From: Pontibacter fetidus
GTDB lineage: Bacteria > Bacteroidota > Bacteroidia > Cytophagales > Hymenobacteraceae
Direction of reading: 5' to 3'
DNA length: 64,000 nucleotides
Assembly (NCBI RefSeq): GCF_010119545.1
Contig: NZ_JAAEAA010000007.1
Coordinates: forward strand, 62,001-126,000
Below, piece after piece: positions 1-64,000 of the stretch; the stretch's first letter is position 1; each line of letters opens with the position of its first letter. The notes beneath the pieces were generated by a model, which saw only the letters and a list, made by a program, of their open reading frames with translations, did no database searches and had not been told where the DNA came from. A program made the position numbers and the translations under genes.

Positions 1-785
1 TGCGCAGCGTAGCCAACGTGCACCTGGAGTACCTGGCTAACATGAAAATTACGGCATCTATGTCGTTGCCAATTATTATCGAAGATAAACTATGGGGGCT
101 TATTTCCTGTCATCATAAAACAGCCAAATATCCCGGGTATGAGTTACGCTCTGCTATGGAGTTGTTAGCCGGTATACTGTCGGCACAGATAGAAGTGAAA
201 CAGCGCGTAGAGGATATGAGCCTGCGGGTACACCTGAGAAGCATCCATGTGAAGCTGATGGAGCAACTATATACATCTGCCAATTTTGCGGAAGGTATAC
301 TGGAAGGCAACACAACTATAGTTGACCTGTTATCGCTTTCTGGGGCAGTGGTAGCTTACGAAGGCAATACCTGGACCATCGGAACAACCCCGGATAAGCA
401 GGAAGTGAAAGATCTGCTTTCCTGGCTTCGCCGCACTAAAACAAGCGGTGTTTTTGCCACATCTTCGCTTCCGGTAGATTACCCCCACAGCAAAGATTAT
501 AAAGACGTGGCCAGCGGCCTGATAGCGTTACCAATTAATGCAGAGCAAGGCGATTTTATACTTGGTTTCAGGCCAGAACTGATACAGACCGTGAACTGGG
601 GTGGCAACCCTAACAATGCCATACAGATGGAGGCGGACGGAAAGTCGTATCATCCGCGAAATTCGTTTGAGATTTATAAGGAAACAGTAAAGAATACATC
701 GGCTACATGGCTACCGGAAGAACTGGCCGCTTCCGATACCCTGCGAAATGCAATACTGGAGAAGCTGATAAAGGAACGTTATTAA
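1..785 (+). CDS. bacteriophytochrome photosensory protein (3' part; ends after PHY, no kinase)
   Basis: The 5' end lies outside the window; the frame is open from base 3 and encodes about 260 residues. The first part is the end of a phytochrome GAF domain (HLEYLANM, then ASMSLPI and LWGLISCHH). A PHY domain follows, with FRPELIQTVNWGGNP and PRNSFE, the conserved tongue motif that contacts the bilin site. The protein stops at ILEKLIKERY, where most bacteriophytochromes continue into a histidine kinase, so it appears to be a sensory module without its own output domain. The chromophore-binding Cys region is not visible. The stop is 52 bp before the CheB-CheR-kinase gene and a lone receiver gene follows, suggesting that light signals pass to separately encoded partners (inference). 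Confidence 0.9.
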   Translation, partial: RSVANVHLEYLANMKITASMSLPIIIEDKLWGLISCHHKTAKYPGYELRSAMELLAGILSAQIEVKQRVEDMSLRVHLRSIHVKLMEQLYTSANFAEGILEGNTTIVDLLSLSGAVVAYEGNTWTIGTTPDKQEVKDLLSWLRRTKTSGVFATSSLPVDYPHSKDYKDVASGLIALPINAEQGDFILGFRPELIQTVNWGGNPNNAIQMEADGKSYHPRNSFEIYKETVKNTSATWLPEELAASDTLRNAILEKLIKERY

Positions 786-837
786 CCCAACAGGCAGAAC
801 AGGCAGAGACAGCAAAAAGGATTGATCAGAATTGAGA

Positions 838-3800
838 ATGGATAAAACGAAAGCATCCCATAAAATAAAAGATACCAAAACAGCCGACCATTACCTGGTT
901 GGTATAGGTGCATCTGCGGGTGGCTTGGAGGCTATCCATCAGTTGTTTGATCATTTTCCGAATAACTCCAGCTTTTCGTTTGTAATTATACAGCACCTTT
1001 CGCCGGACCATAAAAGCCTGATGGCAGAGCTGCTGAGCAAGCATACAAGCATGCAGGTGCAGGAGGCCGAGGATAACATGTTTACCCGACCTAACTGTGT
1101 GTATGTGTTGCCAAGTGGTAAACAGCTAACTATAGAACACGGGCGCCTGCGCCTTACAGATAAAACACGGAGCCGTGAGCCAAACTTTGCAATCGATCTC
1201 TTTTTTGAGTCTATGGCCAAGAACAGGGGCAAACTGGCAATTGGTGTAGTATTATCTGGTACGGGTACCGATGGTACTAAAGGTGCTAAGGCGATTAAAA
1301 AGGCAGGCGGAATTGTGGTAGTGCAGGACCCGGCAACTGCAAAGTTCGACGGTATGCCCCGCAGTGCCATTGATGCAGGCATTGTAGATTATGTGCTGCC
1401 CCCGGAACAAATGCCAGAGGAGATAATAGAATACACTCGCAAAATACCACTGGTAAAGAGCTTAATAGAACAGGATTTAGAAGGAGAAGACGAGGCTATA
1501 TTTAAAGAGATACTGGACCTTGTATGCACACATACCCAAACAGACTTCACAAACTATAAAGAGGCAACTATAAACCGCCGGATACGCAAACGCATGGATC
1601 ACCTGAAAGTGAAAAACATGAAAGCGTACCTGGATTACCTGCACGAGAACCCTGCCGAGATCAAAAAACTTTGCCAGGAATTCTTTATCAACGTAACCTC
1701 TTTTTTCCGGGACCCTGAAGCATTTGCTATACTTGAAAGCGACATCATCCCTAACATTATAGCCGAGAAAAAGCCAGAAGAAGCAGTAAAAGTATGGGTG
1801 GCTGCCTGCAGCACCGGCGAAGAAGTTTATTCGCTTGCTATACTTTTCAGTGAAGCATTTGAGAAAGCCGGCCGCGAACCGAACATTAAGCTGTTTGCCA
1901 CCGACATTGACCAGCAGGCCATTACACAAGCCTCAAAAGGAAGTTATCCGCTCAGCATCTCTAAAAATGTTTCGGCAGAGCGTCTGGAGCGCTTTTTCTA
2001 CCGCAAAGCCAACAGGTATATCATCAATGAAGATATCCGTAAACTGGTTATTTTCGCGCAGCACGACCTTCAGAAAGATCCGCCTTACAGCAGGATTGAT
2101 CTGATTACGTGCCGTAACATGCTTATTTACCTGAACGCTGAGCTTCAGAATAAAGTGTTATCGCTGTTCACGTATGCGTTAAACCTGGGCGGTTACCTGT
2201 TTTTAGGACCAAGCGAGCATATTGGAGAAATGAAGTCTTTCTTTAATGAGGAGAACCGTAAATGGAAGATATTCAGGAAAATAAAAGAAAGCAGAGGTAT
2301 AAAACAAAGTTACGGCATTACAGACTATAACTATAACATAGGCCACCACAGCCAGGGATCTAAATACAAAAGCTCGCCTACGGTGCAGTATAACGATGGC
2401 TTTATGGATGCTGTGGCTGAAGACTTTAAGGTTACCGGCCTTTATGTAGATGAACATTATCAGCTGCTGCACGGCATTGGCGATATCAACCGTTTTCTCA
2501 AGTTTCCGGACAAGCGCCTGCACTTTAACCTGATAAAGATGGTGCCCGAGGAACTGGCCGTTACCCTGAGTGTAGGCATACGCAAAGCCCTGAAGCAGGA
2601 CCGGAAAGTAGTGGCCCGGCAGGTGGCCGTTAAAATGGGCAAAAAGGAACAGATGGTGCATGTTTCCATCAGGCCCATAAGTATGGACAAAGACCAGCCC
2701 AGAGTTATTCTGATATTGCTTCAGGAAATGGGTGAGGTGATGCCGTTGCCTAAAGTTTCGGATCTGAGCTTTGTGTCTGACTCTGATTATTACCAGCAGC
2801 TTACTAACCTTGAGTCGGAGCTGAAGGACGCCCGCGAAAGTTTGAACTTAACGGTACAGGACCTGAGCACAGCTAACGAAGAACTGCAGTCTACCAACGA
2901 AGAGCTGATGTCATCAAACGAGGAGCTGCAAAGCTCCAACGAAGAGATGCAATCGCTTAACGAAGAACTGCACACGGTTAACTCAGAGCATCAGCTTAAA
3001 ATAAAAGAACTACAGGAACTGAACGAAGACCTGGACAACTATATCAGGAGCTCCAATGTGGGGCAGCTGTTTGTAGACCATTTCCTGGTAATCCGCAAGT
3101 TTACACCATCTATAGACGGACTGATAAACATTATAGATAGCGACCTTGGCCGGCCAATCCATCATTTGTCGCATAATCTTAAATATACGCACCTGATAGA
3201 TGACATTCAGCAGGTAAACAACACATCGGTTGAGGTTGAGCAGGAAGTAGAAACTAAGGATGGCAAATATTACCTGATGCGCATTATACCATACCTGAAA
3301 CATGATGGCAATAAAGATGGTGTAGTGCTTAGTTTTGTTGATGTCACTACCCTTAAAACACTGAGCAATGTAGTACAAGGGGTACTTAACAGTTCGCTTA
3401 ACAGCATTATGGCCTTCAAGGCTGAACGTAATAGCAAGCAGGAAATTATTGATTTTAACTGGACGCTGCTAAATAAAAAGACAGAGACCATGCTCGGCTA
3501 TTCGCAAAGCGACCTGCTGAATACCAGTGTGCTGCAACAACTACCATACCTTAAGAAAAACGGCTTGTTCCGGAAGTTTGTAAAGGTAGTGGAAGAAGGC
3601 AAGGCCATCCATATTGAGCAACAGCTGGAGATTAAAGAAGTAAAGGCTTGGTACGAAATTGCCGCTGTTAAAATGGGTGATGGCATAACACTTACTATGG
3701 CCGACATCACCGAGAAGAAAAACAGCGAAGATAAGGTGCTGATGGCTTATGAAGAGCTGAAAATAGCAGAAGAAAACCTGATTAGGCTGAATAACGAACT

Positions 3801-4932
3801 GGAGAAAAGAGTAAGCGACAGAACCCGTGCCCTGGCTGCCAGCGAAGAGCGTTTCAGGATGGTATCGATGGCTACGAATGATGTTGTCTGGGACTGGAAC
3901 CTGATTAACAACGAGATATGGTGGAGCGATAACCTGCTTACCCTGCTTGGCTACAAGGAGGAGGACATGGGGCAAGGCATGGAAGGATGGCTAAAACTGG
4001 TACACCCCGACGACCGTGAAGCTGTAGAGAAAGGTATAAATAACGCCATTAACACAGGTAAAGACCAATGGTCTGATGAGTACAGGCTGCAGAAGAAAGA
4101 TGGTACCTATGCGTATGTAGCCAATAGGGCTTATATTATGCACAACGAGTACCAGATGCCATACCGCGTGCTGGGCTCTTTTATTGATCTTACAGACCTG
4201 AAAGCTACGCAGCAAAAACTGCAGCAGACCAACGAACATTTACTGCGTGTTATCGAAGACCTGGATACGTTTGTATACACCGCCTCGCACGACCTGAAAT
4301 CGCCGATTGGTAACATAGAAGGGCTGATGCTCTTACTGGAAGACCAGATAGCAAGCGCAGGACCAATACCGGGCGAACCAATGGAACCTGTATTTGACAT
4401 GATGAAAGGCGCGATCAGCAGGTTTAAGAATGTGATCAAAGACCTGACAGATATAGCCAAGGTGCAGCGCGATGTAGACGGTGAGGTGGAGCAGGTGGAT
4501 GTGAAGGAAGTTTTTGACGAAGTGCGCGACAATATGCGCGAACTGCTGAATAGTGAGAAGGCTGAAATTGAAGTCGATTTTACGAAAGCGCCGCTGATCC
4601 AGTTCTCTAAGAAAAACCTGCACAGCGTGTTATACAACCTGCTAAGCAATGCAATAAAGTATAAGGCAAAGAAAAGACATCCGAAAGTGGTGCTGAATAC
4701 CCGACGTGTTGACGGCTATGTGCTCTTAACAGTTTCTGACAATGGCCTCGGAATCAGTAAAGCTAACATCAAAAAGTTATTTACCCTGTTTAAACGTTTC
4801 CATTCGCATGTAGATGGTACAGGTATGGGGCTTTATATTGTTAAGCGACTGGTAGATAACGCCAACGGATTTATAAATGTAAAAAGTGAGGAAGGCAAAG
4901 GAACAACTTTTGAGCTATACTTTAAAGCATAG
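838..4932 (+). CDS. CheB-CheR-PAS-histidine kinase fusion protein
   Basis: A soluble multi-domain signalling protein of about 1364 residues. A CheB methylesterase-like domain (about 17-195) has GASAGG with Ser26, QHL and GTGTDG. A CheR methyltransferase-like domain (about 220-475) has a SAM-binding VAACSTGEE near residue 320. A PAS-like domain, a coiled coil of five NEEL heptads (680-714) and about three further PAS domains follow. A HisKA domain (SHDLKSPI, His1151) and a HATPase (NLLSNAIKY, DNGLGI, GTGMGLYI) end the protein. This domain order is a known Bacteroidota hybrid; no chemotaxis receptor lies nearby. ATG 838 is preferred to an in-frame TTG at 832. It sits between a phytochrome and a receiver gene, so it is a candidate partner of both. 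Substrates of the CheB/CheR parts are unknown. Confidence 0.93.
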   Translation: MDKTKASHKIKDTKTADHYLVGIGASAGGLEAIHQLFDHFPNNSSFSFVIIQHLSPDHKSLMAELLSKHTSMQVQEAEDNMFTRPNCVYVLPSGKQLTIEHGRLRLTDKTRSREPNFAIDLFFESMAKNRGKLAIGVVLSGTGTDGTKGAKAIKKAGGIVVVQDPATAKFDGMPRSAIDAGIVDYVLPPEQMPEEIIEYTRKIPLVKSLIEQDLEGEDEAIFKEILDLVCTHTQTDFTNYKEATINRRIRKRMDHLKVKNMKAYLDYLHENPAEIKKLCQEFFINVTSFFRDPEAFAILESDIIPNIIAEKKPEEAVKVWVAACSTGEEVYSLAILFSEAFEKAGREPNIKLFATDIDQQAITQASKGSYPLSISKNVSAERLERFFYRKANRYIINEDIRKLVIFAQHDLQKDPPYSRIDLITCRNMLIYLNAELQNKVLSLFTYALNLGGYLFLGPSEHIGEMKSFFNEENRKWKIFRKIKESRGIKQSYGITDYNYNIGHHSQGSKYKSSPTVQYNDGFMDAVAEDFKVTGLYVDEHYQLLHGIGDINRFLKFPDKRLHFNLIKMVPEELAVTLSVGIRKALKQDRKVVARQVAVKMGKKEQMVHVSIRPISMDKDQPRVILILLQEMGEVMPLPKVSDLSFVSDSDYYQQLTNLESELKDARESLNLTVQDLSTANEELQSTNEELMSSNEELQSSNEEMQSLNEELHTVNSEHQLKIKELQELNEDLDNYIRSSNVGQLFVDHFLVIRKFTPSIDGLINIIDSDLGRPIHHLSHNLKYTHLIDDIQQVNNTSVEVEQEVETKDGKYYLMRIIPYLKHDGNKDGVVLSFVDVTTLKTLSNVVQGVLNSSLNSIMAFKAERNSKQEIIDFNWTLLNKKTETMLGYSQSDLLNTSVLQQLPYLKKNGLFRKFVKVVEEGKAIHIEQQLEIKEVKAWYEIAAVKMGDGITLTMADITEKKNSEDKVLMAYEELKIAEENLIRLNNELEKRVSDRTRALAASEERFRMVSMATNDVVWDWNLINNEIWWSDNLLTLLGYKEEDMGQGMEGWLKLVHPDDREAVEKGINNAINTGKDQWSDEYRLQKKDGTYAYVANRAYIMHNEYQMPYRVLGSFIDLTDLKATQQKLQQTNEHLLRVIEDLDTFVYTASHDLKSPIGNIEGLMLLLEDQIASAGPIPGEPMEPVFDMMKGAISRFKNVIKDLTDIAKVQRDVDGEVEQVDVKEVFDEVRDNMRELLNSEKAEIEVDFTKAPLIQFSKKNLHSVLYNLLSNAIKYKAKKRHPKVVLNTRRVDGYVLLTVSDNGLGISKANIKKLFTLFKRFHSHVDGTGMGLYIVKRLVDNANGFINVKSEEGKGTTFELYFKA
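2875..2979 (+). repeat. five in-frame 21-bp repeats encoding NEELxSx heptads
   Basis: Inside the CheB-CheR-kinase gene, five consecutive seven-residue units begin NEEL or NEEM and form a regular coiled coil linking the CheR half to the PAS-kinase half. The DNA units are similar but not identical. This linker is typical of the family and could vary in length by slippage. Confidence 0.8.
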
Positions 4933-4983
4933 GGCTACTCGTCCCTGATCCATTGCTGAGAATGACCTATTGTAATTAAACGA

Positions 4984-5409
4984 ATGAAAAAGATTGCATC
5001 TATACTTTTGGTTGATGATGATGAGACCACAAACTATATCAGCAAACTGATTATTACCAGGGCTGGCCTGACTGATGAGCTCTTGATTGCCATGAACGGG
5101 AGGGAAGCCATTGAGCTGTTAAACGAACGATGCCAGGAAGCAACCAGTACAGGAGTTAACAAAGTGCCACAGCTTGTACTGCTGGACATTAATATGCCGG
5201 TGATGGATGGTTTTATGTTTTTGGATGCATTGCAGTCTGTGGAAGGTTTTGATAAAGATGCGGTAGTAGTTGCGGTACTGACAACCTCTTTGGATGCGCG
5301 CGATATAGCGAAGGTGAAAAATCTGGGAGTAACCGAATTTATCAGCAAGCCCCTCACAAAAGAGAGTTTGGAGAAACTGATAGACAGGCACTTTGACGTT
5401 ACGCTATAG
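4984..5409 (+). CDS. receiver-only response regulator
   Basis: A single CheY/Rcp1-like receiver domain of 141 residues with no output domain. The acidic triad is Asp11-Asp13 in LVDDDE. The phospho-acceptor is Asp68 in LLDINMPVMDG, followed by the conserved Thr in LTTS and Lys in FISKPL. The family passes phosphoryl groups from histidine kinases, and Rcp1-type receivers are commonly paired with phytochromes. It follows the CheB-CheR-kinase stop by 51 bp, the phytochrome lies just upstream, and a terminator follows. All three are plausibly co-transcribed. Its downstream target cannot be seen. Confidence 0.92.
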   Translation: MKKIASILLVDDDETTNYISKLIITRAGLTDELLIAMNGREAIELLNERCQEATSTGVNKVPQLVLLDINMPVMDGFMFLDALQSVEGFDKDAVVVAVLTTSLDARDIAKVKNLGVTEFISKPLTKESLEKLIDRHFDVTL

Positions 5410-5427
5410 GTACTGATTTCACAAAAT

Positions 5428-5453
5428 GCCTCTCCGCAACGGGAGGCTTTTTT
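5428..5453 (+). terminator. rho-independent terminator after the response regulator
   Basis: GCCTCTC and GGGAGGC form a 7-bp stem with one G-U pair around a six-base loop, followed by a run of T. It starts 18 bp after the regulator stop codon and would close the phytochrome-kinase-regulator transcript. Confidence 0.8.
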
Positions 5454-5562
5454 ATGGCTATAGTTGGCCATTGTAAAACTATGCCTGCCCCACTTAAGTT
5501 TACGCTCCAGCTTTACATTTAAGCTGCCTTACCGTAAACCAACCTATACATAAACTATAGCT

Positions 5563-5865
5563 ATGAAAACAATTACATTAAACAACTATAACACAATGCT
5601 GCTGCTGCACGGCAACGAGGCTACCAGAAGCTTATTTTTAAAAACTATAGTTGTAACAAAGTGGCCAGCCAGCGGCACTTTAACCCTTACCGTAACCGAC
5701 GAAAAGGATGTACCTATCTACAGCAAACACCTTACCCTACCTGGTACTGAAGGCGAAACTATAGTTGACCTGAACGAGAAGTTTGTGTTTTACGACCATA
5801 TAGCGGTGCATTTGGTTACAGAACCGGCAAACAGCCCCTACGAAGCCGAAATTGCATTTGAATAA
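5563..5865 (+). CDS. hypothetical protein, 100 aa
   Basis: A short protein I do not recognise. It has no signal peptide or membrane segment and looks rich in beta strand, with alternating hydrophobic stretches such as TLTLTVTDEKDVPIYSK. It starts at ATG 5563, stands alone after a terminator, and is followed by the promoter region of the nitrite reductase genes. Two copies of AACTATAGTT fall within it, encoding Thr-Ile-Val both times. Normal codon use and a clean start suggest a real gene. Confidence 0.6.
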   Translation: MKTITLNNYNTMLLLHGNEATRSLFLKTIVVTKWPASGTLTLTVTDEKDVPIYSKHLTLPGTEGETIVDLNEKFVFYDHIAVHLVTEPANSPYEAEIAFE

Positions 5866-5946
5866 CTTGTCGATCTTTAAACCAGCTATAGCTAGGGGTT
5901 AACTGCCAGTAAGTTTGTACTTCCATAGTTACGTATAGGATTTTAG

Positions 5947-5958
5947 TGATGTAAATCA
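5947..5958. promoter_or_regulatory. CRP/FNR-family operator-like palindrome 1
   Basis: TGATGTAAATCA is a perfect TGAT-N4-ATCA palindrome, the core of FNR-type sites (TTGAT-N4-ATCAA). It lies about 90 bp before the nirK start codon. A second TGA-N6-TCA palindrome lies exactly 22 bp, two helical turns, downstream. Regulators of this family control denitrification genes in many bacteria; the cognate protein here is not identified. Confidence 0.6.
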
Positions 5959-5965
5959 TTTTGCT

Positions 5966-5983
5966 TTATGACCGGCGTCATAA
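5966..5983. promoter_or_regulatory. CRP/FNR-family operator-like palindrome 2
   Basis: TTATGAC and GTCATAA form 7-bp arms around four bases, with the same TGA-N6-TCA core as the site 22 bp upstream. If TTACTTTG at 6004-6011 is a Bacteroidota-type -7 element, this palindrome is centred near -43, the class II activator position. That placement is approximate. The palindrome overlaps an upstream in-frame ATG (5968), which argues against that ATG as the nirK start. Confidence 0.55.
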
Positions 5984-6039
5984 CCGCTGCGGATTTTGTG
6001 CAGTTACTTTGTTGCAGAAATCCACTAAATGATTTTATC

Positions 6040-7512
6040 ATGAGAACCTCTACAATCAGTAAAACGGTACAACTGCTGGCGCTGGGCATTTATAGCGCAG
6101 GCATATTAAGCTCTTGCAGCACACAAACCACTCAGGCCGAAGCAGCCCAGACCACAGAGGTTGCTCCTGATAAGATGCCAACTATAATGGCTGAGTTAAC
6201 AGACGCCCCGCTGGTGCCTGCGCCTATTACCAGAAAGCATGCTGCCAAAGTGGTAGTAAAGCTGGAAGTGAAAGAAGTAGTGAAAAAACTGGCCGACGGC
6301 GTTGACTATACTTTCTGGACATTTGGTGGTTCAGTGCCAGGTAAATTTATCCGTATCCGTCAGAACGACGAGGTGGAGTTTCACCTGATGAACCACCCGG
6401 ACAGCAAAAACCCCCACAACATTGACCTGCACGCCGTAACCGGACCGGGCGGTGGCGCAGCTTCTACATTTACAGCTCCGGGCCACGAAACGGTTTTCAA
6501 CTTTAAGGCGCTTAACCCTGGTTTGTATGTGTACCACTGCGCTACAGCACCGGTAGGTATGCACATTGCCAACGGTATGTACGGCCTTATATTGGTTGAG
6601 CCTGAAGAAGGACTGCCTAAAGTAGACAAAGAATACTACGTTATGCAGGGCGACTTCTATACCAAAGGCGAGTTCGGAACACCTGGTCTACAGCCTTTCG
6701 ACATGGAAAAAGCACTGGATGAGAACCCATCTTATGTGGTGTTTAACGGTTCTGTAGGCGCCCTTACCGGTGACAATGCCCTTACAGCCAAAGTAGGCGA
6801 AAAAGTACGTCTGTTTGTTGGTAACGGTGGTCCAAACCTTATTTCTTCTTTCCACGTCATCGGCGAAATTTTTGATAACGTGTACACCGAAGGCGGTACC
6901 AAAACACAGAATAACGTGCAGACGACACTTGTACCAGCCGGTGGCTCAGCTATAACCGAATTTAAAGCAGATGTACCTGGCAACTATGTGTTGGTTGATC
7001 ACTCTATCTTCAGAGCGTTTAACAAAGGTGCGCTGGGTATGCTTAAAGTAGAAGGCGACGAGAACAAACGCATGTACTCTGGCCAGATAGTAGATAAGAT
7101 TTACCAGCCGGAAGGCTCTACTGTACAGGAAATGCCTCAGTCTAAAGCCCCTGCTGCCGCCGTTGCCTTAAACAAAAACAGCCGCATGGAACTTGGTAAA
7201 ACCCTGTTCGCCCAGAATTGCCAGGCCTGCCACCAGGCCGAAGGACAAGGTATAAAAGGTGCTTTCCCGCCACTTGCCAAATCTGATTACCTGAATGCTG
7301 ACCTTAACCGAGCCATTGGTATAGTAGCGCACGGCCTGGAAGGTCAGATAAAAGTAAACGGCGAACTATACAACAGTACTATGCCTAAGCTGAAGTTATC
7401 TGACGAAGAAATTGCCAACGTGCTGACCTACGTGGTGAACAACTGGGGCAACAAAGGTGGCGAAGTAACACCGGCACAGGTTAAAAAAGCAAAAGCTTCT
7501 TACAAGCACTAA
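6040..7512 (+). CDS. nirK: copper nitrite reductase with C-terminal cytochrome c domain (lipoprotein)
   Basis: Reduces nitrite to nitric oxide at a copper centre outside the cytoplasmic membrane. The 490-residue protein starts with a lipoprotein signal (lipobox ILSSC). Two cupredoxin domains follow. Type 1 copper ligands are His126, Cys167, His175 and Met180; type 2 ligands are His131, His166 and His321; catalytic Asp129 and His272 are present. A class I cytochrome c domain at the C-terminus has CQACH (394-398) and a Met in TMPKL (448), which can feed electrons to the type 1 site. This fusion is known in Bacteroidota. ATG 6040 is chosen because it begins the signal peptide. Upstream lie two FNR-like palindromes. 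NirV-like, SCO and porin-like genes follow. Confidence 0.95.
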
Positions 7513-7527
7513 TATACTATACCCAAG

Positions 7528-8313
7528 ATGATACTCCAGAGATTGTTGCTATTGATGCTGTTGATCGGAGTCTGCTGTAAGGTGCAGGCACAAAAGTCAC
7601 TCCCCAAAAACATGGTACATGTAAAGGGTGGTACTTTTGTGCCCCTTTACGGAAGCGACTCAACCCCGGTAAAGGTGCAAAGCTTTCTGCTGGATGTATA
7701 CCCGGTTACCAACTCTGAATACCTGGCCTTTGTTAGCAAATACCCGAAGTGGCGAAAATCAGCGGTAAAGAAAATATTTGCCGACGAGAATTACCTGCGT
7801 GGTTGGGCCTCAGACCTGAGTTTAGGTGCCAATGCTACCAAAATTAACAACAGCCCGGTGGTAAATGTATCGTGGTTTGCTGCCAAGGCTTATTGCGACT
7901 GCCAGGGTAAACGACTGGCCAAAGTAGAAGAGTGGGAATTTGCCGCACTTGCCAGCGAAACCAAAGCTAATGCCGCCAACGACGCCAAATTTTACCAGCG
8001 AAGTATAGAATGGTACAGCCAGCCAAACCCTACTTACCTGCCGCCGGTGCAAAAAAGTTTCCGGAACTACTATGGTGTATATGGCATGATCGGGTTGGTG
8101 TGGGAATGGACTCAGAATTTTAATTCGGCTATGGTGGTTGGTGAATCGAGAGCTGATGTAACCATGGACAGGCAATTATTCTGCGGGTCTGGCTCTAACG
8201 GTGCCAAAGATGTGAAGAACTATGTCGCTTTTATGCGCTACGCTTTCCGTTCCAGCCTTAAATCAAACTATACGGTGGCTAACCTTGGGTTCCGTTGCGC
8301 CAAAAGCATTTAA
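7528..8313 (+). CDS. nirV: SUMF1/FGE-fold protein, NirV-like
   Basis: A 261-residue exported protein: a signal peptide, then a formylglycine-generating-enzyme (sulfatase-modifying factor) fold. Visible motifs are VKGGTF, YPVTNSEYLAF, VVNVSWFAAKAYC, GKRLAKVEEWEFAA, GLVWEWTQNF and the C-terminal LGFRCA. Proteins of this fold encoded next to nirK are called NirV; a role in maturing or supporting nitrite reductase is suspected but not proven. It begins 15 bp after nirK and is almost certainly in the same operon. No sulfatase gene lies nearby, which argues against a sulfatase-activating role. Confidence 0.8.
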   Translation: MILQRLLLLMLLIGVCCKVQAQKSLPKNMVHVKGGTFVPLYGSDSTPVKVQSFLLDVYPVTNSEYLAFVSKYPKWRKSAVKKIFADENYLRGWASDLSLGANATKINNSPVVNVSWFAAKAYCDCQGKRLAKVEEWEFAALASETKANAANDAKFYQRSIEWYSQPNPTYLPPVQKSFRNYYGVYGMIGLVWEWTQNFNSAMVVGESRADVTMDRQLFCGSGSNGAKDVKNYVAFMRYAFRSSLKSNYTVANLGFRCAKSI

Positions 8314-8358
8314 AAACAAACTGATACATTCTCCTTACCCAACTATAAATTATCTGCC

Positions 8359-8970
8359 ATGAAAGGTTTACTATACTGCAGCTTTATACTTTGCCTGGGC
8401 CTGGGCAGCTGTAACCAGATCGAAACGACAGATGCACACGATACAGATGCCCCAACTGAACAGGCAGCGCTTTCAGAAATGTCGTTGTACAACCTGGAGT
8501 CGGAGTGGATGAACCAGGAAAACGAACCGGTGAAATTGCCGCAACTACAGGGTAAAGTACAGTTGGTAGCTATGGTATATACCAGTTGCACCTATGCCTG
8601 CCCGCGTATTGTAGCCGACCTGAAACGCATAGAGGCCTCTATTGAAAAGTATAAAAACGACGAAGTAGGGATTGTGCTGGTAACGATGGACCCGGAGCGT
8701 GACACCCCGGAAAAACTAAAGGCTTTTGCCGAAGAAAACAAACTGGATGCCGGCCGCTGGACCCTGCTTACAAGCGATGAAGGCAACATACAGGAACTTG
8801 CCGTGCTGCTTAGCATGAAGTATAAAAACAGTGGTAACGGCGAAATAGCACACTCCAATATCATAACAGTGCTTAACCCGGCCGGTGAGATTATGCACCA
8901 GCAGGAAGGCCTGGGCAAAGATCCCGACGAAACCGTGAAAAGTATAGAAGGGCTGCTGAAACAACTATAA
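8359..8970 (+). CDS. SCO1/SenC family lipoprotein (copper chaperone)
   Basis: A 203-residue lipoprotein (lipobox LGSC) with a thioredoxin-like SCO fold. The copper-binding ligands are present: Cys77 and Cys81 in CTYAC, and His165 in AHSN. SCO proteins deliver copper or reduce cysteines for copper enzymes, classically the CuA site of cytochrome oxidase. It lies 45 bp after the NirV-like gene in the nirK cluster, so it probably helps load NirK copper sites (inference). Confidence 0.9.
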   Translation: MKGLLYCSFILCLGLGSCNQIETTDAHDTDAPTEQAALSEMSLYNLESEWMNQENEPVKLPQLQGKVQLVAMVYTSCTYACPRIVADLKRIEASIEKYKNDEVGIVLVTMDPERDTPEKLKAFAEENKLDAGRWTLLTSDEGNIQELAVLLSMKYKNSGNGEIAHSNIITVLNPAGEIMHQQEGLGKDPDETVKSIEGLLKQL

Positions 8971-9007
8971 ACTGCTGCCCCGAAGTATAATTCCAAATGC
9001 CAACCTT

Positions 9008-10411
9008 ATGAAAAGAAATCTACTAACCACCCTTTTCCTGTCAGGAGCCAGTTTTATACTTCTGCAGCACACGGCCAGCGCACAGCTATCGGTAACAGGC
9101 CAGCTACGCACCCGCACCGAACTGCGTGACGGACAGGGAAGCTTACCGGCCGAGGATGCCAAAGCAAGTGTGTTTACTAACCAGCGCACCCGCCTGAACC
9201 TGGGCTATAACACAAGCCGTTACCGGTTTTTGGTATCGGTGCAGGATGTGCGCGTTTGGGGTGCCGATCAGTCAACTATAAGCAACCTGGAGGGGAGCAA
9301 GCTTTTTATGCACCAGGCCTGGGGCGAGATGATCCTGAGCGACTCAACAACTATAAACGTGGATAACCTCTCGGTAAAAGCGGGACGCCAGGAAATAGTA
9401 TATGATGACGCGCGGCTACTTGGCAACCTGGACTGGCTGCAGCAGGCACGCAGGCACGATGCGATCGTGTTAAAATTCAGTAACAAAGGCTGGGCTGCCG
9501 ATGCGGGTTTTGCCTTTAACCAGAACCACGGAAAAGATACGCCCGGTAAAAACGGCAATGTATATAATGGCACGCCACCTGCACCTGTAGTGCCGGGCAC
9601 AAACGGCATTGGTATGATGTACAAATCAATGCAGTACCTGTACCTGGCCAGGACCACCAAGTTTGGTAAAGTAAATGCGCTGTTGTTTAAAGACGATTTC
9701 CAGAAAACGCAAACTATAGCAGGGGTTACCACGCCGGCAGAAGGCGTAAACAGCCGCATAACTGTTGGTGGTGCTTTGTTTGCAACTATAACCGACGCTC
9801 TTAAACTGAATGCCGCAGCTTACTACCAGGGCAACAACGACAGGTTCGGAAATACACTGGATGCCTACAACCTGACAGCAGATGCCGCCTACAGTTACAA
9901 CAAGCTAACAATTAACCCGGGTTTCGATTTTCTTTCCGGCAACAACACAACTAAGCAGGGCACGGTTAACCACCGCTTCGACCCGCTGTATGGCACACCG
10001 CATAAGTTCTGGGGATACATGGATTATTTTTATGTAGCAGACCCATTTGGGGTTGATGGCAACGCTGGTCGCTCTCCGGGGTTGGTAGATTATTTTATCC
10101 GGAACAGGTATAAAGCCAGCGATAAGCTACAGTTTACCCTGGATCTGCACGAGTTTTATGCGGCCAACAAAATAGCAGACAGTGAGCTGAGCCCAACCGG
10201 CAAAGCAGCCACCACCCGCCGACTTGGCACCGAGCTAGATGTGGTAGCTAACTATAGCATTTTTAAGAACGTGGCTATTGAAGCTGGCTACGCTACGTTG
10301 TTTGCCACCGATAACCTGAACCTGCTGAAAGCGCCGGCCACCACCAAGCAGGAGCGAGGCCAGTGGGCTTACCTGATGCTGAATTTTACACCCGATTTTC
10401 TGGCTAGATAG
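9008..10411 (+). CDS. outer-membrane alginate-export-type porin
   Basis: A 467-residue protein with a Sec signal peptide (cleavage after TASA) and a sequence of alternating aromatic and polar strands typical of outer-membrane barrels. Features such as LRTRTELRDG, FTNQRTRLNLGY, the aromatic-rich middle and the C-terminal LMLNFTPDF fit the alginate-export/porin family (AlgE-like). Despite the family name no alginate genes lie nearby. As the last gene of the nirK cluster, before a terminator, it may move nitrite or another ion across the outer membrane; that is inference. Confidence 0.75.
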   Translation: MKRNLLTTLFLSGASFILLQHTASAQLSVTGQLRTRTELRDGQGSLPAEDAKASVFTNQRTRLNLGYNTSRYRFLVSVQDVRVWGADQSTISNLEGSKLFMHQAWGEMILSDSTTINVDNLSVKAGRQEIVYDDARLLGNLDWLQQARRHDAIVLKFSNKGWAADAGFAFNQNHGKDTPGKNGNVYNGTPPAPVVPGTNGIGMMYKSMQYLYLARTTKFGKVNALLFKDDFQKTQTIAGVTTPAEGVNSRITVGGALFATITDALKLNAAAYYQGNNDRFGNTLDAYNLTADAAYSYNKLTINPGFDFLSGNNTTKQGTVNHRFDPLYGTPHKFWGYMDYFYVADPFGVDGNAGRSPGLVDYFIRNRYKASDKLQFTLDLHEFYAANKIADSELSPTGKAATTRRLGTELDVVANYSIFKNVAIEAGYATLFATDNLNLLKAPATTKQERGQWAYLMLNFTPDFLAR

Positions 10412-10435
10412 TAAGCAACTATCGTTTTAACAAAG

Positions 10436-10464
10436 AGCCGCTTCACGTATGTGGGCGGCTTTTT
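10436..10464 (+). terminator. terminator of the nirK operon
   Basis: AGCCGC and GCGGCT pair around a 13-base loop and are followed by a T run. It begins 25 bp after the porin-like gene and closes the nirK-nirV-SCO-porin transcript. Confidence 0.75.
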
Positions 10465-10782
10465 CTGTGTTAAAGCCCATGCTATTAGTTGGGTAAGAAT
10501 GTGTAAAGGGTTGCTGTAAAGAACTATACTTTGATGCGTTTGACTTACTCCTTTTCTGGCCGCAAGTAAAGTTCATGTTCTAGCAGTTTTCCTACCAACG
10601 GATGCCTGCTATCCGCTAAAAAATTAGCAAAACCTATCGTTCCTCAAACCAACCAAACCAGGTTACGGCATTATCTATAAGTATAAAACTATAGGTTATT
10701 TGGCATCTAACTGTAACCAAAAGTACTATAGTATGTAAAACTGCTCAGCCAGATTTCGTTTTTTTAAGTTTTTACCTGGTTT
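10465..10782. other. gene-free stretch before the PAS kinase
   Basis: No gene or RNA was recognised. It is AT-rich towards the kinase start and contains several CTATAG-type motifs (around 10685 and 10725). It presumably holds the promoter of the PAS histidine kinase. Confidence 0.5.
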
Positions 10783-11895
10783 ATGGATCCAAATTATTAT
10801 CACGTATTGTCGAATCATTTTATAAGCCAGGTAAAAGAATACGCCATTTTTGCCATGGATACAAAGGGCGTGATAACCACCTGGAACCTGGGCGCCGAAC
10901 GAATTAAAGGCTATACCGAGGAAGAAGCTGTGGGGAAATACTATGGCATGTTATTTTGTGAAGAAGACCAAGCAAGAGGTAAACCTGAAGAAGAGCTGGA
11001 GCTTACAAAACTAAACGGGAAACACGAAGATGAATGGTGGAGAAGAAAAAAGGACGGCTCTGCCTTTTGGGCCAATGTATCGTTAAACGCCATTTATAAC
11101 AACAATAATGAGCTGGTTGGGTTTACAAAGGTTACCAAAGACCTTACTGACAGGAAAATACATGAAGATACTTTGACGAAGAAAAACGAAGAGCTGTCTA
11201 AAGTAAACAAAGACCTGGATCATTTCATTTACATTGCCTCGCACGACCTGAAAGCTCCGATCCTTAACATTGAGGCACTGGTAAACTATTTGCGTGAAGG
11301 ATTTGAAAATAAATGCATTCTACGGGAAGAGGACGCTATAAAGCTTTTTGACCATATTCAGGCATCGGTGCACCGGTTTAAAGATACTGTAGAAGACTTA
11401 ACAACTATAAACCGCCTGCAGCGCAGCTTAGACGATAACAAAAACAGCGAGCTGATAAACGTGCAGGAGGTTTTTGACAGTGTGCTGGCTGATATGACCT
11501 ACCTGTTCGATAAATTTCAGATACCCTGCCGGATAGACACCAAATTTGAAGTAACCGAGCTTAACTTCTCGCGCGCAAACTTCCGGAGCATACTTTACAA
11601 CCTGGTAAGTAACGCCATAAAATACAGGTCTAATACACACGCATGCAAAATATCGGTGCGAACCATGCGCAGTGAACAGGGCATGGTGTTGAAGGTAAAA
11701 GATAATGGACTGGGCATAAGCAAACAAAACCAGGCGCAACTATACACAATGTTCAAACGCTTTCATTCGCATGTCGATGGCAGCGGCATCGGGCTGTACA
11801 TCACCAAACGCATCATAGATAATGCCGGTGGCTCCATTGAAATAAATTCCGATGAAGGGGAGGGAACGGAGTTCAGAGTGTATTTTAAGGACTGA
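10783..11895 (+). CDS. PAS-domain sensor histidine kinase
   Basis: A soluble two-component kinase of 370 residues. One PAS domain (about 10-125, with AIFAMDTKGVITTWN and FTKVTKDLTD) is followed by HisKA (ASHDLKAPI) and HATPase (NLVSNAIKY, DNGLGISK, GSGIGLYI). The kinase core closely resembles that of the CheB-CheR fusion at 838-4932, sharing the FKRFHSHVDG block before the G2 box, so the two are probably paralogues. No membrane segment and no adjacent response regulator are seen. It could share the receiver at 4984 or a distant one. Confidence 0.92.
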   Translation: MDPNYYHVLSNHFISQVKEYAIFAMDTKGVITTWNLGAERIKGYTEEEAVGKYYGMLFCEEDQARGKPEEELELTKLNGKHEDEWWRRKKDGSAFWANVSLNAIYNNNNELVGFTKVTKDLTDRKIHEDTLTKKNEELSKVNKDLDHFIYIASHDLKAPILNIEALVNYLREGFENKCILREEDAIKLFDHIQASVHRFKDTVEDLTTINRLQRSLDDNKNSELINVQEVFDSVLADMTYLFDKFQIPCRIDTKFEVTELNFSRANFRSILYNLVSNAIKYRSNTHACKISVRTMRSEQGMVLKVKDNGLGISKQNQAQLYTMFKRFHSHVDGSGIGLYITKRIIDNAGGSIEINSDEGEGTEFRVYFKD

Positions 11896-11938
11896 TCTAA
11901 CTTTGTATGTAGGCGTTGATTTTCTGAAGCTAGATGGC

Positions 11939-12343
11939 TTATTTACTGGTAAGCCAGTGAAGGGCAACAGCTTTGTTACTAAAGTTTTGCACCTCGTAAG
12001 GTAACTGGCCTTTTGCCTGTATCAGAAACTGCGCTATACTTTGTTCCCGTTCTGCATCCGCCGATACCACCCGCGCCAGCTTCTGAAGCCTGGAATTTAC
12101 CAGTCCCAACGTTAACTGGTGTAGCAACTGGTTAAAAGCTGCGCCATTCACGTCTATGCGGCTCTTGCTCGAATCAAACAAAAATCTTTTAATGTCATAA
12201 CTGGTCAGCACATCTACCACTATCGACAAGGCCTTATGTATATGAAGTAGTTCAAACTCCTGAATATCGGGGCACGGAACACTGAGCACATCTGTATTGG
12301 CATCATATTCCAGCTTCAGAAAACCATCTTCGTGTAGTATCAT
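11939..12343 (-). CDS. hypothetical protein, STAS/SpoIIAA-like
   Basis: A 134-residue soluble protein with no signal peptide. It opens with a short beta-rich segment (FLKLEYDANTDVLSVPCPD), then alternating helices and strands with YDIKRFLFDSSKSRIDV. This resembles the STAS/SpoIIAA-like small proteins common in Cytophagales, but the match is by pattern only. It is convergent with the PAS kinase, 43 bp apart. No function can be stated. Confidence 0.65.
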   Translation of the reverse strand: MILHEDGFLKLEYDANTDVLSVPCPDIQEFELLHIHKALSIVVDVLTSYDIKRFLFDSSKSRIDVNGAAFNQLLHQLTLGLVNSRLQKLARVVSADAEREQSIAQFLIQAKGQLPYEVQNFSNKAVALHWLTSK

Positions 12344-12800
12344 AACAAAGGTAAATTACAATTGATAAGATACGCATTTTACTATAATTGCAACTATAGT
12401 AGCTGGAAATTTATACCCTGGTTTTTCAAACTGTTTACCTCGTGTATCTATCGTTACCTATAGTTTAAATAGTAATTTGAGCCGATGTATGAGGGTTTTG
12501 CTTTGTGTATGTTAATATAAAAATTGTTGTCACTCTTCTAACGAATGAAATCATTCATTCTGAAATCTATAGTTTGTGCTTTGGTATTTGGTGTGCCAGT
12601 ATTGTTGCTGTAAGCACATGAACTATAGTTTAAGCTCTGTTTTTTGTTTTTTAGAACTTTTGTAGCCAGTATTTTGTCGCAGAAAAAGAGTTGTGGCAGC
12701 TGTATACGGGAATAGTAAATTTCTGTTAATTTTACTCCTGCTAGTGGTTGGTGTGTGTAGTGGATATTTGTAATAATTTCTATAGTTTAACAGAAGTGCT
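12344..12800. other. gene-free stretch with a 14-bp palindrome
   Basis: No coding region was recognised. GAATGA-AA-TCATTC at 12543-12556 is a palindrome that could be a small operator. The stretch also holds many CTATAG copies and T-rich DNA. It separates a minus-strand gene from a plus-strand lipoprotein gene, so it should carry two divergent promoters. Confidence 0.45.
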
Positions 12801-13661
12801 TTGGTAAGGTTAGCGAAGTTTGCAGCAATTTGTTTAGTTGTCGGGTTAGTTAGTTGCAAAAGTAACGAAGCCCCGGCTCCGGAAGTAATTCCTGATTTTG
12901 TGCAAGTACCGATAGTTGAATCTGTTACCCGGCAGCTGACAGAAGTTTCGGGGATTGCCGATAGTAAAAGAAACCCGGGCAATTTGTGGGTGCATGAAGA
13001 TGGCGGTAATCCGGCGCAACTATACCTGCTGCAACACAACGGCGCTACAGTGAAAACGGTTTTCCTTAAAGGTGCTGCCAACCGCGATTGGGAAGATATG
13101 GTGCTGGCTGATAACGATCTGTACATAGCCGACATAGGGGATAATGAAGGCAGGCACGAGCATAATACCATCTATAAATTTCCGGAGCCAAGTGCTACTA
13201 CAGATACCGTTTATAGTTACGAAAAGATAGATTTTAAATACCCGGATGGTGCTCACGATGCCGAAGCATTCCTGGTCGACCCGCAAAGCAAAGCCATCTT
13301 TATCATCACGAAACGAGACAATTCCTCCCGAATTTACAAGCTCAATTACCCATACACCCGTGCGGGTATACTTACCGCTGAACTGGTAGGCAACCTGCCA
13401 TACAAAGGTGTGGTTAGCGCGGCGCTGGCAGCAAATGGCAAAGGCATAATCATAAAAACATATAACAGCCTTTTTTACTATTCACGAACACCTAACCAAA
13501 GTATAGATAAAACGCTGCGCGGCAACTATAGCATTTTGCCTTATAACCTGGAGCCCCAAGGCGAAGCAGTTACTTTCTCGGTGGATGCAAAAGGGTACTA
13601 CACCCTAAGTGAGAAAGCCTATAAAGACGAAGTGAACCTGAACTTCTACAAGATGCATTAG
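12801..13661 (+). CDS. lipoprotein, beta-propeller-like (function unknown)
   Basis: A 286-residue lipoprotein (lipobox VGLVSC after a short basic start). The body has repeated strand patterns of a propeller: SGIADSKRNPGNLWVHEDGG, DWEDMVLADNDLYIADIGDN, DAEAFLVDPQSKAIFIITKR, EGEAVTF-like blades and a final YYTLSEK. It resembles secreted phytase/esterase-like or strictosidine-synthase-like propellers, but no catalytic set can be named. The only start codon in the frame that keeps the signal peptide is TTG 12801; an in-frame stop lies at 12783. It is transcribed alone and followed by a hairpin. Confidence 0.75.
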   Translation: MVRLAKFAAICLVVGLVSCKSNEAPAPEVIPDFVQVPIVESVTRQLTEVSGIADSKRNPGNLWVHEDGGNPAQLYLLQHNGATVKTVFLKGAANRDWEDMVLADNDLYIADIGDNEGRHEHNTIYKFPEPSATTDTVYSYEKIDFKYPDGAHDAEAFLVDPQSKAIFIITKRDNSSRIYKLNYPYTRAGILTAELVGNLPYKGVVSAALAANGKGIIIKTYNSLFYYSRTPNQSIDKTLRGNYSILPYNLEPQGEAVTFSVDAKGYYTLSEKAYKDEVNLNFYKMH

Positions 13662-13686
13662 TGCATACATCAGGATAAAAAATTCT

Positions 13687-13718
13687 AAAGCCACGCTAGG
13701 TAACTATAGCGTGGCTTT
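13687..13718. terminator. perfect 12-bp hairpin terminator
   Basis: AAAGCCACGCTA and TAGCGTGGCTTT pair perfectly around eight bases, with A and T runs at the ends, so it could work on both strands. It lies 25 bp after the lipoprotein gene. Confidence 0.75.
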
Positions 13719-13805
13719 GATGTTGATGCACCTTTGCCGTAAGGTGTACTGCTTATTTACGTGCAATATAATTTAAATTGCACCTTTAACGCTAAACTAT
13801 AACTT

Positions 13806-14831
13806 ATGCCCCAACGCCAGGTATACCGCATGCCCAAAGCCGGCTCTATCAGCGATCTGACACTTAAGACCGAAAGCATGGATAAGCCCGCAGCCGACGA
13901 GGTTTGTGTGAAGGTAAAAGCCATTGGGCTTAATTTTGCCGATATTTTTGCCATGCAGGGGTTATATAGTGCTACACCGTCAGGTTCTTTTATTCCGGGC
14001 CTTGAATTTTCGGGAGAAGTGATAGTGGTTGGCGAAGCTGTAACCGATATTAAACCAGGCACGCGTGTAATGGTCGTTACAAAGTTTGGCGGCTACGTAT
14101 CGCACATCAACTTAAACCATAGGTATGTTATTGCGCTTTCGGATAGCTGGACTTACGAAGAAGGAGCGGGCTTTCTGGTGCAAGGCTTAACAGCTTATTA
14201 TGCGCTCACCACCCTGGGTAACCTGCAACCAGGTATGTCGGTGTTGATACACAGCGCTGCCGGCGGCGTAGGCATACTGGCAAACCGGATCTGTAAAAAA
14301 CTTGGGGCCTATACCATTGGCACTGTTGGCAGCATAAGTAAAGTTGATTTCCTGCTGAAGGATGAAAAATATGATGCAGTTATAGTCAGGGACAATGCTT
14401 TTTATGATCAACTGAAAGCTACCCTCGGTAACAAGCCCCTTAACCTGATACTGGAATGCATAGGAGGTAAGGTATTAGCCCAGGGCTGGAAGGCGCTGGC
14501 ACCGATGGGGAGGATGGTAGTATATGGAAATGCCAGTTTTACCAGCCATACTGCAAAACCAAACTACCTGAGCCTGATCTGGAAATACCTGTGGCGGCCC
14601 AAAATAGACCCCTTGCGTTTGCCCACCGAAAATAAATCGCTGATGGGCTTTAACCTGATTTACCTCTACGAACAAACAGACAGAATGCTTGGGTTGTTAC
14701 ACGAACTACAGGCACTGGACCTGAAGCCGCAACACATTGGCCACACCTTTCCTTTTTCGCAGATGCACGAAGCTATACACCTTTTTCAGCAGGGCAAAAC
14801 CGTTGGTAAAGTTGTGGTAACCCTGGATTAG
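13806..14831 (+). CDS. zinc-type alcohol dehydrogenase-like / quinone oxidoreductase
   Basis: A 341-residue medium-chain dehydrogenase/reductase. The N-terminal GroES-like domain (AIGLNFADIFAMQGLY, PGLEFSGEV) and the NADPH-binding Rossmann segment (HSAAGGVGILANRICKKLG) are clear. The catalytic and structural zinc cysteines are lacking, placing it with zeta-crystallin-type quinone oxidoreductases and the VAT-1 branch. It probably reduces quinones or enones with NADPH; the substrate is unknown. It is a single gene with its own promoter region. Confidence 0.88.
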   Translation: MPQRQVYRMPKAGSISDLTLKTESMDKPAADEVCVKVKAIGLNFADIFAMQGLYSATPSGSFIPGLEFSGEVIVVGEAVTDIKPGTRVMVVTKFGGYVSHINLNHRYVIALSDSWTYEEGAGFLVQGLTAYYALTTLGNLQPGMSVLIHSAAGGVGILANRICKKLGAYTIGTVGSISKVDFLLKDEKYDAVIVRDNAFYDQLKATLGNKPLNLILECIGGKVLAQGWKALAPMGRMVVYGNASFTSHTAKPNYLSLIWKYLWRPKIDPLRLPTENKSLMGFNLIYLYEQTDRMLGLLHELQALDLKPQHIGHTFPFSQMHEAIHLFQQGKTVGKVVVTLD

Positions 14832-14988
14832 CTTGCAATAGTTTAACAAGGTATGGTTTGATAAAATATAACTATAGTTATAAGCTGCTTCGTATTGATC
14901 TGGATATAATAAAACTATAGCAGATGGTTTTAGCTGATATAGTTTCTGTTAGATTAAAAGCATTTCCGGGGTAACTATAGGTTAAAGT

Positions 14989-15240
14989 CTATTTCGATCG
15001 CTTGGTATACCCGAAAGTGGCTCTTCTTTTTCGGGTGTAGTATTTCTTTAGTTTGGTTAACTTACTTTCTGGGTTTCTGCATTCAGTCTCGGATTGGTGG
15101 GTAAAATGGCAGGCCGGGCAATACAACAGGTTATGTTGTTGATGCAGTTCTGCAATCCCGTCTTCAAACTGTTTTAGGTAAGCTATTATAGTTAATGTAC
15201 CAAAAGCTGCGATGGAGGTAAGTAAAAATTCAATGATCAT
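14989..15240 (-). CDS. small membrane-anchored hypothetical protein
   Basis: 83 residues: one N-terminal membrane helix (about 5-22), then a charged tail with CPACH and a later Cys (ETEC) that could form a small metal site, ending in a basic stretch (KKYYTRKRR). I do not recognise the family. It is isolated, with gene-free DNA upstream. Composition is compatible with a real gene, but chance cannot be excluded. Confidence 0.45.
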   Translation of the reverse strand: MIIEFLLTSIAAFGTLTIIAYLKQFEDGIAELHQQHNLLYCPACHFTHQSETECRNPESKLTKLKKYYTRKRRATFGYTKRSK

Positions 15241-15954
15241 GGCAGTAAAGGGTTAGGCTAAAAGAATAAACTGAATACAAAATACATTGTATGAAGGAAT
15301 TGTATTATGTAGTTTGATGTATTAACCTCACTTCCTGAATTTTTATTGTTTCAGTGCTTAACCTTTTTTATAGTACAACGTAGGCACCTGCCCACTTAAG
15401 TTACCGGGTTACAAAGGTCTCCCACTATAAAACTAGAGTAATGTTAACAGCAAAGGCTAAGCTATCGTCTAAACTCAACAATTTATAAATTGAGTATTTG
15501 AGCTGTGAAGATATTTGCAACTATAGTTCATTATAACAAGGGAAATGAGCAGTAACTATTGTAACATGTAAGCAACACTCTGGACATAATTTGCAATGAC
15601 AGCCGGAACTTAATTTAGTTAATAGCTAATGAGTTTGAGAGGAGGGTATGTAGAACCACAAAGTATATAAAACAAAAAAGGCTCCCCGTCTGGGAGCCTT
15701 TTTTGTTATGATAAGTTTATAAAAAACTTTTCAACTTTTAGCCATGTGTATTTACGGCCACTCTCCACGTAAGGTTACTGCTGTTGTGAAAATAATTTAA
15801 GTCTTATTTAAAAAAGTGCGCTTAACGTCTAGAATCAGGGTTTTTAAACATAAATTATTTTTCAGGCATCAGCCAGGTCCATAGCTTTTAGGTAGGTTTT
15901 GCAAGTAATAAGGTTAAATTATTAGCCACACCACTGCGAAAGTTAAAGGCACAA
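15241..15954. other. 714-bp stretch without a recognised gene
   Basis: No protein gene, tRNA or rRNA was recognised. The main feature is a perfect long hairpin terminator at 15671-15707 with no annotated gene before it. The DNA is AT-rich with CTATAG copies. It could hide a small RNA upstream of the hairpin. Confidence 0.5.
15671..15707. terminator. strong bidirectional terminator without an assigned gene
   Basis: A perfect 16-bp stem: AACAAAAAAGGCTCCC pairs with its complement around a five-base loop (CGTCT), with A and T runs at either side. No gene ends just upstream on the plus strand. On the minus strand it could stop transcripts coming from the MpaB-like region. Confidence 0.85.
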
Positions 15955-16749
15955 TTGCCTGCTTTTGCACGTTATGGAGGTATGGATTATTTTGTAGATA
16001 AGGGTTCGGTTGTAAGGCAGATCTGGGGCAAAAGCGATACGATACTTTTTATTTTTGCAGGTGCCGCCGCCGAGTTTGCTTTAAACAAAGCCGTAGACTG
16101 GCTATACTATACCGGCAGGCTTCCGTCTGACCCGCTGGGGCGTCTGTTTACGACCGTAACCTACGCCCGCAAAATTGTTTTCTCTGAAAAGGGTGCAGCA
16201 CACCGGGCTATAGATGCCATGGCTGCCATACATGCTACAGTTGAAGCAAAGCGGGGCTATAGCATTCCTGACTGGGCGTACCGTGATGTACTTTACATGC
16301 TGATAGATTACTCTATTCGCGCTTACGAAGTGTTGGAAAGAAAGCTGACCAGTGCAGAAAAGAGAGAAGTGTTCAACGTTTTTTACAGGGTGGGCCACCG
16401 CATGGGCGTAAAAGACCTGCCGACCACTTACGAACTATGGCTACCTGACCGTGATAAACATTTACAGGAAAACCTGCAGAAAAGTAACTATACTCACGAC
16501 CTGTTCAGCCAATACAAAAAACACCTGGGCCTTATCCGGTACGCTATCTTACGCGAAGCCCAAACCCTTGTAGTGCCAGCACAGGTGCGTCACCTTTTAG
16601 GTTTCCGTGGCAGGTCGTGGTTATGGCCAATGCTAGGGTTATATAAACTCAGCCGGTACGTGCACGCAGATAAACTTTTTAAAGCGCTCCTAATGCCTCC
16701 GGCCTACAAATCCGAAATAAGTGCCTTAGATGCTGTTCCGAATTCCTAA
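15955..16749 (+). CDS. oxygenase MpaB family (DUF2236) protein
   Basis: A 264-residue DUF2236/MpaB-type protein, recognised from IFAGAAAEFALNKAVDWLYYTG, DPLGRLFTTVTYARKIVF, AHRAIDAMAAIHA and DYSIRAYEVL. MpaB proteins are heme-associated oxygenases or latex-clearing-protein relatives in some organisms; the substrate here is unknown. The start is uncertain: TTG 15955 or ATG 15982 (MDYFVDKG). The frame stays open upstream to 15892 with protein-like codons but no standard start codon. It is transcribed alone. Confidence 0.82.
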   Translation: MPAFARYGGMDYFVDKGSVVRQIWGKSDTILFIFAGAAAEFALNKAVDWLYYTGRLPSDPLGRLFTTVTYARKIVFSEKGAAHRAIDAMAAIHATVEAKRGYSIPDWAYRDVLYMLIDYSIRAYEVLERKLTSAEKREVFNVFYRVGHRMGVKDLPTTYELWLPDRDKHLQENLQKSNYTHDLFSQYKKHLGLIRYAILREAQTLVVPAQVRHLLGFRGRSWLWPMLGLYKLSRYVHADKLFKALLMPPAYKSEISALDAVPNS

Positions 16750-17380
16750 ATAATTTAGCACTGCCTGATTTTAGTAAGAAGCTGTTTAGTGTTTTCAATT
16801 GTAATGCATAAACCTGCCGTTGTTGGTGTTTTCACCGACAACTATACTTTAACCCATTGGTGCTTGCTGGTGAAAACACGCAGCAAGGGCAGCAAAAACG
16901 ATTTTCTGTGAAACACTAAACAGGTTCTAACCTAAAATCCTGAGAGTATTTGCTTTAAGGTTCATTTTATGATCTGGTAAAAGCATCCGAACTATAGGTT
17001 GGCTGGCAGCATCACATAATCTTCCTCAACAAAAACTAAAATTATAGCGCACTTTAAGCCCCCAATTATACCCAGAATATACTTTAAACGCAGATATAGT
17101 GCTATTTCAATGCCTACTTCGATTAATAAAAAATATTATTCAAAAAATTTAAATTTAATTAGACTATATATGATGCTCTTCGTAAAAAACTGGAAGCGCA
17201 GAAAAATGCACAATAGGGTAAAGCAACGCGGCCCTCAGGTATAATTTAACTGGTAAAGCAGGCATTTGCTGGCATGCTAAAAATGGGTAGAGGTATTTTA
17301 GCAAGGCCAATAGGCTGAAAGTTGTGTGCTATGCGCGAACCGGAGTTTGAATCTTACGTCTCACCTTAAACCCAACTGCT
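16750..17380. other. gene-free stretch containing a MITE-like hairpin
   Basis: No protein gene longer than about 25 codons is credible here. The first part holds a 158-bp imperfect palindrome (16774-16931). The rest is AT-rich, notably around 17120-17170, and probably carries the promoter of the sugar-gene run that starts at 17381. Confidence 0.5.
16774..16931. repeat. 158-bp imperfect inverted repeat, MITE-like
   Basis: Two equal arms (about 63 bp, no gaps needed) flank a 32-bp loop at 16837-16868. The outer 14 bp of the core (CTGTTTAGTGTTTC and its complement, 16782 and 16923) and the inner 12 bp (GTGTTTTCACC-type) match almost perfectly, while the middle of each arm has diverged. It encodes nothing. 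It could be a small non-autonomous transposable element or a structured RNA; no second copy is in the window. Confidence 0.6.
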
Positions 17381-18637
17381 ATGAACTGCCGCTTCTGCAA
17401 ACACCCGCTCCACAACAAATTTGTGGACCTGGTAAGCTCGCCGCCATCCAACTCTTTCCTTACCTCGGAGCAGCTGAACGAACCAGAACCCTACTTTCCG
17501 CTTACCATTTATGCATGCACCAACTGTTACCTGGTGCAGGTAGATGAATATAAAAAAGCGGAAGAAATCTTTAACAGCGACTATGTATATTTTTCGTCTT
17601 ACTCTAAAAGCTGGGTAGATCATGCCAGGCGGTATGTAGAGGAAATGATTGACCGGTTCGGGTTTGACGAAAACTCCTATGTGATAGAAATAGCCTCTAA
17701 CGACGGCTATCTGTTGCAGCACTTTAAAGCGCACCATGTGCCAGTGTTAGGTATAGAGCCAACTAAAAATACAGCCAACGCAGCCATATTAAAAGGTATA
17801 CCTACCATTACAGAATACTTTGGGTCTGAGTTTGCCCGGAAACTAAGCAGGCAAAAAAAGAAGGGCAACCTGTTGATAGGCAATAACGTGCTGGCCCACG
17901 TACCGGATATTGACGATTTTGTGGAAGGCCTGAAAGTAGCGTTGCGCAGGTATGGTGTTATTACCTTAGAGTTTCCGCATTTGCTCCGGTTAGTGGAGGA
18001 GTGCCAGTTTGATACCATCTATCACGAGCACTTTTCTTATCTCTCGTTTACAACCGTAAAAAAAATATTTGAAGCCCACGCCCTGGAGATGTTTGACGTG
18101 CAGGAACTGCCAACACACGGCGGCTCGCTGCGCATATTTGCCAAGCACAAAAAAGACAAGTCTAAACCCATTTCGGATAACGTACAGGCCCTGTTAGATA
18201 AAGAAGAAGCTGCCGGCTTAACCACCCCGGATTTTTACCGAAACTTCCAGGAACGTGTTGATACGATAAAGTATGGCCTGCTTAACTTTTTGATAGAACA
18301 GAAACTACTGGGTAAAAAAGTGATCGGGTATGGGGCGGCAGCTAAAGGCAATACCATGCTGAACTATGCTGGCATAAAAGGCAACGACCTGATACATTTT
18401 GTACTGGATGCAGCACCATCCAAGCAAGGTAAATACCTGCCAGGCAGCCACATACCGGTTTACGACGAAAGCAAGATCTGGGAATACCAGCCCGACTACA
18501 TCCTGATACTGCCCTGGAACCTGAAAGAAGAAGTTATGGCACAGCTGTCGTATGTGAGCGCCTGGGGCTGCCGATTTGTAACCTGTATACCAACTACCCA
18601 GATACATGACTATAAACCTGAAAGCGCCACAGTGTAA
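17381..18637 (+). CDS. sugar C-methyltransferase-type SAM methyltransferase
   Basis: A 418-residue three-part methyltransferase. The N-terminal zinc-binding domain has CRFCKHP near the start and a CTNC pair further on. A SAM-binding Rossmann domain (VIEIASNDGYLL) is followed by a catalytic-type segment (YHEHFSYLS) and a C-terminal domain (GYGAAAKGNTML). This architecture is that of TylC3/TcaB9-type enzymes acting on nucleotide-linked deoxysugars. It opens the sugar region. The next gene starts just after it, so they are probably co-transcribed. The sugar is not identifiable from sequence. Confidence 0.9.
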   Translation: MNCRFCKHPLHNKFVDLVSSPPSNSFLTSEQLNEPEPYFPLTIYACTNCYLVQVDEYKKAEEIFNSDYVYFSSYSKSWVDHARRYVEEMIDRFGFDENSYVIEIASNDGYLLQHFKAHHVPVLGIEPTKNTANAAILKGIPTITEYFGSEFARKLSRQKKKGNLLIGNNVLAHVPDIDDFVEGLKVALRRYGVITLEFPHLLRLVEECQFDTIYHEHFSYLSFTTVKKIFEAHALEMFDVQELPTHGGSLRIFAKHKKDKSKPISDNVQALLDKEEAAGLTTPDFYRNFQERVDTIKYGLLNFLIEQKLLGKKVIGYGAAAKGNTMLNYAGIKGNDLIHFVLDAAPSKQGKYLPGSHIPVYDESKIWEYQPDYILILPWNLKEEVMAQLSYVSAWGCRFVTCIPTTQIHDYKPESATV

Positions 18638-18665
18638 GCCTGTTTCTGAGAGCAAGGGAGCGCAG

Positions 18666-19940
18666 ATGCATGACTTGGTTCAGGAACTATACCCGATCTG
18701 CAGGAGCATTACCGGCGATGGCGTTCGGCAGACATTACGTATACTGCAGCAGCATATTCCGTTGGAAATAAAGGAAGTGCCTACGGGTACACCCGCCTTC
18801 GACTGGGTGGTGCCAAAAGAGTGGAACATACGGGATGCCTACATTAAAAATGAACGAGGAGAGAAGGTTGTCGATTTTGCTGAACACAATCTGCATGTTG
18901 TAAACTATAGCACCCCGGTAGAAACCTATTTGCCACTGGCGGAACTGAAGAAACACCTGCATACCTTACCGGACCAGCCGGGGCTTATTCCTTACAAAAC
19001 ATCGTACTATAAACCAGATTGGGGTTTTTGCCTGACGCACGAGCAATACCTTGCCCTGGAAGACGGCATGTATGAAGTTTGTATAGATGCCAGTTTAGAA
19101 GACGGCTCGCTTACCTACGGCGAATACGTAATACCCGGCGAAAGCACCGATGAAGTGTTGCTATCCTGCCATGTGTGCCATCCGTCGTTGTGTAACGATA
19201 ACTTATCGGGAATAGTGGTGGCTACGTATTTGGCAAAGGCCCTGCAGCAACAGCATAACAAGTTTACTTACCGTTTTTTGTTTGTGCCCGGCACCATTGG
19301 CTCTATTACCTGGCTTAGCCAGAACGAGGAAAAGATACCGGCTATAAAACATGGCCTGGTGCTTACCTTGCTCGGAGATGAGGCTGGCTTTACCTATAAA
19401 CGCTCGCGCGAAGGCAACTATAAAATTGATACCGTGGTGGAGCATTTGCTGGCCGAAAGCGGCAAAAAATACCAGGTGATCGACTTTTTCCCGTATGGGT
19501 ACGATGAGCGCCAGTATTGCTCGCCTGCCTTTAACATGCCGGTGGGTTGCCTGATGCGCTCGCAGCATGGCCAGTTCCCGGAATACCACACCTCTGCCGA
19601 TGACCTTGCTTTTGTGAAGCCTGCTCAGTTAGAGGAATCGCTTATATTTCTGGAGGAGGTACTGGATGTGCTGGAAAACGATGCGACTTACCTGAATACC
19701 AACCCCAAGTGCGAACCCCAACTGGGTAGGCGCGGCTTATACGATTCCCTGGTCGGTAAATCAGATAAAAAATCGAGGGAGATGGCTATGTTCTGGATCC
19801 TGAACTTATCGGATGGGCGCTATAGTTTACTGGCTATCGCTAAACGATCTGGCATCCCATTTAAAATTATAAAAGTAGTAGCCGGCGTGCTTATTTCACA
19901 TGGCTTGCTGATACCTGCTGTATATAATGCTGCTGAATAG
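18666..19940 (+). CDS. DUF4910 aminopeptidase-like protein
   Basis: About 424 residues with the DUF4910/M28-like fold: ELYPICRSITGDGVRQTL at the start, SCHVCHPSLCNDNLSG carrying likely zinc ligands, LLGDEAGFTYKRSR, and EYHTSADD. A winged-helix-like tail ends it (SLLAIAKRSGIP). Proteins of this family are often encoded among surface-sugar genes, but their substrate is not established. ATG 18666 follows a good GGGAG site and avoids overlap with the methyltransferase; ATG 18606 is an alternative. It overlaps or abuts the SDR gene that follows. Confidence 0.82.
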   Translation: MHDLVQELYPICRSITGDGVRQTLRILQQHIPLEIKEVPTGTPAFDWVVPKEWNIRDAYIKNERGEKVVDFAEHNLHVVNYSTPVETYLPLAELKKHLHTLPDQPGLIPYKTSYYKPDWGFCLTHEQYLALEDGMYEVCIDASLEDGSLTYGEYVIPGESTDEVLLSCHVCHPSLCNDNLSGIVVATYLAKALQQQHNKFTYRFLFVPGTIGSITWLSQNEEKIPAIKHGLVLTLLGDEAGFTYKRSREGNYKIDTVVEHLLAESGKKYQVIDFFPYGYDERQYCSPAFNMPVGCLMRSQHGQFPEYHTSADDLAFVKPAQLEESLIFLEEVLDVLENDATYLNTNPKCEPQLGRRGLYDSLVGKSDKKSREMAMFWILNLSDGRYSLLAIAKRSGIPFKIIKVVAGVLISHGLLIPAVYNAAE

Positions 19941-19944
19941 TAAA

Positions 19945-20874
19945 ATGTCGCTTTCGGGGGTTAGGGTGTTGGTAACCGGCGCCACCGGCTTTATCGGAAA
20001 ACACCTGTGCCGGCAGCTGCTTAGCCAGGGCGCTATAGTTCATGCTGTGTCTCGCAGCGAACATACACCGGAAGAAGCTATAACCTGGTGGCAAAGTAAG
20101 TTAGAGACAAAAACAGAAGTAGAGCAATTGTTGGATGCTACGCGTCCAGATGTTATCTATCACTTGGCTGGTGCAGTCAGCGCTTCACAGGAAATAGAAT
20201 GGGTGCAGCCGACATTTACCAGTTTGCTGCAAAGCACCTTATTTCTGCTGGAGGCCGTTACAGTAAAGAAAAACTGCCGGCTGCTACTTACCGGCTCCCT
20301 GAACGAACCTGTTGGCGATGCCGATGCAATACCTTCTTCGCCGTATAGTGCTGCCAAATGGATGAGTTCGGGGTATGCGCGCATGTTTCATCATCTTTAC
20401 CAGACGCCTGTAGTTATACTCCGGCTATTTATGGGCTATGGCCCAGGGCAACCTGCCAACAAGGTAATTCCTGCAACTATAGCAACTTATCTGCAAGGCA
20501 AGTCTCCCCAACTTACCACTGGCAGCTTTACTACCGACTGGATCTATATCGATGACCTGGTAAGCGGTTTACTGGCGGCAGCAACTGCCCCAGATATAGA
20601 AGGTAAAACTATAGACCTTGCCTCCGGCGAAACTGCTTCTGTAAAAGACATCGCGCTGCTCCTGAAGGCTATCCTGCACTCCCCGCTAACCCCACAATTT
20701 GGCAGCCTGCCTGACCGGAAGGAAGTGTACGTGCGAGTAGCTGATGTAGCGCCAGCCCGTGAGCTTTTGCAGTGGCAGGCACAGGTGCGTTTAAAAGAAG
20801 GCTTGATAAAAACGGCTAACTGGTATCAGCAACTAGCAAGCAAAAACTTAGCGCATTCTATTTTATCTGAATAG
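19945..20874 (+). CDS. NAD-dependent epimerase/dehydratase (SDR)
   Basis: An extended short-chain dehydrogenase of about 309 residues. TGATGFIG binds NAD near the N-terminus, LTGSLNE provides the catalytic Ser/Thr region and YSAAK is the active-site YxxxK. WIYIDDLVSGL is a typical substrate-domain segment. It should epimerise, dehydrate or reduce a nucleotide sugar. ATG 19945 is used; ATG 19927 would overlap the previous gene by 14 bp. With the two preceding genes it forms a small sugar-modification set. Confidence 0.88.
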   Translation: MSLSGVRVLVTGATGFIGKHLCRQLLSQGAIVHAVSRSEHTPEEAITWWQSKLETKTEVEQLLDATRPDVIYHLAGAVSASQEIEWVQPTFTSLLQSTLFLLEAVTVKKNCRLLLTGSLNEPVGDADAIPSSPYSAAKWMSSGYARMFHHLYQTPVVILRLFMGYGPGQPANKVIPATIATYLQGKSPQLTTGSFTTDWIYIDDLVSGLLAAATAPDIEGKTIDLASGETASVKDIALLLKAILHSPLTPQFGSLPDRKEVYVRVADVAPARELLQWQAQVRLKEGLIKTANWYQQLASKNLAHSILSE

Positions 20875-21125
20875 CCTTAACGCTACCATTTTAGCCACAC
20901 TTCTTATGGAAGCACCCATACAGCAACTATAGCTTTACTATAGCCAACACAGGTTTGTGTTTGAGATGCTATTTATAATTATAAAATTGAAACATATTAA
21001 TTTGAATGCTGTAAAATACTAAGCTATAAGCTTAGCTATAGTATAACACCAACAGGTGGTTTTAGGGAAAGTAAATAGCTACTACAGAAAGATGGCAGCA
21101 CTGGTATCTAATCTTTATTGAGCGA

Positions 21126-22193
21126 ATGGAGAGAGCGCCTACCATATTGGTAACCGGGAGTGCCGGGTTTATCGGGCATCATCTGTTCGCTAAACTACAG
21201 CAGGCAGGTTATGCCGTTGTAGGCCTCGATTCAATAAACGCTTTTTATGACCCTGAATTAAAGTATAGCCGGCTGGCCGCGCAGGGCTTTGAAAGAGAAG
21301 AGATCAGCTATAACAAGGTTATCCGAAGCAAGTATTTCCCGAACAATGCCTTTGTGCAGCTCGACCTGACCGATGAGCAGGGAATGAAAACGCTGTTTGA
21401 AGAGCAACGGTTTGATGTGGTGATTAACCTGGCAGCGCAGGCCGGCGTGAGGTATAGTTTGGAGTGCCCCCGGTCTTATATAGACAGCAACATTGTAGGC
21501 TTTGTAAACCTGCTGGAGTGCTGCCGCCATTTTCCGGTAAAACACCTGCTGTTTGCCTCCTCCAGCTCGGTTTATGGTAATTCTGCCGAGAAACCTTTTC
21601 ATCCTGATCAGCGCACCGACCAGCCTGTATCGTTATATGCCGCTACCAAAAAAGCCAACGAAGTGCTGGCCTATAGTTACGCGCACCTTTACAACATACC
21701 AACTACCGGGCTCAGGTTTTTTACGGTGTATGGCCCCTGGGGCAGGCCCGATATGGCCTACTATAGTTTCACGAAAGCGATACTGGAAGGCAACCCGATC
21801 AGTGTTTTTAACAACGGCGACATGTACCGCGACTTTACGTATGTGGATGACGTGGTAAACAGCATCCTAAAACTGATGCCGCTTTCTCCGGCCACTACTG
21901 CTGAACCTAACCCTGTTGTACCTTTTAAAATTTACAACATTGGTAACAACAAACCCGAACATTTACTGGAACTGATAGCCATACTGGAGCGCCTGCTGGG
22001 CAAAAAAGCCATTTTAGACCTGAAGCCGATGCAGCCCGGCGATGTGTATTGCACTTATGCCGATGTAGACGACCTGATGCAAACTATAAACTATAAGCCA
22101 ACCACCACCCTGGAACAAGGCCTGACCCGCTTTGTGGATTGGTACAAACAACAGTACGTGCCTGCAAAAGAGAATACCCTGGAGCACTTGTAA
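21126..22193 (+). CDS. UDP-glucuronate 4-epimerase-like SDR
   Basis: A 355-residue extended SDR. TGSAGFIGHHL binds NAD; SSSSVYG and YAATKK form the catalytic set; GLRFFTVYGPWGRPDMA and RDFTYVDDVV are hallmarks of the glucuronate epimerase group (CapI/LpsL/GAE), as is the early FYDPELKYSRL segment. The expected reaction is UDP-glucuronate to UDP-galacturonate. It leads a run with a GT2, a LABN protein and a GT39, so its product is probably placed on polyprenyl phosphate and then on lipid A or the LPS core (inference from the Rhizobium LpsL/Rgt system). Confidence 0.88.
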   Translation: MERAPTILVTGSAGFIGHHLFAKLQQAGYAVVGLDSINAFYDPELKYSRLAAQGFEREEISYNKVIRSKYFPNNAFVQLDLTDEQGMKTLFEEQRFDVVINLAAQAGVRYSLECPRSYIDSNIVGFVNLLECCRHFPVKHLLFASSSSVYGNSAEKPFHPDQRTDQPVSLYAATKKANEVLAYSYAHLYNIPTTGLRFFTVYGPWGRPDMAYYSFTKAILEGNPISVFNNGDMYRDFTYVDDVVNSILKLMPLSPATTAEPNPVVPFKIYNIGNNKPEHLLELIAILERLLGKKAILDLKPMQPGDVYCTYADVDDLMQTINYKPTTTLEQGLTRFVDWYKQQYVPAKENTLEHL

Positions 22194-22254
22194 GGCGCCT
22201 GCAACCGATAGATTTATCTGATAATCAAAAGTTAACGATAAGCACCTGACCTGT

Positions 22255-23004
22255 ATGAAGCCCGAAACCTTAACCATACTTGTGCCTGTTTATAACGAGA
22301 CAGAATGCCTGCCGCGTTTCTGCGAATCGATGGATGCGTTTCTGGAGCAGGCCCCCATGCCTACGCAGGTTTTGTTTATAAACGACGGCTCAACAGACGG
22401 CAGCCTGCAACAGATACGGGAAATATGTAACCGCAACCCCAACTATAGCTACCTTTCTTTTGACCGCAACTATGGCTTAAGCACTGCCATCAAAGCCGGA
22501 ATTGATAAAGCGGAAAGCACCTACATTGGCTACATCGATTCAGACCTGCAGACTTCTCCGCTAGATTTTCTGCTCTATTTCGAGTACCTGCCAGCGTACC
22601 AGATGGTGAACGGCATCAGGGCAAAACGCAAGGACACGGTCATAAAAAAAATGTCGTCTAAAATTGCGAATAACTTCCGGCGCCTGATGATAAACGATAA
22701 CATACAGGACACCTGCTGCCCGCTAAAAATTATGGATGCAACCTACGCCAAACGGGTCCCTTTTTTTGATGGCATGCACCGGTTCCTGCCGGCGCTGATA
22801 CAATTGCAGGGCGGTAAGGTAAAGCAACTGCCGGTGCAGCATTTTGAGCGCTACGCAGGCACAGCCAAGTACCACCTTTTAAACCGCTTGTGGGGTCCGT
22901 TAAACGACACGTTTGCTTTCCGGTGGATGCGGAATCGCTACATTAACTATAGGATAGCCGAACAGGAAATTCACCAACCGCTTATAAAGCATGAGCAGGT
23001 CTGA
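22255..23004 (+). CDS. GT2 polyprenyl-phosphate glycosyltransferase (DPM1/ArnC/RgtE-like)
   Basis: A 249-residue family 2 glycosyltransferase: VPVYNE, FINDGSTDGS, DRNYGLSTAIKAG, YIDSDLQTSP (DxD site) and a late RYAGTAKYHL segment like the RxGxSK loop of DPM1-type enzymes. It lacks the two C-terminal membrane helices of ArnC, so it is of the short type. It should move a sugar from UDP to undecaprenyl phosphate on the inner face of the membrane. It overlaps the next gene by 14 bp. Confidence 0.88.
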   Translation: MKPETLTILVPVYNETECLPRFCESMDAFLEQAPMPTQVLFINDGSTDGSLQQIREICNRNPNYSYLSFDRNYGLSTAIKAGIDKAESTYIGYIDSDLQTSPLDFLLYFEYLPAYQMVNGIRAKRKDTVIKKMSSKIANNFRRLMINDNIQDTCCPLKIMDATYAKRVPFFDGMHRFLPALIQLQGGKVKQLPVQHFERYAGTAKYHLLNRLWGPLNDTFAFRWMRNRYINYRIAEQEIHQPLIKHEQV

Positions 23005-23641
23005 GATAGGGGTATATGGCTTAGGCTTACTGGCGCAACTGCTTTTTTCCTCCAGGATACTGGTGCAATGGATTCGCTCTGAAAAAGCCGGGGAAGTTCT
23101 TTCGCCTACCTCTTTCTGGACCTTTAGTTTGCTGGCCTCTTTTTTACTGATGGTGTACGGCGTACTGCGCAACGACCTGGTTATCATTGGTGGGCAGGTG
23201 ATCTCTTATTTTATTTACATGCGCAATCTGAGGTTCAAGAACGTGTGGCAGGAGTTGCCTGGCTGGGTAAGGTGGCCTTCTATACTTTTTCCGATGGCCG
23301 CCCTGCTTTGGCTAATTTTCGGAGATGTCTATAGTTTGCAGTATATCTGGAAGCATAGCCACATCGCCGATTCGCTGGTGATATGGGGAGGAGCAGGGCA
23401 GGTGATTTTTACCTTACGGTTCGTGTACCAGTGGTATTACTCCGAAAAAGCGCAGGAGTCTATTTTGCCAAATGGTTTCTGGGTGATAAGCTTGATCGGT
23501 AGCCTGATGATCATGTCCTACGCTGTGTTCCGTCTTGATCCGGTTTTGTTTATAGGGCAGATTTTTGGTGTGGTAGCTTATAGCCGTAACCTGTACATCG
23601 GGCTGCGCAATCAAAAAACATCGCAAACGGTTACGAGCTGA
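22991..23641 (+). CDS. membrane protein with two LABN domains
   Basis: A 216-residue membrane protein made of two copies of the lipid-A-disaccharide-synthase N-terminal domain (LABN). Copy 1 (about 10-80) has SSRILVQWIRSEK and copy 2 (about 130-200) has TLRFVYQWYYSEK; each is followed by FW and a GQ-containing helix. LABN proteins are small multi-helix units found beside GT2 and GT39 genes. Their exact function is not established; a role in handling polyprenyl-linked sugars is proposed. It overlaps the GT2 gene and precedes the GT39 gene by 9 bp, so the three are translationally linked. Confidence 0.85.
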   Translation: MSRSEIGVYGLGLLAQLLFSSRILVQWIRSEKAGEVLSPTSFWTFSLLASFLLMVYGVLRNDLVIIGGQVISYFIYMRNLRFKNVWQELPGWVRWPSILFPMAALLWLIFGDVYSLQYIWKHSHIADSLVIWGGAGQVIFTLRFVYQWYYSEKAQESILPNGFWVISLIGSLMIMSYAVFRLDPVLFIGQIFGVVAYSRNLYIGLRNQKTSQTVTS

Positions 23642-23650
23642 CACAATTAT

Positions 23651-25282
23651 ATGCCGTTACAACATGGGCTATTCCGGGGCCGCAGTTACTGGTTTATCTT
23701 ACTGATTTTATTGGCTGCCCTGCTTTATAACCTGGGTGGCTGGGGCGTGCTGGAAACAAGCGAAGCGCGTTACGCCGAGATCAGTAGGGAAATGCTTGCC
23801 TCCCGCGACTGGCTGCATCCGCAACTGCTGGGTATAGGCCACTACCATAAGCCGCCGGTAACCTATGTTATTTCTGCTGCTGGTATGGCGCTTTTAGGAG
23901 TTAACGGGTTTGGCGTCAGGTTTTTTCTGCAATTGTCTTTTTTGCTGCAGGCCTTGCTGGTATACCAACTGGGGTGGCTTCTTTTCAGAGATAAAGGAAT
24001 AGCTATAGTTGCGCTGGTAGTGTATGTCACCATGCCAGCCGTACTTATCTCAGCCCGCAACCTCACCACCGATTCCTTTCTAACAACCTTCGAGCTGTTG
24101 GCGATCTGGGCATGGGTGAAGTATAAATATAAAAGTAAAGCGGCATGGCTATACTTGTTCTATAGTTTGCTGGCGGTGGCATTTCTTACCAAAGGACCCG
24201 TGGGGCTTATTTTTCCGGTGCTGGTGGTACTGGCGATGGCTAACTATAGGTCGGCGGCAACCAAGCACCACACCATGCATTATATAGTTGGGTTTATGGT
24301 GTTTCTGGGGCTGAGCGCGTCGTGGTACGTATATTTAATGCTGCAAAACCCGCAGTTTGTAGATTACTTTTTAATGAAACATACCGTAGAGCGGTATGCA
24401 AATCCGGAAGCGTTCAGTCGCTCAAAGCCCTGGTGGTTTTACCTCGTGCTTGCCCCTTTACTTAGCCTGCCCTGGTCGGCTATGTTGCTGCTCAATTTAA
24501 AAAAAATCAGAGCTCTACCTGCAAAGGATAAGCGCCTTTTTATACTCTGGCTGCTGGTGCCGCTTGTCTTTTTTTCGCTCTCGGGCTCAAAACTGATCCT
24601 GTATATTCTGCCGTTGTTTGCCGGGTTGGCCCTGTTAACAGCCTGGCTGCTGCAGGAGTTATTAGAAAATAAGCTGCGCAGAAGCGTAACAGCTGCGCTT
24701 GTTTATTATGGCATACTGGCTTTGGCATTTATAGTCGCCCCGCTTATACTAGCTGAGATACAGGTACCCATTTGGTGCTATATTTTTCCGGGGCTGATGC
24801 TGGCAGGTTTATACTTTATCTGGCGTAGTGATTCGAATGATTTATCAAAACTATTGGCAGGCGCTTTGGTATTTACAGTATTGTTGCTTCCTTTTTCTAC
24901 GCACCTGTTAGGCAATAACCAAGAACAGGTCAACAGCACTTCGCAGGTGGCTGCAGCCCTGCAAAAGCCGGAACTGGCGCAACGCCGTGTTATAGTTTAC
25001 GATCAGTTGCTGCCTTCGCTGGCTTTTGAATTGAACCGTAATTTTGTAACCATACAGGACAAGAACCGCCACCTGAACCGCGAGACCCAGTTCGAGACCA
25101 ACGAAAACTGGCGGCAAAACCTGCTAAACCCCGCCCGCGCACAAGACTCTATTGCCCTGGTTAACCTGCTGCAGCAAAATATTGTGCTTATAGTTAAAGG
25201 AGAGCTACCCCCAAATAGAAAATGGCTTACCCAGAACTGCAGCTATAAGCAAAAAATAGGCAAATGGGTGTTGCATTATTAA
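23651..25282 (+). CDS. GT39-type membrane glycosyltransferase (ArnT/RgtA-D-like)
   Basis: A 543-residue integral membrane enzyme with about a dozen hydrophobic segments. The first periplasmic loop carries the acidic motif LETSEARYAEISREML and then HKPPVTY, typical of ArnT and PMT-fold transferases. A soluble C-terminal part follows. Such enzymes move a sugar from undecaprenyl phosphate to lipid A or LPS core outside the membrane. With an epimerase that should make UDP-GalA and no L-Ara4N genes, galacturonate is the more likely donor sugar. It ends the four-gene run. Confidence 0.87.
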   Translation: MPLQHGLFRGRSYWFILLILLAALLYNLGGWGVLETSEARYAEISREMLASRDWLHPQLLGIGHYHKPPVTYVISAAGMALLGVNGFGVRFFLQLSFLLQALLVYQLGWLLFRDKGIAIVALVVYVTMPAVLISARNLTTDSFLTTFELLAIWAWVKYKYKSKAAWLYLFYSLLAVAFLTKGPVGLIFPVLVVLAMANYRSAATKHHTMHYIVGFMVFLGLSASWYVYLMLQNPQFVDYFLMKHTVERYANPEAFSRSKPWWFYLVLAPLLSLPWSAMLLLNLKKIRALPAKDKRLFILWLLVPLVFFSLSGSKLILYILPLFAGLALLTAWLLQELLENKLRRSVTAALVYYGILALAFIVAPLILAEIQVPIWCYIFPGLMLAGLYFIWRSDSNDLSKLLAGALVFTVLLLPFSTHLLGNNQEQVNSTSQVAAALQKPELAQRRVIVYDQLLPSLAFELNRNFVTIQDKNRHLNRETQFETNENWRQNLLNPARAQDSIALVNLLQQNIVLIVKGELPPNRKWLTQNCSYKQKIGKWVLHY

Positions 25283-25430
25283 GTACCCTACAGGCAGTTT
25301 TACACTTCTGTTTCCTATAGTTTACAGCTAAGCTATAGTTTATCCTGAATCTTATTCTGTTCCTTTTTGTAATTTTACAGCCTGCTTTCTGAAAGCATTG
25401 TGGCGGGAGCAGTTTAAGGAAAGCCTTTTT

Positions 25431-26561
25431 ATGAATTTGAAGCATACAGAACCGGGGTACATGGTTCAGTTAGATGGCCTCAGAGCCATTGCCGTAGCTA
25501 TAGTTATCCTTTTCCATTGGACGCCTGAGGTGAAAGAGACCGGGCTGGGTGGCCTGGGAGTGCAGCTGTTTTTTGTACTGAGTGGCTACCTGATAACGGG
25601 CATATTGCTGGATGCCCGCACAAAAGCGGAACATTTAGGAGCCAGTAAAGCACAGATCGTTAAAAGTTTTTATGCCCGTCGTTTCCTTCGAATCTTCCCG
25701 CTATATTACCTGGTTATAGGGGTGGCTGCACTGCTGGGTTCTTACAATGTGCTGCACTACCTGGGGTGGCACCTGGGCTATCTTACCAATTTTGCTATTT
25801 TCCGGGAAGGGTTCTGGATAGGAGAGGCCTCACATCTGTGGTCGCTTGCCGTGGAAGAGCAATTTTACCTGTTCTGGCCTTTTGTTATCCTTTTCACGCC
25901 CAGGCGCTACTTAACTGCAACTATAGTTGGGTTTATACTGCTTGCCCCCGTTTTTAAACTTACCTGCGCTTATTTTGATATAGGTGGGGCACGTCTGGGA
26001 GTATTGCCTATAAGTTCGTTTCATTACTTAGGGGCCGGTGCGTTGCTGGCTAAACTCGGGAAAAGCGAGCGGTTTAAACAGGATGCCGGCTGGCGTAAAA
26101 AGCTGGCTGTTACGGTTAAAGTGGCCGGTATAGTTGGGCTCACGTTCTTTACCTTATGCCAGTTTTACCCGCAGGTGTTAACCTTTAACGCTGCTATAGT
26201 TATTCTCCGCGAATTTGCCCTGATCTGTTTATTTCTGAGCATGACTATGGGTGCTGCCTATGGGTTTGATGGTTTAGGAGGTAAATTGCTGGCTTCCAAA
26301 CCAATGGTCTTTATCGGTCAGATCAGTTATGGGCTATACTTGCTGCATAATTTTGTACCCTATTTTATCACCAAACATTTTCAGAACAATAACATAGTAG
26401 TTGGTAAATCGCTGGGTTCGGGTGCGTTGCTTGTTGTCTATAGTTTGGTTTTGCTAGGGCTTAGTGCTGCTTCCTGGTTCTTTTTCGAGCGCAAATTGAA
26501 CAAGTATAAGAGCTGCTTTCCGTATGTACTAAAGCAGCAAAAGAAAGCAGTTATTGCCTGA
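25431..26561 (+). CDS. acyltransferase 3 family membrane protein
   Basis: A 376-residue OafA/NodX-type acyltransferase with about ten membrane helices: LDGLRAIAVAIVILFHW with the key His near the start, QLFFVLSGYLITG, YARRFLRIFPLYYL and SLAVEEQFYLFWP. These enzymes O-acylate cell-surface sugars. ATG 25431 is preferred to TTG 25398 because it follows AAGGA and begins the conserved region. It lies 148 bp after the GT39 gene, so it may decorate the same glycan but probably has its own promoter. Confidence 0.9.
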   Translation: MNLKHTEPGYMVQLDGLRAIAVAIVILFHWTPEVKETGLGGLGVQLFFVLSGYLITGILLDARTKAEHLGASKAQIVKSFYARRFLRIFPLYYLVIGVAALLGSYNVLHYLGWHLGYLTNFAIFREGFWIGEASHLWSLAVEEQFYLFWPFVILFTPRRYLTATIVGFILLAPVFKLTCAYFDIGGARLGVLPISSFHYLGAGALLAKLGKSERFKQDAGWRKKLAVTVKVAGIVGLTFFTLCQFYPQVLTFNAAIVILREFALICLFLSMTMGAAYGFDGLGGKLLASKPMVFIGQISYGLYLLHNFVPYFITKHFQNNNIVVGKSLGSGALLVVYSLVLLGLSAASWFFFERKLNKYKSCFPYVLKQQKKAVIA

Positions 26562-26767
26562 AAGTGGTGGAGTGATGGAACTTAACAGCCGCAATTCATT
26601 TTATAGGTTTCCGCTATAGTTGGTCTCACCAAAGGCTGACAGCGCCGCAAAATATTGTGCAGGGTTGTTCGTTCAGAATAGCAAAATAGCAGCAGGCTGG
26701 TAGTTAAACTTTTTTAATATTTCCTGAAGATAGCTTATATTCAGAGCTGTTTTTAGCGTCGTTTCTT

Positions 26768-27988
26768 ATGACCATTCTTAGAGTACAGTTTTCATTGTTT
26801 CGCTGGGTTACAGCACTTGTTTTTGGTTTGCTACTTGTTTCGTGCCAGGGTTCGGAAGAGGAAAAGCTGCACGAACAGCTTACTGCGCAGCACGAAGACG
26901 AAACCCGGGAGACCATTGAAGTGCCGGCTTCGTTTACCGCCGCAAGTGCCAAAAAGCTCAACCACCAGCTCGATTCTATTTTTCATTACCTGCATAAAAA
27001 GAAAGGGTTTAACGGCACCGTGCTGGTTACCAAATACGACCAGGTGATGTACAAAGGCGCGTTTGGCTATGCTGATTTTCGCCCGAAAGATACGCTTAGC
27101 ACCGAAACCTCTTTTCAGCTGGCTTCGGTTTCAAAGCAGTTTACGGCTATGGCTGTAATGATGCTGAAAGAGCAGGGCAGGCTGAACTATGACGACAGCG
27201 TACAGCAATATTTACCAACTTTTCCGTACAAAGGCATCACCATACGCCAACTGCTCAATCACCGCTCCGGGCTGGCCAACTATACCTATTTCAGCGATGA
27301 ACTATGGCCCGACCGTAACAAACCCATTTCCAATACCGATGTGGTAGATATGATGGCCAAGCACCAGCCAAAAGTATATTACCAGCCCAACACACACTTC
27401 GATTACAGCAATACCGGCTATGCGCTGCTGGCCTCTATTGTTACAAAAGCCTCCGGAATGCCATTTGCCGTTTTTGTGCAGAAGTATATTTTTAAACCCC
27501 TGAAAATGGACCATACCTTTACTTACAGTAAGGATTTGGCAACTATAGCTGGCAAAGTAGCAACCGGGCACACCGGTGGCCGTCGCGAACGATACCCCGA
27601 TTACCTGGACACCGTGCTGGGCGACAAAGGCGTTTACTCTACGGTAGATGATCTGTATAAATGGGAGCAGGCGCTTTACACCCAGAAGCTGGTTAAAAAA
27701 GAAACCCTGCAGGAAGCATTTACCGGATCCCGGCCAGAAGCAAAGAAGAAAGAAGACTATGGTTTTGGCTGGCGCATAAAGCAGCTCGAGGATAGCGGCG
27801 ATACCGTGGTATACCATGCGGGTTTATGGCACGGCTACACGTCTTATCTGCTCCGTAATCCTAAAGACCATAGCGCCCTCATCATCCTGAGCAACGTGCC
27901 CAATGGCAGCTTAAATTACCTGGAAGAACTGCGTCGTTTCCTGTACCCGGCTAAGCAAAATACGGCAACGCTGGCCCACAAAAATTAA
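26768..27988 (+). CDS. class C beta-lactamase-like serine hydrolase (lipoprotein)
   Basis: A 406-residue lipoprotein (lipobox LLVSC) with a beta-lactamase/transpeptidase fold. Nucleophile motif SVSK has Ser120 and Lys123; YSNTGY supplies the Tyr-x-Asn and HAGLWHG the HxG-like third motif. The family includes esterases and D-amino peptidases as well as beta-lactamases, so the substrate is open. It is convergent with the M61 peptidase, seven bases apart, with a CTATAG palindrome between the two stop codons. Confidence 0.9.
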   Translation: MTILRVQFSLFRWVTALVFGLLLVSCQGSEEEKLHEQLTAQHEDETRETIEVPASFTAASAKKLNHQLDSIFHYLHKKKGFNGTVLVTKYDQVMYKGAFGYADFRPKDTLSTETSFQLASVSKQFTAMAVMMLKEQGRLNYDDSVQQYLPTFPYKGITIRQLLNHRSGLANYTYFSDELWPDRNKPISNTDVVDMMAKHQPKVYYQPNTHFDYSNTGYALLASIVTKASGMPFAVFVQKYIFKPLKMDHTFTYSKDLATIAGKVATGHTGGRRERYPDYLDTVLGDKGVYSTVDDLYKWEQALYTQKLVKKETLQEAFTGSRPEAKKKEDYGFGWRIKQLEDSGDTVVYHAGLWHGYTSYLLRNPKDHSALIILSNVPNGSLNYLEELRRFLYPAKQNTATLAHKN

Positions 27989-27995
27989 ACTATAG

Positions 27996-29831
27996 TTACT
28001 CCCTTAACCATGATTTCAGGATTTGCTGTTGCAGGGCTGTTGGGTTAGCGAGTGGTTTAGTCTCAAAGTTTTTAAGTTTCTGTTTGCCTATAGTGGCTTT
28101 TAGTTCTAGTTCCGGGCCTTTACCAGCTACCTGTAAGTTTACCAGATCGCCAGGTTTTGCCATGTTCATCAGTTTTTTATAAGTCTCTGCATCAGCCTTA
28201 GAGCCGTTAATTTTCAGCAATTTGTCGCTTTTTCTCAGTCCCGCATTCCAGGCCGGAGATTTCCAGTCTATGTCAGCTACCACTAAAGTATCGTCCTGCA
28301 TTCTGGTTGTAATGCCCAGGTAGGCGCCCGGCTGTTCTGTTGCGGTGGTGTCTATAGCCAGGCCTGCGTAAGCAAAGTATTTCGGGTAGTTTATAGGCTT
28401 GGTAGTGGCGGTATATTCTTTTAGTTCTGTTAACGGTGTGCCTGCCATTTTTTCGCTTGCTTCCCAATATTCTGCTTCGGTGTAGCCACGTCCTTTTTTC
28501 TGGTAGTATTCCTGGTACAGGTAGCGCATCACATCGTCCAGCGATTTCTGGTTTCCGGATTCGTGGCGTATCTTAAAATCAAGCAACATGTTGAGCACCG
28601 GCCCTTTGTCGTATACCGAGATGGTTTTATTAAATTCATCGGTAGTGCTGCCAAAAGGCCCGTCAGACCAGGTGTTGTAGCTTGCCTGCGTAGCCGACTG
28701 AAACAGCCTCCCGGATTTGTTCTCGTAAGCCATCATGTGTTTGCGCAGGGCATCCAGCACATCTTCCGGGGTTATCAGTCCGGCTTGTCTAAGCACTAAG
28801 TTTTCATAGTAAGAGGTGGCGCCTTCTGCTACCCATAGCATGTTTGTCCGGTTCTCCTTGTCGTAATCAAAAGGTCCCAGCTCTATGGGGCGGATGCGTT
28901 TAGCGTTGTAGTGGTGGTAGTATTCGTGGGCGATAAAACTTAACAGGCGCTTGCGGCCCTGGGGGTTGTTATATTCCGATCCTTCAAAACTGATGGTGGT
29001 TGAGTTCAGGTGTTCGATGCCGCCTCGGCCGGGTCCAATGGCAATAAAGGTGTAATGTCTGTAAGGAATATCCCCGATAAGGCTGCTGGCGCTTTCCACT
29101 ATCTTTTTTATGTCGGCCATAAACTGTTGCCTGTCAAAGTCGCCCAGCTGGTACCCGATAAACTGGTGCGGCAGGCCGTTTACGGTAAATTCGGGCAGGC
29201 GCTCCAGGTTACTTACAAGTATAGGGCTGTCGTATAGTTGGTCGAAGTCTGAAGCAAAAAACTGGTAAGGTTTGCCCGGTACAATGTCAAGTCCGGTGGC
29301 TACATCTTTCCAGTTTTTGTAGGGCGCTATAGTTACGGTAACGGGTTGGTTTAGTATGCCGGCAACATGCATAAACATACCCGCCGGCGAAATGTAGGCA
29401 CGCGTTGTATCGAGGTAATTTTTAGCTACAAACGGGGTAGGGGCTTTTACATCGTAGCGTAAGGCAATTTCAGATTTTCTGTTTTTATAAACCCGCCAGG
29501 TATTGGCATTTACTTTTTTCCATTTCAGCGTTTTGCCATCTTTGCCGCTGGCACTAAAATTATCCACGTTGTCGGCATAATTAAGCAGTTGGTAATAACC
29601 CGGCGTCCAGGCAGGCATTTTAAAATCTACCGAATCGGCTTTTGCTTTTTTGTAGTGCAGCTGTACCTGGAACGTTTGTGAAGCCGGATCATCCATCGAA
29701 ACCGTGTAGTGCATGTTACTTTTTCCGTTCTGCGCCAAAGCCGTAGCTGTAGTTGCAAGGCAAAACAGCAGGCATAGCACAAAAGTGTAGCCATGTTTTT
29801 GGAGCAGGGGAGTAACTATAGTTTTATACAT
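27996..29831 (-). CDS. M61 family metallopeptidase with PDZ domain
   Basis: A 611-residue exported zinc peptidase. A signal peptide (ends about ALAQ) leads a beta-rich N-terminal domain, then the catalytic domain with HEYYHH near residue 302 and the third-ligand region WVAEGATSYYENL. A C-terminal PDZ domain (about 505-585, with GAYLGITTR and SPAWNAGLRKSDKLLKING) follows. M61 enzymes are glycyl or acidic-residue aminopeptidases. It is divergent from the M1 peptidase gene. Confidence 0.93.
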   Translation of the reverse strand: MYKTIVTPLLQKHGYTFVLCLLFCLATTATALAQNGKSNMHYTVSMDDPASQTFQVQLHYKKAKADSVDFKMPAWTPGYYQLLNYADNVDNFSASGKDGKTLKWKKVNANTWRVYKNRKSEIALRYDVKAPTPFVAKNYLDTTRAYISPAGMFMHVAGILNQPVTVTIAPYKNWKDVATGLDIVPGKPYQFFASDFDQLYDSPILVSNLERLPEFTVNGLPHQFIGYQLGDFDRQQFMADIKKIVESASSLIGDIPYRHYTFIAIGPGRGGIEHLNSTTISFEGSEYNNPQGRKRLLSFIAHEYYHHYNAKRIRPIELGPFDYDKENRTNMLWVAEGATSYYENLVLRQAGLITPEDVLDALRKHMMAYENKSGRLFQSATQASYNTWSDGPFGSTTDEFNKTISVYDKGPVLNMLLDFKIRHESGNQKSLDDVMRYLYQEYYQKKGRGYTEAEYWEASEKMAGTPLTELKEYTATTKPINYPKYFAYAGLAIDTTATEQPGAYLGITTRMQDDTLVVADIDWKSPAWNAGLRKSDKLLKINGSKADAETYKKLMNMAKPGDLVNLQVAGKGPELELKATIGKQKLKNFETKPLANPTALQQQILKSWLRE

Positions 29832-30045
29832 TTTATGCTGATTTATAGTGTTGATACTAAACGTAGCGGCAGAGTAAGGTAGTAAAATTAAACCTGATTT
29901 ACTTTATAAAGCAGCGTAAAGTATAGCTACACTTTGAATTGCTCCTGTAAATGATTAAAATTACTTAGCGATGAACAGGTTTTGCCTTTTATCTATAGTT
30001 TTAAAATTTGCTGCAGTTTTATACCTATCTACTAATCCGTTAACT

Positions 30046-31704
30046 ATGAACCGAATACATGCAATTTTTCCGGTAATGGCTGTACTGCTTTGGTTTGCTA
30101 GTACGCCGCAGGTGCTGGCACAAACCAAGACTTTTACCAGACAGGACACCTTGCGCGGCTCAATAACCCCGGAGCGAGCCTGGTGGGACCTGACCTATTA
30201 CCATTTATCGGTGCAGGTAAACCCCACGGACAGTACGCTGAAGGGCATGAATGCCATCCACTACAAAGTACTGAAACCGGCGCAGGTAATGCAGATAGAT
30301 CTGCAGCAACCCATGCAGGTAGATAAAATGGTGCAGAACGGGAAAAACCTTACCTACAAAAGAGACGGAAATGTATACTTTGTACAACTGCCTGATGCCC
30401 AGCAAACCGGAACTACACATAAACTGGAAGTGTACTATAGCGGCAAACCAACTGTAAGCACAAACCCACCCTGGAGTGGAGGCATCACCTGGAAAAAAGA
30501 TGCCAATGGTAACCCGTTTATAGCCAACTCGAACCAGGGCGATGGCGCCAGCATGTGGTGGCCCTGCAAAGATCATATGTACGACGAGCCCGACAGCATG
30601 CAGATAAGTGTGCGCGTACCCGAAAACCTGATGGATGTATCGAATGGCAGGCTGCGCCGGGTAGAGCAACATCCGGATAAAACAAAGACCTACCACTGGT
30701 TTGTGGCCAACCCGATCAACAACTACGGTGTGAACCTGAGTGTTGGGGATTACGTGCATTTTTCGGAAAAGTATAAAGGCGAGAAAGGGCAGCTGGATTG
30801 CGACTATTATGTGCTGCGCGATAACCTAGATAAAGCCAAGGCCCAGTTTAAGGATGTGCCCCGCATGTTGCAGGCTTTTGAGCATTGGTTTGGCCCGTAT
30901 CCGTTTTATGAAGATGGCTACAAACTGGTAGAAGTTCCGTATTTGGGCATGGAGCACCAGAGCGCTGTAACGTATGGTAATGGCTACAAAAATGGTTACC
31001 GGGGCACAGACCTGAGCGGAACCGGCTGGGGGCTCAAATTCGATTTCATCATCATTCACGAATCTGGGCACGAGTGGTTTGCCAACAACATTACCTACAA
31101 AGACATTGCAGATATGTGGGTGCACGAAAGCTTCACAAACTACTCCGAGAGCCTATTCCTGGATTACCACTATGGCACTGAGGCCGCAAACGCCTACGTA
31201 ATTGGTACGCGCAAGAATATCCGCAACGATAAACCGATCATCGGGGTGTATAATGTAAACGAAAGCGGCTCCGGCGACATGTACCCGAAAGGTGCCAACA
31301 TGCTGCACACCCTGCGCCAGATCGTGAATAACGATGAAAAATGGCGCAGCATACTTCGCGGTCTCAATAAAGATTTTTATCACCAGACCGTAACCACACA
31401 ACAAATTGAGGATTACCTGAGCCAGCATATTGGCCGCGACCTTTCCCCGATTTTTGATCAGTATCTGCGCGATGTCCGCATCCCGAAACTGGAGTACCAG
31501 GTGGAGGGCAAAAAGCTGAAGTATAGATGGAGCAACACGGTGCCGGATTTTAATATGCCTGTAAAAGTGTATGTAAATGGCAAAGCAACATGGCTGGAAC
31601 CAACCACCACCTGGAAAGAACTGAAAGGCATTAAAAAGAATGCAACCGTTAAAACAGATCCTAACTTTTATATCGAGTCTTCGGCGGAAGTAGCAGCCAG
31701 GTAA
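30046..31704 (+). CDS. M1 family aminopeptidase (exported)
   Basis: A 552-residue zinc aminopeptidase with a signal peptide (ends VLAQ) and the M1 fold. The zinc site is HESGHEWF (His338, Glu339, His342) with Glu361 exactly 18 residues later (WVHESF). The N-terminal domain has the typical DLTYYHLSVQVNP segment. ATG 30046 begins the signal peptide; ATG 29971 would add 25 residues and spoil it. It is divergent from the M61 gene, sharing about 210 bp of upstream DNA. Confidence 0.93.
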   Translation: MNRIHAIFPVMAVLLWFASTPQVLAQTKTFTRQDTLRGSITPERAWWDLTYYHLSVQVNPTDSTLKGMNAIHYKVLKPAQVMQIDLQQPMQVDKMVQNGKNLTYKRDGNVYFVQLPDAQQTGTTHKLEVYYSGKPTVSTNPPWSGGITWKKDANGNPFIANSNQGDGASMWWPCKDHMYDEPDSMQISVRVPENLMDVSNGRLRRVEQHPDKTKTYHWFVANPINNYGVNLSVGDYVHFSEKYKGEKGQLDCDYYVLRDNLDKAKAQFKDVPRMLQAFEHWFGPYPFYEDGYKLVEVPYLGMEHQSAVTYGNGYKNGYRGTDLSGTGWGLKFDFIIIHESGHEWFANNITYKDIADMWVHESFTNYSESLFLDYHYGTEAANAYVIGTRKNIRNDKPIIGVYNVNESGSGDMYPKGANMLHTLRQIVNNDEKWRSILRGLNKDFYHQTVTTQQIEDYLSQHIGRDLSPIFDQYLRDVRIPKLEYQVEGKKLKYRWSNTVPDFNMPVKVYVNGKATWLEPTTTWKELKGIKKNATVKTDPNFYIESSAEVAAR

Positions 31705-31941
31705 TCTATAGTTAGCTGATTTATAAGTTGTTACGATAGATAATAGTAGCACTAAATATAGTGCAAAGCTGTTGTTAATAAATAAAAGCTAATTTAGTTA
31801 GTTAAACCTGTGCTTATACTATTTAATTTAGCGTTTGTGTCTGGCTAGACTTTAACGGGCAGCTAACACAAACTATAGCTAAGTAAGAGTATAAAACGGA
31901 AGTTAATTGGTGGCTGACAGGGAGCCACTCCTTTTTAAAGT

Positions 31942-33057
31942 ATGTCTGTACCGGTTACTAACAATTTTTTTAAAGAAAGGCGCAGCTTTACAGAAGTAAA
32001 AAAGGAGGTGTTTGGCAGATACTTTGATGCCTGGGGTGAAACAATTTTGCGCAGGGCCAGGGAGTGTGGCGAACAGGAGTTTGTATTTATTGACCTGCTG
32101 GCTGTTACCGATCCGGGCGTGTTGGTAGATGATGCTATTCCACTGCACAAAAGCATTATTAAAAGGCCGCTCCTTAACCAGAAACTGCACAACTATAGTT
32201 ACACTGCCTACAGCGCTCACCAGGAAGCGCTGAAAGAACAATTGGAAGCACAGCCGTACTATCCGGATTTTGTACATCCGCCTTGCCTCTTGCACAACGC
32301 TGAAGCGAAAGCTTTGATGGCAGAAAATATAGTTGCATCGGGCAAGTCTTTGGCAATTTTAGACCCTTTCCAGAATAAGTTTACACAGCAGTTTTTGCAG
32401 CAGGCAGTTACCACCTGTGGCACCGACCTGTACATGCAGCTCCTCCCCGAAAACGTAGCCAAAGCACTTTCAGGAAAAAAAACCAGCCAGCCGTTACTAG
32501 ACCTTTTTGGCGACAGGTTAGAGAAGATCAGGGCGTATTGCAGAAAGGAAAAAGACAAAGCCCGCCAGCAGGATTTTATGCTGAGCCAGTTTTCAGCGGT
32601 GTTGCAGGCCCACGGCCATTTTACATCCTTGTTTAAAGTAAACCCACCGCAAACAGAGCTGCCAAGTTGTTACCTTTTATTCTCGTCAAGGGACAGCCAG
32701 GCGTACCGGATTTTTAAAGAAACCTTACTGAACTATAGCACCTGCCAGGCAGATGGTGTAGCTGAATTTAGTGCCAATTCTTTTCCGAAGCCCCAGTTGC
32801 TATTATTTGAGCATGACCTCGAATTTACGATTGAAAAGCTACAGGAACGCCTGTTGGAAAATGCCGGCTTATATAAGTATAAGTCCATCGAATCGGTGTA
32901 TGAACTCGACGCCGTTAACACCAACTACAGCAAGGAAAATTACCTTACTGCCATAGAGCATCTGCGCAAAGCCGGCAAACTGGAACTGATGAACGCCAAA
33001 ACCATGCAGCTCATCAGGCAGCCTGTACTTTCGGCTATTATAAAGTATAAACTATAG
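31942..33057 (+). CDS. three-Cys-motif partner (TcmP)-like protein
   Basis: A 371-residue soluble protein. The start (NNFFKERRSFTEVKKEVFGRYFDAW, then FVFIDLLA) resembles TcmP proteins, which open with an FF-x-R-x-W/F-S-x-K pattern and an IDxFAG motif. The glycine-rich part of that motif is degraded here (LLAVTDPG). The C-terminus looks like a winged helix (KENYLTAIEHLRKAGKLEL). TcmP normally sits beside a DUF5131 three-Cys-motif protein, which is absent here. The assignment is from pattern only; function is unknown. Confidence 0.55.
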   Translation: MSVPVTNNFFKERRSFTEVKKEVFGRYFDAWGETILRRARECGEQEFVFIDLLAVTDPGVLVDDAIPLHKSIIKRPLLNQKLHNYSYTAYSAHQEALKEQLEAQPYYPDFVHPPCLLHNAEAKALMAENIVASGKSLAILDPFQNKFTQQFLQQAVTTCGTDLYMQLLPENVAKALSGKKTSQPLLDLFGDRLEKIRAYCRKEKDKARQQDFMLSQFSAVLQAHGHFTSLFKVNPPQTELPSCYLLFSSRDSQAYRIFKETLLNYSTCQADGVAEFSANSFPKPQLLLFEHDLEFTIEKLQERLLENAGLYKYKSIESVYELDAVNTNYSKENYLTAIEHLRKAGKLELMNAKTMQLIRQPVLSAIIKYKL

Positions 33058-33144
33058 TTTGCTAAACTGGCTGTAAATTGCTACTAACTATAGGTTTAGA
33101 TAAAAAATAACCCAGCCTGTATTTTAGGTTGAGGCTGTAAAATA

Positions 33145-33178
33145 AAACCCCGCTTAATTGTACAATCAAGCGGGGTTT
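33145..33178. terminator. bidirectional terminator between convergent genes
   Basis: AAACCCCGCTT and AAGCGGGGTTT are perfect arms around a nearly self-complementary centre, giving a 34-base palindrome. It lies between the TcmP-like gene and the minus-strand DUF808 gene and can stop both. Confidence 0.9.
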
Positions 33179-33198
33179 ATACAAGTTTTGTGGCTGTT

Positions 33199-34137
33199 TT
33201 ACGCGTTGTTTTTACGCACACCTTTAAAGAGTTTTCGGCCTAATACTACTACCTTTTCAATAAAAAAACCGAGAATTAAACCGCCTATAGCTGAAACTAT
33301 AACTTTAGCCAGCCAGGCCAGTGCCGGCACGCTGGCAAGCGAATGTTCCAAAGCTTCCAGTGGGTGGCCTAAAAATGGAATTCGGTGCGCTATAATTTCG
33401 GCACCCACCCACAACATGGCAGCCGTACCAACATAGCCAAGTATAGTTAAAAAAGTAGGCATGAACTTTACAAGGCCCCGGCCGAATTTACGGGTGGGAG
33501 CGCTGAATTTTTCCTTTGCCATGTGCAGCCCAATATCATCAGCCTTTACAATTAGCCCAACAAAGCCATACACGGCAATGGTAATAAAAATTGCTACCGC
33601 CAGCATCACAATAATCTGGTTCAGCAGGGGCTTATCTTCTACGGTGTAGTAGGTAATCGCAATTATTTCGGCTGAGAGTATAAAGTCTGTGCGAACGGCG
33701 CTGGTTACACGCTCCTTTTCCAGTTCTTCCGGCGTTATCTGTGGTATTTCTGATTCTGCTTTGCTATGGGCTTCATCATGCTTACTAAACATGGAATGCA
33801 CTTTCTCGTATCCTTCAAAACATAAAAATGCGCCACCCAACATTAACAGCGGATCGATGACCCACGGGAAAAAATAGCCGATAACCAATACGGCAGGGCC
33901 TAAAAAAACAATTTTATTGATAAGCGATTTTTTGGCGATCTGGTATATGATGGAGAGTTCGCGTTTAGGGTCAAGGCCCACTACATACTTTGGCGTTACA
34001 GCCGTGTCATCAATCACAATACCCGAAACTTTAGTAGACGTTTTTGCCACCTGGGTAGGTACGTCATCTAAGCTTGCCGCACTGACTTTCACCAGAGCAG
34101 CCACATCATCTAAAAGAGCGAGTAGTCCTGTCGCCAT
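33199..34137 (-). CDS. DUF808 family membrane protein (YedI-like)
   Basis: A 312-residue inner-membrane protein of the DUF808/YedI family, recognised from its start (LLALLDDVAALVKVSAAS), KTSTKVSGIVIDDTAVTPKYV and GGAFLCFEGYEKV. About six to eight membrane helices follow. The role is unknown in all organisms I know of. It is transcribed alone and shares a terminator with the gene on the other strand. Confidence 0.92.
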   Translation of the reverse strand: MATGLLALLDDVAALVKVSAASLDDVPTQVAKTSTKVSGIVIDDTAVTPKYVVGLDPKRELSIIYQIAKKSLINKIVFLGPAVLVIGYFFPWVIDPLLMLGGAFLCFEGYEKVHSMFSKHDEAHSKAESEIPQITPEELEKERVTSAVRTDFILSAEIIAITYYTVEDKPLLNQIIVMLAVAIFITIAVYGFVGLIVKADDIGLHMAKEKFSAPTRKFGRGLVKFMPTFLTILGYVGTAAMLWVGAEIIAHRIPFLGHPLEALEHSLASVPALAWLAKVIVSAIGGLILGFFIEKVVVLGRKLFKGVRKNNA

Positions 34138-34857
34138 TATGTTATTTTAAGTTAAAGAATTTAGTTCTGTCGGATTTATGCTGATACTGAACGGTTACTT
34201 TCCAGCACAGTTCCGGAATTTTATAGTTCAGGGCAAAATATGCCTGGGTTTTACCCGCTAAACCAAAACTGCAAGTAACCTTATTTTGCATGATAATAGC
34301 CTAAAGTTAAGCCAAAGAAGCCGTTTTGCAATAGCAGCCCAATTTAGTTTACAGTTCAGGTAGCTTTTATTGCCAGGCTATAGTTGCAGAAATTCTCTCG
34401 AAGCCATAGTTGCTATGCGGTTGCATTTGCTGTTTCAGATATCCTTGTCTGAAAGCGTGATGGGTTCATTTCAGGTTTTTGCCAATAGGTTGCCCTCGCT
34501 CACGTCCCGCGCGTCTGCATTACCTACGGAATCTGACCGCTTAGATATAGAGTATAATTCTGCTCAAACTATAGTTTGTCACGAGCGAAGACGCATGCGA
34601 CATGGCAAAAGAAATAATGGGTGCAAATACCCATCCTCTGAGGAGGCTATTCATCCTCTTTCTTGTTATCCTGTAAGGATCTTGCGGGTCAATAGCATAG
34701 GCTTAACCTAACCTTTTACCAAGTTTCTTTACAGGATGACAAAAAATTTATAACTCTATTTTCTAGCATGAAACGCACCTGCTCCTCAGCGTGAATAGAG
34801 GTTGGTTGAAGCCCCAAATGATTTTGTTAATTATCCAAAGCCATAGTTCAGGCAATA
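34138..34857. other. 720-bp stretch without a convincing gene
   Basis: A 113-codon frame (34370-34711) is open here, but its amino-acid pattern is irregular and its last third runs through a hairpin-forming sequence, so I do not accept it. The DNA looks like degraded or repetitive intergenic sequence, with several CTATAG and TATAGTT copies. The region separates two minus-strand genes. Confidence 0.5.
34663..34742. repeat. hairpin-forming intergenic repeat-like sequence
   Basis: TTGTTATCCTGTAA and TTACAGGATGACAA pair over 14 positions with one G-U pair, around a 52-base loop, followed by an A run. CAGGATGACAA-type ends are reminiscent of short intergenic repeats in related genomes (from memory, not checked). 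No second copy lies in this window. Confidence 0.4.
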
Positions 34858-35238
34858 TCAGGAGGAGGCTGTTGTAGGATCAGTTTGTGGGGTAACTTTT
34901 TGGGCTTGCCACGGAAACCTGCCCTCCAGTTCTACCTGTAACGACAAACTCAGCAGCGTCCGGATTAGCACGATCAAGCCAAGGGTCAGCACTTTTTCCA
35001 GGGTAGGCTCAGTAACAACAGTTGCTATAATATCGGCAGCCACTAACACCTCCAGCCCCAGCAAAATAACCTTGCCCAGGTCGTGCCGCAACTGCCGGTA
35101 TGTTTTCTGATTTTTAGCCTGGAATACGGTTACCAAAAAACGGAAAAGCGCACCAGCAATACCCAAGGCAATAATGGCTACTCCGGTAGCTTCCATAAAT
35201 CGTGCGACCGGCTCAATGTATATTCTTATGTTTTCCAT
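34858..35238 (-). CDS. DUF1622 family membrane protein
   Basis: A 126-residue protein with three hydrophobic helices, recognised as DUF1622 from EATGVAIIALGIAGAL, YRQLRHDLGKVILLGLEVLVAADII and LGLIVLIRTLLSLSLQVELEGRFPW. Members are small inner-membrane proteins of unknown function. It is a single gene on the minus strand. Confidence 0.88.
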   Translation of the reverse strand: MENIRIYIEPVARFMEATGVAIIALGIAGALFRFLVTVFQAKNQKTYRQLRHDLGKVILLGLEVLVAADIIATVVTEPTLEKVLTLGLIVLIRTLLSLSLQVELEGRFPWQAQKVTPQTDPTTASS

Positions 35239-35476
35239 TCCTGCACTGCTGTAGGTTCCTGTTCTGTTACCCTAAAACGGCAGGCAGGGGCCGGGAGTTA
35301 CCGCACAGCAAATTGCCGCATCAGCAGTAAATAGGTTGCCTTACAGGTTTGTACGTTGATAGGTGTCACCTATAAGCGCTGTTTGCGTATGAGAGCCGTG
35401 GTTCTTAACCCGTTACTTTACACTAAAATGGCAAGCAAACGATACGCAAAAATTGCCTGCTATCAACACGACCCTT

Positions 35477-37021
35477 ATGAAATTGCTTTATACGTTTATC
35501 TTTTTGATGCTTACCTTACCTGCCGTACATGCCGGCACTCTACCAGACAGCATCTCATTTACACCCGACACATTTAACCCGGACCTCAGCAGTAAAAAAC
35601 AGGTAGTGTCTTATTTCCATAAGCTGCCAGCCAGCCAAAACCAGATAAGCGCACTCCCGGAAACAGCCAAAAACTATAGTTCGTTTTCGCTGAAAGCCAA
35701 TCCGGACCAAAGCCAGCGCGCACCCCTCTGGAAACCTGTGGCAGAAGTAGCGGCGCTTAATGTGCTGTTTATGGGTTTTAACCGCTATGTGGCGAAAGCT
35801 GAGTACGGCTATGTAACCACCGATACCTGGAAACGCAACCTCACTACCAGGCCGGAATGGGATACAGACTTCTTTGGCATTAACTTTATAGGGCACCCGT
35901 ACCAGGGCACGCTATACTTTAATGCTGCCCGCACCCAGGGCTATAGTTACTGGCAGTCGCTGCCCTTTGCGGTGGGTGGTAGCCTTACCTGGGAATATTT
36001 CGGGGAGAATACACTTCCTTCTTATAACGACATGATCTATACGCCGTTAAACGGGGCTGCCCTTGGTGAGATTTTGTACCGCATCAGCACAAAAGTGTTA
36101 GACGACCGCACAACTGGCAAGGAGCGTGCCCTGCGCGAAATTGCAGCGGGTGTCATAAACCCGGTTCGTGGGTTTAACAGGCTGCTACAGGGAAGAACAT
36201 TTGCTGTAACCACCGAACAGCTATACGAGGAAGAGCCCGTAAACTTAACGCTGTTTGCCGGTGTGCACCGTTTTAATGCACATGAAAATGAAGTGTTCGG
36301 GGATGGCGGCAACAATGGCATGCTCAGTTTGCAGCTAGACTATGGAAGACCGTTTGAAGAGAAAAAACGTCAGCCCTTTGATTTTTTCAGGCTCCGCACC
36401 GAGTTTAGCATTGGCAAAGCAGATACCATTGGCAGCAGTATAAATAACGTAACAGGCTATGGCATACTGGCAGGCCATAACCTTAACGTAGGTAAACTGG
36501 CATTACTCACAGGGGCTTTTCAGTATTACGATTTCTGGAATACACGCAATTTTGAGCTGGGTGCGCTTGGCTTCGGCGGTGGTATTTTCTCTAAATACGA
36601 GGTCGGTAAAAGAACAAACATCTATACCAATGCGCACCTGGGCGTTATTCCGTTGGCCGGTAACAGCACCCGTTCAGCTCCCGATTCGCTGGGATTGCGT
36701 GATTATATTTATGCCACCGGCCTGCAGGGTAAAATAGAAAGTACGCTTGCCCTCAGCGATTATGCTACCCTGGCGCTGGTGTATTATCACTTCTGGCTGA
36801 ATACCTTTGATGGATTGGAGGGCACTAATTCCATCGGTATCTTCAGGCCCAGGGTTACTTTCCGGGTATTTAAAAACACAAGCATCGGGTACGAGCACTT
36901 TGGCTACACCACAAACCGGAAACTGGATGCATTCCCCGATCAGCACTCTGTTGTTACCGAACAGAAAGTATTTCTGCAGTTTTTCTGGGAAGCCCCGGAG
37001 CGCAGAGGCAGGTACAATTAG
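35477..37021 (+). CDS. DUF3943 domain outer-membrane-associated protein
   Basis: A 514-residue exported protein: a signal peptide (ends VHAG), then the DUF3943 region (LNVLFMGFNRYV, NFIGHPYQGTLYFNAAR, WEYFGENTLPSYNDMIYTPLNG) and a beta-rich C-terminal half of barrel type ending in FLQFFWE. DUF3943 proteins are probably outer-membrane proteins of unknown role. ATG 35477 is preferred to ATG 35453 because it begins the signal peptide. Confidence 0.88.
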   Translation: MKLLYTFIFLMLTLPAVHAGTLPDSISFTPDTFNPDLSSKKQVVSYFHKLPASQNQISALPETAKNYSSFSLKANPDQSQRAPLWKPVAEVAALNVLFMGFNRYVAKAEYGYVTTDTWKRNLTTRPEWDTDFFGINFIGHPYQGTLYFNAARTQGYSYWQSLPFAVGGSLTWEYFGENTLPSYNDMIYTPLNGAALGEILYRISTKVLDDRTTGKERALREIAAGVINPVRGFNRLLQGRTFAVTTEQLYEEEPVNLTLFAGVHRFNAHENEVFGDGGNNGMLSLQLDYGRPFEEKKRQPFDFFRLRTEFSIGKADTIGSSINNVTGYGILAGHNLNVGKLALLTGAFQYYDFWNTRNFELGALGFGGGIFSKYEVGKRTNIYTNAHLGVIPLAGNSTRSAPDSLGLRDYIYATGLQGKIESTLALSDYATLALVYYHFWLNTFDGLEGTNSIGIFRPRVTFRVFKNTSIGYEHFGYTTNRKLDAFPDQHSVVTEQKVFLQFFWEAPERRGRYN

Positions 37022-37153
37022 CAGCTGTATTACTTAACTATAGCTTCGCTGCTTAAACTATAGTTAAAACCATACCTTGGCTAAAGTAAGCTAAACTTTT
37101 GCAGATGCGGCTGTTTTTGTGTAACCTGTAACGTTAAAATAACTTCTCACCAG

Positions 37154-38881
37154 ATGCACTTTCTCGTTCATAAAACAGTCTTACTCCGGCATTCGCTATT
37201 ACTTATAGTTGCGGCTGTACTTTTTAACTGTACCAACCAGCGTGTTACCCAAAGCAGTATTGCCGACCGGGGCTACATAGCGGATAAAGCCATGGTGGTT
37301 TCGGCGCATCTCGATGCCTCGCGCATTGGTATGGGAATTATGAAAAAGGGCGGCAATGCTTACGACGCGACCGTGGCTACCCAGTTTGCGCTTGCTGTTT
37401 GTTTGCCTGTAGCGGGTAACATTGGCGGGGGTGGCTTTACGGTTTACAGAACTGCCTCCGGCGAAACAGGCACCTTAGATTACCGCGAAACCGCACCCGG
37501 CGCTGCTACCGAAACCATGTACCAGGACAACAACGCCAATGTAATTGCTGGCTTAAGTACAGACGGTCACCTGGCCGCGGGCGTTCCGGGCACAGTAGAT
37601 GGCATGGTAAAACTGCATCAGAAATTGGGTGTTTTGCCCTGGGCAGAAGTAGTACAGCCTGCCATAGACTTGGCCCGCAACGGAGTGGTGCTAACCCAGA
37701 AAGAAGCCGCAGGCCTTAACAGCTCCAAAGAGGCTTTCCTGAAAAATAATAAACACATCCCGTACCTGGTACAAAAGCAAACCTGGCAAAAAGGGGATAC
37801 CCTTAAACACGAAGACCTGGCCCGTACCCTGGAGCGTATCCGCGATAAAGGCCGTGAAGGTTTTTATGCCGGCCAAACCGCTGACCTGCTGGTTAAAGAA
37901 ATGCAGCGGGGCGGAGGTATCATCTCGAAGCAGGACTTGGCAAACTATAGTGCCGTGTGGCGAAAACCGATAGAAGGAAACTATAAAGGCTATAAAGTAA
38001 TTTCGATGCCGCCACCATCCAGCGGAGGAATAGCCTTGCTGCAGTTGCTTAAAATGGTAGAGCCTTACGATTTGCGTACCTATGGCTGGCAGAGCGCCAA
38101 AGAAATTCAGGTAATAACCGAAGCCGAGCGCCGTGTGTATGCCGACCGCGCTAAATACCTGGGCGACCCGAGCTTTGTAAAAGTGCCTCAAACCCAGTTA
38201 CTGGATGAACACTACCTGAATGAACGGATGAGCACCATGCAGCCCGACAAAGCAACGCCGTCTTCCGAAATAAATGCGGGGCAGTTACCAGGCTACGAGT
38301 CAGAGCAAACCACCCATTTCAGCATCGTAGACCCGGCAGGCAACGCTGTTTCCACAACAACTACCCTGAATGGTGCCTATGGCTCTAAAGTGGTGGTTGA
38401 GGGAGCAGGCTTTCTGTTGAATAACGAAATGGATGATTTTAGCGTGAAGTCGGGCGAACCGAATATGTATGGCTTAGTAGGTGGCAAAGCCAATGCCATA
38501 GCGCCGGGTAAACGCATGTTAAGTTCTATGACGCCAACTATACTCGAAAAAGATGGCAAGCTGTTTATGGTAGTGGGCACGCCAGGCGGTTCTACTATCA
38601 TTACCTCAGTTTTTCAGGCTATAGTGCATGTGCTGGAGCACGACATGACCATGCAGCAGGCGGTGGCCGCTCCGCGTTTCCATCACCAGTGGCTACCCGA
38701 TGTAATACAACACGAACCCGATGCTATTTCGGCAGAAGTGCGTGCTATACTTACTGGCAAAGGTTATAAACCCGAACAACGCGGACCTTACGGCCGCATC
38801 GATGCCATACTGGTATTACCAAATGGCAAACTGGAGGCAGGCGCAGACCCGCGCGGCGACGATGCGGCAGCCGGTTTTTAA
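37154..38881 (+). CDS. ggt: gamma-glutamyltransferase (lipoprotein)
   Basis: A 575-residue Ntn-hydrolase that cleaves gamma-glutamyl bonds such as in glutathione. A lipoprotein signal (lipobox LFNC) leads the large subunit. Autoprocessing occurs before Thr386 in EQTTHFS, which becomes the nucleophile of the small subunit. GGTP hallmarks include GMGIMKKGGNAYDA, NIGGGGF, LDYRETAPG and KRMLSSMTPTI. It acts outside the cytoplasm. The penicillin acylase gene follows, another Ntn-hydrolase, but with 85 bp between. Confidence 0.95.
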   Translation: MHFLVHKTVLLRHSLLLIVAAVLFNCTNQRVTQSSIADRGYIADKAMVVSAHLDASRIGMGIMKKGGNAYDATVATQFALAVCLPVAGNIGGGGFTVYRTASGETGTLDYRETAPGAATETMYQDNNANVIAGLSTDGHLAAGVPGTVDGMVKLHQKLGVLPWAEVVQPAIDLARNGVVLTQKEAAGLNSSKEAFLKNNKHIPYLVQKQTWQKGDTLKHEDLARTLERIRDKGREGFYAGQTADLLVKEMQRGGGIISKQDLANYSAVWRKPIEGNYKGYKVISMPPPSSGGIALLQLLKMVEPYDLRTYGWQSAKEIQVITEAERRVYADRAKYLGDPSFVKVPQTQLLDEHYLNERMSTMQPDKATPSSEINAGQLPGYESEQTTHFSIVDPAGNAVSTTTTLNGAYGSKVVVEGAGFLLNNEMDDFSVKSGEPNMYGLVGGKANAIAPGKRMLSSMTPTILEKDGKLFMVVGTPGGSTIITSVFQAIVHVLEHDMTMQQAVAAPRFHHQWLPDVIQHEPDAISAEVRAILTGKGYKPEQRGPYGRIDAILVLPNGKLEAGADPRGDDAAAGF

Positions 38882-38966
38882 ACGATAGTCCTGTACAACT
38901 ATAACTATAGTTAATACATCAAAACTAAGTAACTTAAGGCCTGTAATCACCTACATTAATTACCCT

Positions 38967-41174
38967 ATGAACTACTTCAGAAAGCGTACATTGCCGGTTT
39001 TCCTGTTTATTGCGTTCCTGTTTTCGTGTGCTGCAAACGAGCAGGCTGTTTCAACTACCGAGGTTAAGAAGTGGGAGGAGCAGGCAGCGCGTGTTACCAT
39101 CATCCGGGATGATTTTGGGGTGCCCCATGTGTACGGCAAATCAGATGCGGATGCTGTTTTCGGGCTTTTGTATGCTCAATGCGAAGATGATTTTAACCGG
39201 GTAGAGCGTAACTACCTGTGGGCCATAGGCAGGCTGGCTGAAGTAGAAGGAAAGGAAATGCTGTACAGCGACCTTCGCGCAAAACTATACATGACCAAAG
39301 AGGAAGCCATCCAGAACTATAACAAAAGTCCCGAATGGCTGAAAGCGCTTTGCAACGCCTATGCCGATGGTATTAATTATTACCTGCACACGCACCCCGA
39401 GGTAAAACCTAAGCTCCTAACCCGTTTCGAACCCTGGATGCCCATGTACTTTACCGAAGGCTCTATTGGTGGCGATATCGAAAGTGTTTCAACTGAAAGG
39501 ATAAAGGCCTTTTACGAAAACAGGAAATCATTAGGCTATAACAACTATGGAACAGGCCTGGTGCACCCTGCTATCCTCGAAGAACCAAAGGGCTCTAACG
39601 GGTTTACGATTTCCGGGAAACATACCGCATCCGGCAATGCCATGCTGCTCATCAATCCGCATACTTCTTTCTTTTTCAGGGGCGAAGTGCATGCCGTTAG
39701 CGAGGAAGGGTTGAATGCCTATGGCGCCGTTACCTGGGGGCAGTTTTTTGTGTACCAAGGTTTTAACGATAAGCTGGGGTGGATGCATACTTCTGCCTAC
39801 GCCGATGTGATCGATGAATTTGAAGAAACTATAGTGGAAGAAAACGGCAAACTATACTATAAATATGGTTCCGAACTGCGGCCGGTTATATCTTCTGAAA
39901 TAACACTGGCTTACAAAGATGGGGGAGAAGTAAAGCAGAAAACTTTTACCACATACCGCACGCACCACGGCCCCATCACACACCAGAACGGCGATAAATG
40001 GGTGGCAACAGCCCTCATGTGGAAACCAGTAGAGGCCCTGACGCAATCTTACATCCGGACCAAACAAACCAACCTGAAGGAGTTTAATGAGATGATGAAG
40101 ATGCGTACCAATTCTTCTAATGCTACCGTTTACGCTGATGCCGACGGAAACATTGCCTATTACCACGGTAACTTTTACCCCAAACGCGATACCTCTTTTG
40201 ATTACTCCAAACCGGTGGATGGCAGTAACCCGAAAACAGACTGGAACGGCCTGCACCCACTGGAAGAAACAATACGCGTGATTAACCCCCCAAATGGCTG
40301 GATCCAGAACTGCAACTCAACCCCGTTTACCAGTGCCGGCGAGTATAGCCCTAAAAAAGAAGATTACCCGGCCTACATGGCACCTGCTCCCGAAAATTTC
40401 AGGGGGATACATGCGGTACGTTTGCTTAAAAAAGCCGAAAATTTAACGCTGGATAAGTTAATTGAACTTGCCTACGATCCGTACCTTCCTGGCTTTGAAT
40501 TGCTGATACCAGGCCTTGTAAAAGCCTATGACAAGCAAAAACCATCGGACCCAAAGTTAAAAGCTGCTATAGAAGTGATGCGTAACTGGGATTATGCGGT
40601 TTCCAAAGAATCGGTGGCGATGTCACTGGCCCATTTTTACGCCACTAATTTAACAAAGAACGGCAGTGCACCCAAAGACCTGAACCTGATACAACGGTTT
40701 GAATATTATACCAACGTGGCCCCTGAAAAAGAGCGCCTGGAGATCTTTAGCCAAACGATAGCCCAACTGGAAAACGACTTTGGAAAGTGGAATACGCCCT
40801 GGGGCGAGATTAACCGGTTTCAGCGCATTAATGGTGCTATAAAACAGCCTTTTAACGATAACCTGCCAAGCTTACCGATCGGGATGGCTTCCGGCAACTG
40901 GGGGGCGCTGGCCTCGTTCGGTGCAACGTCTTACAATACAAAACGGCTTTACGGAACATCGGGTAACAGCTTTGTAGCCGTGGTAGAGTTTGGCGATAAA
41001 GTAAAAGCTAAAACGTTACTGGCAGGTGGCCAGAGCGGAGACCCCAATTCCCCACATTTCGACGACCAGGCCCAACGGTATGCCGATGTGAAGTTTAAAG
41101 ACGTAGCCTACTACCGCGAAGATGTAGAAAAACGAGCCCAGGCAACCTACCACCCCGGCGAAGGAAGTAAATAA
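38967..41174 (+). CDS. penicillin acylase family Ntn-hydrolase (lipoprotein)
   Basis: A 735-residue acylase with a lipoprotein signal (lipobox LFSC). The alpha part has VTIIRDDFGVPHVYG and AQCEDDFNRVERNYLWAIG. The expected cleavage site is before Ser210 in KGSNGF, which becomes the catalytic residue of the beta chain; INPHTSF follows. Relatives act on penicillins, acyl-homoserine lactones or lipopeptides; the substrate cannot be told from sequence. A terminator follows. Confidence 0.92.
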   Translation: MNYFRKRTLPVFLFIAFLFSCAANEQAVSTTEVKKWEEQAARVTIIRDDFGVPHVYGKSDADAVFGLLYAQCEDDFNRVERNYLWAIGRLAEVEGKEMLYSDLRAKLYMTKEEAIQNYNKSPEWLKALCNAYADGINYYLHTHPEVKPKLLTRFEPWMPMYFTEGSIGGDIESVSTERIKAFYENRKSLGYNNYGTGLVHPAILEEPKGSNGFTISGKHTASGNAMLLINPHTSFFFRGEVHAVSEEGLNAYGAVTWGQFFVYQGFNDKLGWMHTSAYADVIDEFEETIVEENGKLYYKYGSELRPVISSEITLAYKDGGEVKQKTFTTYRTHHGPITHQNGDKWVATALMWKPVEALTQSYIRTKQTNLKEFNEMMKMRTNSSNATVYADADGNIAYYHGNFYPKRDTSFDYSKPVDGSNPKTDWNGLHPLEETIRVINPPNGWIQNCNSTPFTSAGEYSPKKEDYPAYMAPAPENFRGIHAVRLLKKAENLTLDKLIELAYDPYLPGFELLIPGLVKAYDKQKPSDPKLKAAIEVMRNWDYAVSKESVAMSLAHFYATNLTKNGSAPKDLNLIQRFEYYTNVAPEKERLEIFSQTIAQLENDFGKWNTPWGEINRFQRINGAIKQPFNDNLPSLPIGMASGNWGALASFGATSYNTKRLYGTSGNSFVAVVEFGDKVKAKTLLAGGQSGDPNSPHFDDQAQRYADVKFKDVAYYREDVEKRAQATYHPGEGSK

Positions 41175-41547
41175 CAAAATCAAGCTGTAAAGGCGCAGCT
41201 GTCGGTTCTACGGCATTGCCACTCTAAAACTGACCTACAAAGGCTCCCTGATGCGGGGAGCCTTTGCTGTTTGTGTAAGTTATAGTTTTAGAGATTAAAC
41301 ATCTTTACAAGAGATAATTAGCTAAGAATTCAGATCAAAAAATAAGAAGTGTCGTATAATTTTTACAGTAGCTTGCAAAACATAGTACCATGTAATATAT
41401 TAGTGTTGGCTTTCTGGCTTTTATTCTGCTGCTGGTAAGTGCGTTGCTTGCAGTTATATACAGATTGACCTGCTTCCATGGCTTGCTCGGCTAAGGTGCT
41501 TTTTTGGCTGGTAGCATAAATCAGAACTATAGTTACAAAATAAACCT
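41175..41547. other. intergenic stretch after the acylase
   Basis: After a terminator (41238-41266) nothing coding is convincing. One frame near 41420-41500 reads as a short hydrophobic peptide but has no standard start codon. The last part presumably holds the promoter of the ABC-M1 gene pair. Confidence 0.45.
41238..41266. terminator. terminator after the penicillin acylase gene
   Basis: CAAAGGCTCCC and GGGAGCCTTTG pair perfectly over 11 bp around a seven-base loop. It lies 63 bp after the stop. The GGCTCCC core is the same as in the hairpin at 15671. Confidence 0.8.
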
Positions 41548-42447
41548 ATGACACTACAGATTACCAACGTTTCTAAAACCTACCCGAATGGAGTAGAGGC
41601 TCTGAAAAATGTAACACTCACCATTCCGAATGGTATGTATGGCCTGCTGGGGCCGAACGGGGCGGGCAAGTCTACTTTAATGCGCACACTTGCAACCCTG
41701 CAGCAACCGGATACAGGAAGTATTTACCTGGATGAAATTAATGTGTTGACCCAACAACAGGAAGTACGACAGACGCTGGGCTACCTGCCACAGGAGTTTG
41801 GCCTTTATCCAAATGCGAAAGCCGAAGACCTGCTGGATTACTTTGCCGTGCTTAAAGGTATTACAACACGGGCCGCCAGGAAAGAAGTAGTGGAAGCCTT
41901 ATTGAAACAGACCAACCTTTGGGAGAAGCGCAGGCAGAAATTGGGGAGCTTTTCCGGTGGAATGAAACAGCGGTTTGGGGTAGCTGTGGCGCTGCTGGGC
42001 AACCCGAAACTATTGATCGTGGATGAGCCAACGGCGGGGCTGGACCCGGCTGAACGCGTGCGCTTTCTTAACCTGTTAAGCGCGTTGGGCGAGAACAGTG
42101 TAGTTATCTTATCGACGCATATCGTGGAAGATGTAAGCGAACTTTGTACCCGTATGGCAATCATCAACAAAGGGCAAATATTACAGGAAGCAGAACCCTT
42201 AAAAGCGGTTGAACAACTACATGGGATGATCTGGCGACGCGTTATCCGGAAAGATGAGTTACCCGGGCTGGTGCAGGAGTATAACATTATCTCTACCAAA
42301 TTGCTGAGTGGGCGAACAGTTATCCATATTTACTCCGAAGAAAACCCCGGCAATGGTTTTGAACTGGTAGCCCCTGACCTGGAAGACGTTTACTTTACGA
42401 CTATGGCCGGGCACATCGGAAACTATAAATCCGAGCTAGCACGATGA
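41548..42447 (+). CDS. ABC transporter ATP-binding protein
   Basis: A 299-residue ABC ATPase: Walker A GPNGAGKST, Q-loop YLPQEFGLYP, signature FSGGMKQR, Walker B LLIVDEPTAGLD and switch His in STHIVED. About 70 extra residues at the C-terminus are typical of ABC-2 type exporters. Its stop overlaps the start of the permease-peptidase fusion by four bases, so it powers that transporter. Confidence 0.95.
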   Translation: MTLQITNVSKTYPNGVEALKNVTLTIPNGMYGLLGPNGAGKSTLMRTLATLQQPDTGSIYLDEINVLTQQQEVRQTLGYLPQEFGLYPNAKAEDLLDYFAVLKGITTRAARKEVVEALLKQTNLWEKRRQKLGSFSGGMKQRFGVAVALLGNPKLLIVDEPTAGLDPAERVRFLNLLSALGENSVVILSTHIVEDVSELCTRMAIINKGQILQEAEPLKAVEQLHGMIWRRVIRKDELPGLVQEYNIISTKLLSGRTVIHIYSEENPGNGFELVAPDLEDVYFTTMAGHIGNYKSELAR

Positions 42448-45400
42448 AGCTCTGGACAATTTTTCGGTTTGAGCTCAGCTGCCAGGTAAAGCACCTTTCA
42501 ATCTGGTTGTATCTGGCTGTTTTGCTGGGGTTCACACTTCTTATGAACCTGGTTGTCACCACCGGAGATGGTGTTTATCCGAACAATACTTTCCACATTA
42601 CCGCAATTACAGTTATTGGTGGCCTTATCTGGTTAGTGATGGCTGCTGCCATAGCCGGAGAAGCAGCGGCCCGGGACGTACAGTTGCAGATTCATCCCCT
42701 GACCTATACGGCTCCGGTCACGAGACTACAATACCTGGGTGGTCGGTTTCTGGCTGCCTTTGCCGTAAATGCCCTGCTTGTACTTGCCTTACCGGTTGGG
42801 GTGCTGCTATCTTTTTACCTGCCTGGTTTAGCTCCGGAGGAATTATTACCATTCAGGCCATTGGCATATTTAAATGTCTACTTTCTGATTGCTTTGCCCG
42901 CTGCTTTTGTAGCCACAGCATTACAGTTCTCTTTTGCAGCTCTTAGCCGCCAGGTGATGACCAGCTATGTGGCCAGCCTGCTGTTAGCGCTGGTTGCACA
43001 AATTATGGCAGTGGCAGTGGCAAAGCTCTTCGGTAACTGGGATCTGGTAAAGTTGCTGGACCCTGTTGGTATTACCGGTATTATAGGAAACGAACTGCAA
43101 ACATGGACGCCAGCTGAGAAGAATACACGCCTGGTAATGCTGGAAGGTACATTTTTGTGGAATCGTGTGTTGTGGCTGGGCGTTGCTATCGGGGTGTTGT
43201 GCACTACTTATTACCGCTTCAGTTTTGCTCATCCTGTTACAAGCAGCTGGTGGAATCGTTTTAAGCGTCGCTCTAAGCTGCAACAGGCAAACAGCTCTGC
43301 AGATTCAAAATCTATAGTTAGCGCCAATACCCTTTCTGTTCCGCAGGTACAATTACATTTTCGTTTTGCTACTTATGTACACCAAACGATCACGATTGCA
43401 TGGGCATCATTCCGAAAAATTGCTGCTAACCCTGTCGGGCTCACATTGCTTACTGGTATTAGCCTGGTTTCCGTGGTATTCAGTGATAAAATACTGGCGC
43501 AATTTGATATTCCGCTGTTGCCAACCACGCCGCTTGTGTTAGAGTACCTGGTTGCACCTGTAAGCCAGGTCAATACACCTTGGGTGGTTATTCCGCTCCT
43601 TATACTTTACTTCAGTGGCGAGCTTATCTGGCGTGAACGGAATGCAAACCTGGGTGATTTGATGGATGCCACGCCGGTGCCTGAATGGGTGCTCTTTGCA
43701 GGGAAGTTTCTGGGGTTAGCACTGCTTGTTTTTGTCTGGCTGCTGCTGCTGTTGGTAACAGGGATCGGGATGCAACTGGTATCGGGTTATGGTAAACTGG
43801 AGATAGGCCTTTACTTACAGGTTCTCTTCGGTCTTCAGCTTATAAACTACCTGCTTTTTGCCCTGCTTGCTTTTACAGTACATATAGTCGTAAATCAGAA
43901 ATACATCGGTTACCTGGTCATGTTGTTGGTTTTAAGTTTTATGGCTTTTCCTGGCACATTTGGGGTAGAACATAACATGCTAATTTTTGGGGCAGACCCG
44001 GGGTGGCAGTACACCGATATGCGTGGGTTCGGGTACACTTTGGGGCCGTGGCTATGGTTTAAAGTATACTGGGCAGCCTGGGCATTGCTGCTGGCTGTTG
44101 CGGCGCGTTTGCTTTGGGTACGTGGTAGTGAACAAGGTTTTAAAAACCGTCTGAAGATAGCCCAACACCGTTTTAGGCATGCTACAATATGGGCAGCTAT
44201 AGTTAGTGTGGGGCTTATACTTACCCTGGGCGGCTTCATCTTTTACAATACTCATGTGCTGAACGAGTACCTGACAAGCACTGCTATAAATGCACGAAAG
44301 GCGGAATATGAAAAACACTATAGCAACTATAGAAATACGCCGCAGCCCCAGCTCACGGCAACAAAACTAAACATCGAGTTATACCCTGACCAGCAACGGG
44401 CAACTATTCGGGCCAAGTATACTTTAGTGAATAACGATACCGTAGCTATAGATTCCATCCATTTGGGGGGCGTTCCGGGTATAGTTCCTGCCCAGGTTAA
44501 GTTCGATCAGCCTGTTGCCGGTGTGTTGATAGACGATGAACTCAGCTATTACATTTATGCGCTAAAGCAAGCCCTGCAGCCCGGAGATTCATTACAGTTA
44601 AACTTTGTGGTAAACTATAAACAGCAGGGTTTCCGGAATAGCAACGCGGGCGAATTTATAATCAAAAATGGTACTTACTTTACAAATTATGACCTGCTCC
44701 CAACTATAGGCTACCAACAGTACCGCGAAATCAGTGATGCCGTCATTCGTGAAAAATATAAACTGCCCGCACGGCCCGAACTGCCTTCACTTTATGATGC
44801 CCAGGCGCGAAAAAAGCCCTTCAGCAGAGACCAGAGTACCTTTGAAGCGGTAATTGGTACCGTAAAAGATGAAGTTGCTGTGGCACCGGGAGCTTTACAG
44901 AAATCCTGGACAAAAGACGGTCGCCACTACTTTCATTACAAAACAGATGTGCCCATCGGGGGAGAGTACGCCATTTTATCCGGGAAGTATGCTGTGCGGC
45001 AAAGCAAGTGGAAGGATGTTGCAATCAGGATCTACTACCACCCGGGCCATGACCGAAATGTAGACCGGATACTCCGGAGTGTAAAAGCTTCACTAGGGTA
45101 TTTTACTGAGCAATTTGGTTCTTACCCTTTTAAGCATTTCACGGTAGTAGAGCGTGCTGGATCCGGGGGGCGCGCAACGGCTGATGCAGGCATTATATAT
45201 TACGGAGAAAAGTATGCCCTGATGAACCCCGATGACAGTCCGGATGGTTTTGACCTGCCCTACTATATTATGGCGCACGAAGTGGCACATCAGTGGTGGG
45301 GATTGGCCCGTTTAACTCCAGCCCGTGTAGAAGGAGCAGGCGTGCTGATCGAAGGGCTGGCAGTATATTCGGGGATGCAGGTGCTGGAGAAGAACTATGG

Positions 45401-46040
45401 CGATGGGCATTTGCAGCAATATGTAAACTATCTGCATTCCTCCTACGAAATGCCGCGCTCCCTGGCAACACCATCTCTGCTGCAGGCCAATGAAGAATTT
45501 TTATACTACCGGAAAGCGGGACTCGCCATGCACGCCTTGGGTAAGTACATCGGGAAAGAAAAAGTAAATAATGCGCTTCGGGGGTTTCTTCAAAAGCGTG
45601 TATCTGGACAGTTACCATTGCCAACTACCCTCGACCTTTACCGGCAACTACAAAACGTTACCCCGGACTCCTTACAGTACCTGTTACACGACCTGTTTAA
45701 AGAGAACACCTACTGGCGCCTTAAAACAAAACAATTTGCAGCAGAACAAACAAAGACCGGCAACTGGTTGGTAACCCTTACTGTGCAGGCGCATAAGGTT
45801 GTAGTTGACAGTACGGGTCAGGAAAAGGATGTGCCGATGCATGACTGGCTGGAAGTGGGTATTTATGAAGAGGGCAAAGCTTTAAACCAACCCCTTTATC
45901 TTAAAATGCACCGCATCCGGTCTGGGGAGCAAACTATAAAAGTAACTGTACCACAAAAACCTGCAAGCGCCGGAATAGACCCTAACCATCTGATGCTAGA
46001 CCTGAGACTGGATGATAATATACTGCAACTGGGTGAGTAA
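42444..46040 (+). CDS. ABC permease fused to M1 aminopeptidase domain
   Basis: A 1198-residue membrane protein. The first half is an ABC-2 type permease with two bundles of hydrophobic helices (about 15-260 and 330-610). The second half, after a last membrane helix near 585-610, is an M1-like peptidase outside the membrane with HEVAHQWW (945-952) and a Glu about 20 residues later (LIEG). The usual spacing is 18, so the glutamate assignment needs care. This fusion is common in Bacteroidota, but what it exports or cleaves is unknown. It pairs with the upstream ATPase. Confidence 0.9.
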   Translation: MKLWTIFRFELSCQVKHLSIWLYLAVLLGFTLLMNLVVTTGDGVYPNNTFHITAITVIGGLIWLVMAAAIAGEAAARDVQLQIHPLTYTAPVTRLQYLGGRFLAAFAVNALLVLALPVGVLLSFYLPGLAPEELLPFRPLAYLNVYFLIALPAAFVATALQFSFAALSRQVMTSYVASLLLALVAQIMAVAVAKLFGNWDLVKLLDPVGITGIIGNELQTWTPAEKNTRLVMLEGTFLWNRVLWLGVAIGVLCTTYYRFSFAHPVTSSWWNRFKRRSKLQQANSSADSKSIVSANTLSVPQVQLHFRFATYVHQTITIAWASFRKIAANPVGLTLLTGISLVSVVFSDKILAQFDIPLLPTTPLVLEYLVAPVSQVNTPWVVIPLLILYFSGELIWRERNANLGDLMDATPVPEWVLFAGKFLGLALLVFVWLLLLLVTGIGMQLVSGYGKLEIGLYLQVLFGLQLINYLLFALLAFTVHIVVNQKYIGYLVMLLVLSFMAFPGTFGVEHNMLIFGADPGWQYTDMRGFGYTLGPWLWFKVYWAAWALLLAVAARLLWVRGSEQGFKNRLKIAQHRFRHATIWAAIVSVGLILTLGGFIFYNTHVLNEYLTSTAINARKAEYEKHYSNYRNTPQPQLTATKLNIELYPDQQRATIRAKYTLVNNDTVAIDSIHLGGVPGIVPAQVKFDQPVAGVLIDDELSYYIYALKQALQPGDSLQLNFVVNYKQQGFRNSNAGEFIIKNGTYFTNYDLLPTIGYQQYREISDAVIREKYKLPARPELPSLYDAQARKKPFSRDQSTFEAVIGTVKDEVAVAPGALQKSWTKDGRHYFHYKTDVPIGGEYAILSGKYAVRQSKWKDVAIRIYYHPGHDRNVDRILRSVKASLGYFTEQFGSYPFKHFTVVERAGSGGRATADAGIIYYGEKYALMNPDDSPDGFDLPYYIMAHEVAHQWWGLARLTPARVEGAGVLIEGLAVYSGMQVLEKNYGDGHLQQYVNYLHSSYEMPRSLATPSLLQANEEFLYYRKAGLAMHALGKYIGKEKVNNALRGFLQKRVSGQLPLPTTLDLYRQLQNVTPDSLQYLLHDLFKENTYWRLKTKQFAAEQTKTGNWLVTLTVQAHKVVVDSTGQEKDVPMHDWLEVGIYEEGKALNQPLYLKMHRIRSGEQTIKVTVPQKPASAGIDPNHLMLDLRLDDNILQLGE

Positions 46041-46234
46041 GAAGCATAGCTCCCAGCTATAGTCTTCAGCAGCAGGTTTACTTTAATAGTTGTGCAGCTA
46101 TAGTTGTGACCGCATTTTACAATTATAGCTGCAAGTGGTTTCCGAAATAAATTTTAAAGCACCACTTGTGTTTTTATGCGTAAGCTACTACAAGTCAGTA
46201 GATAAGATGCACTTGCTGATTTAATGACAGAACT

Positions 46235-47170
46235 ATGGAAAACAGAATTTTAGGCCTGCACCACATTACGGCAATTGCAGGTATGGCCAAACAGAATTTA
46301 GATTTTTATACCAAAGTATTGGGGCTTCGTTTTCTTAAAAAGACGGTAAACTTCGATGACCCTGGAACCTACCATTTCTATTTCGGGGATGAGAAAGGTA
46401 GCGCGGGAACTATACTTACCTTTTTCCCCTATGAAGGTGCCCGACGTGGAAGCGCTGGTACCGGTATGGCCACCAACATTGCCTACTCTGTGCCCGATGG
46501 CAGCTTTGATTTTTGGATCGACCGTTTCGAAAAGTACAATGTGATCTATAACAAACCATCCGAAAAATTTGGAGAAAAATACCTGACCTTTCTGGACCCC
46601 GACGGCCTGAAGCTGGAACTGGTGATTCCGAAAAAAGGCGATAACCGCAAACCCTGGGAAACCGATGAAGTGAAAGCTGAAGTGGCTACAAAAGGCTTCC
46701 ATGGCGTTACGCTCACACTACAGAACAAAGAAAAGACAGCGAAAATATTGACCGATATTTTTGGCTATAGTTTGAAGGAGCAAAGCGGCAACCGTTACCG
46801 TTACATCACCGATGCCGTCGAAACAGCGAACATCATAGACCTGGTAGAATTGCCAAACGAAGCGCGTGGCATTGGCGGAGCCGGTACCAACCACCACATT
46901 GCCTTCCGGGTAAAGAACGAAGATGAGCTGATGCATTTCCATGACAAGATTGCGGGGCTTGGTTACAACATCACCAACAAGATAGACCGGAACTATTTTT
47001 ACTCGCTATACTTCCGTGAGCCAGGTGGTGTATTGTTCGAAATAGCGACCGACAACCCTGGTTTTGGCATCGACGAGCCGTGGGATAAACTGGGAACAGG
47101 TTTGCTGTTACCGCCGCAGTACGAGGCACGCAGAGCCGAGATTGCAGCATCTTTACCAAAGCTTGACTAA
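46235..47170 (+). CDS. mhqO: VOC-family ring-cleaving dioxygenase (MhqO-like)
   Basis: A 311-residue protein with two vicinal-oxygen-chelate modules. LHHITAIAG opens the first with a metal His, TNHHIAFRV supplies the second, and FREPGGVLFEIATDNPGF the Glu. It resembles MhqO-type hydroquinone or catechol extradiol dioxygenases, which protect against quinones. It heads a five-gene run with a cupin, an MhqD-like hydrolase, a GNAT and a cyclase. The exact aromatic substrate is unknown. Confidence 0.88.
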   Translation: MENRILGLHHITAIAGMAKQNLDFYTKVLGLRFLKKTVNFDDPGTYHFYFGDEKGSAGTILTFFPYEGARRGSAGTGMATNIAYSVPDGSFDFWIDRFEKYNVIYNKPSEKFGEKYLTFLDPDGLKLELVIPKKGDNRKPWETDEVKAEVATKGFHGVTLTLQNKEKTAKILTDIFGYSLKEQSGNRYRYITDAVETANIIDLVELPNEARGIGGAGTNHHIAFRVKNEDELMHFHDKIAGLGYNITNKIDRNYFYSLYFREPGGVLFEIATDNPGFGIDEPWDKLGTGLLLPPQYEARRAEIAASLPKLD

Positions 47171-47218
47171 ACTATAGTTTAGAGCCACAGCCATTTTATA
47201 AAAGTTAAAAAGTATAGT

Positions 47219-47578
47219 ATGGATGCTTTTGCAATTACAAGGGTGTATGCCGATGAAAATGGTGACAGCCGATTTGAGGATTTCTCAAGGCCCCTGAATT
47301 CAGAAGGCGAGATCGGTTTCTTGTCGGACCCGGAAGCTGTGGTAGATATTATCTTCCGAAAGGTGGTATCAACGTATGATTACGATTTTCATAATGCACC
47401 GGCAAGGCAATACTTATTTCTCCTGGATGGCGGCATTGAAATAGAAACGTCGCTGGGTGAAAAACGGCGCTTTGAAACAGGGGAGGTTTTGCTACTGGAA
47501 GATACTACCGGCAAAGGACACAAAACACGCAACCTGGAGCCGGCAGTTCGCAGCTCCGTTTTCGTAACCCTGAAGTAG
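47219..47578 (+). CDS. cupin-domain protein
   Basis: A 119-residue single-domain cupin: RQYLFLLDGGIEIET, then FETGEVLLLEDTTGKGHKT with a metal-type His at the end. The first-motif histidines are mostly absent, so metal binding is uncertain. It lies 48 bp after the dioxygenase and 36 bp before the hydrolase, so it is probably part of the same operon and may bind or convert a small aromatic compound (inference). Confidence 0.75.
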   Translation: MDAFAITRVYADENGDSRFEDFSRPLNSEGEIGFLSDPEAVVDIIFRKVVSTYDYDFHNAPARQYLFLLDGGIEIETSLGEKRRFETGEVLLLEDTTGKGHKTRNLEPAVRSSVFVTLK

Positions 47579-47614
47579 GCGGAAGCACCCATACTTTATA
47601 AACTGAAATGTATC

Positions 47615-48250
47615 ATGTATACACATAAAAAAGATGTGATAACGAAGGGTAAGCCCTTGTCGGAAACAGGAAAGGCGCTGATACTGATCCATGGGCGCGG
47701 TGCTACTGCCCAAAGTATACTGGACCTGGCAAACTACCTGCCCGTGCAGGACTTCACCCTTTACGCTCCACAGGCTACAAATAACAGCTGGTACCCCTAT
47801 AGTTTCATGGCCCCGGAAGCACAGAACCAACCAGCCCTCGACTCAGCGCTGGAGCAACTGGACGAACTGGTGAAAAGTATACTAGGGCAGGGCGTTAAAA
47901 GTGAAGATCTATACTTTGGTGGCTTCTCGCAGGGGGCTTGCCTTACTTCAGAGTATACTTCCCGCCATGCCCGGAAGTATGGCGGTATTCTGATCTTTAC
48001 AGGCGGCCTGATCGGGGAGAAAGTTGATCCGACCAGGTATAAAGGCGACTTTGCCGGTACGCCTGTCCTGATCACCACCGGAGACCCTGACCCACACGTA
48101 CCCGTAAGCAGGGTGGAAGAGACCGTAAACGTGATGGAAAAACTGGGTGCTATAATTACCAAAAAGATCTACCCGGGCCGGCCGCATACCATACTGCAGG
48201 AAGAACTGGACCTGGCCAGCCAACTGATAGCATCACCTGAAAACGGATAA
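47615..48250 (+). CDS. mhqD: alpha/beta hydrolase (MhqD/carboxylesterase-like)
   Basis: A 211-residue phospholipase/carboxylesterase-family hydrolase. ILIHGRGA forms the oxyanion region, GGFSQGA carries the nucleophilic Ser, TTGDPDPHVP the Asp and PGRPHTI the His. It resembles MhqD of Bacillus, whose gene is induced by quinones together with mhqO. The pairing with an MhqO-like gene in one operon supports a shared role. It starts 36 bp after the cupin gene and ends four bases before the GNAT gene. Confidence 0.85.
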   Translation: MYTHKKDVITKGKPLSETGKALILIHGRGATAQSILDLANYLPVQDFTLYAPQATNNSWYPYSFMAPEAQNQPALDSALEQLDELVKSILGQGVKSEDLYFGGFSQGACLTSEYTSRHARKYGGILIFTGGLIGEKVDPTRYKGDFAGTPVLITTGDPDPHVPVSRVEETVNVMEKLGAIITKKIYPGRPHTILQEELDLASQLIASPENG

Positions 48251-48254
48251 AGCT

Positions 48255-48551
48255 ATGGATTTAAGCGTAGAAGATAATGCGGAAAAGCACCGGTTTGAGA
48301 CAACTATAGAAGGCTATACTGCTTTTATAGATTATAAACGTAAGCCCGGCGAAATAACGATCCTGCATACTGAAGTGCCCAAAGAACTGGAAGGCTGTGG
48401 CATAGCGGCAGCTATGACGAAATATGTACTTGAATACATCGAAGAAAATAAGCTGCAGTTAGTTCCGCTTTGCCCTTACATGCGCTCGTACCTGAAAAAA
48501 CACCCGGAGTATCAGCACCTCGTAAAAGACAAAGCGGTTAACAAACTATAA
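48255..48551 (+). CDS. small GNAT-type N-acetyltransferase (YidJ/Gtnat-like)
   Basis: A 98-residue single-domain protein of the short GNAT family: YTAFIDYKRKPGEITILHTEVPKEL, the acetyl-CoA loop EGCGIAAAMTKYVLEY, and LVPLCPYMRSYLKKHPEYQHLV, which is diagnostic of the group. These small enzymes acetylate unknown small targets. It is tightly packed between the hydrolase (4 bp) and the cyclase (12 bp). Confidence 0.88.
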   Translation: MDLSVEDNAEKHRFETTIEGYTAFIDYKRKPGEITILHTEVPKELEGCGIAAAMTKYVLEYIEENKLQLVPLCPYMRSYLKKHPEYQHLVKDKAVNKL

Positions 48552-48563
48552 CTACAACAGTCA

Positions 48564-49526
48564 ATGCCCTACCATGTACATTTTAATGGTGAAAAAGTAG
48601 TACCGATAGACGAGAAGCAAACGATACTGCAGGCATCGCTGGCTGCCGGCATACCTCACTACCACGCCTGTGGAGGCAAAGGAGAGTGCACTACCTGCCG
48701 GGTATTGGTGCTGCAAGGGCAGGAGCAGTTAACCCCACCTACCAGTTACGAGCGCGCTATCAAAAATGTAAAGAAGTTTCCGGATAACGTGCGGCTGGCG
48801 TGTCAGTCTTTTGTGCAGGGCGAAGGAGTGGAGGTACGACGGCTGATACGCGACGAAACGGACCGTTATATTTTTATCGACAGCAACGAAGAAAGCACCA
48901 AAACCGTGATGGGGGAGCGGCGCAAACTGGCTCTTTTTTTTATTGATATCCGTAGTTTTACGCCCTTTATAGAATCAAATCTTCCGTTCGATGTCATCCA
49001 CATCATGCGCCGGATATTTGCTCTTTTCCAAAATGCGATCACGCAGTACGGTGGTGAAATTATAGACACTGCCGGCGATGGATTATATGCCGTTTACGGG
49101 CTGAACAGCAGCATTAAAAAGGCAACTGAGGCGGCCGTACTTACCGGTCTGAAAATACTGGCAGACCTTAGGATTTTTAACAATACGTACATGCGGCCCT
49201 ACTTTAACCATACGTTTGAAGTGGGCATAGGCGTGCACGTCGGGAAAGTGATTGTGGGGAATGTGGGCATAGGTCTTAGCAATAACCTGACCGTGATGGG
49301 CTTTCCGGTGAACATAGCAGCTAGGCTGCAGGCATGCACCAAAGAGCTAAATAACAGCTTTGTGATCTCAGCTATAGCTTACCGCTTGCTCCGGAACCCT
49401 CCCTATGCGGTGAGTTGCAGCTATCTTAACCTGAAAGGCGTTAGCAATGCCTACGAAGTAATGCTGATCGGGAAACCGTACGAAAATAACGCTGAAAAAC
49501 CTTTACCTGACACCCGCTTATCCTAG
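48564..49526 (+). CDS. [2Fe-2S] ferredoxin-class III nucleotide cyclase fusion
   Basis: A 320-residue soluble protein. The N-terminal ferredoxin domain (about 1-90) has Cys36, Cys42, Cys45 and Cys80 for a [2Fe-2S] cluster. The class III cyclase domain (about 120-310) has metal-binding Asp128 (FIDIRSF) and Asp172 (AGDG), 44 residues apart, and VNIAARL with the transition-state Asn and Arg. The base-selecting positions are unusual: Asp168 where Lys is common and Phe in GFPVN where Asp is common, so the product (cAMP, cGMP or other) is uncertain. It probably reports redox or iron-sulfur state. It ends the quinone-related run. Confidence 0.88.
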   Translation: MPYHVHFNGEKVVPIDEKQTILQASLAAGIPHYHACGGKGECTTCRVLVLQGQEQLTPPTSYERAIKNVKKFPDNVRLACQSFVQGEGVEVRRLIRDETDRYIFIDSNEESTKTVMGERRKLALFFIDIRSFTPFIESNLPFDVIHIMRRIFALFQNAITQYGGEIIDTAGDGLYAVYGLNSSIKKATEAAVLTGLKILADLRIFNNTYMRPYFNHTFEVGIGVHVGKVIVGNVGIGLSNNLTVMGFPVNIAARLQACTKELNNSFVISAIAYRLLRNPPYAVSCSYLNLKGVSNAYEVMLIGKPYENNAEKPLPDTRLS

Positions 49527-49677
49527 TTAAGGATGCCTTAAAAGCGTACTTTCAAAATTGATCTGGAAAGCCAATTAAAGGTTGATCAGCTGGTATATAC
49601 AATATGTTTTGAGTTTTATGCACAATTAAAACTATAGTTGCAACTAACTCAGCCTGAGAACAGAAGAGCTGTAACTA

Positions 49678-50715
49678 TTATGCTTTTGTAACAGCCTTTT
49701 TAACGGCAGGTGCAACTATAGTTCCGAGTAACTCAATGGCGCGCATAACGCTGGCATGTGGCAGTGTGCCTACGCTCATGTGCAGCAGAAAACGCGTATT
49801 CCCGAACAACTCGTGTTCATACAATATCTTATCAATTACCTGTTGCGGATCGCCAACCAGTAAAGAACCTGTAGGTGCGCGCATCGTTTCATAGTGTGCT
49901 TTGTTCATCGGCGACCAGCCTCTTTCGCGGCCAAGTTTGCTCATCATATACGCATACGGCTCATAATAAATAGCTGCAGCTTTTTCGGCATCGTCGGCCA
50001 CAAACCCATGCGAATTGATAGCCAGCTGTAGTTTGGCAGGATCGTGACCGGCATTTTTGTAAGTTTCTTTGTATAAGTTAGTGAACGGTACAAAGCGCTC
50101 CGGCTCGCCGCCAATTATTGCCAGGGCCATAGGCAACCCGAGCGTTGCAGCACGCACCACCGATTGCGGCGTACCACCCACGGCTACCCAAATAGGTATT
50201 TCCGGCTGGTAAGGTCTTGGGTATACGCCCCGGTTATCTATAGCTGGCCGGTGTTTGCCTTCCCAGGTTATTTTTTCACTTTTATTCAGGGCCAGCAGTA
50301 GTTCCAGTTTCTCAGAAAATAGGGTGTCATAGTCTTTCAGATCGTTGCCGAAAAGCGGGAAAGACTCTATAAAAGAACCTCGGCCGGCAATTATCTCCGC
50401 TCTGCCCTTCGACAAAAGATCAACATGGGCAAAATCCTGGAAAACACGAACCGGGTCATCGGAACTTAAGACCGTAACAGCACTCGACAGCTTTATAGTA
50501 TTAGTTTTTACAGCCGCAGCTGCCAATACAACAGCCGGCGAAGAAACTATAAAATCAGGACGGTGGTGTTCTCCGATAGCAAAAACATCCAACCCTACCT
50601 GGTCTGCCAATGCTATTTCCTCCATCAGGTTTTGCATCCGTTCGTAAGCGCTAAGCAGTTTGCCGGTGGCAGGGTCCGGGGTATTCTCAACAAAGGTGGT
50701 AATTCCGATTTCCAT
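49678..50715 (-). CDS. LLM-class flavin-dependent oxidoreductase
   Basis: A 345-residue luciferase-like monooxygenase-fold protein: [14 protein letters not shown] at the start, [21 protein letters not shown]-like [11 protein letters not shown], and [25 protein letters not shown]. These enzymes use FMN or F420 with an NAD(P)H source; the substrate is unknown. The start is ATG at 50715; one 21 bases upstream lies almost against the operator. A perfect 16-bp palindrome sits at 50741-50756, just before the gene. It is divergent from the AraC regulator. Confidence 0.9.
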
Positions 50716-50740
50716 AGTCAGTCTTAATTCAGGCAAAGTA

Positions 50741-50756
50741 TAACTTACGTAAGTTA
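50741..50756. promoter_or_regulatory. perfect 16-bp palindrome, probable repressor operator
   Basis: TAACTTACGTAAGTTA is fully self-complementary. It lies 25 bp before the LLM oxidoreductase start and about 140 bp before the divergent AraC gene. Its form (8-bp arms, ACGT centre) is typical of TetR- or MarR-type operators. The regulator is not known; it differs from the operators before catB. Confidence 0.7.
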
Positions 50757-50898
50757 GGTGGGCCAGGCATAATTTGTAGGTTACGTCTCAGCTTTAGCCA
50801 CTACTATTTTGTTTCCGTTAACCAAGCTACGCATTTAAAAACACCTTGCAAACAACGTATAAGCTTGGATGTTGCAGTAAAATATTGCATTTTAAGAC

Positions 50899-51786
50899 AT
50901 GCAGGAAAAACGGTTTTATAAAGGACTTTACGGTACCAACACCATCGAATTTGCGAAAGGGCTGATCCATGTGTATCCGTTCGGGGAGATTGGCATGCAG
51001 CATCAGGGGCAGGTAAAACTACATGCACACAATAATTTCCTGCAGATTTTTGTGGTACAAAGCGGCCAGACGGAATTTTATTATGGCACAGCGAAAGTAA
51101 CTATAGAAAGCCCGGCCTTTATAGTTGTGCCAAACAACCTGGAACATGGCTTTAAACATCTGACACAGGTTACCGGTTGGATCATTAACCTGGCAGACAC
51201 GGTACTGGAACACATGCTGCAGCGCGAAGCCGACGTTATTTTTGGGATGGAAGAAGTTCATATAGTTGCCGTCAATGCCGAAGATTCTGTTACCACAGAA
51301 GTATATAAAACCATGCAACAATGTGTGGATGAGTACAACGGCCAGTTTCCGGGCAGGCTTCTGATGCTGCAATATTTGGTTGGCCAGTTATTAGTGCAAC
51401 TATACCGCATGTCGCTGGGCGGCAGAAATGCTTTTCACGAGTCTTCCAACATCAGTAAGGTATATTTCCGCAGGTTTCAGCAACTCATCAGGGCACAGGA
51501 ATCTTATAAAAGAAGTGTGGAAGAATATGCCCGCGACCTGTTCATTTCCACCGGACACCTTAGCCGCATTTGCAGAAGCATAGCTGGCAAATCGCCAAAA
51601 GATATCCTGATCGATTATTTTATTACCAAAGCCCAGTTAGCACTATCGGATGTGGAGAGCAACATTGCAACTGTATCCTACAAACTCGGCTTTGACGACC
51701 CCGCTTACTTCGCCCGCCTTTTTAAGAAAAGAACCGGCCAAACCCCACAGGAATTCCGCAAAAAGATAGGTGTAAAGAGCACTTAA
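50899..51786 (+). CDS. AraC family transcriptional regulator
   Basis: A 295-residue regulator: an N-terminal cupin-like sensing domain (about 25-110, with LHAHNNFLQIFVVQSGQTEF) and a C-terminal double HTH (about 195-292, with ARDLFISTGHLSRICR and LGFDDPAYFARLFKKRTGQTPQEFRK). It lies between the LLM gene (divergent) and the cat operon (147 bp downstream, same strand), so it may control either. The ligand is unknown; an aromatic compound is plausible from context. Confidence 0.9.
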   Translation: MQEKRFYKGLYGTNTIEFAKGLIHVYPFGEIGMQHQGQVKLHAHNNFLQIFVVQSGQTEFYYGTAKVTIESPAFIVVPNNLEHGFKHLTQVTGWIINLADTVLEHMLQREADVIFGMEEVHIVAVNAEDSVTTEVYKTMQQCVDEYNGQFPGRLLMLQYLVGQLLVQLYRMSLGGRNAFHESSNISKVYFRRFQQLIRAQESYKRSVEEYARDLFISTGHLSRICRSIAGKSPKDILIDYFITKAQLALSDVESNIATVSYKLGFDDPAYFARLFKKRTGQTPQEFRKKIGVKST

Positions 51787-51851
51787 ATCTTTTATGTTCG
51801 ATTTGTCTTGGTAATAGCGCAATAGTCCTACTTCCGGGGCTTGTGTACGAA

Positions 51852-51859
51852 TACATTTG
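51852..51859 (+). promoter_or_regulatory. Bacteroidota-type -7 promoter element for the cat operon
   Basis: TACATTTG fits the TAnnTTTG -7 consensus. Initiation would fall about seven bases later, near 51866, which is where the first TetR-like operator begins. A clear -33 TTTG is not visible. Confidence 0.45.
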
Positions 51860-51866
51860 TAATACT

Positions 51867-51882
51867 AAGTGAGTGGTTACTT
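51867..51882. promoter_or_regulatory. TetR-type operator 1 upstream of catB
   Basis: AAGTGAGTGGTTACTT: arms AAGTGA and TTACTT around four bases, with one mismatch. It is the left copy of two similar 16-bp palindromes, 24 bp apart start to start. A TetR gene ends this operon. Confidence 0.6.
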
Positions 51883-51890
51883 TCCTAAGT

Positions 51891-51906
51891 AAGTGAACGC
51901 TCACTT
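51891..51906. promoter_or_regulatory. TetR-type operator 2 upstream of catB
   Basis: AAGTGAACGCTCACTT has perfect 6-bp arms (AAGTGA/TCACTT) around ACGC. It ends three bases before ATG 51910 and 27 bases before the preferred start at 51934. A repressor bound here would block the promoter region or early elongation. Confidence 0.65.
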
Positions 51907-51933
51907 TGGATGTATACTCGTACAGCTAATTAC

Positions 51934-53055
51934 ATGGAAGACATAAAGATAGAACGGATTGAGGCTGTTATTGTAGACCTGCCTACGATACGCCCGCACC
52001 ATTTGTCGATGGCTGTGATGCGTAACCAGACGATGGTAATTGTGCAGTTGTTTTGCAGCGATGGCATTGAAGGAATTGGTGAAGCAACAACTATAGGTGG
52101 ATTGAGCTACGGAGAGGAATCGCCGGAAGGAATGAAGCTGACCATCGATACCTACATTGCCCCCTTGTTACAAGGCAAATCTGCACTGAGCATAAACGCT
52201 ATAATGGCTCTGCTGGACTATCATATCAAGGGCAACAACTTTGTAAAGTCTGCCATCGAAACAGCACTTTTAGATGCACAGGGTAAACGACTGGGTGTTT
52301 CGGTAGCTACCTTACTGGGTGGCGCTGTAACCAAAACCCTACCTGTGCTCTGGACCCTGGCAAGCGGCGACACGGAGAAAGATATTCAGGAAGCACAGAC
52401 CCTACTGCAAAGTGGCAGGCACAAAGCTTTTAAACTCAAAATAGGCCGTAACGACTGGAAAACCGATGTAGCCCATGTGGCTGCCATTAAAAAAGCGGTT
52501 GGTCCGGATGTAATGGTAACTGTTGATGTGAACCAGGCCTGGGCCGAAAGTATAGCCAAACAAGGCATTGCCCGCTTACAGGAAGCCGGCATCGACCTGA
52601 TAGAACAACCTATCCTTAAAACCAATTTCGACGGCCTCGCCCGGCTGACCCAATACTTTACAGTGCCCATTATGGCTGATGAAGCTGCCGGAACTGTGTC
52701 GGACGCCTTTAAGCTTGCAAAACTGGCGGCGGGCAGTGTGTTTGCTTTAAAAATAGCCAAAGCAGGCGGGCTGATCAACATCCAGAAGCAGGCAGCGATA
52801 GCACAGGCAGCGGGCATTAGTCTGTATGGTGGCACCATGCTGGAAGGCACTGTTGGTTCTGTAGCTTCGGCACATGTTTTCAGCACCCTACCGAAGTTGG
52901 ATTGGGGCACCGAGCTCTTCGGGCCGCTATTGCTCACCGACGATATCGTGAAAACCAGGCTAAACTATAGCAACGGCGTGATGGAAATTCCGCAGGGGCC
53001 GGGCTTAGGTATTGAGCTGGATATGCAGCAGGTAGAAAAGTATAAAAGAAAATAA
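51934..53055 (+). CDS. catB: muconate cycloisomerase
   Basis: A 373-residue enolase-superfamily enzyme that converts cis,cis-muconate to muconolactone in the catechol branch of the beta-ketoadipate pathway. The active-site set of the muconate-lactonizing subgroup is present: FKLKIG (KxK), VTVDVNQAW, LIEQP, MADEA and the second-side Lys in ALKIAKAGG. The genes for CatC and CatA follow directly, which fixes the assignment over dipeptide epimerase. ATG 51934 is preferred; ATG 51910 is four bases from an operator. It is the first gene of the operon. Confidence 0.93.
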   Translation: MEDIKIERIEAVIVDLPTIRPHHLSMAVMRNQTMVIVQLFCSDGIEGIGEATTIGGLSYGEESPEGMKLTIDTYIAPLLQGKSALSINAIMALLDYHIKGNNFVKSAIETALLDAQGKRLGVSVATLLGGAVTKTLPVLWTLASGDTEKDIQEAQTLLQSGRHKAFKLKIGRNDWKTDVAHVAAIKKAVGPDVMVTVDVNQAWAESIAKQGIARLQEAGIDLIEQPILKTNFDGLARLTQYFTVPIMADEAAGTVSDAFKLAKLAAGSVFALKIAKAGGLINIQKQAAIAQAAGISLYGGTMLEGTVGSVASAHVFSTLPKLDWGTELFGPLLLTDDIVKTRLNYSNGVMEIPQGPGLGIELDMQQVEKYKRK

Positions 53056-53058
53056 GCT

Positions 53059-53355
53059 ATGATATTTCATGTACACATGACCGTGAACATCCCCCTAGAT
53101 CTGGATAAGACCTATGTGGATGACCTGAAAGCAAAGGAAAAAGCACTCTCGCAGGACCTGCAGCGGCAGGGCAAATGGACGCACATCTGGCGCATTGCCG
53201 GTAAGTATGCCAACATTAGCATATTTAACGTAGCCAGCGCCGGCGAACTGCACGACATCCTTATGTCGCTCCCGCTTTACCCTTTTATGCAGGTAGAAGT
53301 TACCGCACTTTGCCAGCATTATTCTTCCATCAAAAACGAAGAAGAAGCTCACTAA
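53059..53355 (+). CDS. catC: muconolactone delta-isomerase
   Basis: A 98-residue protein of the CatC family, converting muconolactone to 3-oxoadipate enol-lactone. The pattern FHVHMTVNIP, GKWTHIWRIAGKYANISIF and LHDILMSLPLYPFM is diagnostic, and the length (about 96) is normal. It starts three bases after catB stops. It forms a cytoplasmic homo-oligomer in known cases. Confidence 0.95.
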   Translation: MIFHVHMTVNIPLDLDKTYVDDLKAKEKALSQDLQRQGKWTHIWRIAGKYANISIFNVASAGELHDILMSLPLYPFMQVEVTALCQHYSSIKNEEEAH

Positions 53356-53403
53356 CCAAGCACCTTAAAACAATCTAAACTATAACTCTCAAACTTTACG
53401 ACC

Positions 53404-54327
53404 ATGGAAAGAAGTCAGATAGACGCCGTTATCGAACGAATTAAATCCACTGAGGTGCAGGGCCATGGCTCTGAGCGCATCAAAGAAATTGTGAACCGCC
53501 TTACCCGCGATCTGTTCTATGCCATCGAGGACCTGGACATTCAGCCGGAAGAGATATGGAAAGCTGTAGACTGGCTTACCTTAACCGGTAAAAACAACGA
53601 ATGGGGACTGGTAGTAGCCGGCATAGGGCTGGAGCATTTCCTGGACCTGCGCATGGACGAAGCAGAAGCCAAAGCTGGTATAACAGGCGGAACGCCAAGA
53701 ACGATAGAAGGGCCGCTTTACGTACCGGGTGCACCGGAATCGTTTGGTTACGCCGAGCTAGAAACAGAACCGGAAGTAGGTGGTGAACGACTGTACATGC
53801 AGGGGCAGGTGCGCGACGAAGATGGAAAACCGGTACCAAACGCGAAAGTGGAAGTATGGCATTGCAACCTCAAAGGTATGTATTCAATTTTCGATTCGTC
53901 TCAGCCGCCATTTAACCTCCGCCGGGCCATCATAACCGATGAAAATGGCAGGTACAGGTTCAAGAGTATTTTACCGGTTGGCTATAGTTGTCCTCCGGGT
54001 GGCGCTACCGACCAGCTACTGAAAGCTATTGGCCGCCACGGCAGCCGTCCGGCCCATATTCACTTTTTTGTAACGGCTAATGGTTACCGCAAACTCACCA
54101 CGCAGATCAACATTGAAGGCGACCCGCTTATCTGGGATGATTTTGCCTTTGCCTCCCGCGAAGAACTGGTGCCGCACATTACCCGCTACACTGCTGCCGA
54201 AGCCAAAGAGAAATTCAACATAGACGAGCCGTTTGCTTCTATAGATTTTGATTTTGAGATACACAAAGAGAAGGAAGGGGTCTTTTCAGCAGATATTCAT
54301 CGCACACATGGGGTAGCACAGGCTTAA
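53404..54327 (+). CDS. catA: catechol 1,2-dioxygenase
   Basis: A 307-residue intradiol dioxygenase that opens catechol to cis,cis-muconate. The non-heme Fe(III) ligands are visible: Tyr in GPLYVPGAP, Tyr in LPVGYSCPPGG, and the two His in GSRPAHIHFFV. The N-terminal helical linker domain used for dimerisation is present. The order catB-catC-catA places it third. A hairpin follows before pcaD. Confidence 0.95.
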   Translation: MERSQIDAVIERIKSTEVQGHGSERIKEIVNRLTRDLFYAIEDLDIQPEEIWKAVDWLTLTGKNNEWGLVVAGIGLEHFLDLRMDEAEAKAGITGGTPRTIEGPLYVPGAPESFGYAELETEPEVGGERLYMQGQVRDEDGKPVPNAKVEVWHCNLKGMYSIFDSSQPPFNLRRAIITDENGRYRFKSILPVGYSCPPGGATDQLLKAIGRHGSRPAHIHFFVTANGYRKLTTQINIEGDPLIWDDFAFASREELVPHITRYTAAEAKEKFNIDEPFASIDFDFEIHKEKEGVFSADIHRTHGVAQA

Positions 54328-54330
54328 GGC

Positions 54331-54372
54331 TAAAGGGAGATGAATTTATAGTTTACAGATTCATCTCCTTTA
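54331..54372 (+). terminator. hairpin between catA and pcaD (possible attenuator)
   Basis: GGAGATGAAT and ATTCATCTCC pair perfectly over 10 bp around a 13-base loop, and a short TTTA run follows. It lies just after catA inside the operon, so it may terminate partly and lower expression of the pca genes. Confidence 0.6.
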
Positions 54373-54447
54373 CTTACCTGCAAAACTAAAGAACACCGGC
54401 AGTGCGCCCGTAAAAAGTATAGTTCTAAAGTAGAATTAAAATAACCT

Positions 54448-55257
54448 ATGCCAACTATAAAAATAGCTGATAACGAGTGCTTTTATACCTTTCAGGAGGA
54501 GGGGCATGACGATACCATTGTGTTCTCAAATTCGCTGGGCACTGACCAGAGCATGTGGGATAAAGTAGTGGAATATATAAGCCCGCACCTGAATGTGTTG
54601 CGCTATGATACACGTGGGCACGGGCAAAGTTCTATACACTCTGACAAGGTAACTATAGCTGAGCTGGGCCAGGATGTAATTGCCCTGCTGGACCATTTAA
54701 AGTTAGGCAAAGTTTACTTCTGCGGCTTGTCTATGGGCGGACTGATCGGGCAATGGCTGGGCATTCATTACCCGGAGCGCTTTAAAAAGATCATTATCGC
54801 CAACACTGCAGCCAGGATCGGAACAGAAAACGGCTGGAACGCACGTATAGATCAGGTAAAAGAACATGGCTTGCAAAGTATTTTAGATGGAACGGCACAG
54901 CGCTGGTTTACCCCTGAATTCAGGGAGACGCATAAAGCTATAGTTGATGCCGTGCTGGAGAAATTCGAGCAGACATCGTTGCAAGGATACATTGCTAATT
55001 GCGCTGCCGTGCGCGATGCAGACTTCAGGGAGGAACTTCCAAACCTGCGCGTACCTACCCTTATCATCAGCGGCACCCTCGACGAAGTAACCACACCAGC
55101 TGACGGCGAATTTATGGCTGCCCGCATACCCCGAACCCGGCACGTGCAATTACAAGCCAACCACCTATCCAGTGTAGAATTGCCTGCTGAGTTTGCCAAA
55201 AATGTACTGTACGCTACTAAAAACGAGGGTGACTTTTATTTGAAAATTTACAATTGA
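54448..55257 (+). CDS. pcaD: 3-oxoadipate enol-lactonase
   Basis: A 269-residue alpha/beta hydrolase that opens enol-lactone to 3-oxoadipate. [13 protein letters not shown] is typical of PcaD. The nucleophile elbow is [15 protein letters not shown] gives the Asp and [10 protein letters not shown] the His. It lacks a fused PcaC domain, and no pcaC gene is present, consistent with a catechol-only route. It starts 120 bp after catA and ends seven bases before the CoA-transferase gene. Confidence 0.93.
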
Positions 55258-55264
55258 TATAGAC

Positions 55265-56614
55265 ATGAAAGCGGTACCACAAATAAGCCTGGAAGAAGCG
55301 GTTGCTTTGGTAAAGGATGGCGATATATTGCTTCAGGGTGGTTTCGGGATGACGGGCAACCCCGTGCACCTGATGCATGCCCTTGCGGAGACCAACACAA
55401 AAAACCTGACTTTTATCGGGAACAACGTTGGCGAAGCAGGCATTGGCGGCGGCAAGTTGCTGCGCAACGGGCAGATCAAAAAGATGATCGGTTCATTTTT
55501 TACCAGTAACCCGGAAGCGGTAAAAGCGGCTCAGGAGGGCAAGGTAGAATACGAACTGTTGCCACAAGGCACCCTGGCCGAAGCCATACGCGCAGGCGGC
55601 GCTGGTATTGGTGGTTTCTTTACGCCCACATCAGCCGGAACAGAACTGGCAAAAGGTCGCGAAACGAAAGTGATCAGGGGAGTAGAGCAGGTTTTTGTGG
55701 AAGGCATACGGGGTAACGTAGCGTTTGTGCGTGCCTGGAAAGCTGATACCGCCGGCAACCTGACCTACCGCATGACAGAGCAAAACTTTAACCGCGCCAT
55801 GGCCACCGCTGCAGATATTGTGATAGCAGAGGTAGAGGAAATTGTGCCTGTTGGTGAGATTGCTCCGGAGCATGTGCATACGCCGGGTTCTTATGTAAAC
55901 TACTTGGTGCAGGCCACCCTAACGCCGGAGGACTTAGGTTCCTCCGCCTCTGTGGACTCTTCCCGGAAAGTAAGCGAAAGACGCATGAACATGGCTAAGC
56001 GAGCTTTAAAGGAACTGAAGAAAGGCGATGTGGTTAACCTGGGCATTGGTATACCGACCTTGGTGGCCGACCTGATCACGCCTGAAGGTGGTATTGTAAT
56101 GCACACCGAGAACGGCATGCTGGGCGTTGGTCCGGTGCCGACCGACGGTGGTGGCGCAATGGATTACCCGGTTAATGCCGGCAAAATTCCGGTTACAGCC
56201 CTGCCCGGTGCGAGCTATTTTGATAGTGCTGATTCGTTTGCCATGATACGCGGACGACATGTGGACATTGCCGTAATGGGCGGACTGGAAGTTGACGAAA
56301 AAGCTAACCTGGCCAACTGGGCTGTGCCTGGCCAGCCCTTGCTGGGCGTGGGTGGTGCCATGGACCTGGCTTCGGGCGCTAAAACCCTCATCATCACCAT
56401 GACCCATACAAACAAAGATGGCTCACCTAAAATCGTACCGGTCTGTAACTTACCCTTAACTGCCCTCAAAGCGGTAGACATGATCATCACGGACCTGGCT
56501 GTATTTAAGTTTATTGATGGCCAGCTAACCCTAACTGAACTGATGCCGGGCGCAACTTTAGAAGAAGTTCGGTCAAAGACATCCGCAAAATTTAAAGAAG
56601 CACTTTCGGTATAA
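55265..56614 (+). CDS. 3-oxoadipate CoA-transferase, A and B subunits fused
   Basis: A 449-residue class I CoA-transferase. The A half (about 1-220) has [18 protein letters not shown] and [16 protein letters not shown]. The B half (about 240-449) has [14 protein letters not shown] and the catalytic Glu in [10 protein letters not shown]. Most bacteria encode the halves as pcaI and pcaJ; here they form one chain, as in animal SCOT. It moves CoA from succinyl-CoA to 3-oxoadipate. A general acetoacetate transferase is possible, but the operon points to oxoadipate. Confidence 0.9.
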
Positions 56615-56697
56615 AACTAAAACGAGCGCTGTAAATGAAACGGAGAGGAATTGATAAGAAACTATAGCTAGGCGAACTATAACACATAACCCAACAA

Positions 56698-57195
56698 ATG
56701 GCAGCCAGAAAGTATAGTATAGATGCTGACATGATCCTGTACATTGTACGGTGTACCATAGGTTTCCTGGTTGGCTATACACTATACCAGGCTTTTCCGC
56801 AGTATGAACTATACTGGACAATACTTTCGATCCTACTTGTGCTGTCTCCGGAATTAAAGGATTCGCCTAAGCTTACCGTTGAGCGTGTAAAATCTAACCT
56901 GATCGGCTCCAGTGTTGGCCTTTTTTGTTTTGTGTTGCCAGTGCCCGAACTAGTAATGATGGTGTTAGGTATAGTCTTCGCCATTTTTGTATGCCATTTA
57001 TTTAACCTGATGAATGTGGCCCGTACAGCTGTGGTGGCGCTTATAATAGTTGTGATCCATGAGCAGGAAACCATGACCTATTGGGTAGCGGTAGAGCGCT
57101 TTTTATCGGTAACGCTGGGTTGCCTTATCGGGCTTGGTATTTCCATGGCTACCTCCTTTTTATCTGCTAAACTAATCAAGAAAACAAACCCGTAA
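56698..57195 (+). CDS. FUSC/aromatic-acid-exporter-like membrane protein
   Basis: A 165-residue membrane protein with about four to five hydrophobic helices: YIVRCTIGFLVGYTLY, YWTILSILLVLSPELKDS, VERVKSNLIGSSVGL and YWVAVERFLSVTLGCLIGLGIS. This matches half of a FUSC/ArAE-type permease (full members are longer). It lies inside the catechol operon, so it may move aromatic acids or pathway intermediates, but this is inference. It is 83 bp after the CoA-transferase and six bases before pcaF. Confidence 0.75.
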   Translation: MAARKYSIDADMILYIVRCTIGFLVGYTLYQAFPQYELYWTILSILLVLSPELKDSPKLTVERVKSNLIGSSVGLFCFVLPVPELVMMVLGIVFAIFVCHLFNLMNVARTAVVALIIVVIHEQETMTYWVAVERFLSVTLGCLIGLGISMATSFLSAKLIKKTNP

Positions 57196-57201
57196 TAAAC
57201 C

Positions 57202-58410
57202 ATGAGCAAACAAGCCTATATCATAGATGGAATCAGAACCCCGATCGGCAACCTGGGCGGGGTGCTGTCGCTGGTGCGCACAGACGACCTGGCGGCAATA
57301 GTCATTCAGGAGTTGGTGAAGCGTAACCCAAACATCCCAAAAGAAGCAGTAGATGACGTGATACTTGGTTGCCACAACCAGGCCGGCGAAGACAACCGGA
57401 ACGTGGCACGTATGGCGTTGCTGCTTGCCGGCCTGCCGGTAACTGTACCCGGCGAAACCGTAAACCGCTTATGCTCTTCGGGTATGTCGGCTATAATTAA
57501 TGCGGCCCGGGCAATAAAGGCAGGTGATGGTGATGTGTTTATTGCCGGGGGCGTAGAGCATATGACGCGCGGACCACTGGTAATTTCAAAACCAAGCAAA
57601 GCTTTCGGCAACGACTCGCAGATGTACGATTCTACTTTTGGCTGGCGCTTTGTAAACCCTAAAATGAAGGAAATGTACGGCGTTGATCCGATGGGCATGA
57701 CTGCCGAGAACCTTGCCGAGATGTACCAGATATCTCGCGAAGACCAGGATAAGTTCTCTTACCATTCTCAAATGAAAGCTGCAAAAGCACAGCAAAACGG
57801 CACCTTAGCTGAAGAGATCATGCCTGTAACGATACCGCAACGAAAAGGGGAGCCGGTTATAGTAACTAAAGATGAATTTGTAAGGCCCAACACAACTATA
57901 GAAACCCTTGCCAAACTAAAGCCTGCTTTTAAAACTGATGGAACTGTAACGGCCGGAAATTCTTCGGGTTTGAATGATGGGGCGGCAGCTACCTATGTGG
58001 TTTCGGAAGATGCGGTGCAAAAGTATAACCTTACACCGATGGCCCAAATTGTTAGTTCGGCAGTGGTTGGTGTGGAGCCCCGCATTATGGGAATTGGCCC
58101 TGTGCCGGCTACAAAAAAAGCATTGGAAAAAGCTGGCTTGCAACTGGAAGATATGGACATTATTGAACTGAACGAAGCTTTTGCTGCCCAAAGCCTTGCC
58201 TGTACCCGTGCTTTAGGTTTGGCAGACGACGACCCCCGTGTGAACGTGAATGGGGGCGCCATTGCACTGGGCCACCCGCTGGGCATGTCGGGTACGCGCA
58301 TAGTATATGCGGCTGCGCTTTCGCTTAAAAGGCAACAGAAGCGTTATGCGCTGGCTACCATGTGCGTAGGCGTAGGGCAGGGGTATGCTGTCATCCTGGA
58401 GAGAGTTTAA
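57202..58410 (+). CDS. pcaF: 3-oxoadipyl-CoA thiolase
   Basis: A 402-residue thiolase that splits 3-oxoadipyl-CoA into succinyl-CoA and acetyl-CoA. The nucleophile is Cys91 in NRLCSSG; the second site has GGAIALGHPLG and the third CVGVGQG. GIRTPIGNLGGVLS is typical of PcaF and the PaaJ branch. The context completes the pathway from catechol to central metabolism. A TetR gene follows by 31 bp. Confidence 0.92.
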   Translation: MSKQAYIIDGIRTPIGNLGGVLSLVRTDDLAAIVIQELVKRNPNIPKEAVDDVILGCHNQAGEDNRNVARMALLLAGLPVTVPGETVNRLCSSGMSAIINAARAIKAGDGDVFIAGGVEHMTRGPLVISKPSKAFGNDSQMYDSTFGWRFVNPKMKEMYGVDPMGMTAENLAEMYQISREDQDKFSYHSQMKAAKAQQNGTLAEEIMPVTIPQRKGEPVIVTKDEFVRPNTTIETLAKLKPAFKTDGTVTAGNSSGLNDGAAATYVVSEDAVQKYNLTPMAQIVSSAVVGVEPRIMGIGPVPATKKALEKAGLQLEDMDIIELNEAFAAQSLACTRALGLADDDPRVNVNGGAIALGHPLGMSGTRIVYAAALSLKRQQKRYALATMCVGVGQGYAVILERV

Positions 58411-58441
58411 TTATAGTTTTCAGGTATTGTGAGTGAGTGGC

Positions 58442-58975
58442 ATGAACAGAAAGGAAGCGATATTAGATGCTGCTTTAACGTTGTTTACGGAGAATGGGGT
58501 TCGGGCAACTTCCACCAAATCTATAGCAATGGAAGCCAATACTTCCGAGGCACTTATCTTTAAACATTACGGCACAAAAGACCAGCTACTCGAAACGATT
58601 GTTAAGAAAGCTTACCAAACCGCTGCGCTCGAAACCAACCATTACCTGAAGGGACTGTCATCGAGTGGTTATATCAGCAAAATGATCGAACTGCCGATAC
58701 AGCTCATACACTCCAACCCGGACTTCTGGCGCATGCAGTACAAAATTATAGCGCTAAACCCCATCGCATCACGGTACCACGAAAATTTTATGGCGCCCTG
58801 CCTGCTCCGGCTCACCACATGTTTTAAAGACCTGAACTATAGCAACCCCGATCTGGAAGCAGAATTGTTGCTAGTTCACATTGACGGTATCTGGAAATAT
58901 TTTGCCGCACACCAGCCGGGCGAGGCAAAAGAAAAAGCCTTTGTGCAGCTATTAAAGCAAAAGTATAACCTGTAA
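58442..58975 (+). CDS. TetR family transcriptional regulator
   Basis: A 177-residue TetR/AcrR regulator: an N-terminal HTH (KEAILDAALTLFTENGVRATSTKSIAMEA in parts, then EALIFKHYGTKDQLLE) and a variable C-terminal ligand domain. It is the last gene of the catechol operon. The likely targets are the two 16-bp AAGTGA-type palindromes before catB, and perhaps a half-site-like GTGAGTGAGTGG just before its own start. The ligand may be a pathway CoA ester or acid. ATG 58442 is preferred to GTG 58433. Confidence 0.9.
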   Translation: MNRKEAILDAALTLFTENGVRATSTKSIAMEANTSEALIFKHYGTKDQLLETIVKKAYQTAALETNHYLKGLSSSGYISKMIELPIQLIHSNPDFWRMQYKIIALNPIASRYHENFMAPCLLRLTTCFKDLNYSNPDLEAELLLVHIDGIWKYFAAHQPGEAKEKAFVQLLKQKYNL

Positions 58976-59115
58976 CTATAGGTAGCTGTTCTGTTACGAA
59001 AAATATACCTAACCAGAAACGCTCTAAACATCATTTCGCCTTTGGTAAGAATTAATTTTAATGATGCTTCTTACTTTTATGGTTGATACAGAAAAGTGCA
59101 GTACAGCATAATAAA

Positions 59116-59142
59116 TTAACTAACTATACTATAGTTGGTTGA
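59116..59142. promoter_or_regulatory. 27-base palindrome built on the CTATAG motif
   Basis: Two 13-base arms (left TTAACTAACTATA) pair around a single C at 59129, with only G-U type mismatches. It lies 90 bp before the CRP-AraC regulator gene. It could be an operator, an RNA hairpin or chance growth from the abundant CTATAG motif. Confidence 0.4.
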
Positions 59143-59232
59143 CTAACCTGAAATATGACTTATATTTACAAAAGATAGATGTAAGCCATAGTTGGTTTTA
59201 TAGTTCACTACTGTTCTAACCTAGCTCAACTG

Positions 59233-60213
59233 ATGCCCCGCAAACCGATACAACACATACCAGTAAATCCGGATGATATTGCTTATATACTTGGCCTGTT
59301 ATCGATGCATCATACTATAAGCGGGGAGTTGCAGGATGAGTTTTATAAACATGCCATTGCAGTGCAACTAAATATAGGCCAGCACCTGCTTTACCAGGGA
59401 GACAGGTGCAATTACATGTATTTTATACGGGAAGGTGCGCTGATGGCTTACTCTATGCACAAGCAAAAAAAGATAACCACTTATATTTCCGTAGAAAATG
59501 AATTTGTGAGTTCCTTGTCGGGGCTTTATGGCGAACAACCCTCCCGCGAAGCTATAGTTGCCATAGAGCCAACGTTGGTTTTAGGCGTGCACACCGATAT
59601 TTTGCAAGGCTGGTATCAGCGGTTTTTCGATCTCAATTATGTTATCCGGCAAGTGTATGAAAACTATTACCGCGATGCCCAGGAACGAACGCACGTAGTA
59701 CGAGTAGGTGATGCTACCGAACGCTACCTGTATTTTGTGAAATCAAAGCCAGGCTACATCGATCGCCTTCCGCTGGACTGTATCGCCTCTTTCCTGGATA
59801 TGAAACCTGAAACACTTTTACGGATAAAAAAGCAGGAACAGGTCAGCAGGCCAACTCAGGAAGCAGAAACTTTGCTGCAACGGGTAACACAGTTTATAGA
59901 GGCATCGGAGTGTTTTAAAGAGAAAACTTTGAAAGTGAATGACCTTGCCATACGATTGGATATTCCTGCTTATAAACTATCGCAAGCGCTAAACACATTT
60001 GCTCAAACCAGCTTCAACGACTTTGTAAATAACTACCGCATAGCTCACCTGAAATCGCAATTAGAGAAAGTCGGTATTCTGCAGAACTATACAATAGAAG
60101 CATTGGCTCTACAAGCTGGCTTCGCCTCGAGAAGCGGCTTTTACAAGGCATTTAAGAAAACAGAAGGAATCAGTCCTAAAGAATTTCTTGCTGCGTCAAA
60201 AGCTATAGTTTAA
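59233..60213 (+). CDS. cNMP-binding/CRP-like domain fused to AraC HTH, regulator
   Basis: A 326-residue protein with two regulator types in one chain. The first (about 25-150) is a cyclic-nucleotide-binding beta roll (GQHLLYQGDRCNYMYFIREGAL). A CRP-like helix-turn-helix remains (about 175-205, LPLDCIASFLDMKPETLLRIKK). The last 100 residues form an AraC domain (VNDLAIRLDIPAYKLSQALN and LALQAGFASRSGFYKAFKKTEGISPKEF). The beta roll may bind no nucleotide, as in most Bacteroidota CRP-like proteins. A class III cyclase lies 9.7 kb upstream. Targets are unknown. Confidence 0.88.
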   Translation: MPRKPIQHIPVNPDDIAYILGLLSMHHTISGELQDEFYKHAIAVQLNIGQHLLYQGDRCNYMYFIREGALMAYSMHKQKKITTYISVENEFVSSLSGLYGEQPSREAIVAIEPTLVLGVHTDILQGWYQRFFDLNYVIRQVYENYYRDAQERTHVVRVGDATERYLYFVKSKPGYIDRLPLDCIASFLDMKPETLLRIKKQEQVSRPTQEAETLLQRVTQFIEASECFKEKTLKVNDLAIRLDIPAYKLSQALNTFAQTSFNDFVNNYRIAHLKSQLEKVGILQNYTIEALALQAGFASRSGFYKAFKKTEGISPKEFLAASKAIV

Positions 60214-61001
60214 GAAGACCCTTGCGCGTCGGCTTTTGTAAGTCTGTTGTAATAACTTACTTTAAAAGGTAGGTTAGCTAAAAACAGAACTATAGAGTCT
60301 GTAATCAGGTAGATCTCAAACTATATACACAATCCTTACAGCAATACAACAGCAATATCAATCTGTAATTTTATGTTTATTTATTGCATTTAAACATCTG
60401 GTCCTCACTATTTTCTGCTGTATAAAGAGTTACATTTCTTCAAGAAATATTTGTGTCCGTTTTTAATCCGAGACAAATCAGTACAATTCTGTATTGGATT
60501 GACGCTATCTTAACCTGTAACTTGCACAATGATTTTGATGCGCTAATACCAAGGTATAATTAAAGTATATAGCTTTTGCTGAAGCCGAACTATAGGTTGG
60601 TATTTGTTAAGCTAACAGGTTGAAATATATCTTATTAGTATCAGGATTCTTGACTTTTTAAAGTGTTAGAACTATAGCACTTCCCGCTTATCAGCTTCCA
60701 TTATAACTACCGAAAACAATGAAATTAAGCCTGCTTCTGCTTATAGTTGAAGCTTTTTGAGTTCAATACCAGATTTCAATTTATAGCCAAACCTTTACAC
60801 CCTCTTTATGAAACGATTTGCTGCCCTCTCTGCAGAGTGGGTCTGTGCGAAAGCTGTTACCATATTACAGCTGTCATTTAAGAAACTGCTATCCTTTGCA
60901 GTAAGGCATAACCCATTTGCAACAGTAGTTTATGTCGCCTTAAAAAGGAGCAAACTACTATATCTTCCTTCTAATAAGTAATCAACAACCAATCTTTTTA
61001 T
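60214..61001. other. 788-bp mostly gene-free stretch before the surface protein
   Basis: AT-rich DNA with several CTATAG copies (about 60290, 60590, 60672). A 57-codon frame (60808-60981) ends 20 bp before the surface-protein gene and is listed separately. No tRNA or clear terminator was seen. Confidence 0.45.
60808..60981 (+). CDS. possible small basic peptide (57 aa)
   Basis: An ATG frame of 57 codons reading [11 protein letters not shown] at the start and many Lys/Arg and hydrophobic residues after, for example LQLSFKKLL and [11 protein letters not shown]. It ends 20 bp before the large secreted-protein gene and could be translated from the same transcript or act as a leader. It has no recognised family and may be chance. 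Confidence 0.25.
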
Positions 61002-64000
61002 ATGAAACAATTTTACATGCAGCTATCTGTCTGGTGGGGTTATCTCCAATCCCGTGGATTTGCAAAACCAAAAGGGCTATTCCTGGTCCTTGCTTTCTTG
61101 TGTTCTATGCTCAATGCGCAGGCACAGCAGACGTTTACTTTTGACTATACTGGGAGTATAGTTGAGTGGACAGTGCCAGCTGGTGTGAATCACATCTCAA
61201 TTGAAGCAAAGGGCGCTCAAGGTGGTGATAATATTGCATTAAGCGGTGCTGGCGGGAAAGGCGCTTATATGAAAGGTAACTTTATAGTAACTCCCGGACA
61301 AGTATTAAGAATAGTTGTTGGCCAAATGGGGCAAAAGGCTACCAGTGGTAATCAATACAATGGAGCTGGTGGTGGTGGTGGTGGTAGTTTTGTTTGGGTC
61401 GATAACGAAGCACAGCCACTAATTGTAGCTGGTGGTGGCGGTGGATCAAGCCTACAGAATAATGGCGCGCCCCATTATCTGGGTAAAGATGCAGTGATTA
61501 CTAACAATGGAACAGGTAGTAGAAGCCATGATGTTAGCAATGATTCTCCTGGAGGGATAAACGGAAATGACGGTACAACTTTAACTGCATCTGGTGGTAA
61601 AGGATGGAATTCTGTTAAATTAGATCCATCAGGTACATTAGCCGGAAATTATGGTGGTCATGGAGGATTTGGTGGAGGAGGAGGAGCAGGCCGTATTTCT
61701 CCTAATTCTTGTAACTACTTACACATTGCTGGTGGGGGCGGAGGATACTCTGGAGGAGGCGCGGGAGGACAATGTTATTACTTTGGCGGCGGCGGAGGTG
61801 GTTCTTATAATTCTGGTACAGAGCAAGTTAATTCTGTTGGAGCAAACCCAGGAAATGGTAAGGTTGTTATAACGAATTTATATTCTGCATCTATTACAGA
61901 AACCAAATCCATCTCATGTGCTGGCGACGCCACTGGCGAACTTACCGCTACAGTTTCAGGTGGCACTGCTCCTTATACCTATAGTTGGTCTCCATCTGGC
62001 GGTACAGGTGCTGTTGCCAGTAACCTAACTGCCGGTACTTATACTGTAACGGTAACAGATGCGCTTGGTGCAGTAACCACTGCTACCAAAGAGATTAAAG
62101 TAAATGATACAGTAGCTCCTAAAATTACAGGCACAAAAGTGATTAATGTTCCAGCCGGGCAGTCAGCTAACTGGAATATGTATACATATAATTTCACTGA
62201 TCCGCTTCCGGCAGGTGCAGTTGTTACAGGAGTAACACTTGCTTATTCAGGTAACGACCAAGGATGGGGTGGAACAGGTGCATGGGCCAGAATGATAGTT
62301 TCGGAGACGCACATTGGATCTAGCCAGTTTTTTGGTAACAGCCAAAACTTCACGATAGAGTACAAGGGGGCATTACCACAGTATGTATATGGTGGAAATA
62401 ACTATATGCGCATGGATTTTGACACTTGGCCGGGTTGGGTAGCTTACTTTCACGGCGGTACCATGACTATTCACTACGAGATTGCAACGCTTCCAGACGT
62501 TACAGGTCAGTGCTCAGCTACGGCAGTTGCACCAACCGCTACTGATAATTGTGCGGGTACAATTATTGGTACAACTACCGACCCGTTAACGTACAACACC
62601 CAAGGCACACACGTAATTACCTGGAAGTTTGATGACGGCAATGGTAACATTACTACAGCTACACAAAATGTAATCATAGCTGATAAAACCAACCCAACTA
62701 TAACGGCACCAGCTACAGTAACAGTAAACACTGATGCAGGTAAAAACACGGCATCGGGTGTAGCGTTAGGCAACCCGGTAACAGCTGATAACTGCGAACT
62801 TGGCACTATTACCAACAATGCACCGGCTACGTTCCCGGTAGGTAACACCACTGTAACCTGGACCGCAACAGACAAAGTTGGGAACACGGCAACTGCAACG
62901 CAAATAGTTACAGTTGAAGATAAGGAAGCACCGGTACCAACTATAGCTACCCTGCCAGATGTAACCGGTGAATGCGCTGCTACAGCTACAGCTCCAACTG
63001 CCACCGACAATGTATCGGGCAATGTTACAGGTACAACTACAGATGCGCTAACTTATAGTGCACAGGGTACTTATACCATCACTTGGACTTATGCCGATGC
63101 GGCTGGCAACAAAGCTACGCAGCAGCAGAAGGTGATCGTGAAAGACATTACCAAACCAACAGTTGTTACCAAAAACATAACCGTTAACCTGGATGCGTCT
63201 GGTAATGCAACCATCGCGGCTGCTGATGTAAATAATGGTTCATCTGATAACTGTGCCATTGCTGCCAACGGCTATAGTTTAGATAAGACCAGCTTTACAT
63301 GCGCGAACGTTGGTAATAATACCGTAACCCTAATGGTTACAGATGCTGCCGGTAACACAGAAAGCAAAACAGCTATCGTAACGGTTAAAGATGTAACTGC
63401 CCCGCTTGCAAAAGCGAAGAATATCACCGTTCAACTGGACGCAAACGGTGCGGCAACTATAGCTCCGACTATGGTAGATAACGGTTCATCAGACCTATGC
63501 GGAGCCGTAACATTAGTGCTTTCTAAAACTACATTTGACTGCACAAATCTTGGTACGAACACAGTTACTTTAACTGTAACAGATGCAGTTGGAAACGAAA
63601 GCACAACAACAGCTACCGTAACTGTAGAAGACAAAGTTGCCCCGCTGGCAAAAGCGAAGAACATCACGGTTCAGCTGGATGCAACTGGTAACGCCACTAT
63701 AGTTGCTGCCGATGTAAATGACGGTTCAACTGATAATTGCGGAATCAAAACTATAGGCCTTTCTAAATCTACTTTCGATTGCAGCAATGTTGGCGAGAAC
63801 ACAGTTACTTTAACGGTTACAGATATCAGCGACAACGTACATGATGCTACAGCTATAGTTACTGTAGAAGACAGAGTAGCTCCGGTAGTTATCACCCAGA
63901 ACATCACCGTTCAGTTAGATGCAACTGGCAATGCTACCATCACGGCAGATGAGATAAACAATGGCAGCACGGATGCCTGCGGAATTAGATCTGTGAGCCT
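61002..64000 (+). CDS. large secreted glycine-rich / HYR-repeat surface protein (3' end outside window)
   Basis: At least 999 codons, open at the window edge. It has a signal peptide (ends NAQAQQ). A glycine-rich region (about 50-285) has many GGGG runs. Then comes a SprB/PKD-type repeat (about 300-365, [29 protein letters not shown]). A jelly-roll-like segment (370-490) follows, then HYR-type Ig repeats with ATDNC and [12 protein letters not shown] signatures. The last three units begin at 63421, 63661 and 63901, exactly 240 bp apart, with another at 63175. Such proteins are surface adhesins or type IX secretion cargo; the sorting domain would lie beyond the edge. ATG 61002 begins the signal peptide. 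Confidence 0.85.

Follow-up and report, generated by a model that had tools for sequence, protein, structure and literature searches.

The question raised by this locus is why the hexamer CTATAG recurs so often in a 64,000-nucleotide stretch of the Pontibacter fetidus genome (the window). The original prediction held the hexamer, often extended to a 10-bp palindrome, to be over-represented and HIP1-like, and this was borne out as far as abundance is concerned. The window contains 118 copies of CTATAG with respect to 15.6 (sd 4.2) in dinucleotide shuffles, none of 100 shuffles being as high, and under both first- and second-order Markov models it ranks first among the 6-mers of the window in over-representation. 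The palindrome AACTATAGTT was found 19 times as compared to 0.12 expected, and the six hexamers predicted between 5404 and 5891 are all present (at 5404, 5458, 5555, 5645, 5759 and 5886). The excess extends to the whole genome, in which 1087 copies of AACTATAGTT were counted vs. 5 of the reversed control. The window gave no Rfam match at gathering scores and no tRNA.

Table 1. Positions of the word and its forms in the window.
Feature	Position	Strand	Remarks
CTATAG, 118 sites	1..64000		spread over the window
ARSTATAR, 253 sites	1..64000	144 on +, 109 on -	reversed control 11
Six CTATAG copies	5404..5891		stretch counted in the original prediction
Cluster of five CTATAG	12394..12785		outside called ORFs
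AACTATAGTT	314..323
AACTATAGTT	5643..5652
AACTATAGTT	5757..5766
AACTATAGTT	12621..12630
AACTATAGTT	14870..14879
AACTATAGTT	15519..15528
AACTATAGTT	25919..25928
AACTATAGTT	27988..27997
AACTATAGTT	29814..29823
AACTATAGTT	32191..32200
AACTATAGTT	33050..33059
AACTATAGTT	34567..34576
AACTATAGTT	35672..35681
AACTATAGTT	37056..37065
AACTATAGTT	38903..38912
AACTATAGTT	41525..41534
AACTATAGTT	47170..47179
AACTATAGTT	49630..49639
AACTATAGTT	49714..49723

Around the 118 hexamers, A is found at position -2 in 84 cases and at position -1 in 68, and the half site AACTATA is itself enriched 15-fold in the window (189 vs. 12.4, both strands). The flanks matter, the word found across the genus is mostly non-palindromic, and the palindrome is not the basic unit. 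The central TATA is near-invariant: of the six single changes that could occur at positions 4-5, one was seen, a single time. When the degenerate form ARSTATAR was counted in the genome of P. fetidus, 8365 + 8207 copies were found on the two strands, as compared to 496 + 550 of the control. In the five rich genomes that were sampled, CTATAG itself occurs at 1.1-1.4 copies per kb.

The word is spread over most of the genus. Among 50 Pontibacter genomes, ARSTATAR exceeded the reversed control at least 3.6-fold in 40, 1.9-2.8-fold in six and at most 1.5-fold in four; the genomes without the word are G026, G028, G067 and G068. The same count in five other genera of the family gave at most 1.4-fold in all 154 genomes. 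The word is made up of three lineage-variable letters followed by TATA or TATG, and three dialects were distinguished: AAGTATA in 21 genomes, AGGTATA in 12 genomes of one clade, and AACTATA in seven genomes of another, which includes P. fetidus. The overlapping inverted form of AACTATA is the palindrome AACTATAGTT, which is abundant (more than 200 copies) only in the AAC clade, that is in 7 of 50 genomes; outside it, G071 contains 104 copies. The AAG and AGG dialects are non-palindromic, and AAGTATAA reaches 3529 + 3501 copies per genome; in the richer genomes, the strand counts agree within about 13%. In a phylogeny based on one gene, rpoB, the AAC clade (7 genomes) is supported by 100/100 and the AGG clade (12 genomes) by 100/99, and the dialect labels, of which AGG was assigned directly in seven of its 12 genomes and by exclusion in the remaining ones, require 8 changes vs. 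25.9 when shuffled (none of 200 shuffles as low). The dialects are nonetheless blurred: AACTATA is raised also in G071, G004, G061 and G006, AAGTATAA is raised in P. fetidus (1080 + 1045), and two dialects occur together in G033 and G027. We favour the view that a recognition word is iterated across the genus and that CTATAG and AACTATAGTT are its local dialect.

The sites are not confined to genes or to one reading direction. In the P. fetidus loci examined, window included, 94 of 225 CTATAG copies fell outside called ORFs, and the other 131 were found in both stop-free frames (85 and 46). Site density was 1.56 per kb in coding DNA, 4.6 in co-directional, 5.1 in divergent and 11.1 in convergent spacers, a rise towards DNA that is probably less constrained, while permuted heptamers gave 0.18-0.44 per kb and were about 9- to 26-fold rarer than the word. 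Since the sites lie on both strands, in open frames and more densely outside genes, and far exceed the permuted heptamers, codon or dipeptide bias was rejected as the explanation, in agreement with what had been predicted, and the DNA-level or drive-like process also predicted is supported. A gene-sense excess of AACTATA is left over: 607 sense and 324 antisense copies in five AAC genomes, the permuted comparison being 1989 and 1737 (odds ratio 1.6, p 8e-11). A promoter role was considered and dropped, as divergent spacers had no clear excess over co-directional ones (5.1 and 4.6; 3.6 and 3.7 per kb). The word is scarcer in DNA that was presumably gained recently: in seven loci that surround restriction-modification genes, coding density was 0.66 per kb (0.2-1.4 each) vs. 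1.86 in 24 others, two of the seven not being word-poor.

An oriented excess of this kind might be expected of a Chi-like or other recombination-control sequence read by a helicase-nuclease, and the word is short, dense, lineage-variable and densest outside genes. However, AAGTATAA had no gene-strand skew in G071 (52 sense, 50 antisense) and G008 (33 and 43), gene strand serving here as a proxy for leading and lagging strands, on which whole-genome strand totals are uninformative. Moreover, the word is enriched 10-80-fold over control, which is far above Chi, and we consider this explanation improbable.

Comparison of orthologous sites showed that the dialects replace each other in place. AAGTATA and AACTATA were exchanged at 8-16 sites per test, with an odds ratio of 22-48 over control and p from 1e-8 to 3e-17 (six tests, four genome pairs), and AAGTATA and AGGTATA with an odds ratio of 4-8 (four tests, two pairs). 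In the same-dialect control pair G031-G065, only 1 of 177 sites had switched (odds ratio 1.6, p 0.49). Site turnover between species is high, which, like the gene-sense excess of AACTATA, would suit context-dependent mutation or codon bias. This origin is nevertheless very hard to credit, because most positions of a word of 7-8 letters are favoured, the G-C transversion is favoured before TATA and rare before other letters, and the sites occur in open frames on both strands and more densely outside genes.

Coding sites were kept above permuted heptamers in all nine AAC-clade comparisons and in G071-G008, whereas intergenic sites showed no consistent conservation above control. The former result is consistent with weak selection on each binding site of a nucleoid or chromosome-organising protein, as are the fixed-spacing dyad, the near-invariant core with graded flanks and the specificity that switches in place. 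On the other hand, the 16,572 ARSTATAR sites in 4.07 Mb would leave a tiny value to each, the word is near-absent from four congeners, and the intergenic sites do not fit. Neither even spacing nor pair repulsion of the sites was seen, the sites being slightly clustered instead. We regard such a protein as an unlikely cause.

A further explanation follows from what Elhai proposed for HIP1: an orphan DNA methyltransferase would mark CTATAG and its counterparts in the other dialects, and mismatch repair directed by this methylation would favour new sites. The six-letter core with weaker flanks, the near-invariant central TATA and the palindrome of the AAC clade are HIP-like, as is the patchy distribution, alternate HIPs being sporadic in cyanobacteria too (PMC4390886). 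According to Elhai 2015 (PMC4390886), each cyanobacterial genome with a highly over-represented word encodes one or more putative methyltransferases that could modify this word, although the CGATCG enzyme is lacking in some HIP1-rich genomes. We searched the 50 genomes for PF01555, PF02384, PF07669 and PF00145 and found none with a member shared by all five genomes richest in the palindrome, although different enzymes may have one specificity. PF01555 is absent from G060, G065, G031, G018 and G033; PF02384, among the matches listed, and PF07669 were judged to have no long member common to the five. A PF00145 enzyme of about 540 aa is common to G000 and G018 (72% identity), but the G060 and G065 loci examined contain only distant relatives (23-38% over 55-217 aa) and the G031 copy is in two pieces in different frames. 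This C5 enzyme, found in P. fetidus, G018 and G033, was consequently rejected as the driver; it also occurs in G013, G032 and G026, all without the palindrome. A type IIG restriction-methyltransferase of 1161 aa (weak PF07669 matches) was set aside, as the PF07669 search gave no such match in G060, G065, G031 and G018, four of the five richest genomes. The AAG and AGG dialects being non-palindromic as well, we regard this explanation, like the nucleoid protein, as unlikely. The description as HIP1-like holds only in part: the palindrome is abundant in the seven-genome clade, but the wider-spread form of the word, unlike HIP1 (PMC4390886), is non-palindromic, and no accompanying methyltransferase was found in the four families. 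No literature match combined CTATAG, methylation and genome as whole words. The matches of the 10-mer, among those listed, all concerned malaria by title, presumably as a primer sequence.

The occurrence of the word throughout most Pontibacter genomes, with a one-letter difference from branch to branch, suggests that it is recognised by a cellular component and thereby propagated, as are uptake sequences in other bacteria. Our leading, still tentative, reading is that a sequence-recognising system whose specificity evolves, most likely one of DNA uptake, spreads the word by molecular drive. A single protein or machine, its specificity drifting, would give alleles that match the word a small fixation advantage at each permissive position, and the word would accumulate without a job at each site. 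The most likely machine would be sequence-biased DNA uptake followed by recombination, that is natural transformation, as with the uptake sequences of Neisseriaceae (DUS) and Pasteurellaceae (USS). In the AAC clade the receptor would prefer AACTATA, and AACTATAGTT, being two overlapping inverted copies of it, would be an especially good site. Word abundance in congeners, clade dialects, in-place switching, density in permissive DNA, the low density around restriction-modification genes, the lack of even spacing and the parallels with DUS make uptake a serious possibility that still falls short of being probable.

Several observations count against uptake. Spaced inverted pairs are common for DUS, at terminators, but in the window AACTA N1-14 TAGTT was found only 3 times vs. 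19 without spacer. The absence of gene-end bias, the inconsistent intergenic conservation and the blurred dialects weigh in the same direction, the slight clustering of sites is not obviously predicted by uptake of whole fragments, and Pontibacter was not mentioned among the matches listed. The analysis identified no recognising protein. All 50 genomes contain the ComEC domain, which is free of interruptions in the four word-less ones and thus does not co-vary with the word; in word-bearing G009 and G022 the domain has a stop, and in word-rich G018 its open frame spans only 561 aa, as compared to about 700 in most others. A regular-expression scan of the loci examined, a small part of each genome, detected no PilB/PilT-type ATPase, and its three pilin-motif matches were judged spurious.

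For Neisseriaceae, PMC3630211 describes eight DUS dialects that agree with phylogeny and share an invariant core, copies in the thousands, inside and outside genes, and overlapping dyads in S. muelleri. The Pontibacter word likewise has thousands of copies, in genes and between them and on both strands, phylogeny-following dialects one or few letters apart around a conserved core, two-dialect genomes, overlapping dyads and word-less relatives (PMC3630211). Like the USS, it is dense, commoner outside genes and variable among lineages, with one orientation commoner in reading frames (PMC2346458), but it has no gene-end bias. Exact-word density is comparable to that of DUS, from 0.3 per kb (AACTATAGTT in P. 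fetidus) to 1.4 per kb (AAGTATAA in G013). The bearers of the Pontibacter word belong to another phylum, the Bacteroidota. An uptake-sequence system, or an equivalent self-propagating word, may have arisen independently in Pontibacter, with at least three species-group dialects, sites that switch in place and, in one clade, a palindrome resembling a HIP, although we advance this with reserve.

To our knowledge, the only iterated words with dialects described so far are the uptake sequences of two proteobacterial families and the cyanobacterial HIPs. Pontibacter extends them to a further phylum. Its 50 genomes include three clear dialects, branches in which the word has faded and sites that have switched in place, and its word is a natural experiment on how iterated words start, spread, change and die. 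If the word serves uptake, transformation isolated by dialect would exist in Bacteroidota; if it does not, a process new to knowledge would be pushing thousands of sites through a genome. Should an uptake-like word indeed have arisen here independently, HIPs and uptake sequences may be outcomes of one kind of drive.

The hexamer CTATAG was strikingly over-represented in the window, as the original prediction had stated. In fact, 118 copies were counted as compared to 15.6 expected from dinucleotide shuffles, and a recount of positions 5404-5891 gave the same six copies. Forty of the 118 sites lie outside called ORFs (calls followed a simple longest-ORF rule). The palindrome AACTATAGTT, which extends CTATAG, occurs 19 times in the window (0.12 expected from dinucleotide shuffles) and 1087 times in the whole Pontibacter fetidus genome (G000; 4.07 Mb, 49 contigs), as compared to 5 copies of the same word read backwards, used as reversed control. 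The degenerate word ARSTATAR was found 253 times in the window (reversed control, 11) and at 16,572 sites in the genome, about 4 per kb. The tetramer CTAG is heavily depleted in the window (1-64000; 68 vs. 294 expected, both strands).

Within the window, the central TATA of the palindrome hardly varies: counting mirror positions, positions 4 and 5 allow six single changes, and just one of these occurred, a single time. At position 3, C may be replaced by G (5 sites, 21-fold above expected), and at position 2, A by G (19 sites, 96-fold); the outermost A is flexible. The distance between half sites is fixed, AACTA and TAGTT being abutting 19 times and separated by 1-14 bases 3 times. The AACTATA half site by itself is about 15-fold enriched (189 vs. 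12.4, both strands).

The palindrome is local, not genus-wide. More than 100 copies of AACTATAGTT were present in 8 of the 50 genus genomes (G018, 1477; G060, 1300; G031, 1164; G065, 1124; P. fetidus; G027, 330; G033, 232; G071, 104) and 0-28 in the remaining 42. A phylogeny based on one gene, rpoB, unites seven of these eight genomes in a single clade (support 100/100), to which G071 does not belong. Pontibacter sp. Tf4, whose locus holds the nearest relative of a window thiolase (91% identity, top match among 80 listed loci of public species genomes), has 30 CTATAG and 5 AACTATAGTT in the 21 kb surrounding the homologue. The ARSTATAR-type word is genus-wide, exceeding its reversed control 3.6-15.8-fold in 40 of the 50 genomes, 1.9-2.8-fold in 6 and 1.0-1.5-fold in 4. 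The comparison with sister genera proposed with the original prediction gave 0-8 copies of AACTATAGTT in each of 154 genomes from five other genera of the family, none of which exceeded 1.4-fold for ARSTATAR (highest by reading, 1.37 in G076).

Counts of k-mers in fetched stretches revealed related words in other lineages, AAGTATAA in G008, G071, G033 and G027, and AGGTATAG in G011. AAGTATAA reaches a maximum of 3529+3501 copies in G013 (reversed control, 35-183 per strand over 50 genomes). Genomes were given dialect labels from whole-genome counts: none (ratio <1.5, 4 genomes), weak (ratio <3, 6), AAC for AACTATA (>200 palindromes, 7), AAG for AAGTATA (>1000 AAGTATAA, 21) and AGG for AGGTATA (the remaining 12, by exclusion). 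On the rpoB tree, AAC and AGG genomes each form one clade (support 100/100 and 100/99), and the labels none, AAG and weak require 2, 6 and 5 changes, the weak label being hardly clustered (86/500 shuffles equally low). All labels jointly require 8 changes vs. 25.9 when shuffled, with 0/200 shuffles equally low. In 7 of 12 AGG genomes (G011, G059, G063, G005, G003, G029, G017), the AGG word itself ranked first among 8-mers; its signal was weak in the 20 kb sampled from each of G016 and G009, and G010, G015 and G066 carry the label purely by exclusion. The dialects track the tree with blurred borders: although placed in the AAC clade, G027 and G033 are rich in AAGTATAA, P. fetidus also holds 1080+1045 copies of it, and AACTATA is elevated outside the clade in G071, G004, G061 and G006. 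GGGTATA in G069 and words around TATATAA in G068, both weaker, may be further weak dialects. A dispersed element of about 35 bp, with 12 copies in 107 kb of G026, was observed in the word-less clade. Locations are collected in the table.

Features of the window and of congeners, with their locations
Feature	Location	Remarks
ORF joining CheB, CheR, PAS domains and histidine kinase	window 832-4932	1366 aa
ORF with weak ABC-2 membrane and M1 peptidase similarity	window 42444-46040	1198 aa; both slightly below Pfam cut-offs
Cluster resembling aromatic-compound breakdown	window 51910-58410	enolase-superfamily (muconate-cycloisomerase-like) enzyme, catechol dioxygenase, CoA transferase, thiolase
C5 methyltransferase (PF00145)	G000, L131:7859-9469	about 540 aa; also G018, G033, G013, G032, G026; two pieces in G031 (loci L131-L134 and L139-L141 for all these genomes)
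Type IIG restriction enzyme-methyltransferase	G000:C47 about 176.9-180.4 kb (L191:8892-12377, minus), outside window	1161 aa; PADLOC PDLC03627, 1550 bits
ComEC match with internal stop	G009, C76:160505-161305
ComEC match with internal stop	G022, C1:2771217-2771876
GGGTATA favoured	G069, L257, L258, L264
TATATAA-type words	G068, L249-L252, L261
Dispersed element	L241-L244 (G026), L253 (G067)	CTCCGGAG-like palindrome, T run, ATTAGAATAAT

Dialects are exchanged in place. In aligned stretches where the last four letters TATA were retained, AACTATA in G018 stood opposite AAGTATA in G033 at 16/73 sites, vs. 13/2084 for the control, AAG followed by a tetramer other than TATA (odds ratio 45, p 3e-17). 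Odds ratios were 22-48 for AAG-AAC (six tests, four genome pairs), 4-8 for AAG-AGG (four tests, two pairs) and 1.6 for the same-dialect pair G031-G065 (1/177, p 0.49). Mutation bias does not readily account for such a context-favoured G-C transversion, which is predicted by a shift in recognition.

Coding sites were conserved more than permuted heptamers in 9/9 AAC-clade comparisons (e.g. G018-G031, 72/113 vs. 267/638), as was coding AAGTATA between G071 and G008 (49/105 vs. 189/883); intergenic sites showed no consistent excess over control. The off-dialect word was often conserved below control (coding AAGTATA in G000-G031, 10/55 vs. 306/790). Placement was analyzed in sample stretches, many surrounding rpoB. 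In five AAC genomes, AACTATA amounts to 1.56 per kb in coding sequence and 4.6, 5.1 and 11.1 in co-directional, divergent and convergent spacers, as compared to means of 0.18, 0.44, 0.41 and 0.43 for 40 permuted heptamers; the corresponding values for AAGTATA in G071, G008 and G013 are 1.53, 3.7, 3.6 and 6.1 (permuted controls, 0.16, 0.34, 0.32 and 0.27). Sites are not evenly spaced (coefficient of variation 1.3-1.7), and close pairs slightly exceed redealing within categories (1.0-1.7-fold). Coding density per kb was 0.66 in seven loci surrounding restriction-modification genes (0.2-1.4 each), 1.20 in the 5 loci surrounding rpoB and 1.86 in the remaining 24. A gene-end bias was looked for and none was seen. 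AACTATA is in excess in gene sense (607 sense/324 antisense vs. permuted 1989/1737; odds ratio 1.6, p 8e-11), and AAGTATA lies slightly below permuted words (226/205 vs. 998/699, p 0.02).

According to excerpts of Elhai (PMC4390886), any cyanobacterial genome in which a word is highly over-represented also had a putative methyltransferase able to modify that word, and methylation-directed repair was the mechanism proposed. We surveyed four methyltransferase families (PF01555, PF00145, PF02384, PF07669) across 50 genomes for this highly iterated palindrome model, in which a methyltransferase modifies the word and methylation-directed repair propagates its sites. PF01555 was absent from 4 of the 5 richest genomes, the PF00145 enzyme of P. 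fetidus and G018 had just distant relatives among the fetched loci of G060 and G065 and was split in G031 (two pieces in different frames), and PF02384 and PF07669 matches, by reading, were not the same across the five. Since different enzymes could have one specificity in common and further families exist, the model is only weakened. The type IIG protein of P. fetidus is 78-94% identical to proteins of 13 other fetched congeners, with a piece in G017. Its nearest match (94%) is in the distantly related G006, which suggests transfer.

Taken together, the number of sites (thousands), the mild preference at most positions, the in-place dialect change, the fading in some branches and a density that peaks in probably unconstrained sequence lead to the inference of molecular drive by an agent recognising the word. 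Several observations count against sequence-biased DNA uptake as this process: the ComEC domain is unbroken in all four word-less genomes, ComEC matches of word-bearing G009 and G022 contain internal stops, ComEC of word-rich G018 lies in a shorter open frame, and spaced inverted pairs are nearly absent from the window. A scan of the fetched genome parts, a weak test, identified neither a pilin nor a pilus ATPase. For these reasons we hold spread by uptake as a tentative reading, somewhat short of an even chance. Among the open-access matches listed, there was no account of this word, of Bacteroidota uptake sequences or of Pontibacter iterated words. Sequence-biased DNA uptake is the process known to have such an effect. 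The likeness to the dialects of Neisseriaceae DNA uptake sequences is close, and in the excerpts of PMC3630211 extends to mixed-dialect genomes and overlapping dyads; that uptake bias alone may accumulate such words is already published (excerpts of PMC1939737). A recogniser of the word would spread its sites by molecular drive, and sequence-biased DNA uptake is the candidate process.
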